Origin: Chordicoccus furentiruminis
GTDB taxonomy: Bacteria > Bacillota > Clostridia > Lachnospirales > Lachnospiraceae
Direction: 5' to 3'
Assembly (NCBI RefSeq): GCF_019355395.1
Contig: NZ_CP048829.1
Span: 2,397,001-2,461,000 of the forward strand
DNA length: 64,000 nucleotides
Part shown: positions 1 through 64,000 of the stretch, piece after piece
Layout: each line of letters begins with the position of its first letter
How positions within the stretch are numbered: position 1 is the first letter of the stretch
The notes under the pieces: generated by a model
Told to the model about the DNA's origin: nothing
Seen by the model: the letters and a program-made list of their open reading frames with translations, nothing else
The model's database searches: none
Position numbers and translations under genes: made by a program

Positions 1-580
1 GGAAGCGCAGCACGCCAAGGAGAAGCGGCGCGGTCAGCACGACACTCGGAAGCACTGCGTCCCGGCGAAGACAGACGGCGGCCGCGAGAAAAAGAGAGCC
101 GCAGATCCCTTCACCGATCCGGGGTGTTTCCCGCCGCCACGCGCCGTACCAGAGCACGACACCCGCCGCAGCCATATAGAACGCGATGACCGTGTAGGAA
201 AAAAAGTACGGCACCGTCAGCGCGTCGATGAGCAGGACCGGCAGCAGGCAGAGCACACTGTGTGAAGCGTCCCAGACGGCGCGGTAGAACACCGTGAAGG
301 AGAGCACCGTGAAGACGGCCAGCATCGCCGCGTACCAGTTGACGCCGGGGGCGAGACGGTACAGAGCCTTCAGGACGCCTCCGATTACTGCACGGATGTA
401 GACGAGATGCGCGCATCCTGCCGTGCCGAAGGAGCCGTTCGCGATATAGTTCAGGAGATAATCGTCGGCGACCATGTAGTAGACCCTCGTAACCAGAAAA
501 GGCACGAGACTGATGATGGCCGCGGGAAGCAGCCAGAAGGCTGCCGTAAGGGCTGCATGCCCCCTTTTGCTGTGCTTCAT
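1..580 (-). CDS. Polytopic membrane protein, C-terminus beyond window
   Basis: An open frame runs on the minus strand from an ATG at 580 to the window edge with no stop, giving at least 193 residues. It is very hydrophobic: a first membrane segment at about residues 11-33, a polar stretch with an Asp-Asp pair (VADDYLLNY), then several further hydrophobic segments. A good ribosome site (AGGAAAGG) sits just upstream of the ATG. The Asp-Asp after the first membrane span recalls GT-C-like or DUF6056-type membrane proteins, but that is only an inference. It is divergent from sufC. No function can be assigned from this fragment. Confidence 0.6.
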   Translation of the reverse strand, partial: MKHSKRGHAALTAAFWLLPAAIISLVPFLVTRVYYMVADDYLLNYIANGSFGTAGCAHLVYIRAVIGGVLKALYRLAPGVNWYAAMLAVFTVLSFTVFYRAVWDASHSVLCLLPVLLIDALTVPYFFSYTVIAFYMAAAGVVLWYGAWRRETPRIGEGICGSLFLAAAVCLRRDAVLPSVVLTAPLLLGVLRF

Positions 581-654
581 ACCAGTCCTTTCCTATCATT
601 TCGTATCTTCTTATTTTACCAGAAGAAAGCCTGTAAGAAAAGGAAGAGAGAATC

Positions 655-683
655 TTGACAAGATTAGTAGGGTTTCATATAAT
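655..683 (+). promoter_or_regulatory. Consensus sigma-A promoter for suf operon
   Basis: TTGACA at 655-660 and TATAAT at 678-683 are separated by 17 bases, a perfect match to the housekeeping consensus. Transcription would start near 690, downstream of a possible TTG start at 683, so the ATG at 737 is favoured for sufC. Confidence 0.9.
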
Positions 684-736
684 TGGCACGGTTAAAGAAG
701 AGCAAAATTGTCGGAAATAGAAAGGCGGTCGACGCG

Positions 737-1528
737 ATGTCTGAAAATCTTCTTGAAGTCAAGGATTTATCGGTCAGTATCGAGGAGGGCGAGATCCTTC
801 ACGATGTGAACCTTCATATTGGCAGAGGCGAAACACATGTACTGATGGGACCGAACGGAGCGGGAAAATCCACTCTCGGCAACACGCTGATGGGAAATCC
901 GACCTATCATGTCACGGCGGGACAGATCCTTTTTGACGGCGAGGACATCACGCGCGCTTCGGCGGACGCGCGGGCCCGGGCCGGCATGTTCATGTCCTTC
1001 CAGAATCCGCTGGAGGTTCCGGGACTTTCGCTGGAAAGCTTCATCCGCAGCGCGCTGCGTCAGAAGACGGGGAAGAACGTGAAGCTGCTCGCCTACCGAA
1101 AACAGCTGGAGGAGACGATGAAGCTGCTCCAGATGGACGAATCCTACGCGGAACGAGACCTGAACGTGGGATTTTCGGGCGGCGAGAAGAAAAAAGCGGA
1201 GATTCTCCAGATGCTGATGCTCAGCCCGAAACTGGCGATTCTCGATGAGACGGATTCCGGACTGGACGTGGACGCGGTGCGCACAGTGTCAAAGGGAATC
1301 GAGGAGTATCACAAACGGAGCGATGGCGCGCTTCTCATCATCACGCACAGCACGAAGATTCTTGAGGCGCTTCATGTGGACTACACGCATGTGCTGGTGA
1401 AGGGAACACTGGTGACGACCGGCGGCGCGGAGCTGGTGGAACGGATCAACGAGCAGGGCTTCGAGAAGTACGTCGAGGAGGCGGCCGCGAGGATGGAAGC
1501 CGAACGCGCGAAGAGCGGGGAGGCCTGA
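737..1528 (+). CDS. sufC: Fe-S cluster assembly ATPase SufC
   Basis: SufC is the ABC-type ATPase of the cytoplasmic SufBCD scaffold that builds iron-sulfur clusters. The 263-residue product has Walker A GPNGAGKST at residues 38-46, a Q-loop (FQNP) near 88-91, the SufC-type signature FSGGEKKK near 146-153, Walker B LAILDE at 166-171 and the switch histidine at 204. The start at 737 has an AAAGGCGG ribosome site; an in-frame TTG at 683 lies inside the -10 box and is unlikely. It is the first gene of sufC-sufB-sufD-sufS-sufU and ends 3 bases before sufB. Confidence 0.95.
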   Translation: MSENLLEVKDLSVSIEEGEILHDVNLHIGRGETHVLMGPNGAGKSTLGNTLMGNPTYHVTAGQILFDGEDITRASADARARAGMFMSFQNPLEVPGLSLESFIRSALRQKTGKNVKLLAYRKQLEETMKLLQMDESYAERDLNVGFSGGEKKKAEILQMLMLSPKLAILDETDSGLDVDAVRTVSKGIEEYHKRSDGALLIITHSTKILEALHVDYTHVLVKGTLVTTGGAELVERINEQGFEKYVEEAAARMEAERAKSGEA

Positions 1529-1531
1529 CCG

Positions 1532-2986
1532 ATGGCAGAAAGAGCAGTGAATTTTGATCCCGCGATCGATACGAGCCGGGATGATATCAACGCGTATCTC
1601 GAGGGAACGGACCGGAGCCTCTATGACTTCCGGGACGAGGAGACAGGTTTTTACAAGGTGGACGAAGGGCTGACACCGGAGATCGTGGAGACGATTTCGA
1701 AGGAGAAGCATGATCCCGAGTGGATGAGAGAATTCCGACTGCATTCGCTTGAAATCTACAACCGTCTCCGCGTGCCGAACTGGGGACCGCCCATCGACGG
1801 ACTGGATATGAAGAAGATCGTCACCTACGTGCGGCCGAATACGGACATGAAGGCGACCTGGGACGATGTGCCGGAGGAGATCAAGAGCGCCTTCGACAAG
1901 CTGGGGATTCCGCAGGCGGAGCATGAGTATCTCGCCGGCGTGGGCGCGCAGTACGATTCGGAACTGGTCTACCATAACCTGCAGGACTATGTGGCGCGTC
2001 AGGGTGTCGTCTACACCGACATGGAGAGCGCGCTGACCGGCAAGTACGCGGATATGGTGAAGGAATACTTCATGAAGCTGGTCCCGCCGACGGACCACAA
2101 GTTTGCGGCGCTGCACGGCGCGGTCTGGTCCGGCGGATCCTTCGTCTACATCCCGAAGGGCGTGAAGGTTTCGATCCCGCTTCAGTCCTATTTCCGGCTG
2201 AACGCGAAGGGCGCGGGCCAGTTCGAGCATACGCTGATCATCGTGGACGAGGGAGCCGACCTTCATTTCATCGAAGGGTGTTCGGCGCCGAAGTGGAACG
2301 TGGCGAATCTTCACGCGGGCTGCGTGGAGCTCTATGTGAAGAAGAACGCGCGGCTCCGCTACTCGACCATCGAGAACTGGTCGAAGAACATGTACAATCT
2401 GAACACAAAGCGGGCCCTCGTGGAGGAGGGCGGCAGAATGGAGTGGGTGTCCGGATCCTTCGGCTCCCATGTCTCCTACCTGTATCCGACGACGATCCTG
2501 AAGGGCAGAGGCGCCGATGTGGAATACACCGGCATCACGTTCGCCGGCAAGGGACAGAATCTGGATACTGGCTGCCGGATGGTTCATATCGGAGAGGATA
2601 CAAGCTCGCTGGTGACGACGAAATCGCTGTCGAAGGACGGCGGCATCAGCACTTTCCGGAGTTCCGTACAGATTCAGCCGAAGGCGAAGAGGGCGAAATC
2701 CTCGGTGGACTGCCAGTCGCTGATGCTGGACAACCGCTCCCGCTCGGATACGATCCCGGAGATGGATGTCAGGACGAGCGACGCCGATGTGGGCCACGAG
2801 GCCAAGATCGGCCGGATCAGCGATGAGGCCGTCTTCTACCTGATGAGCCGAGGCATTCCCGAGGCGGAGGCCCGTGCGATGATCGTATCCGGCTTCGCGA
2901 ATCCGGTGAGCAAGGAGCTTCCGCTTGAATACGCGGCGGAGATGAACAACCTGATCCGACTCGAGATGGAAGGGAGTATGAGCTGA
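1532..2986 (+). CDS. sufB: Fe-S cluster assembly protein SufB
   Basis: SufB is the scaffold subunit on which the nascent cluster forms within the SufBC2D complex. The 484-residue length is normal. The conserved C-terminal region includes Cys394 in the SVDCQSLM motif, matching the conserved sulfur-accepting/cluster site of the family, and HEAKIGRISDEAVFYLMSRG near the end. The ribosome site GGGGAGG overlaps the end of sufC, and the stop overlaps the sufD start by one base, so the three genes are probably translationally coupled. Confidence 0.95.
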   Translation: MAERAVNFDPAIDTSRDDINAYLEGTDRSLYDFRDEETGFYKVDEGLTPEIVETISKEKHDPEWMREFRLHSLEIYNRLRVPNWGPPIDGLDMKKIVTYVRPNTDMKATWDDVPEEIKSAFDKLGIPQAEHEYLAGVGAQYDSELVYHNLQDYVARQGVVYTDMESALTGKYADMVKEYFMKLVPPTDHKFAALHGAVWSGGSFVYIPKGVKVSIPLQSYFRLNAKGAGQFEHTLIIVDEGADLHFIEGCSAPKWNVANLHAGCVELYVKKNARLRYSTIENWSKNMYNLNTKRALVEEGGRMEWVSGSFGSHVSYLYPTTILKGRGADVEYTGITFAGKGQNLDTGCRMVHIGEDTSSLVTTKSLSKDGGISTFRSSVQIQPKAKRAKSSVDCQSLMLDNRSRSDTIPEMDVRTSDADVGHEAKIGRISDEAVFYLMSRGIPEAEARAMIVSGFANPVSKELPLEYAAEMNNLIRLEMEGSMS

Positions 2987-4146
2987 TGGAAAATCTGAAT
3001 CTGACAGTCAGTCATCTGCCTTCGCTCACCTGGAACCGGCTTGGCGTGAACCAGGCGCAGGTGACGGCGGAGGCAAAGGAAGGCGCGCCCGCCGTCTTTA
3101 CGCTGCGGGGCGGGGCAGGCATGGCTGCGGGAGAAATCGGCGCGGCGGATGCGGACCGGAAGCTGGCCGCCGTCGCGGTGCCGGACCGCAGAGAAGCGTT
3201 TGTGGCGGGCAAGACCGCGATCTATCAGGAGCAGGGCTTCTCGACGGGACTCGGAGCCGAATTTTCCGATTATATGAGGAAAAATGCACCTGTCGTCCGG
3301 ACCGTCTCGGTGGCGCCCGGCGCGAAGCTGACGGAGCCGGCGGTTCTCACGTGGGATTTCGGCAGGGGCGGCAGCGATGCCGCGAGACAGCTGATCACAG
3401 TGGGTGACGGCGCGGAGGCGACGGTGCTTCTGGTGTATCGCTCGGACGCGGAGGCGGAAGGCATCTCGGCGGTGGAGACGGATGTCCTCATCGGCCGGGA
3501 CGCGACCCTGCATCTGATGAAGGTGAATCTGCTGGGCACGGGCTTCACTCACCTTGACGACACCGGCGCGGTGATCGGCGACGCCGGTACGCTGGATTTC
3601 CTCCAGATGGAGATGGGCGGCGCGAGGAACTGGGCCGGCTGCTACGCGGATGAACGGGGCAAAGGCGCGAACCTTAGGATCCGCACCGGTTACGCGGTGA
3701 ACGCGGACCACCGGCTTGATCTCAACTATGTCGTCGGCCAGTTCGGAAGAAAGACGGTCAGCGCCATCGATGTGAAGGGCGTGCTCGCGGATCGCGCGGT
3801 GAAGATCTTCCGGGGCACCATCGACTTCCGGAACGGCTCGGCCGGCTCTGTGGGAGACGAGCAGGAGGACGTGCTTCTGCTGGACGAGGACGTGATCAAC
3901 AAGACTGTGCCGGTCATCCTCTGCGAGGAGGAGGATGTGGACGGACGCCACGGCGCGTCCATCGGCCGGCTCTCGGAAGACATTCTTTTCTATCTCGCGA
4001 CACGCGGGATTGGAGAGAAGGAGGCGCAGCGCCTGATGCTCAGAGGGCGTCTTGCCGGCATCGCGCGGGCGATCCCGGACGAGGAGACTGTGAAGCTTAT
4101 CGACGCGGCGATCGACCGCTACGGATCAGACGGGGAGTCGGACTGA
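2986..4146 (+). CDS. sufD: Fe-S cluster assembly protein SufD
   Basis: SufD is the SufB paralog that partners it in the SufBC2D scaffold. The 386-residue product has the SufBD beta-helix core and the C-terminal motif GASIGRLSEDILFYLATRGI, which parallels the SufB C-terminus. Its ATG overlaps the sufB stop (TGATG) by one base. The N-terminal part diverges from better-known SufD proteins, as is usual in Firmicutes. Confidence 0.9.
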   Translation: MENLNLTVSHLPSLTWNRLGVNQAQVTAEAKEGAPAVFTLRGGAGMAAGEIGAADADRKLAAVAVPDRREAFVAGKTAIYQEQGFSTGLGAEFSDYMRKNAPVVRTVSVAPGAKLTEPAVLTWDFGRGGSDAARQLITVGDGAEATVLLVYRSDAEAEGISAVETDVLIGRDATLHLMKVNLLGTGFTHLDDTGAVIGDAGTLDFLQMEMGGARNWAGCYADERGKGANLRIRTGYAVNADHRLDLNYVVGQFGRKTVSAIDVKGVLADRAVKIFRGTIDFRNGSAGSVGDEQEDVLLLDEDVINKTVPVILCEEEDVDGRHGASIGRLSEDILFYLATRGIGEKEAQRLMLRGRLAGIARAIPDEETVKLIDAAIDRYGSDGESD

Positions 4147-4158
4147 GGAGGCAGGCAG

Positions 4159-5376
4159 ATGAATACAGACGCGGTGAGAGCCGATTTTCCGATCCTTTCG
4201 GACGGAAGCTATATCTATTTTGACAACGCGGCCACGACCCAGCGCCCCCGGGCCGTGCTGGAGGCGGTCAATGCGTTTTACAGCAGCGAGAACGCCAACC
4301 CGCTCCGCGGCCTCTACGAGTGGAGTGTCCGTGCGACGGAGTCCTATGAGGCGGCCCGCCACGCGGTGGCGGAGCTGATTGGCGCGGCGGAGGACGCGGA
4401 GATCATTTTCACGAGAAATGCAACCGAGTCTCTGAACCTGATCGCCTGCAGCTACGCCCGGACCCGGCTTCGCCCCGGCGACGAGATCGCGGTGGGCATC
4501 ACCGAGCATCACAGCGACCTGCTGCCCTGGCAGATGGCCGCCCGTGAGACCGGAGCCCGTCTTGTTTTCCTCGAGTGCGAGCCGGACGGCACATACACCG
4601 ATAACGAGATTGAATCGAAGATCGGGGAGAAGACAAAGATCGCGGCGATCGGTCAGGTCAGCAACGTGCTGGGGACAGAGAACCCGGTTAAGAAAATCGG
4701 AGAACGGGTGCATGCTTTCGGCGGCGTTCTGGTGGTGGACGGCGCCCAGAGCGCGCCGCATATGGCGGTGGACGTTCAGGCGATGGGCGCGGATTTCTTC
4801 GCGTTTTCCGGCCACAAGATGCTGGCGCCGATGGGGATCGGCGTGCTCTACGGCCGGCGCGCTCTGCTGGAGGAGATGCCTCCGTTCCTGGTCGGCGGGG
4901 AAATGATTGAGACCGTGACGAGGGAGGGCGCCACCTACGCGGAGCTGCCGCATAAATTCGAGGCCGGTACGGTCAACGCGGCCGGCGCGGTGGGGCTGCA
5001 CGCGGCGATCGACTATCTGCGCGGCGTGGGTTTCGACGAGATCCGTAGGCGGGAGGAGCATCTGACCTCGCTTCTGCTTGAGGAGATGCGGGCGGTTCCC
5101 CATGTCACGGTGTACGGATCGGAGGATCCGAAACGTCATACCGGCATTGTCTCCTTCAACATCGAGGGATGTCATCCGCATGACGTATCGTCGATTCTGG
5201 ATATGGACCACATCTGCATCCGCGCGGGGCATCACTGCGCGCAGCCGCTGCTCGAGCATCTGCACGTCAGCTCGACATGCCGGGCGAGCCTGTATTTCTA
5301 TAACACGGAGGATGAGGTGCACCGGTTCGCGGAGAGTCTGCGCAAGGTGCGGGGCGAGCTGGGCTACAGCGACTGA
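4159..5376 (+). CDS. sufS: Cysteine desulfurase SufS
   Basis: This PLP enzyme takes sulfur from L-cysteine as an enzyme-bound persulfide and passes it on, in this operon to SufU. The 405-residue product carries the class-V aminotransferase features: RNATESLNL, TEHHSDLLPWQ, the phosphate/PLP region DGAQSAPH, the PLP lysine Lys220 in FSGHK, and the catalytic Cys360 in RAGHHCAQP. It begins 12 bases after sufD with a GGAGGCAG ribosome site and precedes sufU by 14 bases. Confidence 0.95.
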   Translation: MNTDAVRADFPILSDGSYIYFDNAATTQRPRAVLEAVNAFYSSENANPLRGLYEWSVRATESYEAARHAVAELIGAAEDAEIIFTRNATESLNLIACSYARTRLRPGDEIAVGITEHHSDLLPWQMAARETGARLVFLECEPDGTYTDNEIESKIGEKTKIAAIGQVSNVLGTENPVKKIGERVHAFGGVLVVDGAQSAPHMAVDVQAMGADFFAFSGHKMLAPMGIGVLYGRRALLEEMPPFLVGGEMIETVTREGATYAELPHKFEAGTVNAAGAVGLHAAIDYLRGVGFDEIRRREEHLTSLLLEEMRAVPHVTVYGSEDPKRHTGIVSFNIEGCHPHDVSSILDMDHICIRAGHHCAQPLLEHLHVSSTCRASLYFYNTEDEVHRFAESLRKVRGELGYSD

Positions 5377-5390
5377 AGCCGGAGGGAAGA

Positions 5391-5840
5391 ATGATGGATC
5401 TGAAACAGATGTATCGCGAGATTATCAATGAGCACAACCTGCATCCGGACCACAAGCATGATCTGGAGAATCCGACTGTGGTGCTCCGGGGCGTCAACCC
5501 GAGTTGCGGCGACGATATCAATCTGCAGCTGAAGATCGAGGACGGACGGATCGTCGACGGCAGCTTCAACGGAAGCGGCTGCGCGATCTCCCAGGCGTCC
5601 GCCGACATCATGCTTGACAATATCATCGGGAAGAGTGAAGAGGAAGCCCGTCATCTCGGCGATATTTTCATGAGAATGATCAAAGGCGAGGCCGCGGAGT
5701 GGGAGATCGAGGAACTGGACGAGGCCGCCGCGCTGCAAAACGTGTCGCATATGCCGGCCCGCGTGAAGTGCGCCCAGCTCGGCTGGCGGACGATGAACGA
5801 GATCATCGATGAGGACGAGAAGAAAAAGAAACCGGAATGA
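5391..5840 (+). CDS. sufU: Sulfurtransferase/zinc protein SufU
   Basis: SufU accepts persulfide sulfur from SufS and replaces SufE in Gram-positive bacteria. The 149-residue product has the three conserved zinc-ligand cysteines Cys39 (NPSCGDD), Cys64 (GSGCAIS) and Cys127 (RVKCAQL) together with Asp41. Two adjacent in-frame ATGs (5391 and 5394) follow a GGAGGGAAGA ribosome site. It is the last suf gene; a terminator follows within 35 bases. The C-terminus is a lysine/glutamate-rich tail. Confidence 0.93.
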   Translation: MMDLKQMYREIINEHNLHPDHKHDLENPTVVLRGVNPSCGDDINLQLKIEDGRIVDGSFNGSGCAISQASADIMLDNIIGKSEEEARHLGDIFMRMIKGEAAEWEIEELDEAAALQNVSHMPARVKCAQLGWRTMNEIIDEDEKKKKPE

Positions 5841-5870
5841 ACGGCCTGTGTGCCGCCCGGACGGAAGAAG

Positions 5871-5915
5871 AACGGGACCGGATTCGCCAGACGCGGCGGA
5901 CCCGGCCCCGTTTTT
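5871..5915 (+). terminator. Terminator of suf operon
   Basis: Arms 5871-5881 (AACGGGACCGG) and 5902-5912 pair with one mismatch and run into five T residues at 5911-5915. It lies 31 bases after the sufU stop. Confidence 0.75.
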
Positions 5916-6238
5916 AAGCCTTGGAAGCTTCCGCTTCTATTTTCAATTTCAAAATATGAAAAGGCCCCGACGGGGGAGCCGACGGGACCTTTCCAGGGGA
6001 GTAAAAAATAAATAAGGGGTTGTAAAAAAATTTTTGAAGGGTAAATTCTTTTACATCGACGATTATAGCCGATGACATGCATAAAAGCAACAAAAACTTA
6101 ACACTATTTTAAAGAAATTTGAGCGAGATGACCGCGGCGGCTGTAAAGACGCTGAAAAAGCCGGACCGGGGCCGGCACACAGGAGCGGAAAATCACCTGT
6201 TTCAGGGAATCGGCATGGGCAGGATGACGGCGCTGGCT
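5916..6238. other. Long intergenic region with hairpin and AT-rich tract
   Basis: No gene is supported here. An imperfect 14-bp inverted repeat lies at 5960-5992 (12 of 14 pairs); on the minus strand it is followed by a T-rich stretch, so it may be a second terminator. From about 5998 to 6115 the sequence is strikingly A/T-rich compared with the GC-rich surroundings. Open frames across the region show no family resemblance. Confidence 0.5.
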
Positions 6239-6244
6239 TATAAT
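6216..6244 (+). promoter_or_regulatory. Probable glpK promoter
   Basis: TGGGCA (6216-6221) and TATAAT (6239-6244) are spaced by 17 bases, 70 bases upstream of the glpK start. The -10 is perfect and the -35 matches 4 of 6. Confidence 0.5.
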
Positions 6245-6263
6245 AGCAGTACGATCAGAGTGA

Positions 6264-7814
<1,551 letters not shown>

Positions 7815-7818
7815 GGTT

Positions 7819-7847
7819 TGAATTTCACAGGGGCTTCTGATAGTATA
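7819..7847 (+). promoter_or_regulatory. Probable lepA-hemW promoter
   Basis: TTGAAT (7819-7824), a 17-base spacer and TAGTAT (7842-7847) lie just after the glpK stop and 67 bases before lepA. Confidence 0.55.
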
Positions 7848-7913
7848 GACGGAGCACAGCCTGTCAGAGGCTTATAAGGAAGTCAGGCCGCACGGACGGC
7901 ACGGAGAGGAACG

Positions 7914-9719
7914 ATGGATCAGAGCAAAATCCGCAATTTCTGCATTATCGCGCACATCGATCACGGGAAAAGCACGCTGGCGGACCGCATCATCGAGATG
8001 ACGGGCCTGCTCACCGAGCGGGAGATGCAGGATCAGGTGCTGGACAACATGGATCTCGAACGCGAGAGGGGCATCACGATCAAGGCCCAGACCGTCCGCA
8101 CGGTGTACCGTGCGGACGACGGGGAGGAGTATGTCTTCAACCTGATCGATACGCCGGGGCATGTGGACTTCAATTATGAGGTCTCACGGAGCCTCGCCGC
8201 CTGCGACGGCGCGGTGCTGGTAGTGGACGCCACTCAGGGCGTGGAGGCCCAGACGCTGGGCAACGTGTATCTCGCGCTTGATCACGATCTGGAGATCCTT
8301 CCGGTCATCAACAAGATCGATCTCCCGAGCGCGCAGCCGGACGAGACCGCGAAGGAGATCGAGGATATCATCGGTCTGGATACGGAGAACGCGCCGCGCA
8401 TCTCGGCGAAGACGGGGCTCAACGTCCATGAGGTGCTCGAGGCGATCGTGCACCAGCTTCCTGCGCCCTCCGGCGACCCGGACGGACCGCTGAAGGCGCT
8501 GATCTTCGATTCGCTCTACGACAGCTACCGCGGCGTGATCGTCTTCATGCGGATTTTCGACGGGTCCGTGAGGAAGGGCTCGAAGGTCCGCATGATGGCG
8601 ACCGGCGCGGAGTTCGAGGTGACGGAGGTCGGTATCTTCGGGGCGGGAAAATTCATTCCGACCGATGAACTGACAGCCGGCACGGTGGGCTACCTCGAGG
8701 CGAGCATCAAAGAGATGCGCCTCACGCGGGTCGGCGACACGGTGACGGACGCAGAGCGCCCCTGCGCCGAGGCGCTGCCGGGCTACAAGGAGCCTCAGCC
8801 GATGGTCTACTGCGGCATCTACCCGGCGGAGACGCCGAAGTACCCGGATCTGCGCGACGCGCTGGAGAAACTCCAGCTGAACGACGCGGCGCTTCAGTAT
8901 GAGCCGGAGACGTCCCAGGCGCTGGGATTCGGGTTCCGCTGCGGCTTTCTCGGTCTGCTCCATCTGGATGTGGTTCAGGAGCGGCTGGAGAGAGAGTATG
9001 ATCTTGACCTGATCACGACGGCGCCGAGCGTGATCTACAAGGTCCACAAGACCAACGGGGATGTGATCGATCTCACCAATCCGTCCAATCTGCCGGATCC
9101 GTCGGAGATCGACTACATGGAGGAGCCGATGGTGCAGGCGGAGATCATGCTGACGACCGAGTACATCGGGCCGATCATGACGCTCTGCCAGGAGCGCCGG
9201 GGCGTCTATGAGTCCACGGAGTACGTCGAGACGACCCGCGCTGTCCTCAAATACCGGATGCCGCTCAACGAGATCATCTATGATTTCTTCGACGCGCTCA
9301 AGAGCCGCTCCCGGGGCTACGCGTCTTTCGACTACACCTTTGACGGCTATGAGAGAAGTGATCTGACCAGACTGGATATTCTCGTGAACCATGAACCGGT
9401 GGACGCGCTGTCCTTCATCGTCTACGCGCCCAACGCCTATGCCCGCGGTTCCCAGATGTGCGCGAAGCTGAAGAAGGAGATCCCGCGGCAGCTCTTCGAT
9501 ATTCCGATCCAGGCGGCGATCGGCTCGAAGATCATCGCCCGCGAGACGGTGCGCCAGGTCCGGAAGGATGTGCTGGCGAAATGCTACGGCGGTGATATTT
9601 CCCGAAAAAAGAAGCTGCTGGAAAAGCAGAAGGAAGGCAAGAAGAAGATGCGTGAGATCGGCAGCGTGCAGGTGCCGAAGGAGGCCTTCCTCAACGTGCT
9701 CAGACTGGACGAGGAATGA
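7914..9719 (+). CDS. lepA: Elongation factor 4 (LepA)
   Basis: LepA is a ribosome-associated translational GTPase. The 601-residue product shows G1 AHIDHGKST at residues 13-21, the G2 region [10 protein letters not shown]3 DTPGHVDF and G4 NKIDLP, then domain II, the EF-G-like domains and the LepA-specific C-terminal domain ([21 protein letters not shown]). The start at 7914 follows a GAGAGGAACG ribosome site. Its stop overlaps the hemW start (ATGA). Confidence 0.96.
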
Positions 9720-10858
9720 TGAACGGAATCGGCCTTTATCTGCATTTCCCGTTCTGCGTGAGAAAGTGCCGGTACTGCGATTTCCTTTCGTTCCCCTCGG
9801 ATGAGGAAACCAAAGGACGGTACGCGGCGGCCCTGATCCGGGAGATCCGCGCGTACGGCGGCGCACTCCGGGACCGGGAGGTGGACAGCGTCTTTCTCGG
9901 CGGCGGCACGCCGTCGGTGATGCCGGTTCCGCATCTCCGCCGGATTTTTGAGGTGCTCCGCGAGACCTTCCGGATCGCGCCCGGCGCGGAGATCACGATG
10001 GAGGTCAACCCGGGGACTGTGACGGAACCTCTGATGGAGCTGATCCGGGAGGAGGTCAGCCGGGTCAGTCTGGGCGTTCAGTCCTTCGACGACCGCGAAC
10101 TGGCGTTTCTGGGGAGGATCCATACGGCTTCGGAGGCGGACCGGAGCGTGGAACGGCTTCGGATGGCGGGCGTGAACAATCTGAATCTGGACCTGATGTC
10201 CGGGCTGCCGGATCAGACGGAGGAAAGCTGGGAGAAGACGCTCATCCACGCTCTGTCGCTCAGACCGGAGCATATCAGCGCCTACAGCCTGATCGTAGAG
10301 GAGGGTACGCCCTTCGCCGCAATGCGGAAGGAGGGCCGTCTTCCTCTGCCGGATGAGGGTACGGAACGGCGCATGTACGCCCGGACCGGAGAGATACTGG
10401 CAGCGGCGGGATTCCGCCGGTACGAAATTTCCAACTACGCGCGGGAGGGCTTTGCCTGCCGCCACAATATCCGTTACTGGCGGCGGGGGGAGTATCTCGG
10501 TCTCGGACTGGGGGCGGCTTCGCTGATGGATGAGACCCGCTGGCGGAACACCCGGAGTCTGAAGACATATCTTGACGGTTCGGCCTCGCCGGAAGCCATT
10601 CTGAGGGATGTGGAAAGACTGGACCGGAAATCGGAGATCGAGGAATTCATGTTTCTCGGACTGAGAATGACGGACGGCATCACCGAAGAGGCGTTCCGGC
10701 ACGCGTTCGCTCTTTCGCTTGCCGATGTGTACGGCGATGTGATCCGGAAGCTGGAGCGCGAAGGACTCATGACCGGGGACGGGCGGGGCCGCTTCCGCCT
10801 CACGGATTACGGAATCGATATCAGCAACGAGGTGCTGGCGGAGTTTCTGCTGGACTGA
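9716..10858 (+). CDS. hemW: Radical SAM heme chaperone HemW
   Basis: The N-terminal radical SAM cluster motif is CVRKCRYC (Cys14, Cys18, Cys21), followed by GGGTPS and a HemN-type C-terminal domain. The 380-residue length and short N-terminus fit HemW (heme insertion into target proteins) rather than true HemN coproporphyrinogen dehydrogenase, which is longer. The start overlaps the lepA stop by four bases, a common lepA-hemW arrangement. Two adjacent ATGs (9716, 9719) are possible. Confidence 0.9.
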
Positions 10859-10913
10859 GGAACATGCATCCGCCGGCGCCGGACGTGCCGGAGAGAAATC
10901 GGAGGAGACGCAT

Positions 10914-11906
10914 ATGCCGGGGAATCGGGAAGAAAAACAGGAGCAGCCGCATCTTGCGGTCCGCGGAGCCGTGGTGACCGGAGCGACGGGCGTGGTGGGC
11001 AGCGCGCTGGCCGCGGAGCTGGTCCGCCGCGGTATCCGTGTGCTGGCGCTGGTCCGTCCGGATTCACCGAACCGGAATCATCTGCCGGAGGATCCGCTTC
11101 TTACGACGGCGGACTGCCCGCTGGAGGCGCTCGGGTCCTTCGTACCGCCGGAGGAGGGCGGATGGGACGCGTTCTTTCATCTCGGGTGGGCCGGCACAAA
11201 GGGGCCGTCCCGCGAGGATCCGGATATCCATACGGAGAATATCCGCTATGCCCTGGATGCGGTCCGGCTTGCCCGGCGGCTCGGCTGCCGGGTGTTTGTC
11301 GGCGCCGGCTCACAGGCCGAGTACGGCCGGGTGAGCGCACCGCTTGAGCCCGATACGCCGGAGCGGCCGGAGTCCGCCTACGGCATCGGCAAACTGGCGG
11401 CCGGCCGGATGACACGGCTTCTATGCAGGCGCGAAGGAATCCGGCATGTCTGGACGAGGATCCTCAGCGTATACGGACCCGGCGACGGTCCGCGCACGCT
11501 GGTGACCTCGCTGATCACATCCCTCCTTGAGGGAGAGAAGCCCCTGACCACGGCGGGCGGGCAGATCTGGGACCTGCTTTATTCCGGCGACGCGGCCCGC
11601 GCGCTGCTCGCCGCAGCGGAGCGGGGCGCGGACGGGAGGACGTATCTGATCGCCTCGGGCGAGGCGCGGACGCTGCGGAGCCAGATCGAGACGATCCGCG
11701 ACGCCGTGAGTCCGGGCGCCGCGGTCGGATTCGGAGAAATTCCCTACAGCCCGCGTCAGGTTATGTACCTTGCGGCCGATATCCGTGAGACGGAGCGGGA
11801 TCTCGGCTGGAGACCGGAGGTGTCCCTTGCGGAGGGGGCGCGGCGGACAGCGGAACAGATCCGGCGGCAGGCGGAAGCAAAGAGGATTCAGCAAGAGGAA
11901 GTGTGA
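10914..11906 (+). CDS. NAD-dependent epimerase/dehydratase
   Basis: This is an extended short-chain dehydrogenase/reductase of 330 residues. The Rossmann glycine motif TGATGVVGS is near residues 22-30, and the catalytic Tyr156-Lys160 pair lies in SAYGIGK. This family acts on nucleotide sugars; the substrate cannot be read from the sequence. The ribosome site GGAGGAG precedes the ATG. It sits between hemW and uvrA with no other sugar genes, so context gives no further clue. Confidence 0.8.
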   Translation: MPGNREEKQEQPHLAVRGAVVTGATGVVGSALAAELVRRGIRVLALVRPDSPNRNHLPEDPLLTTADCPLEALGSFVPPEEGGWDAFFHLGWAGTKGPSREDPDIHTENIRYALDAVRLARRLGCRVFVGAGSQAEYGRVSAPLEPDTPERPESAYGIGKLAAGRMTRLLCRREGIRHVWTRILSVYGPGDGPRTLVTSLITSLLEGEKPLTTAGGQIWDLLYSGDAARALLAAAERGADGRTYLIASGEARTLRSQIETIRDAVSPGAAVGFGEIPYSPRQVMYLAADIRETERDLGWRPEVSLAEGARRTAEQIRRQAEAKRIQQEEV

Positions 11907-11915
11907 CGGCAGTAC

Positions 11916-14780
11916 ATGACGGATCAGAAATATATACGGATTCGCGGAGCGAATGAGAACAACCTGAAGCATCTTGATGTGGATATTCCGCGAAATGAGC
12001 TGGTTGTGTTCACGGGGCTTTCCGGATCGGGAAAGAGCTCGCTGGCATTTGACACGATTTACGCGGAGGGGCAGAGGCGCTACATGGAGTCACTGTCCTC
12101 CTACGCAAGACAGTTCCTCGGGCAGATGGAAAAGCCGGACGTCGAGAGCATCGAGGGGCTTCCGCCCGCGATTTCCATCGACCAGAAGACGACCAACCGG
12201 AACCCCCGTTCCACGGTGGGGACGGTGACGGAGATCTACGACTACTTCCGGCTGCTTTACGCCCGGATCGGCGTGCCCCACTGCCCGAACTGCGGACGGG
12301 AGATCCGGAGGCAGAGCGTGGACCAGATGGTGGACCAGATCATGACGCTGCCGGAGCGGACGAGGATCCAGCTGCTGGCGCCGGTTGTGAGAGGACGGAA
12401 GGGCCGCCATGAGAAGACCTTCGAGCAGGCGAAGAAGAGCGGCTATGTCCGTGTGATGGTGGACGGGAATCAGTATGAGCTGACCGAAAAGATCGAGCTC
12501 GACAAGAATCAGAAGCACAATATTGAGATTATCGTTGACAGGCTGGTTGTGAAGCCGGGCATCGAAAAAAGACTTACGGATTCCATCGAAACCGTGCTGG
12601 GACTGACAAACGGGCTGCTTCTGGTCGACACGATGGACGGCCGCACGATCTCCCTCAGCTCGAATTTCGCCTGCCCGGACTGCGGCATCAGCATCGAGGA
12701 AATCGAGCCCCGGAGTTTCTCGTTCAACAATCCGTACGGCGCCTGCCCGGAATGCACGGGACTCGGATACAAGATGGAATTTGATCCGGACCTGATGATC
12801 CCGGATCCGACGCTGTCTCTGAACCAGGGCTGCATCGCCGTGATGGGATGGCAGAGCGCGCCGGATGCGAAGAGCTTTACGCACGCGCTGCTCACTGCGC
12901 TGGCCGAGGCCTACGGTTTCAGTCTGGATACGCCGTTTGGCGAGCTGCCTTCTTCCGTTCGGAAAATGCTGATCTATGGCACCAACGGCCGTGAAGTCAG
13001 CGTCCACTATCAGGGCCAGCGGGGCGTCGGTGACTACGATGTCGCCTTCGAAGGGCTGATCCGCAACGTGCAGAGGCGGTACCGCGAGACGTATTCCGAG
13101 GCATCAAAGCAGGAATATGAGAAATTCATGCAGATTACGCCCTGCCCCGTCTGCCACGGCCAGAGGCTCAAGCCCTCCTCGCTGGCAGTCACGGTAGGCG
13201 GAAAAAGCATCATCGAGATGACGGAGCTTCCGGTGACAAAGCTGCTGGAGACAGTAAGCGGTCTTGAGCTTACGGATCAGCAGCAGCGGATCGGCGCGCA
13301 GATTCTGAAGGAGATCCGGGCCCGCGTCACCTTCCTCCGTGATGTGGGACTCGATTATCTGACGCTTTCCCGGGCGACCGCGACGCTCTCGGGCGGCGAG
13401 GCCCAGCGGATCCGGCTGGCGACCCAGATCGGCTCCGGACTCGTGGGCGTGGCCTACATTCTGGATGAGCCCAGCATCGGACTGCACCAGCGGGACAACG
13501 ACAAGCTGCTGGCGACGCTTCGCCATCTCCGGGATCTGGGCAATTCTCTGATCGTCGTGGAGCATGACGAGGACACGATCCGGGCGGCGGACTGTGTCGT
13601 GGACATCGGTCCGGGCGCCGGCGAGCACGGCGGCAGACTGGTGGCGATGGGCACGGCGGAGGACCTGATGAAATGTCCGGAATCCGTCACGGGCCAGTAC
13701 CTGAGCGGAAAGAAGCGGATCGCCGTTCCGGAGGAGCGGAAAAAGGCGGAGCGCTTCCTCACGGTCCGGGGCGCGGCGGCCAACAATCTGAAGAACGTCG
13801 ACGTGCGGATTCCGCTCGGCGTCTTTACCTGCGTCACGGGTGTCTCCGGATCCGGCAAGAGCTCGCTGGTCAACGAGGTGCTCTACAAGGCGCTCGCGAG
13901 AAAACTGAACCGGGCGCTGGTGGTGCCGGGACCGTACCGGTCCATCGAGGGAACCGAAGAACTGGACAAGGTGATCAACATCGATCAGAGCCCCATCGGC
14001 CGCACGCCCCGGTCCAATCCGGCGACCTATACCGGCGTGTTCGACATGATCCGGGATCTCTTCGCATCGACAACCGACGCGAAGATGCGCGGCTACACGA
14101 AGGGACGGTTTTCCTTCAACGTAAAAGGCGGCCGCTGCGAGGCTTGTCAGGGCGACGGCATCATCAAGATCGAGATGAATTTTCTGCCGGACGTCTATGT
14201 GCCCTGCGAGGTCTGTCACGGGCACCGGTACAACCGGGAGACGCTGGAAGTTCTCTACAAGGGAAAGAGCATCTACGACGTGCTCAATATGACGGTGGAG
14301 GAGGCGCTGGCCTTCTTCGACAAGGTACCGAGGATCCGGAGGAAACTGCAGACGCTTCATGACGTGGGACTTGACTATATCCGTCTCGGCCAGCCCTCGA
14401 CCCAGCTGTCGGGCGGGGAGGCCCAGCGGATCAAGCTGGCCGCGGAGCTCTCGAAAAAGGCAACCGGCCGCACGATCTACATCCTCGATGAGCCGACGAC
14501 CGGACTGCATTTCGAGGATGTCCGGAAGCTGATCGGAATCCTTCAGCGTCTCCGGGATCAGGGAAATACACTCGTCGTGATCGAGCACAATCTGGATGTC
14601 ATCAAGACGGCGGATTACATCATCGACATGGGACCGGAGGGCGGCGATGGAGGCGGCACCGTGATCGCCGAGGGCACGCCGGAGGAAATCACAGAGGTGC
14701 CCGGGTCATGGACAGGAAAATATTTAAGGCCGTATCTGGAGCGGGACAGGAACAGGACGCCGGAGGAAGACGCGGGATGA
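11916..14780 (+). CDS. uvrA: Excinuclease ABC subunit A
   Basis: UvrA recognises bulky DNA lesions and loads UvrB in nucleotide excision repair. The 954-residue product has the full architecture: Walker [10 protein letters not shown] in the first ATPase, zinc-finger cysteines (CPNC, and CPDCG with CPEC), the first signature [12 protein letters not shown], a second Walker [10 protein letters not shown], the second zinc module (CEACQGDG and CEVCHGH) and a second [12 protein letters not shown] with [10 protein letters not shown]. No uvrB or uvrC is nearby in the window. Confidence 0.97.
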
Positions 14781-14890
14781 GCGGAAGCGCGCACCGGTCC
14801 GCAAAAGGCGGATGCCCGGGGGAGGATTGAAAACCGGCTCCGCGTCTGAGGCGCGGCGGCCGTGTTCATCGGAAAGACAGGGAGCGGGTT

Positions 14891-15889
14891 ATGGCATTTA
14901 CGGATATCGGAATCGATATGGGCACCAGCGATATGGTCGTCTGGTACAAGGGGAAGGGCGTGATCATCCATGAGCCGACGATCGTCGCCTATGACAAGGA
15001 ACGCGATCATATCGTTGCCTTCGGTGAGGAGGCGCGGCAGCTGGTCGCGCACAACAAGGGAAACATCGTGGCGATCCGGCCGTTCCGGAACGGCACGATT
15101 TCGGATTTTCAGGTGACGGAGCAGATGCTCCGGTACTATATTCAGGCGGCGATCGGCCGCAACATGATCCGCAAGCCGAACATCTCCCTCTGCCTCCCGA
15201 GCGGCGCCACCGCAGTGGAAAGACGGGCGGTGGAGGAAGCCGCGTATCAAGCGGGCGCGCGGGACGTGGTGATCGTAGAGGAAACGGTGGCGGCGGCGAT
15301 CGGGGCCGGCATCGACATCACCAAGCCGGTGGGCAATCTTGTCGTGGACATCGGCGGCGGCACGACGGACATCGCGGTGCTTTCGATCGGCGCGCCGGTG
15401 ATCTCGGATTCCCTGAGGATCGCGGGCGCGGCCTTCAACGAGCAGATCGCCCGGGCGATCCGCCGGGACCACAACCTTTTCATCGACAACGATCAGGTGG
15501 AGGATGTCAAGATCCGTGTCGGTACCTGCTTCAAGCGGCCGAAGGTCGAGACGATTCAGATCAACGGACGGAACGTTCTCACCGGACTTGAGAAGACGGC
15601 CTCCATCACATCCGAGGAGATCCGCGAGGCCCTTGAGGACAGCACGTCACGGATTGCCGACGCGGTCCACGGCGTGCTGGAGAAGACTTCGCCGGAGCTG
15701 GCGGCGGACATCACGACGCGCGGGATCGTGCTGACCGGCGGCGGTGCCCTGCTGGACGGTCTGACGGAGCTTTTAGAGGAGAGAACCGGCATCAACACGA
15801 TGGTAGCGGAGAATCCTTCCGAGTGCGTGGCCGTGGGTACGGGACTCTACTGCGAGCTGATGGACCGGCTCGGACGCATCGATTTCTGA
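14891..15889 (+). CDS. mreB: MreB-family rod-shape actin homolog
   Basis: MreB polymerises at the membrane and directs cell-wall elongation. The 332-residue product has the actin-fold phosphate 1 motif DIGIDMGTSDM at the N-terminus, EETVAAAIGAG, phosphate 2 VVDIGGGTTDIAV and adenosine motif GIVLTGGGALLDG. The gene is isolated from mreC/mreD and is probably one of several MreB/Mbl/MreBH paralogs. The ATG at 14891 follows GGGAGCGGGTT; the preceding 110 bases hold no gene. Confidence 0.9.
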   Translation: MAFTDIGIDMGTSDMVVWYKGKGVIIHEPTIVAYDKERDHIVAFGEEARQLVAHNKGNIVAIRPFRNGTISDFQVTEQMLRYYIQAAIGRNMIRKPNISLCLPSGATAVERRAVEEAAYQAGARDVVIVEETVAAAIGAGIDITKPVGNLVVDIGGGTTDIAVLSIGAPVISDSLRIAGAAFNEQIARAIRRDHNLFIDNDQVEDVKIRVGTCFKRPKVETIQINGRNVLTGLEKTASITSEEIREALEDSTSRIADAVHGVLEKTSPELAADITTRGIVLTGGGALLDGLTELLEERTGINTMVAENPSECVAVGTGLYCELMDRLGRIDF

Positions 15890-15906
15890 CGGATGAAAGG
15901 GGGATC

Positions 15907-18294
15907 ATGCAGGAGCGCATCACAGGCGTGATAGAGCATGTCATCTATCGCAACGAGGACAACGGCTACACAGTCTGTACGCTGCGCGGAGAAGAGGGCG
16001 AGATCACCTGTGTCGGCTATCTCGCCGGGCTCCGCGAAGGGACCGGCATCGAAGCCGAGGGCGCTTACACGGAGCATGCGGCCTACGGGCGTCAGTTCCG
16101 GATCGACTCGTTTACATACCATGAGCCGGATACGGCGGACGCGATCGAGAGCTATCTTGCCTCCGGCGCGATCCGCGGCATCGGCGCGGCGCTGGCGAAA
16201 CGGATTGTGAAGCGTTTCGGAAACGATACGCTGCGGATTGTCGAGGAAGAGCCGGAGCGGCTGGCCGAAGTGAAGGGCATCAGCGAGCGGAAGGCCAGAG
16301 AGATCGGCGGACAGGCGGCGGAGCAGTCCGATATGCGCAAAGCGATGCTTTTTCTCAGCCGGTATGAGATTTCACTCCGGATGGGCATCCGGATCTACAA
16401 GACCTACGGGGAGAATATGTATGAAATCCTCCGGACCAACCCTTACCGTCTCGCGGAGGATATCGACGGAATCGGATTCCTGACGGCAGACCGGCTGGCC
16501 CGGGAGATCGGGATCGACGCGGGATCCGGTTACCGGATCCGGAGCGGTCTTCTCTACGTGCTGGCCGCGGCTGCCGGAGAAGGCAGCGTGTACCTCCCCG
16601 AGGAACAGCTGATGAGCCGCGCCGTGTCCCTCCTCAGTGTGGACGGAGAGCAGGTGCGGCATGAACTCACCGGGCTCTGCTTCGAGCGGAAGGTCGTGCG
16701 GAAGGAGAATGACGGGCAGCCAATCGTCTACGCGGGGAGCTATTATCATCTGGAGCTCAGCTGCGCGCGGATGCTGCTGGATCTCTGCGAGCCGTCCGGC
16801 GTCACCCGGGAGGCGGCGGAGAAGGATGTGGACGCGCTGGAAGAGGACGGCCGGATCGTGCTGGACGAGCGCCAGCGGGAGGCGGTGATCGGCGCAGCGA
16901 TGAACGGCGTGTTGGTGCTGACCGGCGGGCCGGGTACCGGCAAGACGACCACGATCAACGAGCTGATCCGCTACTTTCGGAGAAAACGGGCTTCCGTCCT
17001 GCTGGCGGCGCCCACAGGACGCGCGGCGAAGCGCATGACGGAGACTACCGGGTACGAGGCGTCGACGATTCACCGGATGCTGGAGGTGACTTCGCCGGCG
17101 GAGGATTCGCCGGAAAGCGTGACCTTTGACCGCAATGAGACGAATCCGCTCGAGGCGGACGTCGTTATCATCGACGAGATGTCGATGGTGGATATCTTTC
17201 TGATGCATGCCCTGCTGTCCGCCGTGGCGGTCGGTACGAGGCTGATCCTCGTGGGCGATGTGGACCAGCTTCCGTCCGTGGGTCCGGGCGCGGTGCTGAA
17301 GGACATCATCGCCTCGGAGGCCTTTCCCTGCGTGCGGCTGGACCGGATTTTCCGTCAGGCGGAACGCTCTGATATCGTCGTCAACGCCCACCGGATCAAC
17401 CGGGGCGAGCAGATCTCGCTTGACAACCGGAGCCGCGACTTCTTTTTTCTCCGCCGCAGCGATGTGAACCGGATCATCAGCGGCATCATCGAGCTTGTCA
17501 GCCGGAAGCTTCCGCCCTATGTTGACGCGAAGCCGTATGATATTCAGGTGCTCTGCCCGATGCGCAAGGGACCGCTGGGCGTCGAACGCCTGAACGGAAT
17601 CCTGCAGCGCTATCTTAATCCGCCGTCCGAACGGAAGGCGGAAAAAATCTTCGGCGATCATCTGTTCCGGGTGGGCGACAAGGTCATGCAGACGAAGAAC
17701 AATTATCAGCTGGGCTGGGAGGTCCGCGGCCGGAACGGCGTGCGGACGGACAGCGGGGACGGCATATTCAACGGAGATATGGGCGTGATCCGTTCCATCA
17801 GCGATGCGGGTCAGTGCCTGGAGATCGAATTTGACGAAGGACGCTTTGTCGAGTATCCCTACGGGGCGCTGGAGGAGCTGGAGCTCGCTTATGCCGTGAC
17901 GATCCACAAGGCCCAGGGCAGCGAGTACCCGGCCGTGATTCTGCCGCTGCTCACCGGCCCGCGTCTTCTGATGACGCGGAATCTCCTCTACACGGCGGTG
18001 ACAAGGGCAAGGAGCTGTGTCGTGATCCTCGGAAGCGAGGAGACGGTGCGCGGCATGATCGGAAACGAGTCCGAGGAGCATCGCTACACCTCCCTCGACG
18101 TCCGGATCCGGGAACTGGTCAGCGGGCCGGAGGGCGCGGAGGATCCGATGCCCTGCGGCCCGCCGGGACGGCCGGAGGAGACGCCGTTTTCCGGACAGCC
18201 GGAGAGCACGGCAGCAGGTACGAAAGAGGAGATGCCGCTTTCCGGACAGCCGGGAAGAGAGGCGGATGACCTGCTGTACGAACCGCCGTTCTGA
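15907..18294 (+). CDS. recD2: RecD2-type ATP-dependent DNA helicase
   Basis: This superfamily 1B 5'-3' helicase is the RecBC-independent RecD. The 795-residue product has an N-terminal OB/HhH region (SGAIRGIGAALAKRI), Walker A GGPGTGKTTT, Walker B IIDEMSMVD, a Q/GDxxQLPSVGPG motif, and the late motifs LAYAVTIHKAQGSEY and LLYTAVTRAR. The start at 15907 follows AAAGGGGG; starts further upstream would overlap mreB. The last 60 residues form a non-conserved Gly/Pro/Glu tail with a duplicated SGQPE/SGQPG element. Confidence 0.92.
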   Translation: MQERITGVIEHVIYRNEDNGYTVCTLRGEEGEITCVGYLAGLREGTGIEAEGAYTEHAAYGRQFRIDSFTYHEPDTADAIESYLASGAIRGIGAALAKRIVKRFGNDTLRIVEEEPERLAEVKGISERKAREIGGQAAEQSDMRKAMLFLSRYEISLRMGIRIYKTYGENMYEILRTNPYRLAEDIDGIGFLTADRLAREIGIDAGSGYRIRSGLLYVLAAAAGEGSVYLPEEQLMSRAVSLLSVDGEQVRHELTGLCFERKVVRKENDGQPIVYAGSYYHLELSCARMLLDLCEPSGVTREAAEKDVDALEEDGRIVLDERQREAVIGAAMNGVLVLTGGPGTGKTTTINELIRYFRRKRASVLLAAPTGRAAKRMTETTGYEASTIHRMLEVTSPAEDSPESVTFDRNETNPLEADVVIIDEMSMVDIFLMHALLSAVAVGTRLILVGDVDQLPSVGPGAVLKDIIASEAFPCVRLDRIFRQAERSDIVVNAHRINRGEQISLDNRSRDFFFLRRSDVNRIISGIIELVSRKLPPYVDAKPYDIQVLCPMRKGPLGVERLNGILQRYLNPPSERKAEKIFGDHLFRVGDKVMQTKNNYQLGWEVRGRNGVRTDSGDGIFNGDMGVIRSISDAGQCLEIEFDEGRFVEYPYGALEELELAYAVTIHKAQGSEYPAVILPLLTGPRLLMTRNLLYTAVTRARSCVVILGSEETVRGMIGNESEEHRYTSLDVRIRELVSGPEGAEDPMPCGPPGRPEETPFSGQPESTAAGTKEEMPLSGQPGREADDLLYEPPF

Positions 18295-18382
18295 AGGCGG
18301 CGCACAGCCGCCGGATCTGTCCGGCACAGCGTTCCGCGGCAGCGGCGGCATCCTTACTCTCTGCAGGAAGGCGGTGAACTGC

Positions 18383-19108
18383 GTGAAAGAGAAATGGTAC
18401 GATCCCCTGCTTGATCTTCTTTATCCGCCGCGATGCCCGGTCTGTCACGGCATCGCGCCGAAACGAGGCGTCATCTGCAGGGAATGCATGCCGCGCCTGC
18501 CGGTGATCCGCTCCCGGCGCTGCCGGATCTGCGGCCGGCCGGTGCCGGAGGACGAACCGTACTGCGGGGACTGCCTTCGGACGAAGCACGCCTTCTCACA
18601 GGGAATGGGGCTCTATCTCTATGACGATGTGATGCGGGAGTCGATCGCGGCCTTTAAATACAAGCGCCGGCGGGAATACGGCTCCGTGCTCGGACGCCTG
18701 CTCTTTCTGGGTACCCGCGACCGGGTGGATCTGTGGAAACCGGATGTCGTGATCCCGGTTCCGCTTCACGCGGACCGGCTCCGGCAGAGAGGATACAATC
18801 AGGCCGCCCTGCTGGCCGGACCTGTGGCGGAGGGAAACCGGCTGCCGATGGATGAAAAACTGCTGCTCCGCACAGGACGGACAAAAGCGATGAAAGCGCT
18901 GGACGCCGGGGAACGGAGGGAGAACATCCGCGGCGCGTTTTCTCTTGCGCCCGGGCGGACGGCGCCGCGCCGGGTCCTTCTGATTGACGATATTTTCACC
19001 ACAGGCGCCACAGTCGACGCCTGCGCGGAGGCGCTGCGGGCCGGCGGCGCCCGCGAGGTGTATTTCCTGACACTCTGCACGGGAGCCGGATCGTCCGGGC
19101 GTCTCTGA
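18383..19108 (+). CDS. comF: ComF family phosphoribosyltransferase-like protein
   Basis: The N-terminal zinc-ribbon cysteines (CPVCHG, CREC, CRICGRP, CGDC) and C-terminal PRPP-type motif LLIDDIFTTGATVDAC define the ComF/GntX family, involved in DNA uptake or DNA-repair contexts. The start is uncertain: GTG at 18383 (241 residues) is placed about 11 bases after AGGAAGG; GTG at 18374 is the alternative. An open frame extends upstream into recD2 but is not needed. It follows recD2 closely and is probably co-transcribed. Confidence 0.85.
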   Translation: MKEKWYDPLLDLLYPPRCPVCHGIAPKRGVICRECMPRLPVIRSRRCRICGRPVPEDEPYCGDCLRTKHAFSQGMGLYLYDDVMRESIAAFKYKRRREYGSVLGRLLFLGTRDRVDLWKPDVVIPVPLHADRLRQRGYNQAALLAGPVAEGNRLPMDEKLLLRTGRTKAMKALDAGERRENIRGAFSLAPGRTAPRRVLLIDDIFTTGATVDACAEALRAGGAREVYFLTLCTGAGSSGRL

Positions 19109-19245
19109 GCGGAGGAAGAGCCGCGGCGAAGAATTGCCTTCCGTTCTGCTCCGGCCGGCGCGGAATAACCCCCCGAGAGGCTTCCGCCGAGAGGCGCCTT
19201 CCGGTATGATGATCGTCGGAAAAGAAAAACGGAAGGAGAATTTCC

Positions 19246-20277
19246 ATGCATATTCCCGAAAACTATCTGAGTCCCCAGACCTGCGCGGTGATGACGGCCG
19301 CGATGGTTCCCGTATGGACCCACGCGGTGAAAAAGGTCCGATATGAGATCCCGAAGGCGAAGATGCCGCTTCTTGGCGTGGCCGCGGCGTTTTCCTTCGT
19401 CGCGATGATGTTCAACGTCCCGCTTCCGGGCGGCACGACAGGCCACGCGGTCGGCGGCACGCTGGTCGCGATCCTGCTCGGTCCCGATGCGGCATGCATG
19501 TCCATCACGATCGCGCTGGCGATCCAGGCGCTTCTGTTCGGTGACGGAGGCGTGCTGGCGCTGGGCGCGAACTGCTTCAATATGGCGTTCCTTCTTCCCT
19601 ATGTGGGGTACGGGGTCTACAGCGCGCTGCGCCATGCCATGAAACAGAAGGACAGCCGGTATCTTCCGGCCGCGGTCGGCGCCTACGCCGGCATCAATGC
19701 GGCCGCTTTCGCTGCGGCGGTGGAATTCGGTATCCAGCCCGCGCTGTTTCATAACGCGGAGGGCCGGGCGTTGTACTGCCCGTACGGGCTCAACGTTTCC
19801 GTCCCGGCGATGATGATCGGCCATCTGACCGTATTCGGAATCGCGGAGGTGGTGTTCACGGTAGCGCTCTGCGCCTTTGTCGGGAGAACGGCGCCGGGAC
19901 TTTTCCGCGACGCTTCGGTTTCGCTGAAGAAGAGAACCGGACTGAAACCGCTGATCATTCTGCTGGCGGTTCTGATCTGTCTGGTTCCGCTGGGACTGCT
20001 GGCGGAAGGGACGGCCTGGGGCGAGTGGGGCGCTGATGAAATCGCGTCGGTCGTGAGCGGAGGAAAGACGCTGAACTATACGCCCTCCGGCATGAAGAAC
20101 GGATTCAGCCTTTCCTCACTGCTGCCGGACTACACGGTGGCCGGGCTACCGGACGCCGCCGGCTATATCGTATCGGCTGTCATCGGTGTCGCGCTGGCGA
20201 TCATCATCTTCCGCCTGATCGCGGCGGGGATGAGGGAAAAGAAAGATTTCAGACTGGACGGGAGCGCGAACGGATGA
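19246..20277 (+). CDS. cbiM: ECF cobalt/nickel transporter substrate component CbiM
   Basis: CbiM is the metal-capturing membrane subunit of a Co2+/Ni2+ energy-coupling-factor importer. The mature N-terminus MHIPENYLSP provides the conserved Met1-His2 ligands. There are about seven to eight membrane segments. At 343 residues it is longer than a basic CbiM: the C-terminal 100 residues (from about 230) include a PDGLE/CbiN-like element (LPDAAGYIVSAVIGVALA), which may replace the missing cbiN. The ribosome site is GGAAGGAGAA. Its stop overlaps the cbiQ start. Confidence 0.88.
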   Translation: MHIPENYLSPQTCAVMTAAMVPVWTHAVKKVRYEIPKAKMPLLGVAAAFSFVAMMFNVPLPGGTTGHAVGGTLVAILLGPDAACMSITIALAIQALLFGDGGVLALGANCFNMAFLLPYVGYGVYSALRHAMKQKDSRYLPAAVGAYAGINAAAFAAAVEFGIQPALFHNAEGRALYCPYGLNVSVPAMMIGHLTVFGIAEVVFTVALCAFVGRTAPGLFRDASVSLKKRTGLKPLIILLAVLICLVPLGLLAEGTAWGEWGADEIASVVSGGKTLNYTPSGMKNGFSLSSLLPDYTVAGLPDAAGYIVSAVIGVALAIIIFRLIAAGMREKKDFRLDGSANG

Positions 20278-21092
20278 GCGAAACCCGGACCGGGGAGATC
20301 CCCGACTGGATGCTTGAGGAAGAGGTATATGAGCCGAAGAAGGACCGGGAGCGGTTCATTTCGGGGAGCCTCCTCAAGCTGATGAGCATTCTGTCAAATG
20401 CACGGGAGGACGGCAGCATCCGGATCGGAGGCACCAGCCCTTCCGTGAAGGTTCTTTGTACACTCTATCTGCTGATTCTGACGGCCTGCAGCCGGAACGC
20501 GTTCTTTTCCTACTGCGTTCTGGCGGGCTGTCTTGTGCGTTACTGTATCCTTCCGGGGCGATATCTGAGAAGAATCATCCGGAGCGGCGCGGCGGCGGCC
20601 GCCTTCAGTATGCTGCTCATGCTGCCTGCCGTATTCATGGGCCAGCCGAACACGATGCTGACGGTGTCGCTGAAGGTGTTTATCTCAGTCAGCCTGATCG
20701 CCTGCCTTGCGGCGACGACGCCCTGGAACCGGCTGACCGAGACGTTTCACATGTTTCATATCCCGGATCTCTTTATCTTCACCTTTGATCTGACGCTGAA
20801 GTACATCGTGATTCTCGGCGATCTCTGCGTGAACATACTGACCGCGCTGCGGCTGCGGTCCGTCGGCCGCAACCGGAACAAGAAGGAATCCTTTTCCGGC
20901 GTGCTCGGCCATGTCTTCATCCGTTCGAGGGAAATGGCGGAGGAGATGTACGGCGCGATGCAGTGCCGCGGGTTCGAGGGAGAGTATCACAGCATCAGAA
21001 AGAAACGGTTCCGCTGGGCGGATCTTCTGTATGCACTGCTCGCGGCAGCCGTGACGGCCGCGTTCTGGTATCTGGAAAGGATGGCGGCATGA
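20274..21092 (+). CDS. cbiQ: ECF transporter transmembrane component CbiQ
   Basis: CbiQ is the T-component coupling the ATPase to CbiM. The 272-residue product has membrane segments around residues 62-110 and 120-145, and a cytoplasmic helix with the family motif near ALRLRSVGRN, followed by MAEEMYGAMQCRGFEGEY, the second coupling motif. The N-terminal 50 residues are unusually long and charged. ATGA overlaps at both ends (cbiM and cbiO) indicate coupled translation. Confidence 0.88.
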   Translation: MSETRTGEIPDWMLEEEVYEPKKDRERFISGSLLKLMSILSNAREDGSIRIGGTSPSVKVLCTLYLLILTACSRNAFFSYCVLAGCLVRYCILPGRYLRRIIRSGAAAAAFSMLLMLPAVFMGQPNTMLTVSLKVFISVSLIACLAATTPWNRLTETFHMFHIPDLFIFTFDLTLKYIVILGDLCVNILTALRLRSVGRNRNKKESFSGVLGHVFIRSREMAEEMYGAMQCRGFEGEYHSIRKKRFRWADLLYALLAAAVTAAFWYLERMAA

Positions 21093-21883
21093 CTGGAAAT
21101 ATCATGGAACTCAGAGACGTCTGCTTCGCGTATGAGGATCAGATCGCGCTCCGCTGCATTACCTTTAATATCGCAAAGGGTGAGACCATCGTGCTTGAGG
21201 GACCGAACGGGTGCGGCAAGTCGACGCTGTTAAGGCTGCTCAACGGGCTGGTCTTCGCGGATGAGGGAACCTACCGGTTCGAGGGCAGGGAGATTTCGCG
21301 GCAGAGCATGAAGGACTCCGTCTTTTCGAAATGGTTTCATCAGCGGGTCGGATTCGTTTTCCAGAACTCGGACGTGCAGCTTTTCTGTCCGAACGTCGAG
21401 GAGGAGATTGCCTTCGGACCGTCCCAGATGGGCCTTCCGGAGGCGGAGGTGAAGCGCCGGACTGACGATGTGATCACGCTTCTCGGCATCGATTCTCTGA
21501 GGGAGCGGGCGCCCTATCATCTGAGCGGCGGAGAGAAGAAGAAGGTGGCCATTGCGTGCATTCTGTCGATGAACCCGGAGGTTCTCGTGCTGGACGAACC
21601 GCTGGCGGGACTTGACCGGCCAACGCAGGAGTGGCTGATCGGTTTTCTTCTGAAGCTGAAGAAGGCGGGCCGGACGATGATCATCGCCACACACAACGAG
21701 GAGCTGGCCGAGAAACTGGGAGACCGGCATATCTTCTTCAATGACCGTCATGAGGCGGAGGAGCTGCAGGTATTCTATCATTCTCACCGGCACTGCCACG
21801 TCGTCAGTCCGGGAAACTCGGAGGCGGAACTGGTTTACGAAGGGATCGAGCATCACAGCCATGACGAGGAGAAGGAAGGCTGA
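21089..21883 (+). CDS. cbiO: ECF transporter ATPase CbiO
   Basis: This is the ABC ATPase that powers CbiMQ metal uptake. It has Walker A GPNGCGKST, Q-loop FQNSDVQLF, signature LSGGEKKKVAI and Walker B VLVLDEPLAGLD. The 264-residue start at 21089 overlaps the cbiQ stop. The histidine-rich tail (YHSHRHCH and EHHSHDEE) could bind metal ions, which fits a Co/Ni system but is an inference. A strong terminator follows at 21941. Confidence 0.9.
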   Translation: MTGNIMELRDVCFAYEDQIALRCITFNIAKGETIVLEGPNGCGKSTLLRLLNGLVFADEGTYRFEGREISRQSMKDSVFSKWFHQRVGFVFQNSDVQLFCPNVEEEIAFGPSQMGLPEAEVKRRTDDVITLLGIDSLRERAPYHLSGGEKKKVAIACILSMNPEVLVLDEPLAGLDRPTQEWLIGFLLKLKKAGRTMIIATHNEELAEKLGDRHIFFNDRHEAEELQVFYHSHRHCHVVSPGNSEAELVYEGIEHHSHDEEKEG

Positions 21884-21940
21884 ACCGTCCGGGGCCGGAT
21901 CTGAGGGACCGGACTGGGGCATGAAAGAAAACGGAACGGG

Positions 21941-21979
21941 AACCGCGGCGGCTGCAGAAACGCAGCTGCCGCGGTTTTT
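21941..21979 (+). terminator. Terminator of cbiMQO operon
   Basis: A 15-bp stem (21941-21955 with 21962-21976, one G-T pair), a 6-base loop and five T residues form a strong Rho-independent terminator. It lies inside the upstream extension of the glycosylase reading frame, arguing that translation of that gene begins downstream. Confidence 0.85.
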
Positions 21980-22103
21980 CGGAAATCCGGCGGATCGGAA
22001 ACCGATTGGCAAATGGCTCCGGCCGGAATACAATGCGGATAAGGAACAGACGGAACGGGCGGCTGCATGCTTTGGAACGGAAAGGCGCGGCAGGGAGGAC
22101 GCT

Positions 22104-23108
22104 ATGATGGAAGTCGATACGAAAGGCGAGCTTTCTCTTAAAAAGATCGCGGAGAGCGGACAGACCTTTCGCTGGAGAGAAGAATCGGACGGCTGGTGGC
22201 GGATCGCGGCCTTTGACCGGGTGCTGCGCGCGCGTCAGGATGGCCGGATGCTTACACTGGCGTGCACGCGGGAAGAATACGAGACGGTCTGGCGGAGCTA
22301 TTTCGATCTGGATACGGATTATGCGGCGATCCGCCGCACCATTCCGGCGGAGGACGCATACCTGACGGAAGCCGCCGCCCGCGGCAAAGGAATCCGGATC
22401 CTCCGGCAGGATCCGTGGGAGATGACCGTGACCTTCATCATCTCCCAGCGAAAGAACATCCCGGCGATCCGGACCTGTGTCGAGAAGCTGTGCCGGATGA
22501 CGGGCCGGAGACTGCGCGCGGATTCCGGCCCTCTGACGGCGGAGAAAGCATCCGGAGGACGGCCGGGAAGCGGTACGGACAGCGGCGGCGAAGCGGAATA
22601 CTGCTTCCCGACTCCGGAGGAAATCCTCCGTCTCCGCTGTTCGCGGGCGGAGGGACGGCCCGAGGGCGAGGAGCCGCTCTGCTCCTTCCGGCAGGCCGGG
22701 TTTGACAGCTGCTCGCTGGGATACCGAATGCCCTATATCCGTGCGGCGGCGGAATGGGCCCGGGACCGCGGCGGACGAACCGCGGAACGGCCGGATCCGG
22801 AGTCCTTACGGGAGGGGAACGGCGGGCTGAGAGGGCTGGAAGCACTCTCAGACGGCGAGCTGATGGAGACGCTTCTCGGTATCCGGGGCGTGGGCGTCAA
22901 GGTCGCCTCCTGCATCATGCTGTTCGGATTCCACCGGCTGAACGCTTTTCCCGTCGACGTCTGGATGAAGCGGGCGCTAGAGACGCATTACCCCCAGGGC
23001 TTTTCCCTTTCTTCATACGCTCCTTACGCGGGTGTGATGCAGCAGTACATGTTCTGCGAGGAGAGGAGAAGGCATGCCGCGTCCGGCTCCTCCCGGAAGG
23101 AAAATTGA
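22104..23108 (+). CDS. Ogg-type DNA glycosylase (HhH-GPD)
   Basis: This is a probable 8-oxoguanine DNA glycosylase/AP lyase. The N-terminal OGG domain has SGQTFRW; the HhH-GPD segment has LLGIRGVGVKVASC, giving the catalytic lysine (GVGVKVA), and the catalytic aspartate in FPVDVWM. The 334-residue start at 22104 (or 22107) has a GGGAGGAC ribosome site; an in-frame ATG at 21921 would read through a terminator. About 30 Gly/Ser/Glu-rich residues are inserted between the N-terminal part and the HhH domain. Confidence 0.85.
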   Translation: MMEVDTKGELSLKKIAESGQTFRWREESDGWWRIAAFDRVLRARQDGRMLTLACTREEYETVWRSYFDLDTDYAAIRRTIPAEDAYLTEAAARGKGIRILRQDPWEMTVTFIISQRKNIPAIRTCVEKLCRMTGRRLRADSGPLTAEKASGGRPGSGTDSGGEAEYCFPTPEEILRLRCSRAEGRPEGEEPLCSFRQAGFDSCSLGYRMPYIRAAAEWARDRGGRTAERPDPESLREGNGGLRGLEALSDGELMETLLGIRGVGVKVASCIMLFGFHRLNAFPVDVWMKRALETHYPQGFSLSSYAPYAGVMQQYMFCEERRRHAASGSSRKEN

Positions 23109-23133
23109 CGTTTCGTCCGGATGCCGTTATTAA
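23105..23133 (+). promoter_or_regulatory. Probable promoter for LOG-family gene
   Basis: TTGACG (23105-23110), a 17-base spacer and TATTAA (23128-23133) would start transcripts near 23140, after an in-frame ATG at 23121. This favours the TTG at 23184 as the translation start. Confidence 0.5.
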
Positions 23134-23183
23134 TTGAACAGAAAGACAGGAAGCTGACAAACCGACTGAAGGAGGACAGATCA

Positions 23184-23687
23184 TTGACGATCACGGTCTA
23201 TCTGGGAGCGAACGAAGGAAACAGCCCGGTCTACCGGGAAGCCGTGGCCGAGCTGGGCCGGTGGATCGGCGAGAGCGGGCACGCGCTGGTCTACGGCGGA
23301 TCGGGAACCGGTCTCATGGGATGTCTGGCGGCCAGTGCTCTGGCGGCAGGCGCCAAAGTGACGGGGGTGGAACCCCGGTTCTTTGTGGAGCAGGAAGTTC
23401 AGTACGAGGGACTGACCCGCCTGATCGTGACGGAGGATATGTCCGCGCGGAAGGCGAAGATGATCGGGCTGGGAGACGCGTTTATCGCCTTCCCTGGCGG
23501 AACGGGCACGCTCGAGGAAATCACGGAGGTGATGTCGATGGCGGCTCTGGGCCGTCTGGACGACCCCTGCATCCTGTACAATCTGAATGGCTACTACGAC
23601 GATCTCCGTCATCTGCTCTTCAGGATGAGGGAAGAGGGGTCAGGCGCGAAATTTTCAGACAACAACAGTCCGATATGGTATACTTAA
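23184..23687 (+). CDS. LOG-family protein (cytokinin riboside 5'-monophosphate phosphoribohydrolase-like)
   Basis: The Rossmann-like LOG fold is seen from YLGANEGNS, YGGSGTGLMG and the hallmark PGGTGTLEE motif, which in LOG enzymes hydrolyses nucleoside 5'-monophosphates to free base. The chosen TTG start at 23184 gives 167 residues and has GGAGG eight bases upstream; ATG 23121 lacks a ribosome site and overlaps the promoter. Family members are usually about 180-195 residues, so the start stays somewhat open. The biological substrate in bacteria is uncertain. Confidence 0.85.
   Translation: MTITVYLGANEGNSPVYREAVAELGRWIGESGHALVYGGSGTGLMGCLAASALAAGAKVTGVEPRFFVEQEVQYEGLTRLIVTEDMSARKAKMIGLGDAFIAFPGGTGTLEEITEVMSMAALGRLDDPCILYNLNGYYDDLRHLLFRMREEGSGAKFSDNNSPIWYT
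23656..23684 (+). promoter_or_regulatory. Probable promoter for GH42-like gene
   Basis: CAGACA (23656-23661), a 17-base spacer and TATACT (23679-23684) preceded by TGG form an extended -10 promoter overlapping the end of the LOG gene. Confidence 0.5.
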
Positions 23688-23762
23688 AACAGCTCCGGCC
23701 CGGCGGCGGGAGAAGCTGTCTGTTTCAAAGAATTCGTTATATCGCCAGTGAGAGGAAAAAAG

Positions 23763-25373
23763 ATGGAGTTTCAAAAGTTTCTGTACGGTACGGCATATCA
23801 TCCGGAGCGGTACGCGGCGAGAGACGACCTGCTTCGTCAGGATATCGAGCTGATGAAGCAGCTCCGGTTCAATCTGGTGCTTCTGAAGGCAGACGCGCTC
23901 CGCTACGCGCAGGGCGTGGGAGGCGGCGAGCAGTGGCTGCTGGATCTGATCCGGGATCTTGCCGATGACGGAATCGAGACGGCGGTCGAGATCTCCGGAG
24001 CGCTGCCGTCCAAGACGCTTCTCCGGAAACTGGACAGCCATGATCGGGTGCGGTTCTTTCTGGCGTCGGAGGAAGAGGACGAGGCGACGGCCGCACTGGT
24101 CAGAAGACTGAAGGGCATCGGGCTTGAGAAGCCGGTCGCGGCAACGATGTCGAAGGATCTGATTCTCTCGGGAGACAGAGAGCTGGCGGACGCGGCGGAT
24201 ATCCTCTGCTTCAGCAGCAATCCGGACTGGGTGACGGGCGTGCCGATGGAGACGGAGCGGAAGGTGTCTTATCTGGAGGACCGGATCCGTGCCGTCAAGC
24301 ATTCCTCCTATATTAAATGCAACATCAATCCGGTTTCGACGAGGAGTTCCGGCGTGCGGCGTCTGAAGCGGCCGGGAACGCTGGCTCAGGAAGTGCTGCA
24401 GTCGGCGGCTCACGGCGCGAGAGCCTTTCTGTACCGGGAGTGGCGGCAGCCTCTGACCGGGCCGGACCGGTACGGTGACGCGCTGATCGGGCATTCGGGA
24501 AGAATCAACGACCGGATCATGAAGGAAGCCTGTCAGATCGGGCGGATGTCGAGGGAGCTGAACGAGATTGTCGATGCCCGGGAGGCGGCGAAGACGGCGG
24601 TGCTCCCGGGCAGCGCGGACGAGTGGCATGCGGCCTATCGGTATTACTCCGCGCTCAGAGAAGGCGGACTGCCGGTGGACATCATCGACCAGAGCGCGGA
24701 CTTCGCGGCCTACAGCCTGATCATAGCGCCGGGAATGCGGACGCTGGAGGAGGGAACCGCGGAAAAGATCCGCTCCTTTGTGGCCGGCGGGGGCACATGG
24801 TTCGGAAACCTGTCGCCTGCCTCGGAGGGAGCGGACGGAAGCTGCTTCGAGGGCGATCTGCCGTACCGGCTGACGGACGTATTCGGCATGCGGATCACGG
24901 ATTCGGAACGGCTTGCGGACGGGGAGACGGTTCCGCTGACCGCCTCGTCGGATTTCCGCGGCCGGTACGGGGCCAGCCATGTCTGCGAGCTTCTGACGGT
25001 CACGGACGCTGAAATCGTGATGAAGTACGACGGACAGTTCTATCGCGGTACGCCGGTGTTCACGAGGAAACAGTTCGGCAAAGGATACGCGTACTATCTC
25101 GCGACCGACGCGTCCGGCCCGCTGCTCGAGGATCTGTGCGGCAAAGTCACGGGCGGTCTTCACAGGATGCCGCGGTCGAAGTCGATGGAGGAAATTTCCG
25201 TTCAGCGTCTGGACAGTCATGACGCGGAGTATGTGATTTTCCAGAATTTCTCGGGGAAAGAGAAGCGGCTGCCCGTGGAATACAACAAGCTGGACGTGAT
25301 ATTCGGCTATGACCCCCTGCCGGTGTTCGGCGCGATGGTGCTCAAGGTTCCGAAAGGAAAGAGAGAAGACTGA
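23763..25373 (+). CDS. GH42-like protein, catalytic residues not seen
   Basis: The 536-residue product aligns in outline with family 42 beta-galactosidases: an N-terminal GTAYHPERY segment (like YGGDYNPEQW), the conserved LKRPG, QSAAHGARAFLYREWRQP and HSGRIN motifs of the barrel end, then the glutaminase-like middle domain (AYSLIIAPGMRTL) and a short C-terminal beta domain. It is about 100-150 residues shorter than usual. The acid/base Asn-Glu segment is not present, and the nucleophile position before LKRPG reads Asn187 rather than Glu. It may be a non-catalytic homolog. Start: ATG 23763 with GAGGAAAAAAG. Confidence 0.7.
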   Translation: MEFQKFLYGTAYHPERYAARDDLLRQDIELMKQLRFNLVLLKADALRYAQGVGGGEQWLLDLIRDLADDGIETAVEISGALPSKTLLRKLDSHDRVRFFLASEEEDEATAALVRRLKGIGLEKPVAATMSKDLILSGDRELADAADILCFSSNPDWVTGVPMETERKVSYLEDRIRAVKHSSYIKCNINPVSTRSSGVRRLKRPGTLAQEVLQSAAHGARAFLYREWRQPLTGPDRYGDALIGHSGRINDRIMKEACQIGRMSRELNEIVDAREAAKTAVLPGSADEWHAAYRYYSALREGGLPVDIIDQSADFAAYSLIIAPGMRTLEEGTAEKIRSFVAGGGTWFGNLSPASEGADGSCFEGDLPYRLTDVFGMRITDSERLADGETVPLTASSDFRGRYGASHVCELLTVTDAEIVMKYDGQFYRGTPVFTRKQFGKGYAYYLATDASGPLLEDLCGKVTGGLHRMPRSKSMEEISVQRLDSHDAEYVIFQNFSGKEKRLPVEYNKLDVIFGYDPLPVFGAMVLKVPKGKRED

Positions 25374-25380
25374 GCGCGTC

Positions 25381-25409
25381 TTGCCTAATCCTTGTGTTTT
25401 CGCTATAAT
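25381..25409 (+). promoter_or_regulatory. mscL promoter
   Basis: TTGCCT (25381-25386), a 17-base spacer and a perfect TATAAT (25404-25409) lie 63 bases upstream of mscL. Confidence 0.7.
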
Positions 25410-25471
25410 ATCTTTACTTCCGGCGGCAGGCGCAGCGAAGCGCCGGACGGAGAGGGGAAAGGAGACAAGGT

Positions 25472-25897
25472 ATGTCAAAGTTCATTGATGAGTTCAAGAC
25501 CTTTATTTCGCGCGGGAACGTGATGGATATGGCCGTCGGCGTTGTGATCGGCGGTGCGTTCAGCGCGATCGTCACCTCGCTGGTCGATGACGTCATAGGA
25601 CCGGTCATCGGCATGATCACGGGCGGAATCGATTTCGGCAATCTCGCGATCCAGCTCGGAAGCGCGAAGATCATGATCGGCAGCTTCATCCAGGCCGTGA
25701 TCAATTTCCTGATCATCGCGCTGGTGCTTTTCACCGTGATCCGGACGTTCAACAAGGCGAAGGAGCTCGCGCAGGGTCCGGCGGCGCCCGAGGAACCGAC
25801 GACGAAGATCTGCCCGTACTGCAAGTCCGAGATCGATCTTCACGCTACACGCTGCCCGCACTGCACATCGGAGCTCGGCGAAGATCTGAAGGCGTAA
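25472..25897 (+). CDS. mscL: Large-conductance mechanosensitive channel MscL with zinc ribbon
   Basis: MscL releases solutes on hypo-osmotic shock. The N-terminus has the family motif FKTFISRGNVMDMAVGVVIG and TM1; a second membrane span covers about residues 71-92. The 141-residue product carries a C-terminal extension with two CxxC pairs (CPYC, CPHC), a zinc ribbon not found in E. coli MscL. The ribosome site GGGAAAGGAGACA is strong. Confidence 0.93.
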   Translation: MSKFIDEFKTFISRGNVMDMAVGVVIGGAFSAIVTSLVDDVIGPVIGMITGGIDFGNLAIQLGSAKIMIGSFIQAVINFLIIALVLFTVIRTFNKAKELAQGPAAPEEPTTKICPYCKSEIDLHATRCPHCTSELGEDLKA

Positions 25898-25972
25898 GAA
25901 CGGAACAAAGCGGAAAAGACGGAGAAAGGCCGGTTCGGGAACAGACGGCCGGGATAACAGGCGAAGACAGGT

Positions 25973-26419
25973 ATGAATGAAGCGCAGAAAAGAGATCTGA
26001 TTGAGGAATGCATGCCGCTTGTGGACGAGGTGATCGAGGACCTGGACGACGGCGTGATGCCTTCGGAGGATCTCCGTCAGGAGGGAATGGTCGGCCTTGT
26101 GCGCGGCGTCGACTCCCTCAGCGAAGACCCGGACGAATGGGGCGGCCGTTCCGTTGAGGAGACGGTGAAGGAAGCGATCCGGGCCGCGGCGCTGGAAGCG
26201 AAGGACGCGTTCATCGAGCTGACGCGGAAGGACGACCGGCTGATCGCCCAGGTGGAGCTGCTGAATCAGAGCATCGACCGGCTGACGGAGGAGCTCGGCA
26301 CGAAGCCGAACATCGACGAAATTGCCAACGATATGGGGATTACGCAGGACAAAGTGATCGATATTCTGAAACTGACGGGAGAAGATCTTGACGAGAGTAA
26401 GCAGCGGAAGCCTGAATAA
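25973..26419 (+). CDS. Sigma-70-like protein with regions 2 and 3 only
   Basis: The 148-residue acidic protein contains a segment resembling sigma-70 region 2.1-2.2 (residues 11-46, EDLRQEGMVGLVRGVDSL) and a clear region 3-like helix set at about 99-135 (ELGTKPNIDEIANDMGIT). The aromatic/basic region 2.3-2.4 that melts and reads the -10 box is not recognisable, and region 4 is absent. It may bind RNA polymerase core without normal promoter recognition; this is inference. It lies between mscL and a TetR gene, 9 bases before the latter. Confidence 0.6.
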   Translation: MNEAQKRDLIEECMPLVDEVIEDLDDGVMPSEDLRQEGMVGLVRGVDSLSEDPDEWGGRSVEETVKEAIRAAALEAKDAFIELTRKDDRLIAQVELLNQSIDRLTEELGTKPNIDEIANDMGITQDKVIDILKLTGEDLDESKQRKPE

Positions 26420-26428
26420 GGACAGCTG

Positions 26429-27064
26429 ATGGAAGAACGCAGGGATATCGAAAAGGCTCTGGCCGCGTCTCTCAAAAGACTGGCGGTAAGCAAACCATTT
26501 GAAAAAATCACGATCAAGCAGATCACGGACGGAGCGGGTGTGATACGGGTTACGTTCTACAACCATTTTCAGGATAAGTACGACCTGCTGGAATGGATTG
26601 TCCGGACGGAAATTCTGGAACCTGTGCGGATCCTTCTGGCGAACGGGATGTATCGGGAATCCGTGATCCTGATCTTCACCAATCTGCGGAAGGAGAAGGA
26701 GTTTTATACCCACATCGTCAATCTGGAGGGACAGAACTCCTTTCAGGATATCTGCAGGGCAAGCATCCGGAAGCTGCTGTACAGCCTTTTCAGTGAGGTG
26801 ACGGGGCCGGTCGGAGAGAATCCGCTGCATCCCTGGATGACGCCGGAGTACCTCGCCGATTATTACGCGCAGTCGATGACCTTCGTCGTCCTGCACTGGA
26901 TCCGCTCGGGAATGGCAGTCTCACCGGAGGAGGTCGCGACGATTTACGAGTATATCGCGACGCGCTCGATGTGGGATGTGCTCAAGGAGCTCCGGTCGCA
27001 GACGGCGGGACGCCTCACCGGGAAACTGACCGGACCGGGCGGAGGCGATACAGGAGACAGTTGA
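26429..27064 (+). CDS. TetR/AcrR family transcriptional regulator
   Basis: The N-terminal TetR helix-turn-helix is at residues 22-53 (KITIKQITDGAGVIRVTFYNHF), and the C-terminal half is a helical ligand domain of the DhaS-like type. The 211-residue product probably regulates the downstream MMPL transporter and repeat protein. A perfect palindrome GACAGATCTGTC begins 7 bases after its stop. Ribosome site AAGGACAG. It closely follows the sigma-like gene and may be co-transcribed with it. Confidence 0.85.
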   Translation: MEERRDIEKALAASLKRLAVSKPFEKITIKQITDGAGVIRVTFYNHFQDKYDLLEWIVRTEILEPVRILLANGMYRESVILIFTNLRKEKEFYTHIVNLEGQNSFQDICRASIRKLLYSLFSEVTGPVGENPLHPWMTPEYLADYYAQSMTFVVLHWIRSGMAVSPEEVATIYEYIATRSMWDVLKELRSQTAGRLTGKLTGPGGGDTGDS

Positions 27065-27070
27065 CATTCA

Positions 27071-27100
27071 GACAGATCTGTCCGGGCGGATAGACAGATC
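27071..27100. promoter_or_regulatory. Candidate TetR operator (palindrome plus repeat)
   Basis: GACAGATCTGTC (27071-27082) is a perfect 12-bp palindrome; GACAGATC recurs at 27093-27100, 22 bases on (two helical turns). A related GACACCTGTC lies at 27146-27155. All are between tetR and the MMPL gene. Confidence 0.45.
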
Positions 27101-27134
27101 AGCCGATTTGTAAAACGGAATTCGACAAGAGAAG

Positions 27135-27168
27135 GGGATTGGATAGACACCTGTCCGGTCCCTTTTTT
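27135..27168 (+). terminator. Terminator after tetR
   Basis: Arms 27135-27143 and 27154-27162 pair over 9 bases with two G-T pairs, followed by six T residues at 27163-27168. Confidence 0.55.
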
Positions 27169-27338
27169 GTATACTGTTTCACGCGGAAAAGAATCCGGCG
27201 GCTGCATGTTCCGGAAAAAAAACGGCGCAGGACATCCCGCGGAGGACAGTGACGGGCGTCCGGATCGGACGGAACGGGCCCGGATGGATCGCTTTTCCGG
27301 GCAACATGTAAAAGAAAGGCAAGAGAGGGAAGACGACG

Positions 27339-29468
27339 ATGCGAAATCTTGGCAAGGCAGTTGTGAAGGCCAGATTTGTGATTCTGGCGGTGGCGATCGC
27401 ACTCCTGATCCCGTCTTACTGGGGCTACACGCATACCAGAATCAACTATGATATGCTGACGTATCTGCCGAAAACGCTCGATACGATGCGGGGGCAGGAC
27501 ATCCTGGAGGACGAGTTCGGAACCGGCGCGATCTCGATGGTGATTGTCGACGGCAAAAGCGAGAAGACGGTCGCGGAGCTGAAAAAGAAGATCGAGAAGG
27601 TGCCGCATGTGAACAACGTGATCTGGTACGATAGCTTCGCGGATCTTTCCGTTCCGATGGAGATGCTGCCGGACAAGGTGCGGGAAGCCTTCAACAAGGG
27701 CGATGCGACGCTGATGGCGGTCACCTTCGATACGACCACCTCGGACGACGGGACGCTGGAAGGCATCAGGAAGATCCGCTCGATTCTCGACAGGCAGTGC
27801 TACGTCCAGGGCGTCTCGGCCGTGCTGGAGGACACGAAGGAGATGGCGGAGAAGGAGGAGCCGGTCTATGTGGGACTCGCCGTTCTGCTGGCGACGATCG
27901 TGACGGCCCTCAGCATGGATACCTTCCTCGCGCCGATCCTGTTCCTGCTGTCGATCGGGATGGCGATCATCTACAACCTCGGAAGCAATCTGCTGATGGG
28001 GCAGATCTCTTATGTGACGAAGGCGCTGGCCGCGGTTCTCCAGCTGGGCGTGACGATGGATTACTCGATCTTCCTGTGGCACAGCTTTAAGGAGAATGAG
28101 GCGCGGTACCCCGGAAATCCAAACACGGCGATGGCGCGGGCGATCAACGCGACGCTGCAGTCGGTCATCGGCTCATCCATCACGACGATCGCGGGCTTCG
28201 CGGCCCTCTGCTTCATGACCTTCAGCTTCGGCCTTGACGTGGGGATTGTCATGATGAAAGGCGTGGCGCTGGGCGTCGTGTCCTGCGTGACGATTCTGCC
28301 GTCGCTGATACTCCTGTTTGAGAAGGCCATCGAAAAAACACGGCATAAGCCGCTGATGCCGTCGCTGAAGAAGCTGCCGGCGTTCGTGCAGAAGCATTAC
28401 AAGGGAATCCTGATCGCCTTCGCGGTGATGTGGATCCCGGCGGCGTACGGTCAGTCCCACACGGCGGTCTATTACAATCTGGACAAGACGCTTCCGAAGA
28501 GCCTTCCCTCGGTTCAGGCGAACGATAAGCTGAAGGACGACTTCGACATGAGTGCCACGATGATGGTGCTGGCCGACGAGAACCTGCCGACGAAGACCAC
28601 GGCGGAGATGTGCGACAGCCTGAAGGATGTCAGAGGCGTCAAATCCGTGATCGGACTGGACGCGTTCCTGGGCGGCGGTCTTCCGCGTGAGGTGCTGCCG
28701 GACGATATCTATAACAAGCTTAATTCAAAGAACTGGAAACTGATTCTGCTGACAAGTCAGTACGCGACCGGAAGCGATGAGGTGAACAGCCAGATCAATA
28801 CACTGAACAGTGTGCTGGACAAGTACGACAGGAAGGCGCTGCTGATCGGCGACGCACCCTGCACGAAGGATCTGGTCAACATCGCGAACCACGACTTCAA
28901 CGTCGTCAACTGGGCGTCGATCCTGATCATCTTCTTCATCATCGCGTTCGTTTTCAAATCGGCGTCGCTGCCGTTCCTGCTGGTTGTGCTGATCGAGGGC
29001 GCGATCTTCATCAATATGGCCGTCCCCTACTATACGGGCGAGGCGCTTCCGTTCATCGCGTCCATCGTCATCGGAACGATTCAGCTCGGGTCGACCGTTG
29101 ATTACGCGATCCTGATAACAAGCCGGTATCAGACCGAGCGATTTTCAGGAAAGACGAAGAACGATGCGATCTACATCGCGCACAGCACCTCGATTCAGAG
29201 CATTCTGTGCAGCGGGTTCACGTTCTTCGCGGCAACCTTCGGCGTCGGACTTTATTCCAATATTTCTCTGATCTCCTCGATGTGCACGCTTCTTGCGCGC
29301 GGCGCGCTGATCAGTACGTTCCTCGTCATTACCGTTCTGCCGGCGATCCTGATGCTCTTCGATCCGCTGATCGTCCGCACGAGCCGGGGGTTCATTCCTT
29401 CGAAGAAAACCAGACGGCAGATCAGGGCGGAGAAACGGCAGTCACAGAATCCGGTTTCGGAGCAATAA
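27339..29468 (+). CDS. MMPL-family RND transporter
   Basis: The 709-residue membrane protein has the RND/MMPL layout: TM1 at about 11-29, a large extracellular loop, five clustered spans (about 175-345), a second single span near 350-370, a second loop and a final cluster (about 520-690). The two halves are similar. It lacks the outer-membrane partners of Gram-negative RND pumps, as expected for this family (YdfJ-like). It is followed 18 bases later by the secreted repeat protein, with which it probably functions. Confidence 0.85.
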   Translation: MRNLGKAVVKARFVILAVAIALLIPSYWGYTHTRINYDMLTYLPKTLDTMRGQDILEDEFGTGAISMVIVDGKSEKTVAELKKKIEKVPHVNNVIWYDSFADLSVPMEMLPDKVREAFNKGDATLMAVTFDTTTSDDGTLEGIRKIRSILDRQCYVQGVSAVLEDTKEMAEKEEPVYVGLAVLLATIVTALSMDTFLAPILFLLSIGMAIIYNLGSNLLMGQISYVTKALAAVLQLGVTMDYSIFLWHSFKENEARYPGNPNTAMARAINATLQSVIGSSITTIAGFAALCFMTFSFGLDVGIVMMKGVALGVVSCVTILPSLILLFEKAIEKTRHKPLMPSLKKLPAFVQKHYKGILIAFAVMWIPAAYGQSHTAVYYNLDKTLPKSLPSVQANDKLKDDFDMSATMMVLADENLPTKTTAEMCDSLKDVRGVKSVIGLDAFLGGGLPREVLPDDIYNKLNSKNWKLILLTSQYATGSDEVNSQINTLNSVLDKYDRKALLIGDAPCTKDLVNIANHDFNVVNWASILIIFFIIAFVFKSASLPFLLVVLIEGAIFINMAVPYYTGEALPFIASIVIGTIQLGSTVDYAILITSRYQTERFSGKTKNDAIYIAHSTSIQSILCSGFTFFAATFGVGLYSNISLISSMCTLLARGALISTFLVITVLPAILMLFDPLIVRTSRGFIPSKKTRRQIRAEKRQSQNPVSEQ

Positions 29469-29486
29469 AGAAAGGAATGGTACAGG

Positions 29487-32400
29487 ATGAAAAACAGACA
29501 GGTCATGGCACTGCTGCTCACGATCGCGATGACGGCCAATCTGACGGCCGTTCCGGGCTTCGCTTCGGCGGACAGTGTTTCGGAAAATGCATCCGGCAGC
29601 ACGGAGAGTATGGCGGAAAGCGGAGCGGAGGCGGCTGCCGACGCGATCACGAAGGTCGCGGGAAACGGAAAGACCGGCTCCGCGCAGAAGAGCGAGACGG
29701 TGTATGTCTTCACTGACGCCAACGGAAATACTAAGAACGTCACGGTCAGCGACTGGCTTAAAAACAGGAACGGAGATTCAAAGCTGACGGATTCCACTAC
29801 GTTGTCCGATGTGCAGAATGTGACCGGGGATCAGACTTATACGACCAACTCCGACGGGACGATCACATGGGATGCGGACGGAAGCGATATTTACTATCAG
29901 GGGACCACGTCGAAGGAAACGCCGGTAGACGCGAAGATCACCTACTATCTGGACGGGAAGGAAATCGACCCGAAGGATCTCGCGGGCAAGTCCGGCAAGG
30001 TGAAGATCCGGATTCAGTATACCAATAAGGAAAAGTCGGGCGACGTCTATGTACCGTTCACGGCAATGACCGGCATCGTGCTTTCCAACGACTCGGTGAG
30101 CAATGTCAAGATCGACAACGGCACGGTAGTCTCGGAAGGAAAGAACACGGTGGTCGTCGGTGTGGGCTTCCCGGGGCTGAAGGACAGCCTGGCTTCCGTC
30201 AAAGATGATATGAAGGATACCGCCGATCAGTTCGAGGAGGCGGCGAAAAACCTGAAGGCGGATTCGGACGCCGACAGCACAGATTCAGACAGCTCTGCGG
30301 AGTCGACGGATTCCGCGGCATCGACGGATTCCACAGCGTCGACGGATTCCGGGGCATCGAAGTCGGAGTCCGGCCCGGATTCCAATTCCGCGCCGGAGGA
30401 TACAGACAGCGACGACACCTCCTCTTCGATCGAGAAGATCAAGGACCAGATTGACGAGATCGACTTTCCGGATTCCTGCGAGATCACGATGGACGCGACG
30501 GATTTCCAGATGGAAACCGCGCTCACGATGGTCTTCTCCAATCTCCTGACGGATGACGATGTGGATGACGACAAGGCGACGAAGGATCACGACGACGCCA
30601 TGTCTGATCTGGACAAGACGGTGGACGATCTGCTTGACGTGGGCGACAAGCTGGCGGACGGTGCGACGGATCTCTCCGACGGGATCAGGGAAGCGGATGA
30701 CGCCATGCCGGATCTCACGGACGGAACGGAGAGCCTTGCCGAGGGCGTCGACAAGTACACGGACGGCGTGGATCAGGTAAACAGCGGTGCTGCGAAGCTG
30801 AAGGACGGCACCTCCGAGCTGAAGGACGGAGCCGACGAGCTGGAGGATGGCGTCTATTCCTACACCTCCGGCGTGCGCGAGGTCAAGAAGGGCGCGTCGC
30901 AGCTGGCGGACGGCACCTCCGAGCTTTCCTCGAAGTCCGGCGAGCTCCGCTCCGGCGGATCAGAGCTCGCGAGCGGCGCAAAGACGCTGAACCAGAGTAT
31001 GAAGACCCTTCGCGACGGACTGGCCACGCTTCGCAGAAACAGCAGCAGGCTGTCGGACGGCGCATCTCAGCTGAAAAACGGACTGAAGGCGATCAAGAAC
31101 GGTGCGGTGAGCTTAAGCGGCGGATCCGGCGAGTTCCTGAAGGCGCTGAAGCAGTATACGTCCGGCGTGGACACGATCGATTCCGGACTGAAAACCTTTG
31201 ACGCAAAGGTGAACGGAAGCGGAAAGCAGTCGACGCTGGTGAGCGGCGTGAAGACGCTTCAGGACGGCGTGTCCGCCTATACGGGCGGCGTAACGGCCGC
31301 CGATGCCGGCGCGAAGAAGCTTGGCGCCGGCGCAGGACAGCTCGAGAAAGGCAGCGCGGATCTCAGCAGCAGCCTGGCGGCGTTTGTCGACGGATGCGAA
31401 TCTCTCTTCCAGGGCGTCGACCAGATGAACGACAAGGCTCAGGGGGTGCCGGCGCTGGTTTCCGGGATGGAGCAGCTGAAGAGCGGAATCGATACGCTGG
31501 CTTCCTCGCTGGGGAAAGGCGTCAGCAGGCTGTCGGACGGCGTGTCGAAGCTGACCGAAGGCGCCGGGGCCGTGAAGGCCGGCGCGGAGAAATTCGCGGC
31601 TGCGGCGCAGGAGCTTCCCGGTGCGATCGCACAGAACGCCTCTCAGGTTGGGACTCTTTCCGAAGGTCTCGGGACGATTCGCGACGGAATGGCAGCGGTC
31701 TCCCACGGGATCAGCGGCGTGAAGGACGGAGCCTCCTCGATCAGCGGCGGAGCGGCTTCTATCAAGACGCTGGCCGGTCAGATTGAGGACAGGGCGTCCG
31801 CCGGGACGGACCTCTCCGCCGCGCAGCAGGCCGGCAGAGACGCCGGGAATAGCGCGGACGTGAGCGGCGCGGTGAGCGCCGGAAAGGACGCAGGGATCAG
31901 CGCGGCGGGCAGCGCGGGCGCGGATGCGTCAGCGTACCATATCAGCGGCGACGCGGGCGATGCGACGCAGTACGTGACGGCTTCCGCGGATGTGAGCGGA
32001 CGGGAGGCGGCGATCGCGGCGGTGAACGCCTCCTTCGCATCACCTGAGCAAAAAGCGAACATCATCAACTGCATCAACGGGATTTCCGCCAGCGCCTCTG
32101 TCTCGGACAACGGGAATCTGAAGGGCGTCGTTGACGGAATCGTCGGCAATGCCAACAGCCAGATCAGCGCGGCAGCCAAGAGCGCGGCGTCGTCGGCCGC
32201 TACCGCAGCGGCGGAAGCCGCCGCACAGACTGCGGCGGACCAGGCGAAGCAGACCGCATCTGCGGCTGCCGCCGCCGGTACCGCTTCCGCAGCACAGAAT
32301 GTGGTGAATCAGCTTAAGGGCGCGCTGGACGCGGATGCGGCGGACGCAAAGACGATCGTCGGGACGGCGGATGCCGTGAGCGGGGGTGCGCAGACAATTG

Positions 32401-33743
32401 AAGACAGCTGTGATCAGATGACCGGTTCGCTGAAGGCATTGATCGCCGGTGCGGAAGGAGCCAAGAGCAAGGTTGACGGGCTGGGTACCGTGCTGACGGA
32501 TGCGGTCAAGTCGATGAATGATCAGCTGAAATCCATTTCAGACGGCGCGAAGCAGCTGTCCGGCGGATCCGATGAACTGACCGGCGGATGCGGGACGCTC
32601 AGCGACACTCTGAAGACGCTGTCCGATCAGATCAGTCAGCTTCCGAACGGCGCCGAAATGCTCAATAAGGGAATCCAAACGCTGTCTGCAGGCGTGAGCG
32701 CCGCCTCTCAGGGCGTCGCGAAGCTTCGTGGAGAGGGCCTGTCCAACGAAACGGCGCTGAAGCAGGGTGCGGAAACGCTTCACGCAGGAATTCAGAGCCT
32801 TCAGAGCGGCGTGAAGGAACTGACCGGCGGGCTCGATACGCTCGTAAAGAATAACGATACGCTGAACGCAGGTCTTAAGACGCTGCTTGACAACGCCCAG
32901 ACGATCGCCTCCTCGGTGAGCGCGCTGAGAGCGGGCGCGACGAAGCTGAACAGCAATTCCGCGGCTCTGGTCGGAGCGGCCCAGCAGATCGCGACAGGAA
33001 GCAATACGCTGTCGAGCGGCGCGTCGGAGGCCTACAGCGGCTCTCAGAGCCTGACACAGGGACTGGGCACTTACCTGTCCGGCGTAGCGGCTGCCAGCAG
33101 CGGTTCTGACCGTCTGGTAAACGAAGGAACGGAAGCAGCCGAGAGCGGCGCAGCGGAGCTGGCGTCCGGAATCAAAGCGTACACGGAAGGGGCGGACAAG
33201 ATCAACAGCGGAGCCCAGACGCTCTCTGATGGCACGAAGACGCTGGATTCGAACAGCGGAAAGCTGAGAAAGGGCACGCGGGATCTCGCCGGCGGCGCGA
33301 AGAAGCTGGATGACGGTGTCGGCACGCTTTATGACGGCACGAAGGAACTGGCCGGCAATTCGAAGGCGCTGAAGGACGGCGTGAAGGAGCTGAACGACGG
33401 CGCGAAGAAGCTGGCGGACGGCATGGCCAGGCTGCTGAGCGGTTCCGTGGACCTGAAGAAGGGACTGGTCAAGCTCAACGATGAGGGCGTGAAGCGCATC
33501 GCGAAGATCTACCATACGGATGTGAAGTCCATCGATCAGAAGCTGATCGAGATCAAGAACGCGGCGAAGGATTACACGACCTTCACGGGCGCGACGAATT
33601 ATGAGGACAGCACAGTCAAGTTTATCATCAAGACGGACGGTATCACGACAGATGACACGGATTCCGATTCGAAAACGGCGGACACGTCTCAGGACAGCAA
33701 TACCGCATCGGATTCGGAGACGTCCGGCGCATCGGATCAGTGA
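29487..33743 (+). CDS. Secreted 1418-residue YhgE/Pip-type repeat protein
   Basis: Residues 1-29 are a signal peptide ending FASA. A conserved N-terminal domain (about 70-230) is followed by an acidic Ser/Thr/Asp-rich linker (about 255-315), then long arrays of seven-residue-based repeats of the type LSDGxxxLxxG typical of YhgE/Pip and MMPL-associated proteins. An Ala/Ser-rich block at about 770-970 interrupts them. The C-terminus is again Asp/Ser-rich. No LPXTG sorting signal or C-terminal membrane span is seen. It is likely an extracytoplasmic partner of the MMPL transporter; function unknown. Confidence 0.75.
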   Translation: MKNRQVMALLLTIAMTANLTAVPGFASADSVSENASGSTESMAESGAEAAADAITKVAGNGKTGSAQKSETVYVFTDANGNTKNVTVSDWLKNRNGDSKLTDSTTLSDVQNVTGDQTYTTNSDGTITWDADGSDIYYQGTTSKETPVDAKITYYLDGKEIDPKDLAGKSGKVKIRIQYTNKEKSGDVYVPFTAMTGIVLSNDSVSNVKIDNGTVVSEGKNTVVVGVGFPGLKDSLASVKDDMKDTADQFEEAAKNLKADSDADSTDSDSSAESTDSAASTDSTASTDSGASKSESGPDSNSAPEDTDSDDTSSSIEKIKDQIDEIDFPDSCEITMDATDFQMETALTMVFSNLLTDDDVDDDKATKDHDDAMSDLDKTVDDLLDVGDKLADGATDLSDGIREADDAMPDLTDGTESLAEGVDKYTDGVDQVNSGAAKLKDGTSELKDGADELEDGVYSYTSGVREVKKGASQLADGTSELSSKSGELRSGGSELASGAKTLNQSMKTLRDGLATLRRNSSRLSDGASQLKNGLKAIKNGAVSLSGGSGEFLKALKQYTSGVDTIDSGLKTFDAKVNGSGKQSTLVSGVKTLQDGVSAYTGGVTAADAGAKKLGAGAGQLEKGSADLSSSLAAFVDGCESLFQGVDQMNDKAQGVPALVSGMEQLKSGIDTLASSLGKGVSRLSDGVSKLTEGAGAVKAGAEKFAAAAQELPGAIAQNASQVGTLSEGLGTIRDGMAAVSHGISGVKDGASSISGGAASIKTLAGQIEDRASAGTDLSAAQQAGRDAGNSADVSGAVSAGKDAGISAAGSAGADASAYHISGDAGDATQYVTASADVSGREAAIAAVNASFASPEQKANIINCINGISASASVSDNGNLKGVVDGIVGNANSQISAAAKSAASSAATAAAEAAAQTAADQAKQTASAAAAAGTASAAQNVVNQLKGALDADAADAKTIVGTADAVSGGAQTIEDSCDQMTGSLKALIAGAEGAKSKVDGLGTVLTDAVKSMNDQLKSISDGAKQLSGGSDELTGGCGTLSDTLKTLSDQISQLPNGAEMLNKGIQTLSAGVSAASQGVAKLRGEGLSNETALKQGAETLHAGIQSLQSGVKELTGGLDTLVKNNDTLNAGLKTLLDNAQTIASSVSALRAGATKLNSNSAALVGAAQQIATGSNTLSSGASEAYSGSQSLTQGLGTYLSGVAAASSGSDRLVNEGTEAAESGAAELASGIKAYTEGADKINSGAQTLSDGTKTLDSNSGKLRKGTRDLAGGAKKLDDGVGTLYDGTKELAGNSKALKDGVKELNDGAKKLADGMARLLSGSVDLKKGLVKLNDEGVKRIAKIYHTDVKSIDQKLIEIKNAAKDYTTFTGATNYEDSTVKFIIKTDGITTDDTDSDSKTADTSQDSNTASDSETSGASDQ

Positions 33744-33774
33744 CCGCATGGCCGGCTGATCAAAGGAGCCGCTT

Positions 33775-34344
33775 ATGGAAGCACTCTTTCTGACACTCAT
33801 CGCGCTCGCTCTGGCAGCGGGGATCTACGGATCCGTGCTGCAGAGCGGGGCCAATATTGTCCGGCTGGACCGGCGCATGACGTGGGTCTCTCTGGCGGCG
33901 GGGGCGATCCAGCTCGGCGCGTCCGTACTGGGATATCTTGCCGGCAGACGGATCCTGATCGCCGGAGTCGGCGGGGACGAGCACCGGTTCTGGGTCAGGG
34001 CGCTCGGAGGCGTGCTGCTGGCGATGATCGGGATCCGGATGCTGATGAAGGCATTTCAGAAAAAGACATTCTTTGAGCACAGGATCGAACGGATCGATAT
34101 GAAGAAGGATGTCCTCGCCGATCTCCAGCTCTGCGTCTATTCGGCTCTGGCCGGCGTTGCCTGCGGCGTGCTGGGTTTTAATTTTCTGCTGTTCCTGCTG
34201 CTGATTTTCATCGCGGCGCTTCTGTCCGCGATCGGCGGCTATGTCAGCGGGCGGGCGAACGGCGCCGGGCATGCGTCCTTCGCATATGCCATCGGCGGCG
34301 GCCTGCTCTGCGCCGTCAGCGTCATCATTCAGTTTGCAGCATAA
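33775..34344 (+). CDS. MntP-like membrane protein
   Basis: The 189-residue product has five or six hydrophobic segments in two similar halves around a charged loop (KKTFFEHRIERIDMKKD). This layout and motifs such as GAIQLGASVLGYLAG and CGVLGFNFLLFLLLIF resemble the MntP/YebN manganese-efflux fold. The conserved membrane Asp residues of MntP are not evident, so manganese export is uncertain. Ribosome site AAAGGAGCC. It sits 31 bases after the repeat protein and ends in a strong terminator, so it may be the last gene of the MMPL operon. Confidence 0.5.
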   Translation: MEALFLTLIALALAAGIYGSVLQSGANIVRLDRRMTWVSLAAGAIQLGASVLGYLAGRRILIAGVGGDEHRFWVRALGGVLLAMIGIRMLMKAFQKKTFFEHRIERIDMKKDVLADLQLCVYSALAGVACGVLGFNFLLFLLLIFIAALLSAIGGYVSGRANGAGHASFAYAIGGGLLCAVSVIIQFAA

Positions 34345-34349
34345 AGGAT

Positions 34350-34379
34350 CCGCCGTCCGGAAGGGTTTCCGGACGGCGG
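34350..34379 (+). terminator. Terminator, 13-bp perfect stem
   Basis: Arms 34350-34362 and 34367-34379 pair perfectly with a 4-base loop and are followed by a T-rich stretch. It lies 5 bases after the MntP-like gene. Confidence 0.8.
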
Positions 34380-34553
34380 GTTCTTCTGTCTTAACCGAAG
34401 ACGGCGGATTTTCCGGGTGCATGACCGGCATGAGGAGCCTTTTGCTGTGCGTGCTCAGATCCGGGCCCTTACCGGAGGATGTTCAGGTAACGGTTCGGAG
34501 CAGCCGGAGCGCTGCCGGGAATTTGCGATCAGATGATCCGTGCTGTTGAAGTT

Positions 34554-34562
34554 GTGATATAA
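34554..34562 (+). promoter_or_regulatory. Extended -10 promoter for ddl-murF
   Basis: A TG dinucleotide one base ahead of a TATAA-type -10 box lies about 60 bases upstream of ddl; no good -35 is seen, as is usual for extended -10 promoters. Confidence 0.5.
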
Positions 34563-34619
34563 TGGCGCAGAAGTGCCTGTCTGACGGGCGGAGAACAGCA
34601 GATTCAGGAGGATGTGGGA

Positions 34620-35678
34620 ATGAATATCGTTGTATTGTGCGGCGGCGTATCGACGGAGAGAGAGATCTCGATTGTCTCGGGCACGGGAGTATGCAAGGCG
34701 CTCCGGTCGAAGGGACACCGTGCCATCCTGCTGGATGTGTTTTTTGGAATGGAGAGCGTCAATCTGATGGACGCGTTCCCGGAAATGTACGACGCGGACA
34801 GCGCGGCCGGCGAGATCCGATCGATGAATGATCAGATCCCCAGCGCCGTGGCGAATCCGAACCGGTCGTTTTTCGGCCCGAACGTGACGACACTCTGCAA
34901 GATGGCGGACATCGTCTTTCTCGCGCTGCACGGGGAAAACGGAGAGAACGGAAAGGTGCAGGCGGCCTTCGACCTTCGAAGAATCCGCTACACAGGCACG
35001 GGCTATATCGGATCGGCTCTTTCGATGGATAAGGGCCTCACGAAGATCATTTTGAAGGCGGCCGGCGTTCAGGTGCCGGAAGGTTTCACGATGACGAAGG
35101 ACCAGTGGGATACGGATCTGTCCCGTCACGGACTCTCCTTCCCGGTCGTCGTCAAGGTCTGCTGCGGCGGATCCTCGGTCGGCGTCTATATCACCCGGAA
35201 CCAGGAGGAGTATGAGAAGGCAATCGGGGACGCCTTCGCGCTCGAAAACGAAATCGTCGTCGAGCAGTACATCAAGGGACGGGAGTTTTCCGTCGGCGTG
35301 ATCGACGGCGAGGCGCTTCCCATCATCGAGATCGCTCCGAAGGAAGGCTTCTACGACTACAAGAACAAATATACCGCGGGATCTACCGTTGAGACCTGCC
35401 CCGCCGAGCTGACAGGCGAGCAGACCCGCAGAATGAAGCAGATGGCGGAGCAGGGGTACCGCGCTCTGTATCTCGATGCGTACGGACGGCTCGACTTTCT
35501 GATGGATTTGCACGGCAATATCTTCTGCCTCGAGGCCAACACGCTGCCGGGTATGACGCCGACATCGCTGATGCCGCAGGAGACCGCGACGCTGGGTGTC
35601 GATTACGCGACGCTGTGCGAGAAGCTGATTCAGGTTTCGCTTAAGAAGTACATCGGCGGAGAGGAGAAGCAGGGATGA
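34620..35678 (+). CDS. ddl: D-alanine--D-alanine ligase
   Basis: Ddl makes the D-Ala-D-Ala dipeptide for peptidoglycan precursors. The 352-residue ATP-grasp protein shows the N-terminal STEREISIVSG motif, LALHGENGENG, KVCCGGSSVGVY, EQYIKGREFSVGV, and the metal/substrate site DFLMDLHGNIFCLEANTLPGMTPTS in segments. Start ATG 34620 has AGGAGG eight bases upstream; the in-frame GTG at 34614 is too close to it. Its stop overlaps murF by four bases. Confidence 0.92.
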   Translation: MNIVVLCGGVSTEREISIVSGTGVCKALRSKGHRAILLDVFFGMESVNLMDAFPEMYDADSAAGEIRSMNDQIPSAVANPNRSFFGPNVTTLCKMADIVFLALHGENGENGKVQAAFDLRRIRYTGTGYIGSALSMDKGLTKIILKAAGVQVPEGFTMTKDQWDTDLSRHGLSFPVVVKVCCGGSSVGVYITRNQEEYEKAIGDAFALENEIVVEQYIKGREFSVGVIDGEALPIIEIAPKEGFYDYKNKYTAGSTVETCPAELTGEQTRRMKQMAEQGYRALYLDAYGRLDFLMDLHGNIFCLEANTLPGMTPTSLMPQETATLGVDYATLCEKLIQVSLKKYIGGEEKQG

Positions 35679-37048
35679 AGCAGATGACGCCGCGCAATAT
35701 CGCGCATGCCTGCGGAGGAACCTATTTCGGACCGGAGTCCGTTCTGGACCGGGAGGTGACGTCGGTGACGGTCGACAGCCGCGAAGCGACGCCGGGCTGC
35801 CTCTATGTTCCGATGCGCGGAACCCGTGCGGACGGACACGATTTCATCCCGAAGGCGATGGAGGCCGGCGCGCTTCTGACTCTGACCGAGAGGAAAGAAG
35901 AAAAACCGGCGTTCCCCTGCATTCGTGTGGACTCTACGGCGGAGGCGATTCAGAAGATCGCCGGATTCTACCGCCGGGCGCTGGGGATTCCGGTGGTCGG
36001 GATTACAGGATCCGTAGGCAAGACCAGCACGAAGGAAATGATCGCGGCCGTTCTTTCACGGAAATACAGGGTTCTGAAGACAGCGGGCAATTTCAATAAT
36101 AACCTCGGATTGCCGCTGACCATCTTCCGTCTCACGGAGGAAGACGACATCGCGGTGCTCGAGATGGGGATCAGTCACTTCGGCGAAATGGAAAAACTGG
36201 CTGACACGGCCGAGCCGGATACGATGGTCATCACGAATATCGGAGAATGCCACCTTGAGTTCCTGGGTGACCGGGACGGCGTGTTCCGTGCGAAAACCGA
36301 GTGCTTTCACTACATGAAGCCGGACGGAACGGTCATTCTGAACGGCGAGGACGACAAGCTGAGCCGGGTCGCGGAAGTGAACGGACGGAAGCCCGTCTTC
36401 TACGGCTGTGACCCGAAGTTCCGCGTTTATGCGGACGAGCTGCGCCCGCTGGGCCTTCAGGGCACGGCCTGCCGGATTCATGTCGATGATGATGCCATCG
36501 ATGTGACCGTGAAGCAGCCGGGCCGCCATATGGTGATGAACGCGCTGGCCGGTGCCGCTGTCGGCTCCCTGTACGGACTTACGATGGAAGAGATCCGGGA
36601 CGGCATCGAGAGCCTTGAGACGCTCGGCGGCCGCCTGCATCAGATCGAAACAAAGAGCGGTTATATGGTGATTGACGACTGCTACAATGCGAATCCGATG
36701 TCGATGAAGGCGTCCTGCGGTATTCTGAGCGGAGCCGGAACGCGGACTGTCGCGATTCTCGGCGACATGGGGGAGCTGGGGAAAGACGAAGCGGCGCTGC
36801 ACCGGGAGGTGGGCGAGTCCGTCGGCCGTCTGGCGATCGATGAGTATGTGACGGTGGGAACGCTTTCAGAGAATCTGGCGGAAGGCATCCGGAGCGTCCG
36901 GCCCTCTGCCTGCGTCCGTTCGTTTGCGGGCGTGGAGGAGCTGCTTCCGGCGCTGCCCGGTCTGATTCAAAAGGGCGATACCGTGCTGGTCAAGGCATCC
37001 CATTTCATGCAGTTCGAGCGGATCGTGAAGGTGCTGACAGAGGAATAA
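35675..37048 (+). CDS. murF: UDP-N-acetylmuramoyl-tripeptide--D-Ala-D-Ala ligase MurF
   Basis: MurF attaches the D-Ala-D-Ala made by Ddl to the UDP-MurNAc-tripeptide. The 457-residue Mur ligase has the N-terminal substrate domain (TVDSREATPGCLYV), ATP loop GITGSVGKTSTKE, LEMGISHFGEME, the HNN-like region and C-terminal domain with DDCYNANPMSM. The ATGA overlap with ddl couples two successive steps of the pathway. Confidence 0.93.
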   Translation: MKQMTPRNIAHACGGTYFGPESVLDREVTSVTVDSREATPGCLYVPMRGTRADGHDFIPKAMEAGALLTLTERKEEKPAFPCIRVDSTAEAIQKIAGFYRRALGIPVVGITGSVGKTSTKEMIAAVLSRKYRVLKTAGNFNNNLGLPLTIFRLTEEDDIAVLEMGISHFGEMEKLADTAEPDTMVITNIGECHLEFLGDRDGVFRAKTECFHYMKPDGTVILNGEDDKLSRVAEVNGRKPVFYGCDPKFRVYADELRPLGLQGTACRIHVDDDAIDVTVKQPGRHMVMNALAGAAVGSLYGLTMEEIRDGIESLETLGGRLHQIETKSGYMVIDDCYNANPMSMKASCGILSGAGTRTVAILGDMGELGKDEAALHREVGESVGRLAIDEYVTVGTLSENLAEGIRSVRPSACVRSFAGVEELLPALPGLIQKGDTVLVKASHFMQFERIVKVLTEE

Positions 37049-37082
37049 AAAACGGACCGGCGGTTTCGCCGGTCCGTTTTTT
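37047..37082. terminator. Bidirectional terminator between murF and plsC
   Basis: A 16-bp perfect inverted repeat (37047-37062 with 37067-37082) has A residues on one side and T residues on the other, so it can end both convergent transcripts. Confidence 0.9.
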
Positions 37083-37821
37083 ATTCCTCCGCCTGATTTT
37101 TCCTGATCATCTCCGTCAGAATATCCCGGAAATATGTGTCGATGTGCCGCTGTTCGTCACGTGTCAGATCCCCGTAGGCGACCGGCTTCCCGTACTCGAC
37201 GACCACGTGCTCACGGCTCACTCTCGGGAACTGCCGCTCGAAGATGGAGGCCGTGTTGTTGAAGGAAACCGGAATGATTTTGCATCCGGTGCGCTGGGCG
37301 ATCTTGAAGCTTCCCTTGTGGAACTCACCGAGACACGTCTCGTCTCCGCTCTTGTTGCGGGTCCCTTCCGGGAAGATGAAGACGGAGATGCCGCTGTGGA
37401 TGTAATCGATGGCCCTGTGAATCGTTTCAAGTCCCTGCTTCAGATCGTCCCGATTCAGGAAGAGGCAGAAGAGAAAGCGCATATTCCATGACAGGATCGG
37501 GATATGGGCGAGATGATCCTTCGCCACATAGCCGCACCGCGTCTTCATCTGGCTGTAGCTGATGATGATGTCGAAGAAGCTCTGGTGGTTGCCGACAAAC
37601 AGCACCGCCTCGTCCCCGGGAATATTCTCGAGCCCCTTCACCGTCACGGTGGTGCCGGTGATCCGAAGAAGGATGCGGAAGGCGCCCTGCACGATCCGCA
37701 GCATGGACATCTCGGCCTTCAGCGGCCATCTTTTGCGGATCAGGGTTTCCACAAGCAGGATGGGAATGGAGACAATACAGTAAAGAACGACGAACAGGAT
37801 TCCGAAGATAGCTCGAATCAT
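37081..37821 (-). CDS. plsC: 1-acyl-sn-glycerol-3-phosphate acyltransferase
   Basis: PlsC acylates lysophosphatidate to phosphatidate at the membrane. The 246-residue product has an N-terminal membrane span (about residues 3-23), the catalytic NHQSFFD (HX4D) motif and the FPEGTRNKSG substrate motif. The ATG at 37821 is chosen because AAAGGGA precedes it; the open frame continues upstream but with no family similarity. It is convergent with murF and divergent from ispE. Confidence 0.92.
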   Translation of the reverse strand: MIRAIFGILFVVLYCIVSIPILLVETLIRKRWPLKAEMSMLRIVQGAFRILLRITGTTVTVKGLENIPGDEAVLFVGNHQSFFDIIISYSQMKTRCGYVAKDHLAHIPILSWNMRFLFCLFLNRDDLKQGLETIHRAIDYIHSGISVFIFPEGTRNKSGDETCLGEFHKGSFKIAQRTGCKIIPVSFNNTASIFERQFPRVSREHVVVEYGKPVAYGDLTRDEQRHIDTYFRDILTEMIRKNQAEE

Positions 37822-37942
37822 AATGGTCCCTTTCTGAAAGTTTTCGCGAAGACCGCCCGTTCCGTACGGCCGTGCCTCGCGACAACTCATTTTTGCACAA
37901 AGATAGGGAAAACTCAACAGCGGTTTTTTCCGGGTCACCGAC

Positions 37943-37970
37943 TTGCGTGGCGCAGGCAATCTGATATAAT
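37943..37970 (+). promoter_or_regulatory. ispE operon promoter
   Basis: TTGCGT (37943-37948), a 16-base spacer and TGA-TATAAT (-10 at 37965-37970), an extended -10 promoter 45 bases upstream of ispE. Confidence 0.7.
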
Positions 37971-38014
37971 ACGGATGTATACAATGAACAGGAAAAATAC
38001 AATCGGAGGCTCTG

Positions 38015-38890
38015 ATGTATCTGCAAGCGACCGCGAAGATCAACCTGTCTCTCGACGTGCTCGGCACGCGCGCGGACGGCTACCATGATGTACGGATGGT
38101 GATGCAGATGGTCGGCATGTATGACCGTCTGGAGCTCACGCCGGAGAAGGGAAAGCCGGGGATCCGCTTCACGACGAATCTTTCCTATCTTCCGACGGAC
38201 CGCTCGAATCTTGCCGTGCGGGCAGCGCAGATGCTGATGGAAGAGTTCGGCGTCACGGACGGGCTGAGGATACATCTGCATAAGTTCATCCCTGTTTCCG
38301 CCGGCCTCGCGGGCGGAAGCTCGGACGCGGCCCAGACCATGATCGGCGTGAACCGGCTTTTCCGTCTGGGACTTGACAGAAAAGGACTGATGGAACGGGG
38401 AAGAAGCATCGGGGCGGATGTGCCGTTCTGCATCCTCGGCGGGACGGCGCTCTCCGAGGGAATCGGGGAAAAGCTGACGCCGCTGCCGGCGATGGACAGA
38501 ACCGATGTGCTTCTCTGCAAGCCGCCTGTGAACGTCTCGACAAAGGACGTCTACGCCTCATTTGACCGCCTCCCTGCCGTTGAGCACCCTGATATTGACG
38601 CCCAGATCGCGGGCATCCGCGCACATGACCTCACTGCGGTTACGGACGCACGGGCGATGCGGAACGTTCTGGAAGCCGTGACAGGCGCAGCCTGTCCCGT
38701 CATAGGACAAATTGAAGACCAGATGATGGCGGACGGTGCACGGCGGGCCGTCATGAGCGGCAGCGGCCCTACTGTATTCGGCCTTTACGATGACCACGCG
38801 AAAGCCGAAGATGCGAGACTGCGTCTGAAGCGGATCTTTCCGCAGGCAAGAACATTCCTTACATGGACAGAAAACAGAAGAAAGGGATAA
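38015..38890 (+). CDS. ispE: 4-diphosphocytidyl-2-C-methyl-D-erythritol kinase
   Basis: IspE phosphorylates CDP-ME in the MEP pathway of isoprenoid synthesis. The 291-residue GHMP kinase shows AKINLSLDVLG at the N-terminus, the ATP loop PVSAGLAGGSSDAA and the C-terminal MSGSGPTVFGLY motif. The ribosome site GGAGG is well placed. It leads a compact + strand run: ispE, gntR-family, murI, DUF1934. Confidence 0.94.
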   Translation: MYLQATAKINLSLDVLGTRADGYHDVRMVMQMVGMYDRLELTPEKGKPGIRFTTNLSYLPTDRSNLAVRAAQMLMEEFGVTDGLRIHLHKFIPVSAGLAGGSSDAAQTMIGVNRLFRLGLDRKGLMERGRSIGADVPFCILGGTALSEGIGEKLTPLPAMDRTDVLLCKPPVNVSTKDVYASFDRLPAVEHPDIDAQIAGIRAHDLTAVTDARAMRNVLEAVTGAACPVIGQIEDQMMADGARRAVMSGSGPTVFGLYDDHAKAEDARLRLKRIFPQARTFLTWTENRRKG

Positions 38891-38896
38891 CCAGTG

Positions 38897-39610
38897 ATGA
38901 GAGAACAAGAGAACACAGTCAATCCGGAAGAATACATGCCGCTCCGCGAAGTCGTTTTTCTGACTCTCCGCCGTCAGATCCTGAGAGGAGAGCTGAAGCC
39001 GGGTGAGCGGCTGATGGAAATCAGCCTCGCCAATAAGCTGGGCGTTTCGAGAACCCCGATCCGTGAGGCAATCCGCAAGCTGGAGCATGAGGGACTGGTC
39101 GTCATGATTCCGCGGCGCGGCGCCCATGTGGCGGAGATCACCCGGCAGGAACTGAATGATGTGCTGGAAATCCGGAAAAGCCTTGAGACACTGGCGATCA
39201 CGAAGGCCTGCGACTATATGACGGACCGGGATATCCATGAGCTCAGGGAGGCGGAGGAAGCCTTTGCGATCCAGATCGCCCGGAGAGACGCAGATCTGAC
39301 CAACCTCGGAGAAGCGGATGAGCACTTTCACGATATCATTTACCGGGGAACGAATAACCGCCGGCTGATCCAGATCCTGAACAACCTGAGAGAGCAGATG
39401 TACCGCTTCCGGATGGAGTATCTGAAGGATACGGACATCCGGCAGACCCTTGTCCGCGAGCATGACGCGATCGTCAAGGCGCTGGAGCTGCGGGACAAAG
39501 ATGAGGCGGAGCGGCTCACAGCGCTTCATATCGACAATCAGTACCGGAACATCGTCCGCCTGATTGACGCAAGGAAAACAGAGGGGGAGTCTCATGAGCA
39601 GACAGACTGA
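38897..39610 (+). CDS. GntR-family regulator with FCD domain
   Basis: The N-terminal winged helix (residues about 16-80, including LGVSRTPIREAIRKLEHEGLV) and the all-helical FCD ligand domain with metal-type residues (EADEHFHDIIYRGTNNRRL) define a FadR/FCD regulator of 237 residues. Its targets are not evident. The ATG at 38897 is preferred over GTG 38894. Its 3' end overlaps murI by 17 bases. Confidence 0.88.
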   Translation: MREQENTVNPEEYMPLREVVFLTLRRQILRGELKPGERLMEISLANKLGVSRTPIREAIRKLEHEGLVVMIPRRGAHVAEITRQELNDVLEIRKSLETLAITKACDYMTDRDIHELREAEEAFAIQIARRDADLTNLGEADEHFHDIIYRGTNNRRLIQILNNLREQMYRFRMEYLKDTDIRQTLVREHDAIVKALELRDKDEAERLTALHIDNQYRNIVRLIDARKTEGESHEQTD

Positions 39611-40424
39611 AGCCCCGATCGGCGTGTTTGATTCCGGCCTCGGCGGACTGACGGTGGCGCGGGAGATCATGAGGAACCTTCCGATGGAAAAAATCGTCTA
39701 TTTCGGCGACACCGCGCGCGTGCCTTACGGGAACAAATCGAAGGCGACGATTCAGCGATACGCAAGACAGATCGTCCGCTTTCTTAAAACTCAGAAAATC
39801 AAGGCGATCGTGATCGCCTGCAATACGGCGACGGCGTACGCGATCGATGTCGTGAAGGAAGAGGCGGAAGGAATGCCCGTGATCGGCGTGATCGACCCGG
39901 GTGCGCGCGTCGCATGCGAGACGACGAAAAACGGCCGGATCGGCGTGATCGCGACGAAGGCAACGATCGCCTCCGGAGCCTATCCGGAGGCGATCCACGC
40001 GATCCGGCCTGAGGTCAGCGTCATCGGCAAAGCGTGTCCGCTGCTGGTTCCTCTGGTGGAGGAAGGCTGGACCAACGACACGGTGACGAACGAGATCATC
40101 ATGCGGTATCTGGACGATGTGCTTGAGAATGACATCGACACGCTGATCCTCGGCTGTACGCATTATCCCCTGCTCCGCCACGCGATTCAGAGGCTTGTCG
40201 GAAGCGGCATCCGGCTGGTCAACCCGGCGTATGAAACGGCGCGGAGTCTGGCGGATCTCCTGAAGGCGGACGGCATCGCGAACGAAAGCCCGTCCGTTGA
40301 GGAGGAGCCTCAGCCGTACCGCTTCTTTGTGAGCGATGAGGCGGAGCGGTTCGCGGAGTTCGCCAATTCCATCCTTCCGATCGATGTGAAAACGGCGCGT
40401 GCCGTTCAGATCGACGAGTACTGA
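39594..40424 (+). CDS. murI: Glutamate racemase
   Basis: MurI supplies D-glutamate for peptidoglycan. The 276-residue product has the N-terminal FDSGLGGLTV, the first catalytic cysteine in IACNTATAYA and the second in LGCTHYPLL. The start at 39594 has GAGGGGGAG upstream and lies inside the gntR-family gene end, so the two are probably coupled. Confidence 0.94.
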   Translation: MSRQTEAPIGVFDSGLGGLTVAREIMRNLPMEKIVYFGDTARVPYGNKSKATIQRYARQIVRFLKTQKIKAIVIACNTATAYAIDVVKEEAEGMPVIGVIDPGARVACETTKNGRIGVIATKATIASGAYPEAIHAIRPEVSVIGKACPLLVPLVEEGWTNDTVTNEIIMRYLDDVLENDIDTLILGCTHYPLLRHAIQRLVGSGIRLVNPAYETARSLADLLKADGIANESPSVEEEPQPYRFFVSDEAERFAEFANSILPIDVKTARAVQIDEY

Positions 40425-40443
40425 AACGGAGAGGAGATCGGCG

Positions 40444-40896
40444 ATGAACAGCCACGTCAGAGTGAGGGTGCGCGGGGAGCAGGCTCTCCCGGATCATCCG
40501 GGAGAGAGGCCGGAACCCGTGCAGTCCGAGGCGGCCGGACGGTACCGCCTTGTGGCGGGACGGCATCACTTCAGCTTCGACGAGACGCTGGAGGGAACGA
40601 CCGCCGCGACAAGAAATCATGTGATTGTCGGTCCGGATCGCGTTGAGGTCAGAAAGAACGGCCCGGTCGTCACCTCGATGATCTTCGAGAAGGGCAAACG
40701 GCACCCGATGGTTTATCGGACCGCGTTCGGTCAGCTTTCCATGGAGATCCAGACAAAGGAACTGACCGTTGAAGAGGATGAGGAACGGATGACGGTCACG
40801 CTCCGCTACCGGATCCGGTCCGGATCGCAGACCGTCTCGGAGAACGTCACGGTGCTGGAATTCAGCAGCGAAGGATCACATTCACGGCATCCGTGA
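40444..40896 (+). CDS. DUF1934 beta-barrel protein
   Basis: The 150-residue product matches the DUF1934/YwiB-type calycin-like barrel: YRLVAGRHHFSFDETLEG, VGPDRVEVRKNG, and MVYRTAFGQLSMEIQTKEL are characteristic. It has no known enzymatic function. The GGAGAGGAG ribosome site begins 19 bases upstream. It follows murI by 19 bases, a position often seen for this family near cell-wall or tRNA-synthetase genes. A strong terminator follows. Confidence 0.75.
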   Translation: MNSHVRVRVRGEQALPDHPGERPEPVQSEAAGRYRLVAGRHHFSFDETLEGTTAATRNHVIVGPDRVEVRKNGPVVTSMIFEKGKRHPMVYRTAFGQLSMEIQTKELTVEEDEERMTVTLRYRIRSGSQTVSENVTVLEFSSEGSHSRHP

Positions 40897-40966
40897 ACCG
40901 GCTGGCCATCCAGGATGCAGGTAAATCAGACACGAACCGAGCAGCGGCAAATGCCTTTCCAGACGG

Positions 40967-41027
40967 AAAAACACCCCTTCCGGCAGGATGTGAACAATTT
41001 CACGTATCTGCCGGAAGGGGTGTTTTT
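40967..41027. terminator. Long-stem bidirectional terminator
   Basis: A 20-bp perfect inverted repeat (40967-40986 with 41008-41027), with A and T runs at its two ends, separates convergent DUF1934 and the minus-strand gene. The 21-base loop contains its own GTGAA/TTCAC repeat. Confidence 0.9.
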
Positions 41028-41056
41028 GCAGAGGCCGACGGAGGCCGTCGTTTCAT

Positions 41057-41560
41057 TCAGCGCTTTTTCTTCGCTTTGGAAGTGGTTTTCGATTCGGCTT
41101 TCAGCTCGGCTTCCGCTTTGCTCTGGGCGCGGAGCAGACGCTGACGGAAGGACTTCTTCTTCGGAGGCGTCTCCAGCTTGCCGCGGATCGCTTTCACATC
41201 CGTGATATAGATGCCGGATACCGTCGCCCGGACGGATTTTCCGACCGGGATGACGTCAAAGATTTTCTCATCCGCGATCATGACCATAATCTTCGGTCCG
41301 GCCTTGACCTTGACGATCGGAAGCTTGTTCCTCCGCATCAGCTTCGGCACCTGATCGATGACCATCTGGGGAAGCCCCGACTGATTGATCCGCATCCTTT
41401 TCTTATCGATGATCAGCAGCTCCATCGTCTGCTTGGCGGCGTCAATCTGTTCCTTCTGCGCGTCCTGCCTCTTCTGGAGCCGTTTCCCGACAAAATACAG
41501 CACGACGGTGACAGCGATCAGAATGGCAAGAACGATCAATAAAATCTGCCAGACCTGCAC
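41057..41560 (-). CDS. Membrane-anchored basic protein, unknown function
   Basis: The 167-residue product has one N-terminal membrane span (about residues 4-24), a charged linker and a compact middle region (MELLIIDKKRMRINQSGLP, then KIMVMIADEKIFDVIPVGKSV), and ends in a Lys/Ala-rich tail. I do not recognise a named family. The short region between it and the deacetylase gene upstream (41561-41742) holds no other gene. Confidence 0.65.
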   Translation of the reverse strand: MQVWQILLIVLAILIAVTVVLYFVGKRLQKRQDAQKEQIDAAKQTMELLIIDKKRMRINQSGLPQMVIDQVPKLMRRNKLPIVKVKAGPKIMVMIADEKIFDVIPVGKSVRATVSGIYITDVKAIRGKLETPPKKKSFRQRLLRAQSKAEAELKAESKTTSKAKKKR

Positions 41561-41742
41561 TTTGCAATTCCTCCATCAAACATCAGTATTCGCAATCCTC
41601 ACCATACTATCATGAAAACAGACGGCCGGCAAGCGGTTTGAAGCGGATGGCTTCTCCGCTGACCTGCCGGGCGGTCCGGTCCGGCAGGAGCGCCGGAAAG
41701 CGAACCGCGCTGGCACGCATTCCGCCGGAATGGAAGGAGAGC

Positions 41743-43194
41743 TTATGCTTTCCCTTCCGCTGTGACCGGCGTCGGCCGAGCGGAACTGAAGACGGATTTG
41801 ACGTCAAACAGGTCCTCGAAGACATTGATCTTCGCACTTCCGGACAAGGCGCGCCACATCTGCAGCCCGTCGCAGTCGATCCGCCCCTGACGGAACGAGA
41901 GATCATTGATCTGTACCCAGTGCTTCTGTGATGCGTCCACATTCATATAATAGTTGTAGCCGGCGTTCTTATAGTAAGCGAAGACCGGGTTGGTCGACAT
42001 ATCATACGGCTTCCAGTTCCCGATATCGTTGCCGTGGGCGAAGATGATCGTGTCAGTCTGCCCGGTGATATTGGCGACCGTGGCCTGCCACTTCCCCTGG
42101 TCCGTTTTCAGCGTCTCGACGGATTTGCCGGTTACGCTCAGATGCCCCCAGGTGTGACAGGCGAATTCCCAGCCTTCCTTCTTCACCGCGTCGGCGATCT
42201 TCTTCGCATCGGCTACATCCTGATCCCAGCTGAAGTCCGGATGCTCTTCGAGCCACTTTTTCTGGTCCTCATCGAGATTTTCACCGGTCCGGTAGGCAGT
42301 GTCAGTCCGGTATCCGAAGACGCCGTTGTATCCGGTCATCGCGATGAGTCCGCGGGCGCCCTTATAGGAAAAATCCGGATGCGAGGCGATGAAGGTATTG
42401 AGCCGCGGCACCACGTCGTAATCGCCGACAGATGCATTTCCATCGGCATCGGTATACTGGACTTTGACATTGCCCTTCGAATCGAGCACCGCCTTGTCCG
42501 CGAACCCTTTTCCGGTGTAGGTGTGGTAGTAGCTCCAGTCATCGACTGAGAGTACCAGAGGCTTTTTGTCCGGCGGCAGTCTCAGAGAAGAGCTCTTCTT
42601 GAAATGCACATACCCGTCTTCGCCCTTGTACTCCGTCACGAGATCGCGCGCCTTCACCAGCACATACCCGTTGTCGTAAAGCTGCTGGATCATCTTGTCG
42701 AACTCATCGATCGTCGTCATCCACGCGTTGATTCCGTTAATCTCTCTTGTGCTCCATTTCGATGTGTCAAACGCGCGCGATGTATCGACGATCAGAGAGT
42801 GAAAGAAAATATGGGGAACCGTGGTCGGATCCTTCGTTTCCAGCGCGGCCTTATCTGCCGTGAATGCCGCGATCGCGTTGACCAGCTCGGAGTCGGAAGT
42901 GTAGTTGTCTTCCTGCTGCAGCAGCGCGATGGCGGCGTCATAGTCGTATCCGGAGGCCAGCTGCTTCGCCTTCGCAATCGTGTTGCGCCGTGCTTTGATC
43001 GCGGATTCTTCCTGGCTGATTTTCTCCATCCTTGCGGCTCTCGCCGGGTCAGGCGTTCGACTTGACCGCAGCCTGAAAAAGCCGTAGATGAGCAGCCCGA
43101 TGGCCGCGGCCAGAAGAAGCAGGCAGGTGAAAATGATCCTGAGCTGTCTTCGTCTGCCTCTGCTGTCTTTTTTTTTGCTGTTCTGATCCGCCAT
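41743..43194 (-). CDS. Membrane-anchored polysaccharide deacetylase-like protein
   Basis: A basic N-terminus precedes one membrane span at about residues 20-43, then a 100-residue helical linker and a C-terminal carbohydrate-esterase-4-like domain. The family metal motifs are seen as LSVDDW (Asp-Asp) and CHTWGH (H-x3-H). It probably acts outside the cell on a wall polymer; the substrate is unknown. The 483-residue size is typical for anchored forms. Confidence 0.8.
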   Translation of the reverse strand: MADQNSKKKDSRGRRRQLRIIFTCLLLLAAAIGLLIYGFFRLRSSRTPDPARAARMEKISQEESAIKARRNTIAKAKQLASGYDYDAAIALLQQEDNYTSDSELVNAIAAFTADKAALETKDPTTVPHIFFHSLIVDTSRAFDTSKWSTREINGINAWMTTIDEFDKMIQQLYDNGYVLVKARDLVTEYKGEDGYVHFKKSSSLRLPPDKKPLVLSVDDWSYYHTYTGKGFADKAVLDSKGNVKVQYTDADGNASVGDYDVVPRLNTFIASHPDFSYKGARGLIAMTGYNGVFGYRTDTAYRTGENLDEDQKKWLEEHPDFSWDQDVADAKKIADAVKKEGWEFACHTWGHLSVTGKSVETLKTDQGKWQATVANITGQTDTIIFAHGNDIGNWKPYDMSTNPVFAYYKNAGYNYYMNVDASQKHWVQINDLSFRQGRIDCDGLQMWRALSGSAKINVFEDLFDVKSVFSSARPTPVTAEGKA

Positions 43195-43268
43195 ATCCCT
43201 GTTCCTGTCAATGCAGCCGCCGCTTCAACCGTCCTGGCGGCCTTCTGTCTCATGCTGAATGTTTCCTT

Positions 43269-43298
43269 ATTATAGCATTGTGTGCACTCGGCCTTCAA
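43269..43298 (-). promoter_or_regulatory. Promoter for deacetylase gene
   Basis: On the minus strand TTGAAG (43298-43293), an 18-base spacer and TATAAT (43274-43269) lie 75 bases upstream of the deacetylase start. Confidence 0.55.
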
Positions 43299-43433
43299 GG
43301 CCGATCCCCGCCCCGGCACAGGCCGGCGGGTGACGCCTCCGGCAGAGCCGGAACCGCTAAGGCCGATCCCTGACCCGGAATGAACCGGCGGACGGGTCTG
43401 TCTGTCCGGAGGCTCCGGAGAAAGGCGCAGACA

Positions 43434-43462
43434 TTGGCTTTTTGATCCGAGTGTGATATAAA
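43434..43462 (+). promoter_or_regulatory. guaA promoter
   Basis: TTGGCT (43434-43439), a 17-base spacer and TGA-TATAAA (-10 at 43457-43462) lie 73 bases upstream of guaA. The region between the two divergent promoters holds an imperfect 34-bp direct repeat (43297-43330 and 43359-43392). Confidence 0.6.
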
Positions 43463-43534
43463 TAATTCGATGTCGGGTCAGCCGTATGCCGGTATGACCT
43501 GAGAGACAGGATGACACAATCGAAAGGATACCGG

Positions 43535-45094
43535 ATGGATCACGTACAACAACACGAGAAAGTCATTGTCATCGATTTCGGAGGGCAGTACAACCAGCTG
43601 GTCGCACGCCGCGTGCGGGAGTGCAGCGTGTACTGCGAGATTTATTCCTACCGTACGCCGCTTGAGCAGATTCGGGCCATGCAGCCGAAGGGCATCATTC
43701 TGACGGGAGGCCCCAACAGCGTCTACACGCCGGATGCGGCCGTCTGTTCGCCGGAACTGTTCTCACTGGGGGTTCCGGTTCTGGGACTCTGCTACGGGGC
43801 GCAGCTGATGCAGCATGTGCTCGGCGGACAAGTCGAAAGGGCGCCGGAACGGGAATACGGCAAAACGGAAGTCATACTCGATGAGCCGAAATCAGCCCTG
43901 TTTGATGGAATCGCTTCGCCGACGACCTGCTGGATGAGCCACAATGATTACATCAGCCGGATCGCGGACGGCTTCCGCGTGACGGCCCATACGGCGAATT
44001 GCCCGGTCGCGGCGGCGGAGGATGCGGCCCGCGGTCTCTACGCGATCCAGTTCCACCCGGAGGTGCTTCACACAGAACACGGGTTTGAGATGATCCGTCA
44101 TTTCGTCCTTGATATCTGCGGCTGCAGCGGGGACTGGAGGATGGATGATTTCGCGGAGCGGACGATAGAGGAGCTTCGCAGCCGGATCGGAGACGGAAAG
44201 GTTCTCTGCGCGCTGTCCGGCGGCGTGGATTCCTCTGTGGCGGCTGTGCTTCTCGCGAAGGCGGTCGGCAAAAATCTGACCTGTGTTTTCGTGGATCACG
44301 GTCTTCTCCGGAAGAACGAAGGCGATATGGTCGAGGAAGTCTTCGGACCGAACGGTCCCTACGACCTTCAGTTCGTCCGGGTGAACGCGCAGGAACGCTT
44401 CTATAAGAAGCTGGCCGGCGTGACCGAGCCGGAGCGGAAGCGGAAAATCATCGGCGAAGAGTTTATCCGCGTCTTTGAGGACGAGGCGAAGAAAATCGGA
44501 AGGGTGGATTATCTCGTGCAGGGAACCATCTATCCGGATGTTGTCGAGTCCGGACTCGGCGGTGAATCCGCGACGATCAAGTCGCATCACAACGTCGGAG
44601 GTCTTCCCGACTACGTCGATTTTAAGGAAATCGTCGAGCCGCTTAGAAATCTGTTCAAGGACGAAGTCCGCAAGGTCGGACGGCATCTCGGGATACCTGA
44701 AAAGCTGGTCAGCCGTCAGCCGTTCCCTGGTCCCGGCCTCGGAATCCGTATCATCGGAGAAGTGACCGCAGAAAAAGTCAGGATCGTGCAGGATGCGGAT
44801 GCGATCTTCCGGGAAGAGATGGAAAAAGCCGGACTCGACAGGACCGCCAGCCAGTACTACGCGGCGCTGACGAATCTTCGATCGGTCGGCGTGATGGGTG
44901 ATGAACGCACCTACGACTATGCGATTGCCCTGCGCTCGGTCAATACCGTCGACTTCATGACGGCGGACGTGACGGAGATCCCGTACACTGTCCTGAAGAC
45001 GACCATGAACCGGATCATCAATGAGGTGGAGCATGTGAACCGCGTCTTCTACGACATCACGAGCAAACCGCCGGCGACGATTGAGCTCGAATGA
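43535..45094 (+). CDS. guaA: GMP synthase (glutamine-hydrolysing)
   Basis: GuaA converts XMP to GMP using glutamine and ATP. The 519-residue product has the class-I glutamine amidotransferase domain (GLCYGAQLM with the catalytic Cys, FHPEVLHT with the catalytic His), the PP-loop [11 protein letters not shown] and the C-terminal dimer domain. ATG 43535 has AAAGGA upstream; ATG 43511 is an alternative adding 8 residues. The last codons GAG CTC GAA are followed by TGA; these bases recur at 61706, so a mobile element seems to be inserted at the gene's 3' end. Confidence 0.93.
45083..45092 (+). other. Putative attL core
   Basis: GAGCTCGAAT, the last coding bases of guaA, is identical to 61706-61715. 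Short cores at the 3' end of guaA are well-known targets of tyrosine integrases. Confidence 0.6.
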
Positions 45095-45100
45095 TAAGAC

Positions 45101-45145
45101 AGAGGCTGTAAACCCTTATATTCAGCGGGGTTACAGCCTCTTTTT
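45101..45145 (+). terminator. Terminator after guaA supplied by the element
   Basis: Arms 45101-45111 (AGAGGCTGTAA) and 45131-45141 pair perfectly and run into T residues (45141-45145). In the proposed model this lies inside the element and replaces the original guaA terminator. Confidence 0.85.
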
Positions 45146-45148
45146 CTG

Positions 45149-45195
45149 TTCAGTGACAATACAACGACAATACTCCCAAAAGGATCGTCACTGAA
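45149..45195. repeat. Candidate integrase arm-binding repeats
   Basis: GACAATAC occurs twice, at 45155-45162 and 45166-45173 (11-bp period), within a larger inverted repeat TTCAGTGAC (45149-45157) / GTCACTGAA (45187-45195). It lies 63 bases inside the left core. Confidence 0.45.
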
Positions 45196-45263
45196 TGAAT
45201 GATGTAAATTTTTTCTTCTGATTTCACGTCCTGTCCCATTCGGGACATCCGTCCATGAATTTA

Positions 45264-45288
45264 CCGGGTGAAAGACCCGGCTTTTTTT
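45264..45288 (+). terminator. Hairpin with T7 tract
   Basis: CCGGGT (45264-45269) and ACCCGG (45275-45280) with a 5-base loop precede seven T residues. It would stop + strand transcripts before they run antisense into the XRE gene. Confidence 0.6.
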
Positions 45289-45304
45289 AACTTCACAGCC
45301 ACGG

Positions 45305-45949
45305 TCAGTCCGTATCCTGCTTCTCCGGCTTGCGTTTTCTTTTCGCTTTTGCCCCGGAATCAGGTGTGGCAGTCGTTTTATTCTCACCCTGCAGTTTCTG
45401 GAGTTTGTTTGCGATTTCGGGATTCGGAGTATAACCGTACATCTGGTCTTTGTCGATAAAGTCAGGCCAGGCGCTTTTCCAGTCGTCATATTCCTCGTCC
45501 AGAAGATTGCCTTCGTCGTAAACCTTGCGGACATGCTCCCATAAGGCGAGACTTTCCCGAAACTGCAGACGTTTTAACTTTTCAGAGGAGGTGAGAGCTT
45601 TCTTTACACCAGCATCTGCGTCCTGATCGAGAACAAGGCACAGTCGGCCGTCTATCTCCTTAGGGATGAGGCCGTAGCAGCGCTCGATATCAAACAGGAC
45701 ATGAATGGCTCCGGTCGGATCGGTGGGATCCGGATCCAGGAGACTGAAAACATCAATGTGAAGAGTATCAGCAATCTGTGTCAGGGTCTGCTTGTCCGGA
45801 TACCGGTTGCCAAGCTCATAGTTTCGGATGGTTGATTCATTTAAGCCACATGCATCACCGAGCTCCTTCTGCGTCAGTCCGCGATACTTCCGGTAGAGAC
45901 GGATCTTACTGCCGATGGAGTGGATGAACAGGGAATCCTTGTCAGGCAT
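45305..45949 (-). CDS. XRE-family repressor of the element
   Basis: An N-terminal helix-turn-helix (residues about 16-70: LTQKELGDACGLNESTIRNYELGNRYPD) is followed by a C-terminal region without a recognised enzyme motif and a Lys/Arg-rich tail. It is divergent from the Xis-like gene, and palindromes with TGAACTG arms lie between them, so it probably keeps the excision/integration genes silent, like immunity repressors of phages and ICEs. There is no protease (ImmA) partner. Ribosome site AGAAGGAAG; 214 residues. Confidence 0.8.
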   Translation of the reverse strand: MPDKDSLFIHSIGSKIRLYRKYRGLTQKELGDACGLNESTIRNYELGNRYPDKQTLTQIADTLHIDVFSLLDPDPTDPTGAIHVLFDIERCYGLIPKEIDGRLCLVLDQDADAGVKKALTSSEKLKRLQFRESLALWEHVRKVYDEGNLLDEEYDDWKSAWPDFIDKDQMYGYTPNPEIANKLQKLQGENKTTATPDSGAKAKRKRKPEKQDTD

Positions 45950-46035
45950 ATCTTCCTTCTTTCGTACATGATTGTCTGGTCCTTTGTTCGTCAGCAGCCT
46001 TCCGGAGCTTCGGAACTACAGTAAGTATATCAAAA

Positions 46036-46130
46036 ACAGTGCAGAAATGAAATGTTTTTTGCCTGGATGTATTGACAGTTCAAAAATGAACTGTTAGGAT
46101 GAGGATATGAAACAGTTCATAAATGAACTG
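46036..46130. promoter_or_regulatory. Operator palindromes and promoter upstream of xis/int
   Basis: Two palindromes, ACAGTTCA-AAAA-TGAACTGT (46075-46094) and CAGTTCA-TAAA-TGAACTG (46113-46130), lie 37 bp apart centre to centre, with a weaker third copy at 46036-46055. A promoter TTGACA (46072-46077) - 17 - TAGGAT (46095-46100) has its spacer almost filled by the first palindrome. The XRE protein is the obvious candidate to bind. Confidence 0.75.
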
Positions 46131-46165
46131 CTAACAACAAAAACATACGTACAGGAGGATAAGAA

Positions 46166-46357
46166 ATGAACGGCAGCAGATTTATGAAAGCAGCAGATAT
46201 TCAGGAGATTCTCGGTGTTTCAGACAGCATGGCATACAAGATCATCCGCCAGTTGAATGACGAGATGATTGCCAAGGGGTATCACACGGTAAGAGGTAGA
46301 ATCAGCCGTAAGTATTTTGAGGAAGTATTTTACGGCTGTTCTGCAAAAGAGGACTAA
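46166..46357 (+). CDS. Excisionase-like small DNA-binding protein
   Basis: The 63-residue product is a winged-helix/HTH protein (MKAADIQEILGVSDSMAYKIIRQLN) of the excisionase-like type that commonly precedes integrases. It is likely the recombination directionality factor. The ribosome site AGGAGGATAAGAA is strong, and integrase starts 4 bases after its stop, so both are driven by the repressed promoter at 46072. Confidence 0.75.
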   Translation: MNGSRFMKAADIQEILGVSDSMAYKIIRQLNDEMIAKGYHTVRGRISRKYFEEVFYGCSAKED

Positions 46358-46360
46358 TCC

Positions 46361-47461
46361 ATGGCAGTGATCAAAAACGAAAAGACCGGAAAATGGGAAG
46401 TCCGAACTTATTACGAGGACTGGACCGGCGAGCGTAAACAGAAGACAAAGCGGGGCTTTGAGAAGAAGCAGGACGCGGTGGAATGGGAGCGGGCATTCAA
46501 GCTTCAGAAGCATTATGACATGTCCATGACATTCTCCGATTTCGTTGAGGTTTACAGCAATGACATGAAACCGCGCCTCCGTCTCAATACGTGGAACAGC
46601 AAGGAGCACATCATCCGGACAAAGATCCTTCCTTATTTTAAAAATAAGAAAATGTCGGAGATAACGCCGTCGGATATTGTGAACTGGCAGAACGAGCTTC
46701 TCAGCTACCGGAATTCCTTTGGAGAAGGTTATTCCAAGACGTATCTGAAGACGATTCACAACCAGCTGAGCGCCATCCTGAATCATGCCGTGAATCTGTA
46801 CGGGCTGCGGTTTAATGCAGCCCGCAGGGCCGGCAACATGGGAAAGGAAGAAACCGGCGAAATGCGTTTCTGGACACAGGAAGAATATGAAACCTTTGTT
46901 GAGAAGGTGGCGGACAAGGAAGAGACGTATATGGCGTTTGAAATTCTGTACTGGTGCGGCGTCCGTCTCGGTGAACTGCTGGCTCTTACGCCGGAGGATT
47001 TCGACCTGGAGAAAAATTCGCTCCGCATCAATAAATCTCTTCAGCGGATTCACGGCGAGGATGTCATCACAGATCCAAAGACGCCGAAAAGCAGACGTGT
47101 CATCATTATGCCTGAATTTCTGACACTCGAAGTGAAGGAGTATCTGAGCCATTTGTATAAGGTCGGTCCGACGGACCGGATCTTCTGCATCAGCAAGAGC
47201 TTTCTGCATCATGAGATGGATCGTGGAGTGAAGCTCAGCGGCGTGAAACGGATTCGGATTCATGATCTCCGGCACAGCCATGTGTCGCTGCTGATCAATA
47301 TGGGATTCTCCGCGCTTGCCATCGGGAATCGGGTAGGCCATGAGGCAGTGGATATTACCTATCGGTATGCGCATTTATTCCCATCAATACAGACGGAAAT
47401 GGCGTCCGAGCTGAACAAGGAAAGAGAGGCAATCCTGAATGTCGCAAAAGAACAAAGATGA
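46361..47461 (+). CDS. Tyrosine recombinase/integrase
   Basis: The 366-residue site-specific recombinase has an N-terminal arm-binding (AP2-like) domain at about residues 1-55, a SAM-like core-binding domain at about 55-165 and a catalytic domain with Arg202 (CGVRLGEL), His301-Arg304 (HDLRHSH), the GH of VGHEAVD and nucleophile Tyr336 (YAHLFP). It presumably inserts the element at guaA. Its 3' end overlaps the next gene by 23 bases. Confidence 0.93.
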   Translation: MAVIKNEKTGKWEVRTYYEDWTGERKQKTKRGFEKKQDAVEWERAFKLQKHYDMSMTFSDFVEVYSNDMKPRLRLNTWNSKEHIIRTKILPYFKNKKMSEITPSDIVNWQNELLSYRNSFGEGYSKTYLKTIHNQLSAILNHAVNLYGLRFNAARRAGNMGKEETGEMRFWTQEEYETFVEKVADKEETYMAFEILYWCGVRLGELLALTPEDFDLEKNSLRINKSLQRIHGEDVITDPKTPKSRRVIIMPEFLTLEVKEYLSHLYKVGPTDRIFCISKSFLHHEMDRGVKLSGVKRIRIHDLRHSHVSLLINMGFSALAIGNRVGHEAVDITYRYAHLFPSIQTEMASELNKEREAILNVAKEQR

Positions 47462-47870
47462 TCACAACCGCCTCCGGTCTAGGACCATTGCCTTTCGCAT
47501 GTCGCCGGAGGAAGAAGCGGAGCTGAACGACAGAGTAAAACTTTTGGGATATCGGACAAAGCAGGATTATCTGATCTATGCAGTTCTTCATAACGAGGTA
47601 AATGCAGTCGGTAATGCGCAGATGCTGGTACAGTTCCGGAAGGATCTCAGGGAAATTCTGACCGAGCTTAAGCGGCTGGATTCTGCTTCGGAGATGGAGG
47701 AGGAGCTGATGACGCCGGTACGGACCATGCTGGAAATCCTGAGAGCATTTCAGGAACAGCCGAAGAAGCAAGGAAAACAGCCGGTAATGCAGGAGACGCA
47801 ATACAACAAGATGATGCACCTGCAAAAACTGGAAAGGCTTATGGCAGAAAGGAAGAAGCAGTATGAGTAA
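47439..47870 (+). CDS. Ribbon-helix-helix/MobC-like protein
   Basis: The 143-residue product has a short beta-strand and helix region (RTIAFRMSPEEEAELNDRVKLLGYRTKQDYLIYAVLH, here given in overlap) typical of RHH proteins such as MobC accessory relaxosome factors, then a charged helical tail. No relaxase gene is found nearby, so a role in mobilisation is only possible; it may instead regulate or assist the Par system. It overlaps integrase (23 bases) and parA (8 bases). Confidence 0.6.
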   Translation: MSQKNKDDHNRLRSRTIAFRMSPEEEAELNDRVKLLGYRTKQDYLIYAVLHNEVNAVGNAQMLVQFRKDLREILTELKRLDSASEMEEELMTPVRTMLEILRAFQEQPKKQGKQPVMQETQYNKMMHLQKLERLMAERKKQYE

Positions 47871-48669
47871 GATCATTGCCATTGCGAATCAGAAAGGTGG
47901 CGTCGGAAAGACTACTACAGTCGTAAACCTGGGCGCCGGTCTTGCCGGAGCAGGAAAAAAGGTTCTGATGGTGGATCTGGATCCACAGGCATCTCTGACC
48001 ATCAGCATGGGATTCCGTGAGCCGGATAAACTGGATGGAACAATCACTGATATTTTCATGAGAACCGTGAATGACGAAGTGATTCCGGAAGGATATGCTA
48101 TTCATTCTATCGCGGAGCGTCTGGATCTGATTCCCTCCAGCATTGATCTTTCCGCGACAGAAGTGTCTCTGGTCAATGAGATGAGCCGCGAGCTGGTGCT
48201 GCGCTCTTACATGGAGCGGATCTCCGGCAGTTACGACTATATTCTGATCGACTGTATGCCGTCGCTTGGAATGCTCACGGTAAGTGCACTGGCCTGTGCC
48301 GGAAGTGTTCTGATCCCGGTACAGCCGGTGTATCTGCCGGTTCGCGGCCTGCAGCAGCTGATCCGGACGATCTATACGGTAAAGCGGCGCCTCAACAGTG
48401 CGCTTTCTATTGAAGGAATTTTGTTCACGATGGTGGACAGGAGAACCCTGTATGCAAAGGAAATCGTGGAAGAGGTGAATCAGGCTTACGGAGGCACAAT
48501 TCCGATTTTCCAGATGGTGATTCCGATGTCTGTTAAGGCTTCGGAAACAAGTCAGGCAGCAAAAAACATCTATGATTATGATCCGCAGGGCAAGGCGGCA
48601 AAGGCATACAGAGAATTAACGGAGGAGGTTCTGGAGAATGACAGCGAAGAGAGAAAAGGTGCATTTTGA
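47863..48669 (+). CDS. parA: ParA/Soj-family partition ATPase
   Basis: ParA is the deviant Walker-type ATPase of plasmid and chromosome partition. The 268-residue product has KGGVGKTTT near the N-terminus, the Walker A' DLDPQAS, and the Walker B region DYILIDCMPSLGMLT. The gene overlaps the start of parB by 32 bases, the usual parAB pairing. Stable maintenance of a circular form of the element is the likely role. Confidence 0.9.
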   Translation: MSKIIAIANQKGGVGKTTTVVNLGAGLAGAGKKVLMVDLDPQASLTISMGFREPDKLDGTITDIFMRTVNDEVIPEGYAIHSIAERLDLIPSSIDLSATEVSLVNEMSRELVLRSYMERISGSYDYILIDCMPSLGMLTVSALACAGSVLIPVQPVYLPVRGLQQLIRTIYTVKRRLNSALSIEGILFTMVDRRTLYAKEIVEEVNQAYGGTIPIFQMVIPMSVKASETSQAAKNIYDYDPQGKAAKAYRELTEEVLENDSEERKGAF

Positions 48670-49620
48670 GTCGGTTGAGGAACTGCTGGGAGCGCCGGTT
48701 GCAAAGGACGCGACTTCAGAAATCCGCATTGATCAGATTTTTCCGTTTGAGAATCATCCATTTAAGGTTCTGGATGATGACAGGATGCAGGAACTGGTGG
48801 AGAGCATACGTCAGCACGGCGTGCTCGTGCCGGTGCTGGTTCGTCCGGATGATGAGGGAACCTATGAGATGATCTCCGGGCATCGGAGAATGCATGCGGC
48901 GAAGCTTGCAGGCCTGCGACGATCCCGGCGATCATCAAACCGATGACGGATGATGAAGCAACCATCGCAATGGTGGACGCGAACATGCAGAGGGAGGAAA
49001 TACTGCCGAGTGAGAGAGCTTTCTCACTCAAGATGAAGATGGATGCCATGAGGAGACAGGGGGCGCGGACAGACCTCGCAATGCGGAGAAAAGCGGAAGT
49101 CGCAAGTCAGAATAATGTGTCTGACTCTGGAACTTGTGGCACTGAATGCCACAAGTTAAACACCTCGTCAAACTTTGATAGAAAAGCCAGAGAGGAAGTT
49201 GGAGAATCCATGGGGTTAAAGGGAAGACAGGTTTAGAATTATATCCGCCTCACTGAACTGGATTCCCGTCTCCTTGATCTCGTCGATCAGAAGCGGGTAG
49301 CCATCGCCCTTGCTGTGGAGATCTCATATCTCGACAGGCAGATACAGAGTTGGATCTATGAGTATGTGAAGGATAACGGATTCCTGAAGAAGGAACAGGT
49401 CATGGCAGTTCGCGCGGTTGATCACCCGGAACAACTGACACAGTTCACATTGATTCAGCTGATGAATGATGCGCTCCCGAAGCCGAAGGATACAGGGCGT
49501 GTGACATTCTCTGGCGCAAAGCTCAATAAATATTTCCCGCCGCACTTCACAGGCCAGCAGAGAGAAGAGGTCATTCTGAAGCTCCTGCAGGAATGGAGTG
49601 CAGGAAATCGCCAGGATTAA
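48638..49620 (+). pseudogene. parB: parB, broken by a one-base deletion and an amber stop
   Basis: The first frame gives a ParB/Spo0J N-terminus (residues 1-93, including ISGHRRMHAAKLAGL) and then goes out of frame near 48917; the continuation TIPAIIKPMTDDEATIAMVDANMQREE is in the frame starting at 48919, so one base has been lost. That frame runs to a TAG at 49234-49236, where GRQV-stop-NYIRLTE shows that CAG (Gln) has changed to TAG; the reading then continues in the same frame to the TAA at 49618-49620. The rest is the helical ParB C-terminal half. Sequencing error is an alternative explanation. Confidence 0.85.
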
Positions 49621-49633
49621 GAAGGAGGGCGGA

Positions 49634-50000
49634 ATGCAGTTTTCTTATATCGCAGGCAGTGAAGCGGAACAGTATGAGTTTGTTCGGATTCCGAAGACTC
49701 TGATCAGCAGCGACTATTTCGCGGATCTGTCTAATCCGTCGAGGATTTTGTACGGGCTTCTATTCGACCGGATGAGCGCCTCTCCGAAAAATCGCTGGCT
49801 GGATTCGGAGGGGGCATGTATATGTCGTGTATCCGGTGCCGGAGCTTACGGAAGATCTTCATTTGTCAGAGAGGAAAGTCAAGAGCTGCCTTTTGGAACT
49901 GGAGAAAGTCGGATTGATTGAGCGGAGAAAGCAGGGCCGGGGATTTCCGAATCGCATTTATGTCCGGAATTTCCTTCCGGCGAGTAATCATGAAGTGTAA
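49634..50000 (+). pseudogene. RepA_N-type gene, frameshifted
   Basis: The N-terminal part (SEAEQYEFVRIPKTLISSDYF, LYGLLFDRMSAS, split here) matches the downstream RepA_N protein. After DSEG near 49810 the frame is lost, and the expected continuation (YPVPELTEDLHLSERKV... VGLIERRKQG... IYVRNFLP) is read in a net +1 frame to a TAA at 49998-50000. The start ATG 49634 has GAAGGAGGGC upstream. It is a short, one-domain paralog of the intact gene that follows 29 bases later. Confidence 0.75.
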
Positions 50001-50029
50001 ATTGTGCACTTCTGGAGAGGGGGATCGCT

Positions 50030-51061
50030 ATGGATGAGAAGCCGATCCTGAAATATTTCACCGGCGGCGAAGCGGATCAGTTCACGTTCTACCGTATTCC
50101 CAAGCAGCTGTTTACCAACCGATATTTCCGGAATCTGTCCACGGATGCCAAGGTGTTATATGGTCTGATGCTGGACCGAATCAGCCTATCCGTCAAAAAT
50201 CACTGGATAGATGAGCAGAACCGGGTTTATATCTATTTTTCCGTTGAAGATACGATGGAATATCTGAACTGCAGGAAGAACAAGGCGGTGCAGCTGCTCT
50301 CCGAGCTGGACAGTGAGAAGGGGATTGGCCTGATTGAGAAGCGGCGGCAGGGTCAGGGAAAACCTACCGTGATTTATGTAAAGAACTTCTTTATCCCGAC
50401 GGATGCCGGAAAAGTGCAGAAAAAGTCGTCGGAGGAGCTGCCGGAACCTGCCTCAGAAGTTGGAAAAACAAACTTCAAGAAGTCCGAAAAACAAACTTCT
50501 GGAAGTTTGAAAAATAAACCTCTAGAGGTTGGAAAAACCAACCCTAATAAGAATAATAAGAGTAATACTGAAATGAATCAGACGGAGAGGGAGCTTATCT
50601 CATCTGATCTTATTGTATCTCTGGCGGAGGGGAAGGCAGACAATATCCGGACAACACAGTTGGGGAATAATGGCTGTCAGAGCGGAGCGGTTACAGGAGC
50701 AGCGAATCCGATGAGGGAGATCCGAAATAGAATCGATTATGAAGCCCTTCTGCAGGAATACCCGTTTCAGGACGAAATGATTGATGGGATCTGTGAGCTG
50801 ATGCTTGAGATTGAAGCATCGCAGTCAGAGAGCATCGTGATTGCCAGCAGCCGCCTGCCGGTTGAACTTGTCCGGGAGCGGTTTCGGAAACTGCGGTATG
50901 ACCACATTCACTACGTGATGGACTGCATACTGGCAAATACAACCAAGGTCCGCAACATCCGTAAATACATGCTTGCGGCCTTGTTCAATGCACCGGCGAC
51001 GATAGACGGTTATTATCAGGCAGAAGTGAATCATGACATGCCGGAGCTGGCAAGGCGCTGA
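50030..51061 (+). CDS. RepA_N/DUF6017-type replication initiator
   Basis: The 343-residue product has the RepA N-terminal winged-helix domain (FYRIPKQLFTNRYFRNLSTD, LYGLMLDR) and, after a low-complexity Lys/Asn linker (about 130-185) with repeated GKTN elements, a C-terminal domain (IDYEALLQEYPFQDEMIDGI) typical of DUF6017 proteins in plasmid-like elements of Firmicutes. It is the only full-length replication candidate in the element. Ribosome site GAGAGGGGGATC. Confidence 0.8.
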   Translation: MDEKPILKYFTGGEADQFTFYRIPKQLFTNRYFRNLSTDAKVLYGLMLDRISLSVKNHWIDEQNRVYIYFSVEDTMEYLNCRKNKAVQLLSELDSEKGIGLIEKRRQGQGKPTVIYVKNFFIPTDAGKVQKKSSEELPEPASEVGKTNFKKSEKQTSGSLKNKPLEVGKTNPNKNNKSNTEMNQTERELISSDLIVSLAEGKADNIRTTQLGNNGCQSGAVTGAANPMREIRNRIDYEALLQEYPFQDEMIDGICELMLEIEASQSESIVIASSRLPVELVRERFRKLRYDHIHYVMDCILANTTKVRNIRKYMLAALFNAPATIDGYYQAEVNHDMPELARR

Positions 51062-51142
51062 AGAAAAAGTGAGAGCCGTAAGTAAGCCGGAACGGTAATT
51101 CTGTATTATTGCTGGAATATTTCAGAACTACGTGATAAGTGC

Positions 51143-51197
51143 TTGCTATTTATGCAGAGCATAAATATAATGAAATTAGATAAATATGCAATGCATA
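51143..51197 (+). promoter_or_regulatory. Promoter with overlapping palindromic operators
   Basis: TTGCTA (51143-51148) and TATAAT (51166-51171) are 17 bases apart, and the palindrome ATTTATGC-AGA-GCATAAAT (51148-51166) fills the spacer. A second palindrome TATGCA-A-TGCATA is at 51185-51197. Self-repression by the XRE gene at 51218 is likely. Confidence 0.7.
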
Positions 51198-51217
51198 AAT
51201 ACATAGGGGTAATCATC

Positions 51218-51439
51218 ATGGACAAGGATGAAAACAACAATCTGGAGAATAAGAATTCGGGGGATGAAATCCGCCGGATTCGCGAGAGTACAGGGATGAA
51301 TCGAAAGGAATTCGCGGAATATTTCGGCATACCTTATCCGACGATCACGGATTGGGAACTGGGACACCGCAAAATGCCGGATTATCTTCTCCGGCTGATC
51401 GCCTATAAAGTGGAGATGGAGAAACTGATCAAAAAATAG
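51218..51439 (+). CDS. Small XRE-family regulator
   Basis: The 73-residue product is little more than an HTH_3 domain (IRRIRESTGMNRKEFAEYF, PYPTITDWELGHR). ATG 51218 has AGGGGT upstream; the upstream in-frame ATGs lie in the promoter/operator region. It is 20 bases before a membrane-protein gene, with which it probably forms a self-regulated pair. Confidence 0.8.
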   Translation: MDKDENNNLENKNSGDEIRRIRESTGMNRKEFAEYFGIPYPTITDWELGHRKMPDYLLRLIAYKVEMEKLIKK

Positions 51440-51459
51440 TCTTGCAAGGAGGATCTGTC

Positions 51460-52119
51460 ATGATGGCCGTGCTCGGAGTCATACTCTACCTGATCTATCT
51501 GGCTGTCTGTATCGCGTTGGCGGTCATGGGACTAACGCTGGCGTATATGCCGTATGTGCTTGGCGGCATCGCCAGCCTGATTATTTACAGCCAGAATCCG
51601 GGAATTCAGACGTGGATTCCCGGGCATCCGTGGATGTGTTTTATTGTGCTTCTGGCACTCGTCGAGGCGGGGATTGCTGTCCTGATGCACATAAAGCATG
51701 TTTCCCGTGCAGTCATTACGTTTTTCTGCTGTGTTTTTATGGGCGCGATCGGAGCGGTCGTCTTTGAAGGACTGACTCCGGATTCCATGGGGTATTGCCT
51801 TTTTGTCTCGGTCGTGTACCTTCTGCTTTCGGTATTCGCAGTACGGGTCAATCTGCGAAATCTACCAGAAGAGCGCGGAAGCAGAGGAATCCTTGCGGGC
51901 ATTCTCTCGGGTGCGCTGTACGGCCTGTCTGCAGTAAGTCTTTTCGGATTCCTGGCGGAAGGTATCTGGAAACCGTATTTTGTCGGACTTGGACGCAGTG
52001 CCGACAGAATCGAATGGATCATTAATGCAGCGTGTGTTGTCGGGGCAGTGCTGATCTTACTGGCAGTGGTTTTGTTTAGGCGGAAAACTGGGAATCTGCA
52101 GGATATGTCGTATTCATAA
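51460..52119 (+). CDS. Polytopic membrane protein, unknown function
   Basis: The 219-residue product has about six hydrophobic spans (about residues 4-26, 29-45, 53-75, 80-100, 107-127, 142-170 and 185-208). No motif identifies its role. ATG 51460 has AAGGAGG seven bases upstream. It sits between an XRE regulator and a DUF1016 nuclease gene within the element, a layout seen in accessory or defence clusters, but that link is inference. Confidence 0.65.
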   Translation: MMAVLGVILYLIYLAVCIALAVMGLTLAYMPYVLGGIASLIIYSQNPGIQTWIPGHPWMCFIVLLALVEAGIAVLMHIKHVSRAVITFFCCVFMGAIGAVVFEGLTPDSMGYCLFVSVVYLLLSVFAVRVNLRNLPEERGSRGILAGILSGALYGLSAVSLFGFLAEGIWKPYFVGLGRSADRIEWIINAACVVGAVLILLAVVLFRRKTGNLQDMSYS

Positions 52120-52166
52120 ATCGGACAGGCTGAAGCTGCCGATTGCTTTATTGGGGAGAAAGGTTT

Positions 52167-53243
52167 ATGAGTGACCAGATCAGGATAGATGATGAATATA
52201 AACGCTGGATACAGCAGATCAGCAGCGACTTTAGGAAAAGCCAGATAAAGGCTGCGTCAACAGTAAACTCTGAGATGCTGAAGTTTTACTGGAGACTTGG
52301 AGAAGGTATTGAGCAGGAAAAGCAGAAATACAGCTGGGGATCAAAGCTGTATGAGCAGATCAGCAAGGACTTAAAGGCAGCTTTGCCAGGCATGCATTCC
52401 TTCTCACCACGGAACCTGCGGTACATGAACCACTATTATCGGCTGTTTTCTTCCCCTGAAATTTCGCAACAAGCTGTTGCAGTTTCTGAAGGAACTGAAA
52501 TTCTGCAACAAGCTGTTGCACAATTATCACCGATATTCTGTATACCGTGGGGACATATCGTGAATATTTTGGATAAATGTAGAGATGATCCGGAAAAAGC
52601 ATTGTTTTACGCAGAGAAGACCATGGAAAACAACTGGTCCCGGGCTGTTCTCCTGAATTTCCTTGATACGGATCTTTATGAGCGGCAGGGAAAGGCTATC
52701 ACAAATTTTGATAAGCGGCTGCCGGATGCGGAGAGCGACCTTGCCCAGCAGATGACGAAGGATCCCTACAATTTTGACTTCCTGACGCTACGGGAACGAT
52801 ACGATGAAAAAGAGCTGAAAGATGCCTTGATGGACAATGTTCAGCGTTTCCTTCTCGAATTGGGAACCGGGTTTGCATTCGTCGGGAGGGAGTACAGACT
52901 GAATGTCGGCAAGACAGAACAGTTCATCGATGAACTGTTTTATAACATTGCGTTGCACTGCTATGTGGTCATAGAAGTCAAGACCAGAGCCTTTGAACCG
53001 GGAGACATGGGGCAGCTCGGCACCTATGTTGCGGCTGTAGACGGCATTCTGAAAAGAGACGGGGATACACCGACGATCGGGCTCCTGATCTGCAAGACCA
53101 AAGATGCGGTACTTGCCAGATATGCATTGAACAGTGTAAATGTTCCCATCGGGATCTCAGAATATGAATTATCCAAATTCATCCCGGAGAATTTCAAGCA
53201 GTCCATGCCGACCATTGAGGAAATCGAACAGGAGTTGAATTAA
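52167..53243 (+). CDS. DUF1016/YhcG-type PD-(D/E)xK nuclease
   Basis: The 358-residue product has the DUF1016 N-terminal helical domain (STVNSEMLKFYWRLGEGI, LKAALPGMHSFSPRNLRYM) and the C-terminal PD-(D/E)xK domain: GKTEQFIDELFYN and VVIEVKTRAFEPGDMGQLG give the Asp and ExK catalytic residues. Members are linked to mobile DNA and defence. A 39-base near tandem repeat (QQAVAVSEGTEI / QQAVAQLSPI) occurs near residues 97-120. ATG 52167 has GAGAAAGG upstream. Confidence 0.85.
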   Translation: MSDQIRIDDEYKRWIQQISSDFRKSQIKAASTVNSEMLKFYWRLGEGIEQEKQKYSWGSKLYEQISKDLKAALPGMHSFSPRNLRYMNHYYRLFSSPEISQQAVAVSEGTEILQQAVAQLSPIFCIPWGHIVNILDKCRDDPEKALFYAEKTMENNWSRAVLLNFLDTDLYERQGKAITNFDKRLPDAESDLAQQMTKDPYNFDFLTLRERYDEKELKDALMDNVQRFLLELGTGFAFVGREYRLNVGKTEQFIDELFYNIALHCYVVIEVKTRAFEPGDMGQLGTYVAAVDGILKRDGDTPTIGLLICKTKDAVLARYALNSVNVPIGISEYELSKFIPENFKQSMPTIEEIEQELN

Positions 53244-53251
53244 GCGGATAG

Positions 53252-53292
53252 TGAGTACCAACTGAGTACCGGATGAGTACCGACTGAGTATT
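53252..53292 (+). repeat. Four iteron-like 11-bp direct repeats
   Basis: TGAGTACC starts at 53252, 53263 and 53274, and a fourth, TGAGTATT, starts at 53285: an exact 11-bp period, one helical turn. They are in an untranslated gap. Such arrays are typical of replication-origin iterons or of partition sites. Confidence 0.7.
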
Positions 53293-53402
53293 TCCAGACG
53301 ATTTTCCGGGTGATATTCTTATACTGGACAATCGGAGAGGGAACCGAAGATCCCAAACCGGAGTCTTTCTTTTGCAGAAGAAAACAGCATATTTATTACC
53401 AG

Positions 53403-53446
53403 AGCGTCAGCTCGTGACAGAAGCGTCACGGGTCTGGCGCTTTTCT
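53403..53446 (+). terminator. Terminator-like hairpin
   Basis: Inverted repeat 53403-53418 with 53425-53441 (G-T pairs and one bulge), followed by TTTTCTT. It lies within the iteron-containing gap upstream of DUF5688. The remainder of 53293-53494 holds no gene. Confidence 0.55.
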
Positions 53447-53494
53447 TATGCCTGAAAAACGGAAGTATCCGGCAGGCGCTAAAGAGAGGAGCCT

Positions 53495-54526
53495 ATGACA
53501 AAAGAATTTGAAGATTTTGCAGACCGAGTGACAGATGAGCTGATCGATCGCCTGCAGGAGAACGGGTATGGTCACATTACAGTCGGTGTGAGAAGCGTAG
53601 AAACGGCCGGCGGCAGTTATGAGGCGGTGAACGTGAAGCTGAACGGCACTGAAATGGCGGTCAGCGCGAACCTTTCAAAGGCGTATGAGACATATCTTTC
53701 GGGAATGTCGATTGATGAGATCGCGGAAAATTTGACACATCAGATCAGTCACGCGCTTGCTCAGATGTCCAGGATGGATGTGAGTTTCATTACCGATTAT
53801 GAAAATGTAAAGGACAGGCTGATTGTAGATCTTGTCTCTGGAAATCAGAGCAGAAATCGTCTTCATGATGTCCCGCACGGGAATATCGCCGACATGGCCC
53901 TTGTGTGCAAGGTGATGGCAGATCCGGACGACATTTCGAAAGGCACGATCCTGATCAATAATTCCCTGCTACAGCAGTATGGCATAACACCAGAACAGCT
54001 GCAGCGTGATGCTCTGGAAAATGCAGCCAGGATCCGTCCGGCAGCCATCGCACCAATGTCTGAGGTCCTGCGTCAGGAACCTCTGGGTGCCGATGAGTTC
54101 CTGTTTATCGCTTCCTCTCCTGATGCAATTCACGGAGCAGGAGTAATTGCGTATCCCGGATTCCTTGATCAGGCAGCACAGCAGCTCGGAGGAGATTTTT
54201 TTGTTCTTCCATCGAGCATACACGAGGTGATTCTTGCAAAAGACAATGGATTTCTTCACGCGGAGGAACTCACTGATCTTGTACAGGCTGTCAATCAGAC
54301 TGAAGTGGCTCCGGAGGAGAGGCTCAGTGATACAGCTTATCACTTTGATAGTCGGGAACATGTCTTTGAGAAGGCAGAACAATTTGCGGCAAGGAAGAAA
54401 AGGGACAGAGGAAAAGGGTCACTTCTTGGAAATCTCGCGAAGAAATCACAGCGCGTTTCCGAGGAAAAAGCAAACAGGATGGAGCGTGCTTCAACATCAA
54501 AAGTGAAGGGAGGCAAGGAAATCTGA
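53495..54526 (+). CDS. DUF5688-family protein
   Basis: The 343-residue soluble protein matches the DUF5688 type found in Clostridia elements: an N-terminal region with VNVKLNG, a central YPGFLDQAAQQLGGDFFVLPSS and HEVILAKD. No catalytic function is known. The C-terminus is basic (KKRDRGKG, KSQRVSEEKAN). ATG 53495 has AAAGAGAGGAGCC. Its stop overlaps the next start by one base. Confidence 0.7.
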   Translation: MTKEFEDFADRVTDELIDRLQENGYGHITVGVRSVETAGGSYEAVNVKLNGTEMAVSANLSKAYETYLSGMSIDEIAENLTHQISHALAQMSRMDVSFITDYENVKDRLIVDLVSGNQSRNRLHDVPHGNIADMALVCKVMADPDDISKGTILINNSLLQQYGITPEQLQRDALENAARIRPAAIAPMSEVLRQEPLGADEFLFIASSPDAIHGAGVIAYPGFLDQAAQQLGGDFFVLPSSIHEVILAKDNGFLHAEELTDLVQAVNQTEVAPEERLSDTAYHFDSREHVFEKAEQFAARKKRDRGKGSLLGNLAKKSQRVSEEKANRMERASTSKVKGGKEI

Positions 54527-54714
54527 TGTGCAAAGCTTATAACTCACAAAAGATCGGGACCGGCAAGATGGATTCCATACCGCCGGCATTTCCCACCAAG
54601 ACTGCAATGCCTCGAAACTGCCTGCATCCATGCTGCTATGGAAGGGGACGCGATTATTGCTTTCCCTGCTATAAAAAACTGAAAGGTAAAAATGAAAAAG
54701 CAACTGGCAAATGA
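54526..54714 (+). CDS. Cysteine-rich small protein
   Basis: The 62-residue product has a cysteine cluster (CLHPCCYGRGRDYCFPC) that could bind zinc, and a basic tail. It is translationally coupled to DUF5688 (TGATG overlap) and overlaps the next frame by 23 bases. No family is recognised. Confidence 0.6.
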   Translation: MCKAYNSQKIGTGKMDSIPPAFPTKTAMPRNCLHPCCYGRGRDYCFPCYKKLKGKNEKATGK

Positions 54715-55075
54715 CAGTGTCCGGACGGAAGAGCCGGAACAGAACAGCTTTACGCAAATTCCTTTGTCATTGTACGAAGCGCAGCCATACCGGGAGATAA
54801 CGCCATTGTCGAGACAGCTATATGGACTTCTCCGTTATCGGACCTGCCTCGCTGAAAAGTATGGGTGGGAAGACGAAAAGGGCAGGAGATACATTTATTG
54901 CACAATCCGGCAGATCTCGGAAGAACTGGGGTGCTCGGTCAGAACGGCAGGAAAGCTTATAACAGAGCTGCAGGAGAAGGGTTTTCTTGAGAAGGAACGG
55001 CAAGGGCAGGGAAAGCCAAAAAGAGACAACCTCGCGGATACAACTGATCCACAGGCGTCTCTTCTCCCTACTTGA
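54692..55075 (+). pseudogene. Truncated RepA_N-type gene
   Basis: The first 105 residues (FTQIPLSLYEAQPY, LYGLLRYRT, ISEELGCSVRTAGKLITEL, RQGQGKPK) follow the RepA_N pattern of the gene at 50030 in colinear order. Similarity ends at GQGKP (about 55015), and the frame then closes after 18 unrelated residues. The rest of the gene is missing, and the lactose module begins within 60 bases. It may mark the breakpoint of a cargo insertion. Confidence 0.65.
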
Positions 55076-55131
55076 TGTTCTTACAGTAATCAGACTATTT
55101 CTTGTTGTTCTCCCGGATGTGCAGAAGAGAA

Positions 55132-56058
55132 TCATTCGCCAAATTCAATCCCGTCCTTCTCTTTACGGCCCTCTACGTCCTTCTCTTCTTCTTTAAACTG
55201 ATCACGGAATTCTCTCGGGGACTGTCCGCACAGCTTATGAAAAAGCCTGCTGAAGTACAGCGGATTATCATAGCCAACGACAGAGGCAATTTCCTGCACG
55301 CTGTACGCAGTCGTCTCCAAAAGGATCTGCGCATTAGAGATTCTAAGGGAAAGAATATATTGATTTGGTGTATGCCCCGTATATCGTTTGAAACTTCGAA
55401 TGAACCAGCTGATGCTCATTCCTCTTGCAGCCGCATACTCTTCTATGCTGATCTGCTTCCTGTAGTTCTCGTGAAAATAAGCAACGGCATGTACCATTTC
55501 TTCAGACAGGAACGGATTCTTTGGTGTAACATGCTCTCCGTCCAGTCTGTGAATCATGATAAAGATTTCCCGCAGGTACATTACAAGAAGTTCTTCGTTA
55601 TCCGTCCGGTTTCCTTTTCGCTCCTCGATCATCCTCTGAAACAGATTCTTATACTCAACGGACGTACCCGTATAGATTACATGCTCATGATCCTTAAATC
55701 CGTACTTTCGAAGGATATTCGTCACGTCATTTCCAGTGAAGTGAACCCAGTAAACTTCAGTCCGGTCAACACCGTAATAATAATACCGTTGTTCTTCTCT
55801 CGGACGGTACAGCACCATATTACCTGCGTTGACGATCTGTCGTTTCCCATTGAAATAGAAATAAGCTCTGCCATGCGCCACATACAGCAGCTGAAAGTCG
55901 AGCCTTCCTCTCGGTCTATACGTCGGAAGCCGCGGCCGACTGATCAAACGGAACATCCCGCAGCTGCCAACAAACAGCGGATGTTTTCTGTCCTTAAAGT
56001 CTATCCGGTTATTCTTATAGTAGGCGTTATCGACAATGAGATCTTTTTCCTCAGGCAT
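55132..56058 (-). CDS. AraC-family regulator of the lac module
   Basis: The 308-residue product has an N-terminal cupin-like sugar-sensing domain (GRLDFQLLYVAHGRAYFYFNG in part; residues 45-150) and a C-terminal AraC double HTH (ISIEEYAAARGMSISWFIRSF and VQEIASVVGYDNPLYFSRLFH, both split). It is divergent from lacZ and is presumably its activator in the presence of a galactoside. Ribosome site GGGGAAAG. Confidence 0.9.
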   Translation of the reverse strand: MPEEKDLIVDNAYYKNNRIDFKDRKHPLFVGSCGMFRLISRPRLPTYRPRGRLDFQLLYVAHGRAYFYFNGKRQIVNAGNMVLYRPREEQRYYYYGVDRTEVYWVHFTGNDVTNILRKYGFKDHEHVIYTGTSVEYKNLFQRMIEERKGNRTDNEELLVMYLREIFIMIHRLDGEHVTPKNPFLSEEMVHAVAYFHENYRKQISIEEYAAARGMSISWFIRSFKRYTGHTPNQYILSLRISNAQILLETTAYSVQEIASVVGYDNPLYFSRLFHKLCGQSPREFRDQFKEEEKDVEGRKEKDGIEFGE

Positions 56059-56274
56059 AACGACTTTCCCCTTGATGATACATTATTCACACTCCCAGAA
56101 GCCTTCTGCTGTCGCACCGACCCCGGCTTTTCAGATATTGTATCATTTTGTGCATGTTTCATCTATTTTTCTTTATATGAATTTCTCATTAACACCGATA
56201 AACTACAGATAAACAGAAATAAATGACAGCAATGGATGAACATCATATGAATTCTGTTCCGAGTCAAGAAAATG

Positions 56275-56294
56275 CATGACATGGTAATGTCATG
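56275..56294. promoter_or_regulatory. Palindrome upstream of lacZ
   Basis: CATGACAT-GGTA-ATGTCATG is a perfect 8-bp-arm palindrome 43 bases before the lacZ start. It may bind AraC or another regulator. No strong -35 is seen near it, as is common for activator-dependent promoters. The rest of 56059-56336 holds no gene. Confidence 0.5.
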
Positions 56295-56300
56295 AAATAG

Positions 56301-59399
<3,099 letters not shown>

Positions 59400-59546
59400 G
59401 ATCTCAGAATCTGCATTACTGCTCCGCCACGGCGCCGGCAGAGCACTAATGATAAAAGGAAATATCGGCATCTCTGTCAGACATAACAGATTTTCAAGAA
59501 GTAGCTGCACATTTCCGCAAGAATGCGGGAAGAAAGGGGAACCACA

Positions 59547-60983
59547 ATGGAAGAAAAGAAATACCTGAAATGGTACAACAAGATCGGTTATGGATCGGGA
59601 GATATTGCCGGCAATGTCGTATATGCCCTGCTGTCTGCCTTTGTCATGATCTTCCTGACCGATACGGCCGGCTTAAGTTCAGGAGTTGTCGGGACACTGA
59701 TTGCGGTATCAAAAGTATTCGACGGAGCCAGTGATCTGCTGTTCGGTGCATTGATCGACAAAACGCATACAAAGATGGGTAAAGCACGTCCCTGGATGTT
59801 CTATGGATACTTCGGATGCGCCGTCTGCCTGGTCGCCATCTTCAGTATTCCGGCGGATATGTCGGATTTTTCAAAGTATGCATGGTTCTTTATCACCTAC
59901 ACTGTGCTGAATGCAGGTTTCTATACCGCCAACAACATCGCTTACTCTGCACTGACAGCATTGATTACCAAGAACAATCATGAGCGCGTCCAGATGGGAT
60001 CAATCCGTTTCATGTTTGCTTTTGGCACCAGTATGCTGATTCAGACGATCACGGTGGCATGGGTCAATTCTCTGGGAGGAGACGCCGCTGCCTGGAGGAC
60101 AGTTGCGATCATCTACGCGATAATCGGTGTTATCAGCAATACCATCTCTGTTTTCTCAGTGAAAGAGCTTTCGCCCGAAGAACTGGCAGAGGATTCCACT
60201 GCCCAATCCGAAGACTATGAGCCTCCGGTAATGGATACAGAGAGTGAAGAAGCTATACCGATCGCAAATAATCAGAATGAAAAGTATTCCTTCAAGGAAG
60301 TTTTCAAGATCCTGATCCACAATAAATATTTTATTATGATCTGCGGCGCTTATCTTCTTATGCAGATCTATTCTGCAACATTGAACATGGGAATCTATTA
60401 CATGACCTATGTGCTGCACAACGCAAACCTTCTCGGGGTATTCTCCTGGGCGATCAACATACCGATGATCCTCGGCCTGCTGTTTACTCCCATGTTGGTC
60501 ACAAGGTTCAAGGGGATGTACCGGCTAAACAAATACGGATACATACTGGGCACTCTGGGAAGACTTGGTGTCCTTGTTGCTGGTTATCTCGGCAGTGTCC
60601 CACTGATGCTCGTTTTCACAGCCCTGGCCGCGGTTAGTATGAGTCCGCTTCAAGGTGACATGAACGCTCTGATTGCCACCTGCTCTGAATATACATACCT
60701 CAAAGATGGAAAGCGTGTAGAAGGAACCATGTATTCCTGCACGTCCTTTGGAACAAAGGTTGGCGGTGGTATTGGTGTTGCGCTTTCCGGATGGCTCCTG
60801 GAACTCTCCGGATACATCAAGGGTGGTGTTGCCACACAGCCTGCCAGCACAATTCAGATGCTCGGCATCATGTATCTCTGGCTCCCGCTGATCTTCAACT
60901 TCCTGGTTCTTCTCATTCTCGCAAGGCTCGATGTAGAGAAGACTGTTGAAAAGATGAAAGCTGAAAAGGCAGCCACAATCTAA
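59547..60983 (+). CDS. GPH-family sugar:cation symporter
   Basis: The 478-residue major-facilitator protein has 12 predicted spans and the GPH/MelB-type motif DGASDLLFGALIDKTHTKMGKARPW (in part). A long cytoplasmic loop with acidic residues (about 210-250) separates the two halves. It very likely imports lactose or another beta-galactoside for LacZ. ATG 59547 has AAAGGGGAA. Intergenic distance from lacZ is 147 bases without another gene. Confidence 0.9.
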   Translation: MEEKKYLKWYNKIGYGSGDIAGNVVYALLSAFVMIFLTDTAGLSSGVVGTLIAVSKVFDGASDLLFGALIDKTHTKMGKARPWMFYGYFGCAVCLVAIFSIPADMSDFSKYAWFFITYTVLNAGFYTANNIAYSALTALITKNNHERVQMGSIRFMFAFGTSMLIQTITVAWVNSLGGDAAAWRTVAIIYAIIGVISNTISVFSVKELSPEELAEDSTAQSEDYEPPVMDTESEEAIPIANNQNEKYSFKEVFKILIHNKYFIMICGAYLLMQIYSATLNMGIYYMTYVLHNANLLGVFSWAINIPMILGLLFTPMLVTRFKGMYRLNKYGYILGTLGRLGVLVAGYLGSVPLMLVFTALAAVSMSPLQGDMNALIATCSEYTYLKDGKRVEGTMYSCTSFGTKVGGGIGVALSGWLLELSGYIKGGVATQPASTIQMLGIMYLWLPLIFNFLVLLILARLDVEKTVEKMKAEKAATI

Positions 60984-60988
60984 TGCAA

Positions 60989-61031
60989 AGATCCCACCAG
61001 AGGGAAATTCGTTTTCCTGCTGGTGGGATCT
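60989..61031 (+). terminator. Terminator of lac module
   Basis: Arms 60989-61000 (AGATCCCACCAG) and 61020-61031 pair perfectly, with a second inner pairing, 6 bases after the symporter stop. The following sequence (gtctta) is only weakly T-rich. Confidence 0.6.
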
Positions 61032-61045
61032 GTCTTACTCATAGC

Positions 61046-61215
61046 TCAGGCCATGACCGGATTTTTCTTTTCTTCCTTTTCCTGCCGAATCAACTCGCCA
61101 ACCCTTTTGAGGCTGACACCTGTCATCTCAGATATTTCTTCTTTCCCATATTTCCCAGCTTTAATCATACGTAAGGCAGTAGCTTCAAAGAGAGACCACA
61201 CAACACGAAATAGAG
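61046..61215 (-). pseudogene. C-terminal remnant resembling Rpn/PD-(D/E)xK transposase-type proteins
   Basis: On the minus strand a run ending at 61046 reads VVWSLFEATALRMIKAGKYG and then EEISEMTGVSLKRVGELIRQ to a stop. The KAGKYGKEEISEMTGVSLKRV pattern resembles the C-terminal tail of Rpn/PD-(D/E)xK family proteins, which end in a similar EEIAEITGLS helix. No start or nuclease core remains. Confidence 0.35.
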
Positions 61216-61634
61216 ATGCGTATTTACTGGAATCAGTGGGGATAGTTCACACTCTGAGATTGCAAGAGCAAGTTAAGAGCAAGTTAAAGCACCCACCAGA
61301 AAACGTTGAAAATACAGGGCTTCCGCCATCTTTTAGGTGAAAAATGATTGAGCTCAGCAAGTTAAAAGTGTCATGGGGAGCAGTTCACCGTTTCACCGAA
61401 CGCTTTTTACCACGCCCCGGATTGGAAGATATCGTGATATGCAAGTGGTAGCAAGAGGTGAAATTTGCGAGTAGGCCATTGTTGTCTTTTATATTGACGA
61501 TATTTTTTTGACACAGAGGCGGAGACCGTTTGCGAAATCGCTTGCAATGGACGACAATCCACGGCATAATGATATTGTCACTCGTGACAATAAAATGACA
61601 TTCAAATCATCCGTAAATTCATGAATCAGAAAAG
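61216..61634. other. Gene-free right end of the element
   Basis: No gene is supported. AGCAAGTTAA recurs three times between about 61265 and 61365. The motif CGACAATCC (61551-61559) and the palindrome TATTGTCAC-TC-GTGACAATA (61573-61592) resemble the left-end GACAATAC repeats and may be integrase arm sites. Confidence 0.45.
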
Positions 61635-61656
61635 AACAGTTCAGAAGTGAACTGTT
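61635..61656. promoter_or_regulatory. Copy of the XRE operator at the right end
   Basis: AACAGTTCA-GAAG-TGAACTGTT shares both arms (ACAGTTCA/TGAACTGT) with the operators upstream of the Xis-like gene 15.5 kb away. It is 50 bases inside the putative right core. Confidence 0.7.
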
Positions 61657-61705
61657 TCGCACGCTGATATAGGATCTATGGACCTCTAACCCCTTTTCAA
61701 TCGAA

Positions 61706-61715
61706 GAGCTCGAAT
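61706..61715 (+). other. Putative attR core with guaA stop
   Basis: GAGCTCGAAT equals the guaA 3' end. Read in the guaA frame it gives Glu-Leu-Glu and then TAA at 61715-61717, the likely original stop, just ahead of a terminator. Confidence 0.6.
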
Positions 61716-61723
61716 AAATATTG

Positions 61724-61766
61724 AAAGTCCGGAATCCGGTATAAACACTGGGCTTCCGGACTTTTT
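61724..61766 (+). terminator. Terminator, probably the original guaA terminator
   Basis: Arms 61724-61734 and 61754-61764 pair over 11 bases, followed by T residues to 61766. No + strand gene lies immediately before it apart from the guaA-end fragment. Confidence 0.75.
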
Positions 61767-61843
61767 CTATGCCTCGTGAGTACATTTTTCAAAAAAAGAT
61801 TCGGCGTTTACCGACCACCCTTTTTGCCTGAAAACGGAACCAC

Positions 61844-62053
61844 CTATTTACCTCCGTCTGTGAAGGTGAATAATTCCTCGACAGTAACGTCAAATACTCT
61901 TGCGATATCCATTGCCAGCTTTAATGAGGGATTATATTTACCGTTTTCCAGATGAACAATTGTCTCCCTCCGGGCACCAACTTTCTCCGCAAGATCCGCC
62001 TGCGTTAATCCTGCTTTTTCACGGAATTCTTTTATTTTTGTAACAAGTGCCAC
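61844..62053 (-). CDS. XRE-family regulator, 69 residues
   Basis: A single HTH_3 domain ([40 protein letters not shown]) fills the product. It has a one-base gap to the upstream membrane-protein gene and they are surely one operon. Such pairs of small XRE regulator and membrane protein are common in Firmicutes; the role is unknown. Confidence 0.85.
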
Positions 62054-62054
62054 C

Positions 62055-62468
62055 TCATACTCCCTTCTGATCCATTACCTTGAAAATGATAATTCGCAGT
62101 ATGGAAATGATGATCAGCGAAATCATAATAACCCAGCCCATGAAAGATGCAGTATTAGCTACATGCCCCAATGTGCCGCCAATAAATGCAGTCAAAACCA
62201 TTGCTGATGTAAATATTTTCAGACAGATGGAGTCACATCTTTTTAAATTTGCTCTTGCAAGCTCATCGATGGGTTCTTTGTGAAATTTCCGGACTCTGTA
62301 TGATATCAGGAAAATAAAACATATGATCCCTCCTGCGACAGCATTTTGAATATACGTGTAGGATTCTTTCCAATCCGTTCTTACCCAGCACCAATAGTAG
62401 AATGTCAAACCAATGGTAAGAACTGCAGTTTCTGTCATCAATTCTGTAATACTGACTTTTTTATTCAT
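62055..62468 (-). CDS. Small four-span membrane protein
   Basis: The 137-residue product has about four hydrophobic segments (about residues 12-27, 42-58, 84-105 and 110-131). It resembles the membrane partners of small XRE regulators (DUF2178- or DUF3796-like in layout). Ribosome site CAGGAGG. It is first in the two-gene operon; function unknown. Confidence 0.7.
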
Positions 62469-62480
62469 AATGCCTCCTGT

Positions 62481-62558
62481 GTGATATATTTATCACTTGA
62501 TGTTATAAATATATCACATTAAAATTACTTGTCAACAATTAATGTGATAAATAATTCA
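62481..62558 (-). promoter_or_regulatory. Promoter and three GTGATA-type operators
   Basis: GTGATA-TATT-TATCAC is at 62481-62496; related but imperfect copies are centred near 62510 and 62550. The minus-strand promoter TTGACA (62535-62530) - 16 - TATATT (62513-62508) lies between them, so the downstream XRE protein may repress its own operon. Confidence 0.65.
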
Positions 62559-62814
62559 CTTTGTATATTCAGATATACAGTTTCCAGACCGTGATTGACA
62601 GCTATGAGGACTCGATGAGTGTGTCTGATTCTGAAAGAATTGTTTAATTGCTAAGAAATGAGGCCTTAAACCGTTAAAAGGATTACAGGAAGTTGCAAAT
62701 TATAAGAGCGCAAAAAGACATTATTATATACGGGTTACGCGATTAACCTATTGTGGAATGAGCTTTTTTTAAATACTATGGGACAAAAGCGTAAAGGAGA
62801 AACTCAGAAACCCC
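62559..62814. other. Intergenic region upstream of MATE gene
   Basis: No gene is supported. A short open run near 62569-62646 ends in TAA and could be a remnant coding end but has no start. The rest is AT-rich, with no clear promoter seen. Confidence 0.4.
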
Positions 62815-64000
62815 ATGTCAGATAAAAGATTTTTACAAGATGTGCTGCGCATCTCCATACCCGTGGCATTACAATCCATGCTGCAGTCTTCCTTTTCCAT
62901 GGTCGATCAGATCATGGTCGGTCAGCTTGGAGATAAAGGTGTTGCTGCAGTTGAAATTGCCGGAAAGCCCAGTTTTATTTATGCGTTCGTCATTGGAGCA
63001 ATCAGTACGATCACAGGAATCATGATCTCGCAGTACATTGGCAACCACAACAGAGAAGCAGAGGAAAAGAGCATCTGTATCAATTTTCTGGTGATGATAT
63101 TAACCGGGCTTACCTTTCTATCTGTTTTCAGTCTTTTCCAGAATCCGTTCGTGGGAATGTTTACGGAAGAAGAGCAGGTAATCACAGAGGGCAGCACATA
63201 TCTCGGGATTATCTCATGGACATTCATTCCGCTGGGGATCTGCAACATTCTGGGGACGGCCCTGCGATGCCGGGACAAATCAACCTGGCCGCTTTATATC
63301 GGCATTTTTTCTGCTTTGCTCAATACAGTTTTAAACTACTGCTTTATATTTGGAAATTTTGGCGCGCCGCGTCTTGGAATAGCAGGCGCCGCATATGCGA
63401 GTGTCATATCCCAGGCAGCAGGAGCACTGATTTCCATCCTGTGTTTTTGCAGATTATATGGGCGGATTCGTATTTCGTTAAGCCTTGGAAAGGCAGGATA
63501 TTCGCAGTACTTTCTGATGCTTCTGCCGATTGTTTTGAATGAGTTTTTCTGGTCCGTGGGACAAAGCGTATACACATATGTTTATGGGCATATGGGAACT
63601 AATGAACTGGCAGGAATGTCGTTGACGGGCGCTGTTCAAGGCCTGACCATGGGAGCATTAAGCGGCCTGTCTCAGGCAGCCGGGATTCTGATCGGCAAAA
63701 GGCTGGGCAGCAGGGAATATGATGCTGCTTATGAGGATTCCAAAAAGCTATGCGGTCTTGGAGTGGCCGGATCACTGGTCTTCACGCTGTTATTGATTTT
63801 GATCAGAAATCCGTATGTTCAGCTGTTCAACGTATCAGGAGATGTTCGCGGAATTGGCGCAGATATTATGGCAGCATTTGCGATCCTGATGCCTGTGAAG
63901 GTACAGAATATGATACTGGGAGGCGGAATCATCCGAAGCGGCGGAAAAACGAAGTACGTCATGATGATTGACATGATGGGAACCTGGCTGATCGGCGTAC
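62815..64000 (+). CDS. MATE-family efflux transporter, C-terminus beyond window
   Basis: The 395 visible residues carry membrane segments in the MATE pattern, beginning LRISIPVALQSMLQSSFSMVDQIMVG (in part) and AGAAYASVISQAAGA, with the second half starting near LLPIVLNEFFWSVGQ. MATE proteins export drugs and other cations using Na+ or H+ gradients. The ATG at 62815 has AAAGGAGA 14 bases upstream, a wide spacing. The 3' end is cut by the window edge. Confidence 0.85.
   Translation, partial: MSDKRFLQDVLRISIPVALQSMLQSSFSMVDQIMVGQLGDKGVAAVEIAGKPSFIYAFVIGAISTITGIMISQYIGNHNREAEEKSICINFLVMILTGLTFLSVFSLFQNPFVGMFTEEEQVITEGSTYLGIISWTFIPLGICNILGTALRCRDKSTWPLYIGIFSALLNTVLNYCFIFGNFGAPRLGIAGAAYASVISQAAGALISILCFCRLYGRIRISLSLGKAGYSQYFLMLLPIVLNEFFWSVGQSVYTYVYGHMGTNELAGMSLTGAVQGLTMGALSGLSQAAGILIGKRLGSREYDAAYEDSKKLCGLGVAGSLVFTLLLILIRNPYVQLFNVSGDVRGIGADIMAAFAILMPVKVQNMILGGGIIRSGGKTKYVMMIDMMGTWLIGV

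Follow-up and report, generated by a model that had tools for sequence, protein, structure and literature searches.

A site-specific genomic island inserted at the guaA 3' end of Chordicoccus furentiruminis and followed by the left end of another element

Genes and features downstream of guaA

The window, that is, the whole stretch of DNA analysed, comprises 64,000 nt of the 3.27-Mb genome of Chordicoccus furentiruminis (GCF_019355395.1, contig NZ_CP048829.1, positions 2,397,001-2,461,000, forward strand). The target gene guaA, encoding GMP synthase, occupies 43511..45094 (+ strand) as an intact 527-aa open reading frame, and its full-length homologues in the congeners were 86-58% identical. 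The ten bases GAGCTCGAAT are present on the + strand at the guaA end (45083-45092, left core, attL) and again at 61706-61715 (right core, attR); the 16.6-kb unit bounded by them, 45083-61715, is referred to as A. The insertion lies within the last codons, at the extreme end of this essential gene, with the frame preserved and the gene unbroken. A tRNA-based insertion site was considered and rejected, since 0 tRNAs were found in the window.

A begins with an XRE-type HTH regulator (45305..45949, - strand; Pfam HTH_3) and a promoter-like site (46072..46130, + strand), which contains the palindromes ACAGTTCANNNRTGAACTG at 46075 and 46112. Zero copies of this palindrome were expected, and the promoter scan was close to chance (2 found vs. 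1.9 in shuffles). HTH protein control would presumably be exerted at the palindromes. A 63-aa protein (46166..46357, + strand) had no match in the Pfam scan and fell into PHROG 989, of unknown function; it was called xis-like from its position ahead of int. The 366-aa tyrosine integrase (46361..47461, + strand) carries the Arm-DNA-bind_4, Phage_int_SAM_3, and Phage_integrase domains and is probably catalytically active; R202, K225, H301, R304, H327, and Y336 were invariant in all 12 aligned integrases.

The next genes, all on the + strand, encode a NikA-like mobilisation accessory protein (47439..47870; Pfam NikA-like), a ParA ATPase (47863..48669; Pfam AAA_31), and a ParB (48638..49620) in three pieces (48638-48946, 48943-49236, and 49315-49620), the first of which alone has ParB_N and the others of which were recognised by eye. 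Broken RepA_N-like pieces (49598..50000, two short frames that overlap, recognised by eye) precede a replication initiator with the Pfam domains RepA_N and DUF6017 (50030..51061), within which the repeat search found four iteron-like repeats with 23 bp spacing (50455..50551). They are followed by an HTH protein (51143..51439; Pfam), a 225-aa protein that is membrane-like by eye and has no Pfam or PHROG match (51442..52119), a YhcG-type PDDEXK nuclease (52143..53243; Pfam) whose gene contains a further palindrome at 52919, a DUF5688 protein (53495..54526; Pfam), and a RepA_N-type gene (54692..55075; Pfam). The cargo, assigned by Pfam, consists of an AraC-type regulator (55132..56058, - strand), a LacZ-type beta-galactosidase (56337..59399, + strand), and an MFS_2 sugar transporter (59523..60983, + strand). 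LacZ matches were obtained in 30 of 42 congener genomes, and among the matches listed those other than the window's own were at most 52% identical.

Both ends of A bear arm-like and palindromic motifs. Three copies of GTGACAATA were found in the 64-kb window, compared with 0.16 expected, at 45153, 61573, and 61584, all close to the ends of the unit. In the repeat searches, the first formed the left arm-like repeats together with CGACAATA (45153..45172, + strand), and the other two formed an inverted pair, the right arm-like repeats (61573..61592). Close to the right end is the palindrome ACAGTTCAGAAGTGAACTG (61636..61654), to which a similar sequence exists at two right ends in Clostridium vitabionis. 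The 60 bases from each stop fold into hairpins of -25.2 (left) and -25.5 kcal/mol (right). Simple terminator scans gave results near the shuffle counts (2 vs. 1.3, and 3 vs. 1.6), and the right-hand hairpin was absent from their output, its loop exceeding the length that the scan permits. The left-end hairpins have a conserved loop.

Integrase relatives and the guaA site

From 580 confirmed integrase relatives, the best 80 were kept for neighbourhood analysis. The guaA end was located within 3 kb upstream of int in 60 of them and at 3.7 kb in one more; 10 had no guaA end, nine of which had a guaA-type core and an element-like left end, and the remaining 9 loci, with less than 3 kb of upstream sequence, were not assessable. 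A guaA-type core was therefore present upstream in 70 of the 71 assessable relatives from the best 80, 61 of these being guaA itself; at locus L202, it was absent from the 4 kb searched. A tyrosine integrase adjoins the target in the window, and its relatives are found beside guaA. As judged from these neighbourhoods, the family of Clostridia tyrosine integrases was shown to prefer the guaA 3' end. Integrase matches also occurred in 434 plasmid records (one in the 60-80% band) and 2064 phage records (all below 60%), and neither set added to the definition of A.

Boundaries of A and the adjoining element B

A sequence-only reading of this DNA had proposed a guaA-integrated unit of 16.6 kb, with the ten last guaA coding bases recurring at its right end. 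The repeat is exact, but only nine of its bases are coding, the tenth being the initial base of the stop. When read in frame with guaA, the two cores give Glu-Leu-Glu-TGA (left) and Glu-Leu-Glu-TAA (right), the latter just as had been proposed. Genome-wide, there are seven exact copies of GAGCTCGAAT (5 forward, 2 reverse). By an arithmetic estimate, any random 10-mer should occur approximately 6.2 times in 3.27 Mb, and chance would place a forward copy in the 16.6 kb downstream in approximately 2.5% of cases. Since the copy number matches chance, the repeat by itself is no more than suggestive, and it was rejected as sufficient proof of the unit.

The ends were further examined by comparison with relatives. 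In the A-type element of C. vitabionis (NZ_JADKQA010000005.1, locus L128), homology starts at the core and stops at 55020, inside the RepA_N-type gene, with 93.9, 92.3, and 94.2% DNA identity in three stretches (92-94% overall), and the left flank differs from that in the window. The gene order from the regulator to the RepA_N-type gene is the same as in A. However, other backbone genes, one with DUF3801, follow in the place of araC-lacZ, parB is one 323-aa frame instead of three pieces, an additional 527-aa ORF (IS transposase-like by eye) is present, and the element is located after element B, whereas A is located after guaA. In RUG227, an A-type element lies directly after guaA and is 94.8% identical over 45658-47999, compared with 66% for the GuaA protein. 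The right end of A and two right ends from C. vitabionis match up to the core, beyond which all three diverge. Outside the window, no A-type element was recovered whole between its two ends on a single contig; the one in C. vitabionis extends to the end of its contig. Since relatives have breakpoints at both cores, the repeat is taken as the real ends of the unit, and both boundaries of 45083-61715 are shown by this comparison. The proposed unit, with int, par, rep, and lac genes and a xis-like gene, was thus borne out, as was the proposal that the TGA and the hairpin of the left copy are supplied by the element.

The DNA following the right core (61716..61788, + strand), which is outside the 16.6-kb unit, was recognised by comparison as the left end of element B, with a stop, a hairpin, and the arm-like sequence GTGAGTACATTTT. 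Over 83 bases counted from 61706, there is 92.8% identity to the left end of another guaA element, which is complete in C. vitabionis and there has an integrase and a MobA/MobL relaxase of its own between guaA-type cores. Two elements share one target with a core between them, in the order A-B in the window and guaA-B-A in C. vitabionis; the alignments show tandem arrays in both orders and the B left end. Since the right TAA and terminator match the B left end, the arrangement is, on this comparison, tandem accretion, and the TAA and hairpin most likely arrived with B. Of B, the left end alone was recognised in the genome of the window. No right core of B that reads as an element end was found in 2458001-2518000 with one mismatch allowed; a narrower pattern applied to 2518001-2578000 also gave none, apart from one look-alike within an ORF. 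As candidates for the usual host genes after guaA, fifteen congener guaA-side segments, 14 of them directly after guaA, were compared, and they had no tblastn match (1e-15, frames of at least 100 aa) right of guaA up to 2.518 Mb, a range ending 59 kb beyond the right end of the unit.

Arrays of this kind can undergo tandem cis-mobilisation, as described in PMC5704250, and A and B adjoin in both genomes, so the two might move as a single composite (accretion) element, with A alone no longer independent. We consider this unlikely. The order is A-B here and B-A in C. vitabionis, and A is directly after guaA in RUG227, and because of both A must have moved on its own; furthermore, the genome of the window yielded no B right core as far as 2.578 Mb.

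The sequence-only reading had taken the right copy as an empty host guaA end; A would then be a single unit within a site that is native in all other respects, and the TAA and terminator on the right would be the host's own for guaA. By the refuting condition that it had set, its boundaries would be wrong if guaA led into the 61.7-kb sequence in no relative. They are not refuted by this check, since that sequence directly follows guaA in two congeners, G017 and G046 (96.7% over 213 bases and 91.6% over 83), the first of which had no integrase match at all. This could reflect a downstream region shared by descent. Nevertheless, the identity of this DNA is 92-97%, compared with only 67% and 70% for the GuaA of the two congeners, and the sequence at 61706 is for this reason regarded as horizontally moved DNA; it also matches the left end of the complete C. 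vitabionis element, which carries an integrase and a relaxase, and the G+C content right of 61706 drops to 37-43%. The G017 and G046 contigs stop 203 and 257 bases beyond guaA. A host origin of the right stop is quite improbable, and the empty-site picture is corrected: what plausibly looks like a native stop with its terminator can belong to the end of a different element.

That A is a prophage or a phage satellite is very doubtful, since none of the 17 Pfam-scanned unit proteins is structural or has a packaging or lysis function and the backbone is plasmid- or ICE-like, even though 12 of the 80 integrase relatives are in viral contigs with guaA homology beside int. A chance match of two 10-mers that end no unit, as the seven genome copies would allow, can practically be dismissed, because other genomes have breakpoints at each of the two copies independently.

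We are confident that 45083-61715 is an integrated site-specific genomic island of a guaA-preferring tyrosine-integrase family of Clostridia, and that it forms a tandem with B, of which the left end adjoins it. Int would have recombined the core of a circular form with the last guaA codons; the left junction preserves the GuaA frame, to which it adds a stop and a hairpin from the element, and a second core remains at the right junction. We infer the circular form, as well as the order of arrival of A and B, from the sequence. With its regulator, xis-like gene, int, NikA-like gene, par, and rep, the island corresponds to the integrase-proximal half of an apparent integrative conjugative element, the distal half of which would be gone, with the araC-lacZ-permease cassette in its place. 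A looks like a decayed conjugative element carrying this cassette, and a loss of the conjugation half is suggested by one relative, whose continuation has DUF3801, a family that we take to be part of conjugation modules. Self-transfer of the island is unlikely, and Int-dependent excision may remain possible. An insertion hotspot at guaA is thereby documented in gut Clostridia, with tandem stacking and with lactose-use genes as cargo.

Possible exchange of guaA codons, and known guaA elements

The window itself cannot show codon exchange, because both of its cores are equal. An 8.73-kb relative was at least 99.95% identical in eight hosts; its cores were unequal in seven of the eight, and an element-type core was inside guaA in four. 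This set excludes L178 (about 85% identical where aligned) and L320 of G121, whose left end is identical and whose sequence stops 46 bases on; L352 and L172 denote a single place, which was counted once. In 24 hand-picked pairs with both cores recognisable, the core pattern admitted some middle codons only, with positions 1, 2, 7, 8, and 10 fixed. Searching by right-end sequence instead recovered cores of the same type in those families that it caught, together with many chance matches.

We speculate, with fair confidence, that the integrases of this family exchange a mismatched overlap of at most 7 bp (core positions 3-9) between element and chromosome, thereby editing the GuaA C-terminus. 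At each insertion, the last guaA codons would be either kept or swapped for those of the element, and the displaced host version would be stored at the distal end. Insertion can apparently rewrite the penultimate guaA codon. If this is true, site-specific elements edit the C-terminus of an essential enzyme (e.g., Met to Phe, Trp to Phe) while passing between species. In a limited literature search, no description of such an exchange was found in print. The eight near-identical insertions represent a natural experiment on integrase handling of mismatched targets and make the idea directly testable.

Insertion at the guaA 3' end is an already known kind of event. According to PMC9376610, GIsul2 has the core GAGTGGGA at the guaA 3' end, and its mobility is proven experimentally. 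Compared by site, it resembles A in its tyrosine integrase and the same last guaA codons; it is proteobacterial and has other cargo. Tn5801-like elements, as described in PMC4844618, occupy the guaA 3' end of Firmicutes with 11-bp imperfect end repeats, whereas their Tn916-family conjugation module and tet(M) are both absent from A. The streptococcal guaA ICEs and IMEs, compared by description, have tyrosine integrases at the guaA 3' end and repeats containing just the exact guaA 3' end, but carry conjugation genes or a relaxase (PMC4701971 and PMC5357655). The IME definition given in the latter includes a complete relaxase gene; the 17 Pfam-scanned unit proteins include no relaxase family, which places A outside it, and no conjugation (T4SS) genes, as an ICE would have. 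In the CIME and accretion model (PMC5704250), decayed elements come to lie in tandem via insertion into resident att sites, as A and B do. Compared with A, whose int frame is open and retains its domains, a CIME keeps its att sites and has lost its integration and transfer genes.

Core repeat and boundaries of the unit

A sequence search placed GAGCTCGAAT on the + strand at 45083-45092 and again at 61706-61715, the two ends of the 16.6-kb unit. In the guaA frame, both copies read Glu-Leu-Glu and then a stop codon, which is TGA in the left copy and TAA in the right one. The sequence-only reading had described the repeat as the last ten coding bases of guaA; the recurrence holds, but the tenth base is the first base of the stop codon. 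The 60 bases from each stop folded at -25.2 kcal/mol (left) and -25.5 kcal/mol (right), and a simple terminator scan, whose counts were near chance, missed the right-hand hairpin. The core occurs seven times in the whole genome (3,267,205 bases, one contig; five forward and two reverse), with about 6.2 copies expected by our own arithmetic; taken alone, the repeat proves little about a unit. The G+C content was 55-60% in 40-45 kb, 44-52% across the unit and 37-43% at 61.0-63.5 kb. By eye, a hairpin loop motif like CCCAGTNTTTATGCGGG often recurred after the guaA stop at the left ends of 69 distinct elements (including window 45092 and 61715), in both orientations and with a variable stem, and the left-end hairpin may be more than a terminator.

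To collect integrase relatives, 12 integrases were aligned and the alignment was used to scan named genomes; the best 80 of at least 580 confirmed matches were taken. Among the matches listed, the closest integrases were those of RUG227 and Clostridium vitabionis, each 99% identical. In C. vitabionis, the DNA homology to the unit set in at the core (window 45083), covered three stretches of 93.9, 92.3 and 94.2% identity and ended at 55020, and the sequence left of the core was not guaA. The RUG227 element was 94.8% identical over 45658-47999, and its GuaA was 66% identical. The unit, sharply bounded on the left by the core, has evidently moved between backgrounds.

On the right, two C. vitabionis contig ends matched the window as far as GAGCTGGAAT and beyond it diverged both mutually and from the window, although one end shared five further bases. 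The relatives sought by the sequence-only reading, in which guaA continues into the 61.7-kb sequence, were found in two congeners: guaA was directly joined to the sequence from 61706 onward in G017 (213 bases, 96.7%) and G046 (83 bases, 91.6%), whose contigs stop 203 and 257 bases beyond guaA. G017 (98% complete) gave no integrase match at all. The unit-free junction thus occurs naturally, albeit in other species.

The right flank and a second guaA element

The GuaA proteins of the copies with the 61706 junction were 67% (G017) and 70% (G046; its other copy, 72%) identical to that of the window, whereas the DNA directly past these guaA copies was 92-97% identical to the window right flank. In C. 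vitabionis, guaA is followed by a 14.3-kb element of a second type (B-type) and then by the relative of the unit, and the first 83 bases of the 14.3-kb element are 92.8% identical to window 61706-61788. Because of this left-end identity and the high DNA but low GuaA identity, we infer that the right flank represents a B-type element's left end; the TAA and terminator there had been read as an empty guaA 3' end, an interpretation that is now unlikely, since they most probably arrived with the B-type element. The C. vitabionis B-type element encodes an HTH regulator, a 79-aa xis-like protein, a 364-aa integrase, NikA-like, CHC2 zinc-finger and VapE-like proteins, and a MobA/MobL relaxase. Since no right core of the B-type element was recognised in the studied genome up to 2.578 Mb and several transposase-looking ORFs were seen by eye right of the unit, its B-type element was taken for a probable remnant. 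Comparison of 15 guaA-side segments from congeners gave matches within guaA and to its left, and none to its right as far as 2.518 Mb.

The HTH and small membrane-protein-like genes at 61820-62564, right of the unit, were 97-100% identical to a G046 stretch (G046:C61) that comes after a mobilisation-like gene, so this pair probably also moves as cargo. Farther right, beyond the window, at 2472471-2549073 of the genome, PADLOC models recognised a BREX cluster (BrxA, BrxB, BrxC, PglX, PglZ and BrxL). About 60 kb separates the two parts of its pglX, and this interval contains phage-like ORFs as well as two recombinase-like ORFs (by eye), an arrangement that resembles a prophage insertion in pglX. 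Another PglX ORF, a shorter one, comes next.

Integrase family and gene content

A guaA end, counted as full-length or as a C-terminal-only paralogue, lay within 3 kb upstream of int in 60 of these best 80 relatives (median 1174 bp). The rest comprised one with a guaA end at 3.7 kb, nine with too little upstream sequence and ten without. In nine of these ten, the 4 kb upstream contained a guaA-type core joined to an element-like left end, the arrangement expected of tandem insertions; at the remaining locus, L202, none was found within 4 kb upstream. Of 80 integrase relatives on viral contigs, 12 had guaA homology. In the window's genus, the neighbour of int in G024:C15, G043:C38 and G051:C57 is a C-terminal-only guaA paralogue that matches residues 213-527 at about 50-54% identity, so two host genes are probable targets of the family. 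Downstream of a C-terminal-only guaA in G052:C17, four guaA-type cores form an array at 56581, 71413, 79800 and 83073, and the stretch that bears int runs from the second core to the third.

Arm-binding, SAM-like and catalytic domains make up the unit integrase. Its residues R202, K225, H301, R304, H327 and Y336, whose roles are presumed, did not vary among all 12 relatives in the alignment. GTGACAATA occurs three times in the 64 kb (0.16 expected), confined to the vicinity of the two unit ends. The palindrome ACAGTTCANNNRTGAACTG, with 0 copies expected, was found at 46075, flanked by the hexamers of a promoter-like site ahead of xis-int (from a promoter scan near chance), at 46112, at 52919 inside the nuclease gene and at 61636, 51 bp from the right core; a degenerate copy lies at 46036. 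Exact copies of both motifs stand close to the left end in RUG227 and C. vitabionis. In the simplest reading, Int would act on the core and arm sites, and the element's own regulator would control xis-int through a putative binding.

From left to right, the unit encodes an HTH regulator, xis-like protein, integrase, NikA-like protein, ParA, ParB pieces, RepA-like fragments, a RepA_N/DUF6017 initiator, an HTH protein, a family-less 225-aa protein, YhcG nuclease, DUF5688, a RepA_N-type gene, an AraC regulator, LacZ and an MFS_2 transporter, which bears out the int, xis, par, rep and lac genes read from the sequence earlier. The rep gene holds four internal repeats at 23 bp spacing, iteron-like in appearance. 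parB is a single 323-aa frame in C. vitabionis and broken in the unit; at 48638-50000, both parB and the RepA-like gene are in pieces, from either decay or sequencing error. Among 17 unit proteins scanned, no relaxase or T4SS families were found. Past 55020, the C. vitabionis element runs into other genes, one of them with DUF3801, a family of conjugation modules, and then a serine-recombinase gene, whereas the window changes over to the araC-lacZ cassette. Because of this divergence, we read the unit as a probable ICE-derived island whose distal part was lost.

Probable core exchange and comparison with known elements

Both cores were readable at 24 loci (window included; pairs chosen by hand), of which 14 were unequal somewhere; in seven the difference affected the middle codon and fell inside positions 3-9. 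The core pattern kept positions 1, 2, 7, 8 and 10 fixed. An 8,730-bp element, a relative of the unit and not the identical element (integrase 59-61%), was read in eight hosts and was 99.95-100% identical across 8,732-8,740 aligned bases; one search of 397 genomes detected it in four, of which one was known before. Its left/right cores were GAGTGGGAAT/GAGTTTGAAT in Levyella and in Ruminococcus bromii, GAATTCGAAT/GAGTTTGAAT in the genome G152, GAGTTTGAAT/GAAATGGAAT in Blautia XA-2221, GAGTTTGAAT/GAGTGGGAAT in a Clostridia bin, GAGTTTGAAT/GAGTTTGAGT in G117, GAGTTTGAAT/GAATTTGAAT in G071 and GAGTGGGAAT/GAGTGGGAAT in G273. Thus GAGTTTGAAT stood on exactly one side in seven of the eight hosts and on neither side in one.

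Since GAGTTTGAAT lay on the guaA side in four hosts and on the distal side in three, the pattern is not explained by a crossover that always falls to the left, or always to the right, of the middle codon; it is apparently explained by a mismatched overlap spanning up to 7 bp whose resolution can go in either direction. The guaA of locus L315 is the sister of that of XA-2221 (97% protein, support 100/98) and ends in GAAATGGAA, the sequence at the XA-2221 distal end today. The core change could also have come from later gene conversion in guaA or from a second element at the distal core. Under the mismatched overlap, with pre-insertion host codons inferred from relatives, GuaA would have changed from Met to Phe in XA-2221 and, from the bin's right core alone, from Trp to Phe in the Clostridia bin.

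The physical basis of such exchange is known. According to published work, ICEBs1 at secondary sites has a mismatched 7-bp spacer, and its resolution by replication makes the left end differ from the right (PMC3715440). Integrases of the Tn916-like kind recombine sites that lack homology in the crossover region (PMC5871717). The literature search found no report of such core exchange editing guaA.

Insertion at the guaA 3' end by tyrosine integrases is already established, as papers on GIsul2 (PMC9376610), Tn5801-like elements (PMC4844618) and streptococcal ICEs and IMEs (PMC4701971, PMC5357655) describe; a review lists several elements inserted in guaA and covers tandem accretion (PMC5704250). 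By strict definitions, the unit differs from an IME in that no relaxase was found, from an ICE in that no transfer genes were found, and from a CIME in that its int frame is open. The unit itself is an additional guaA-inserted element of an established type.
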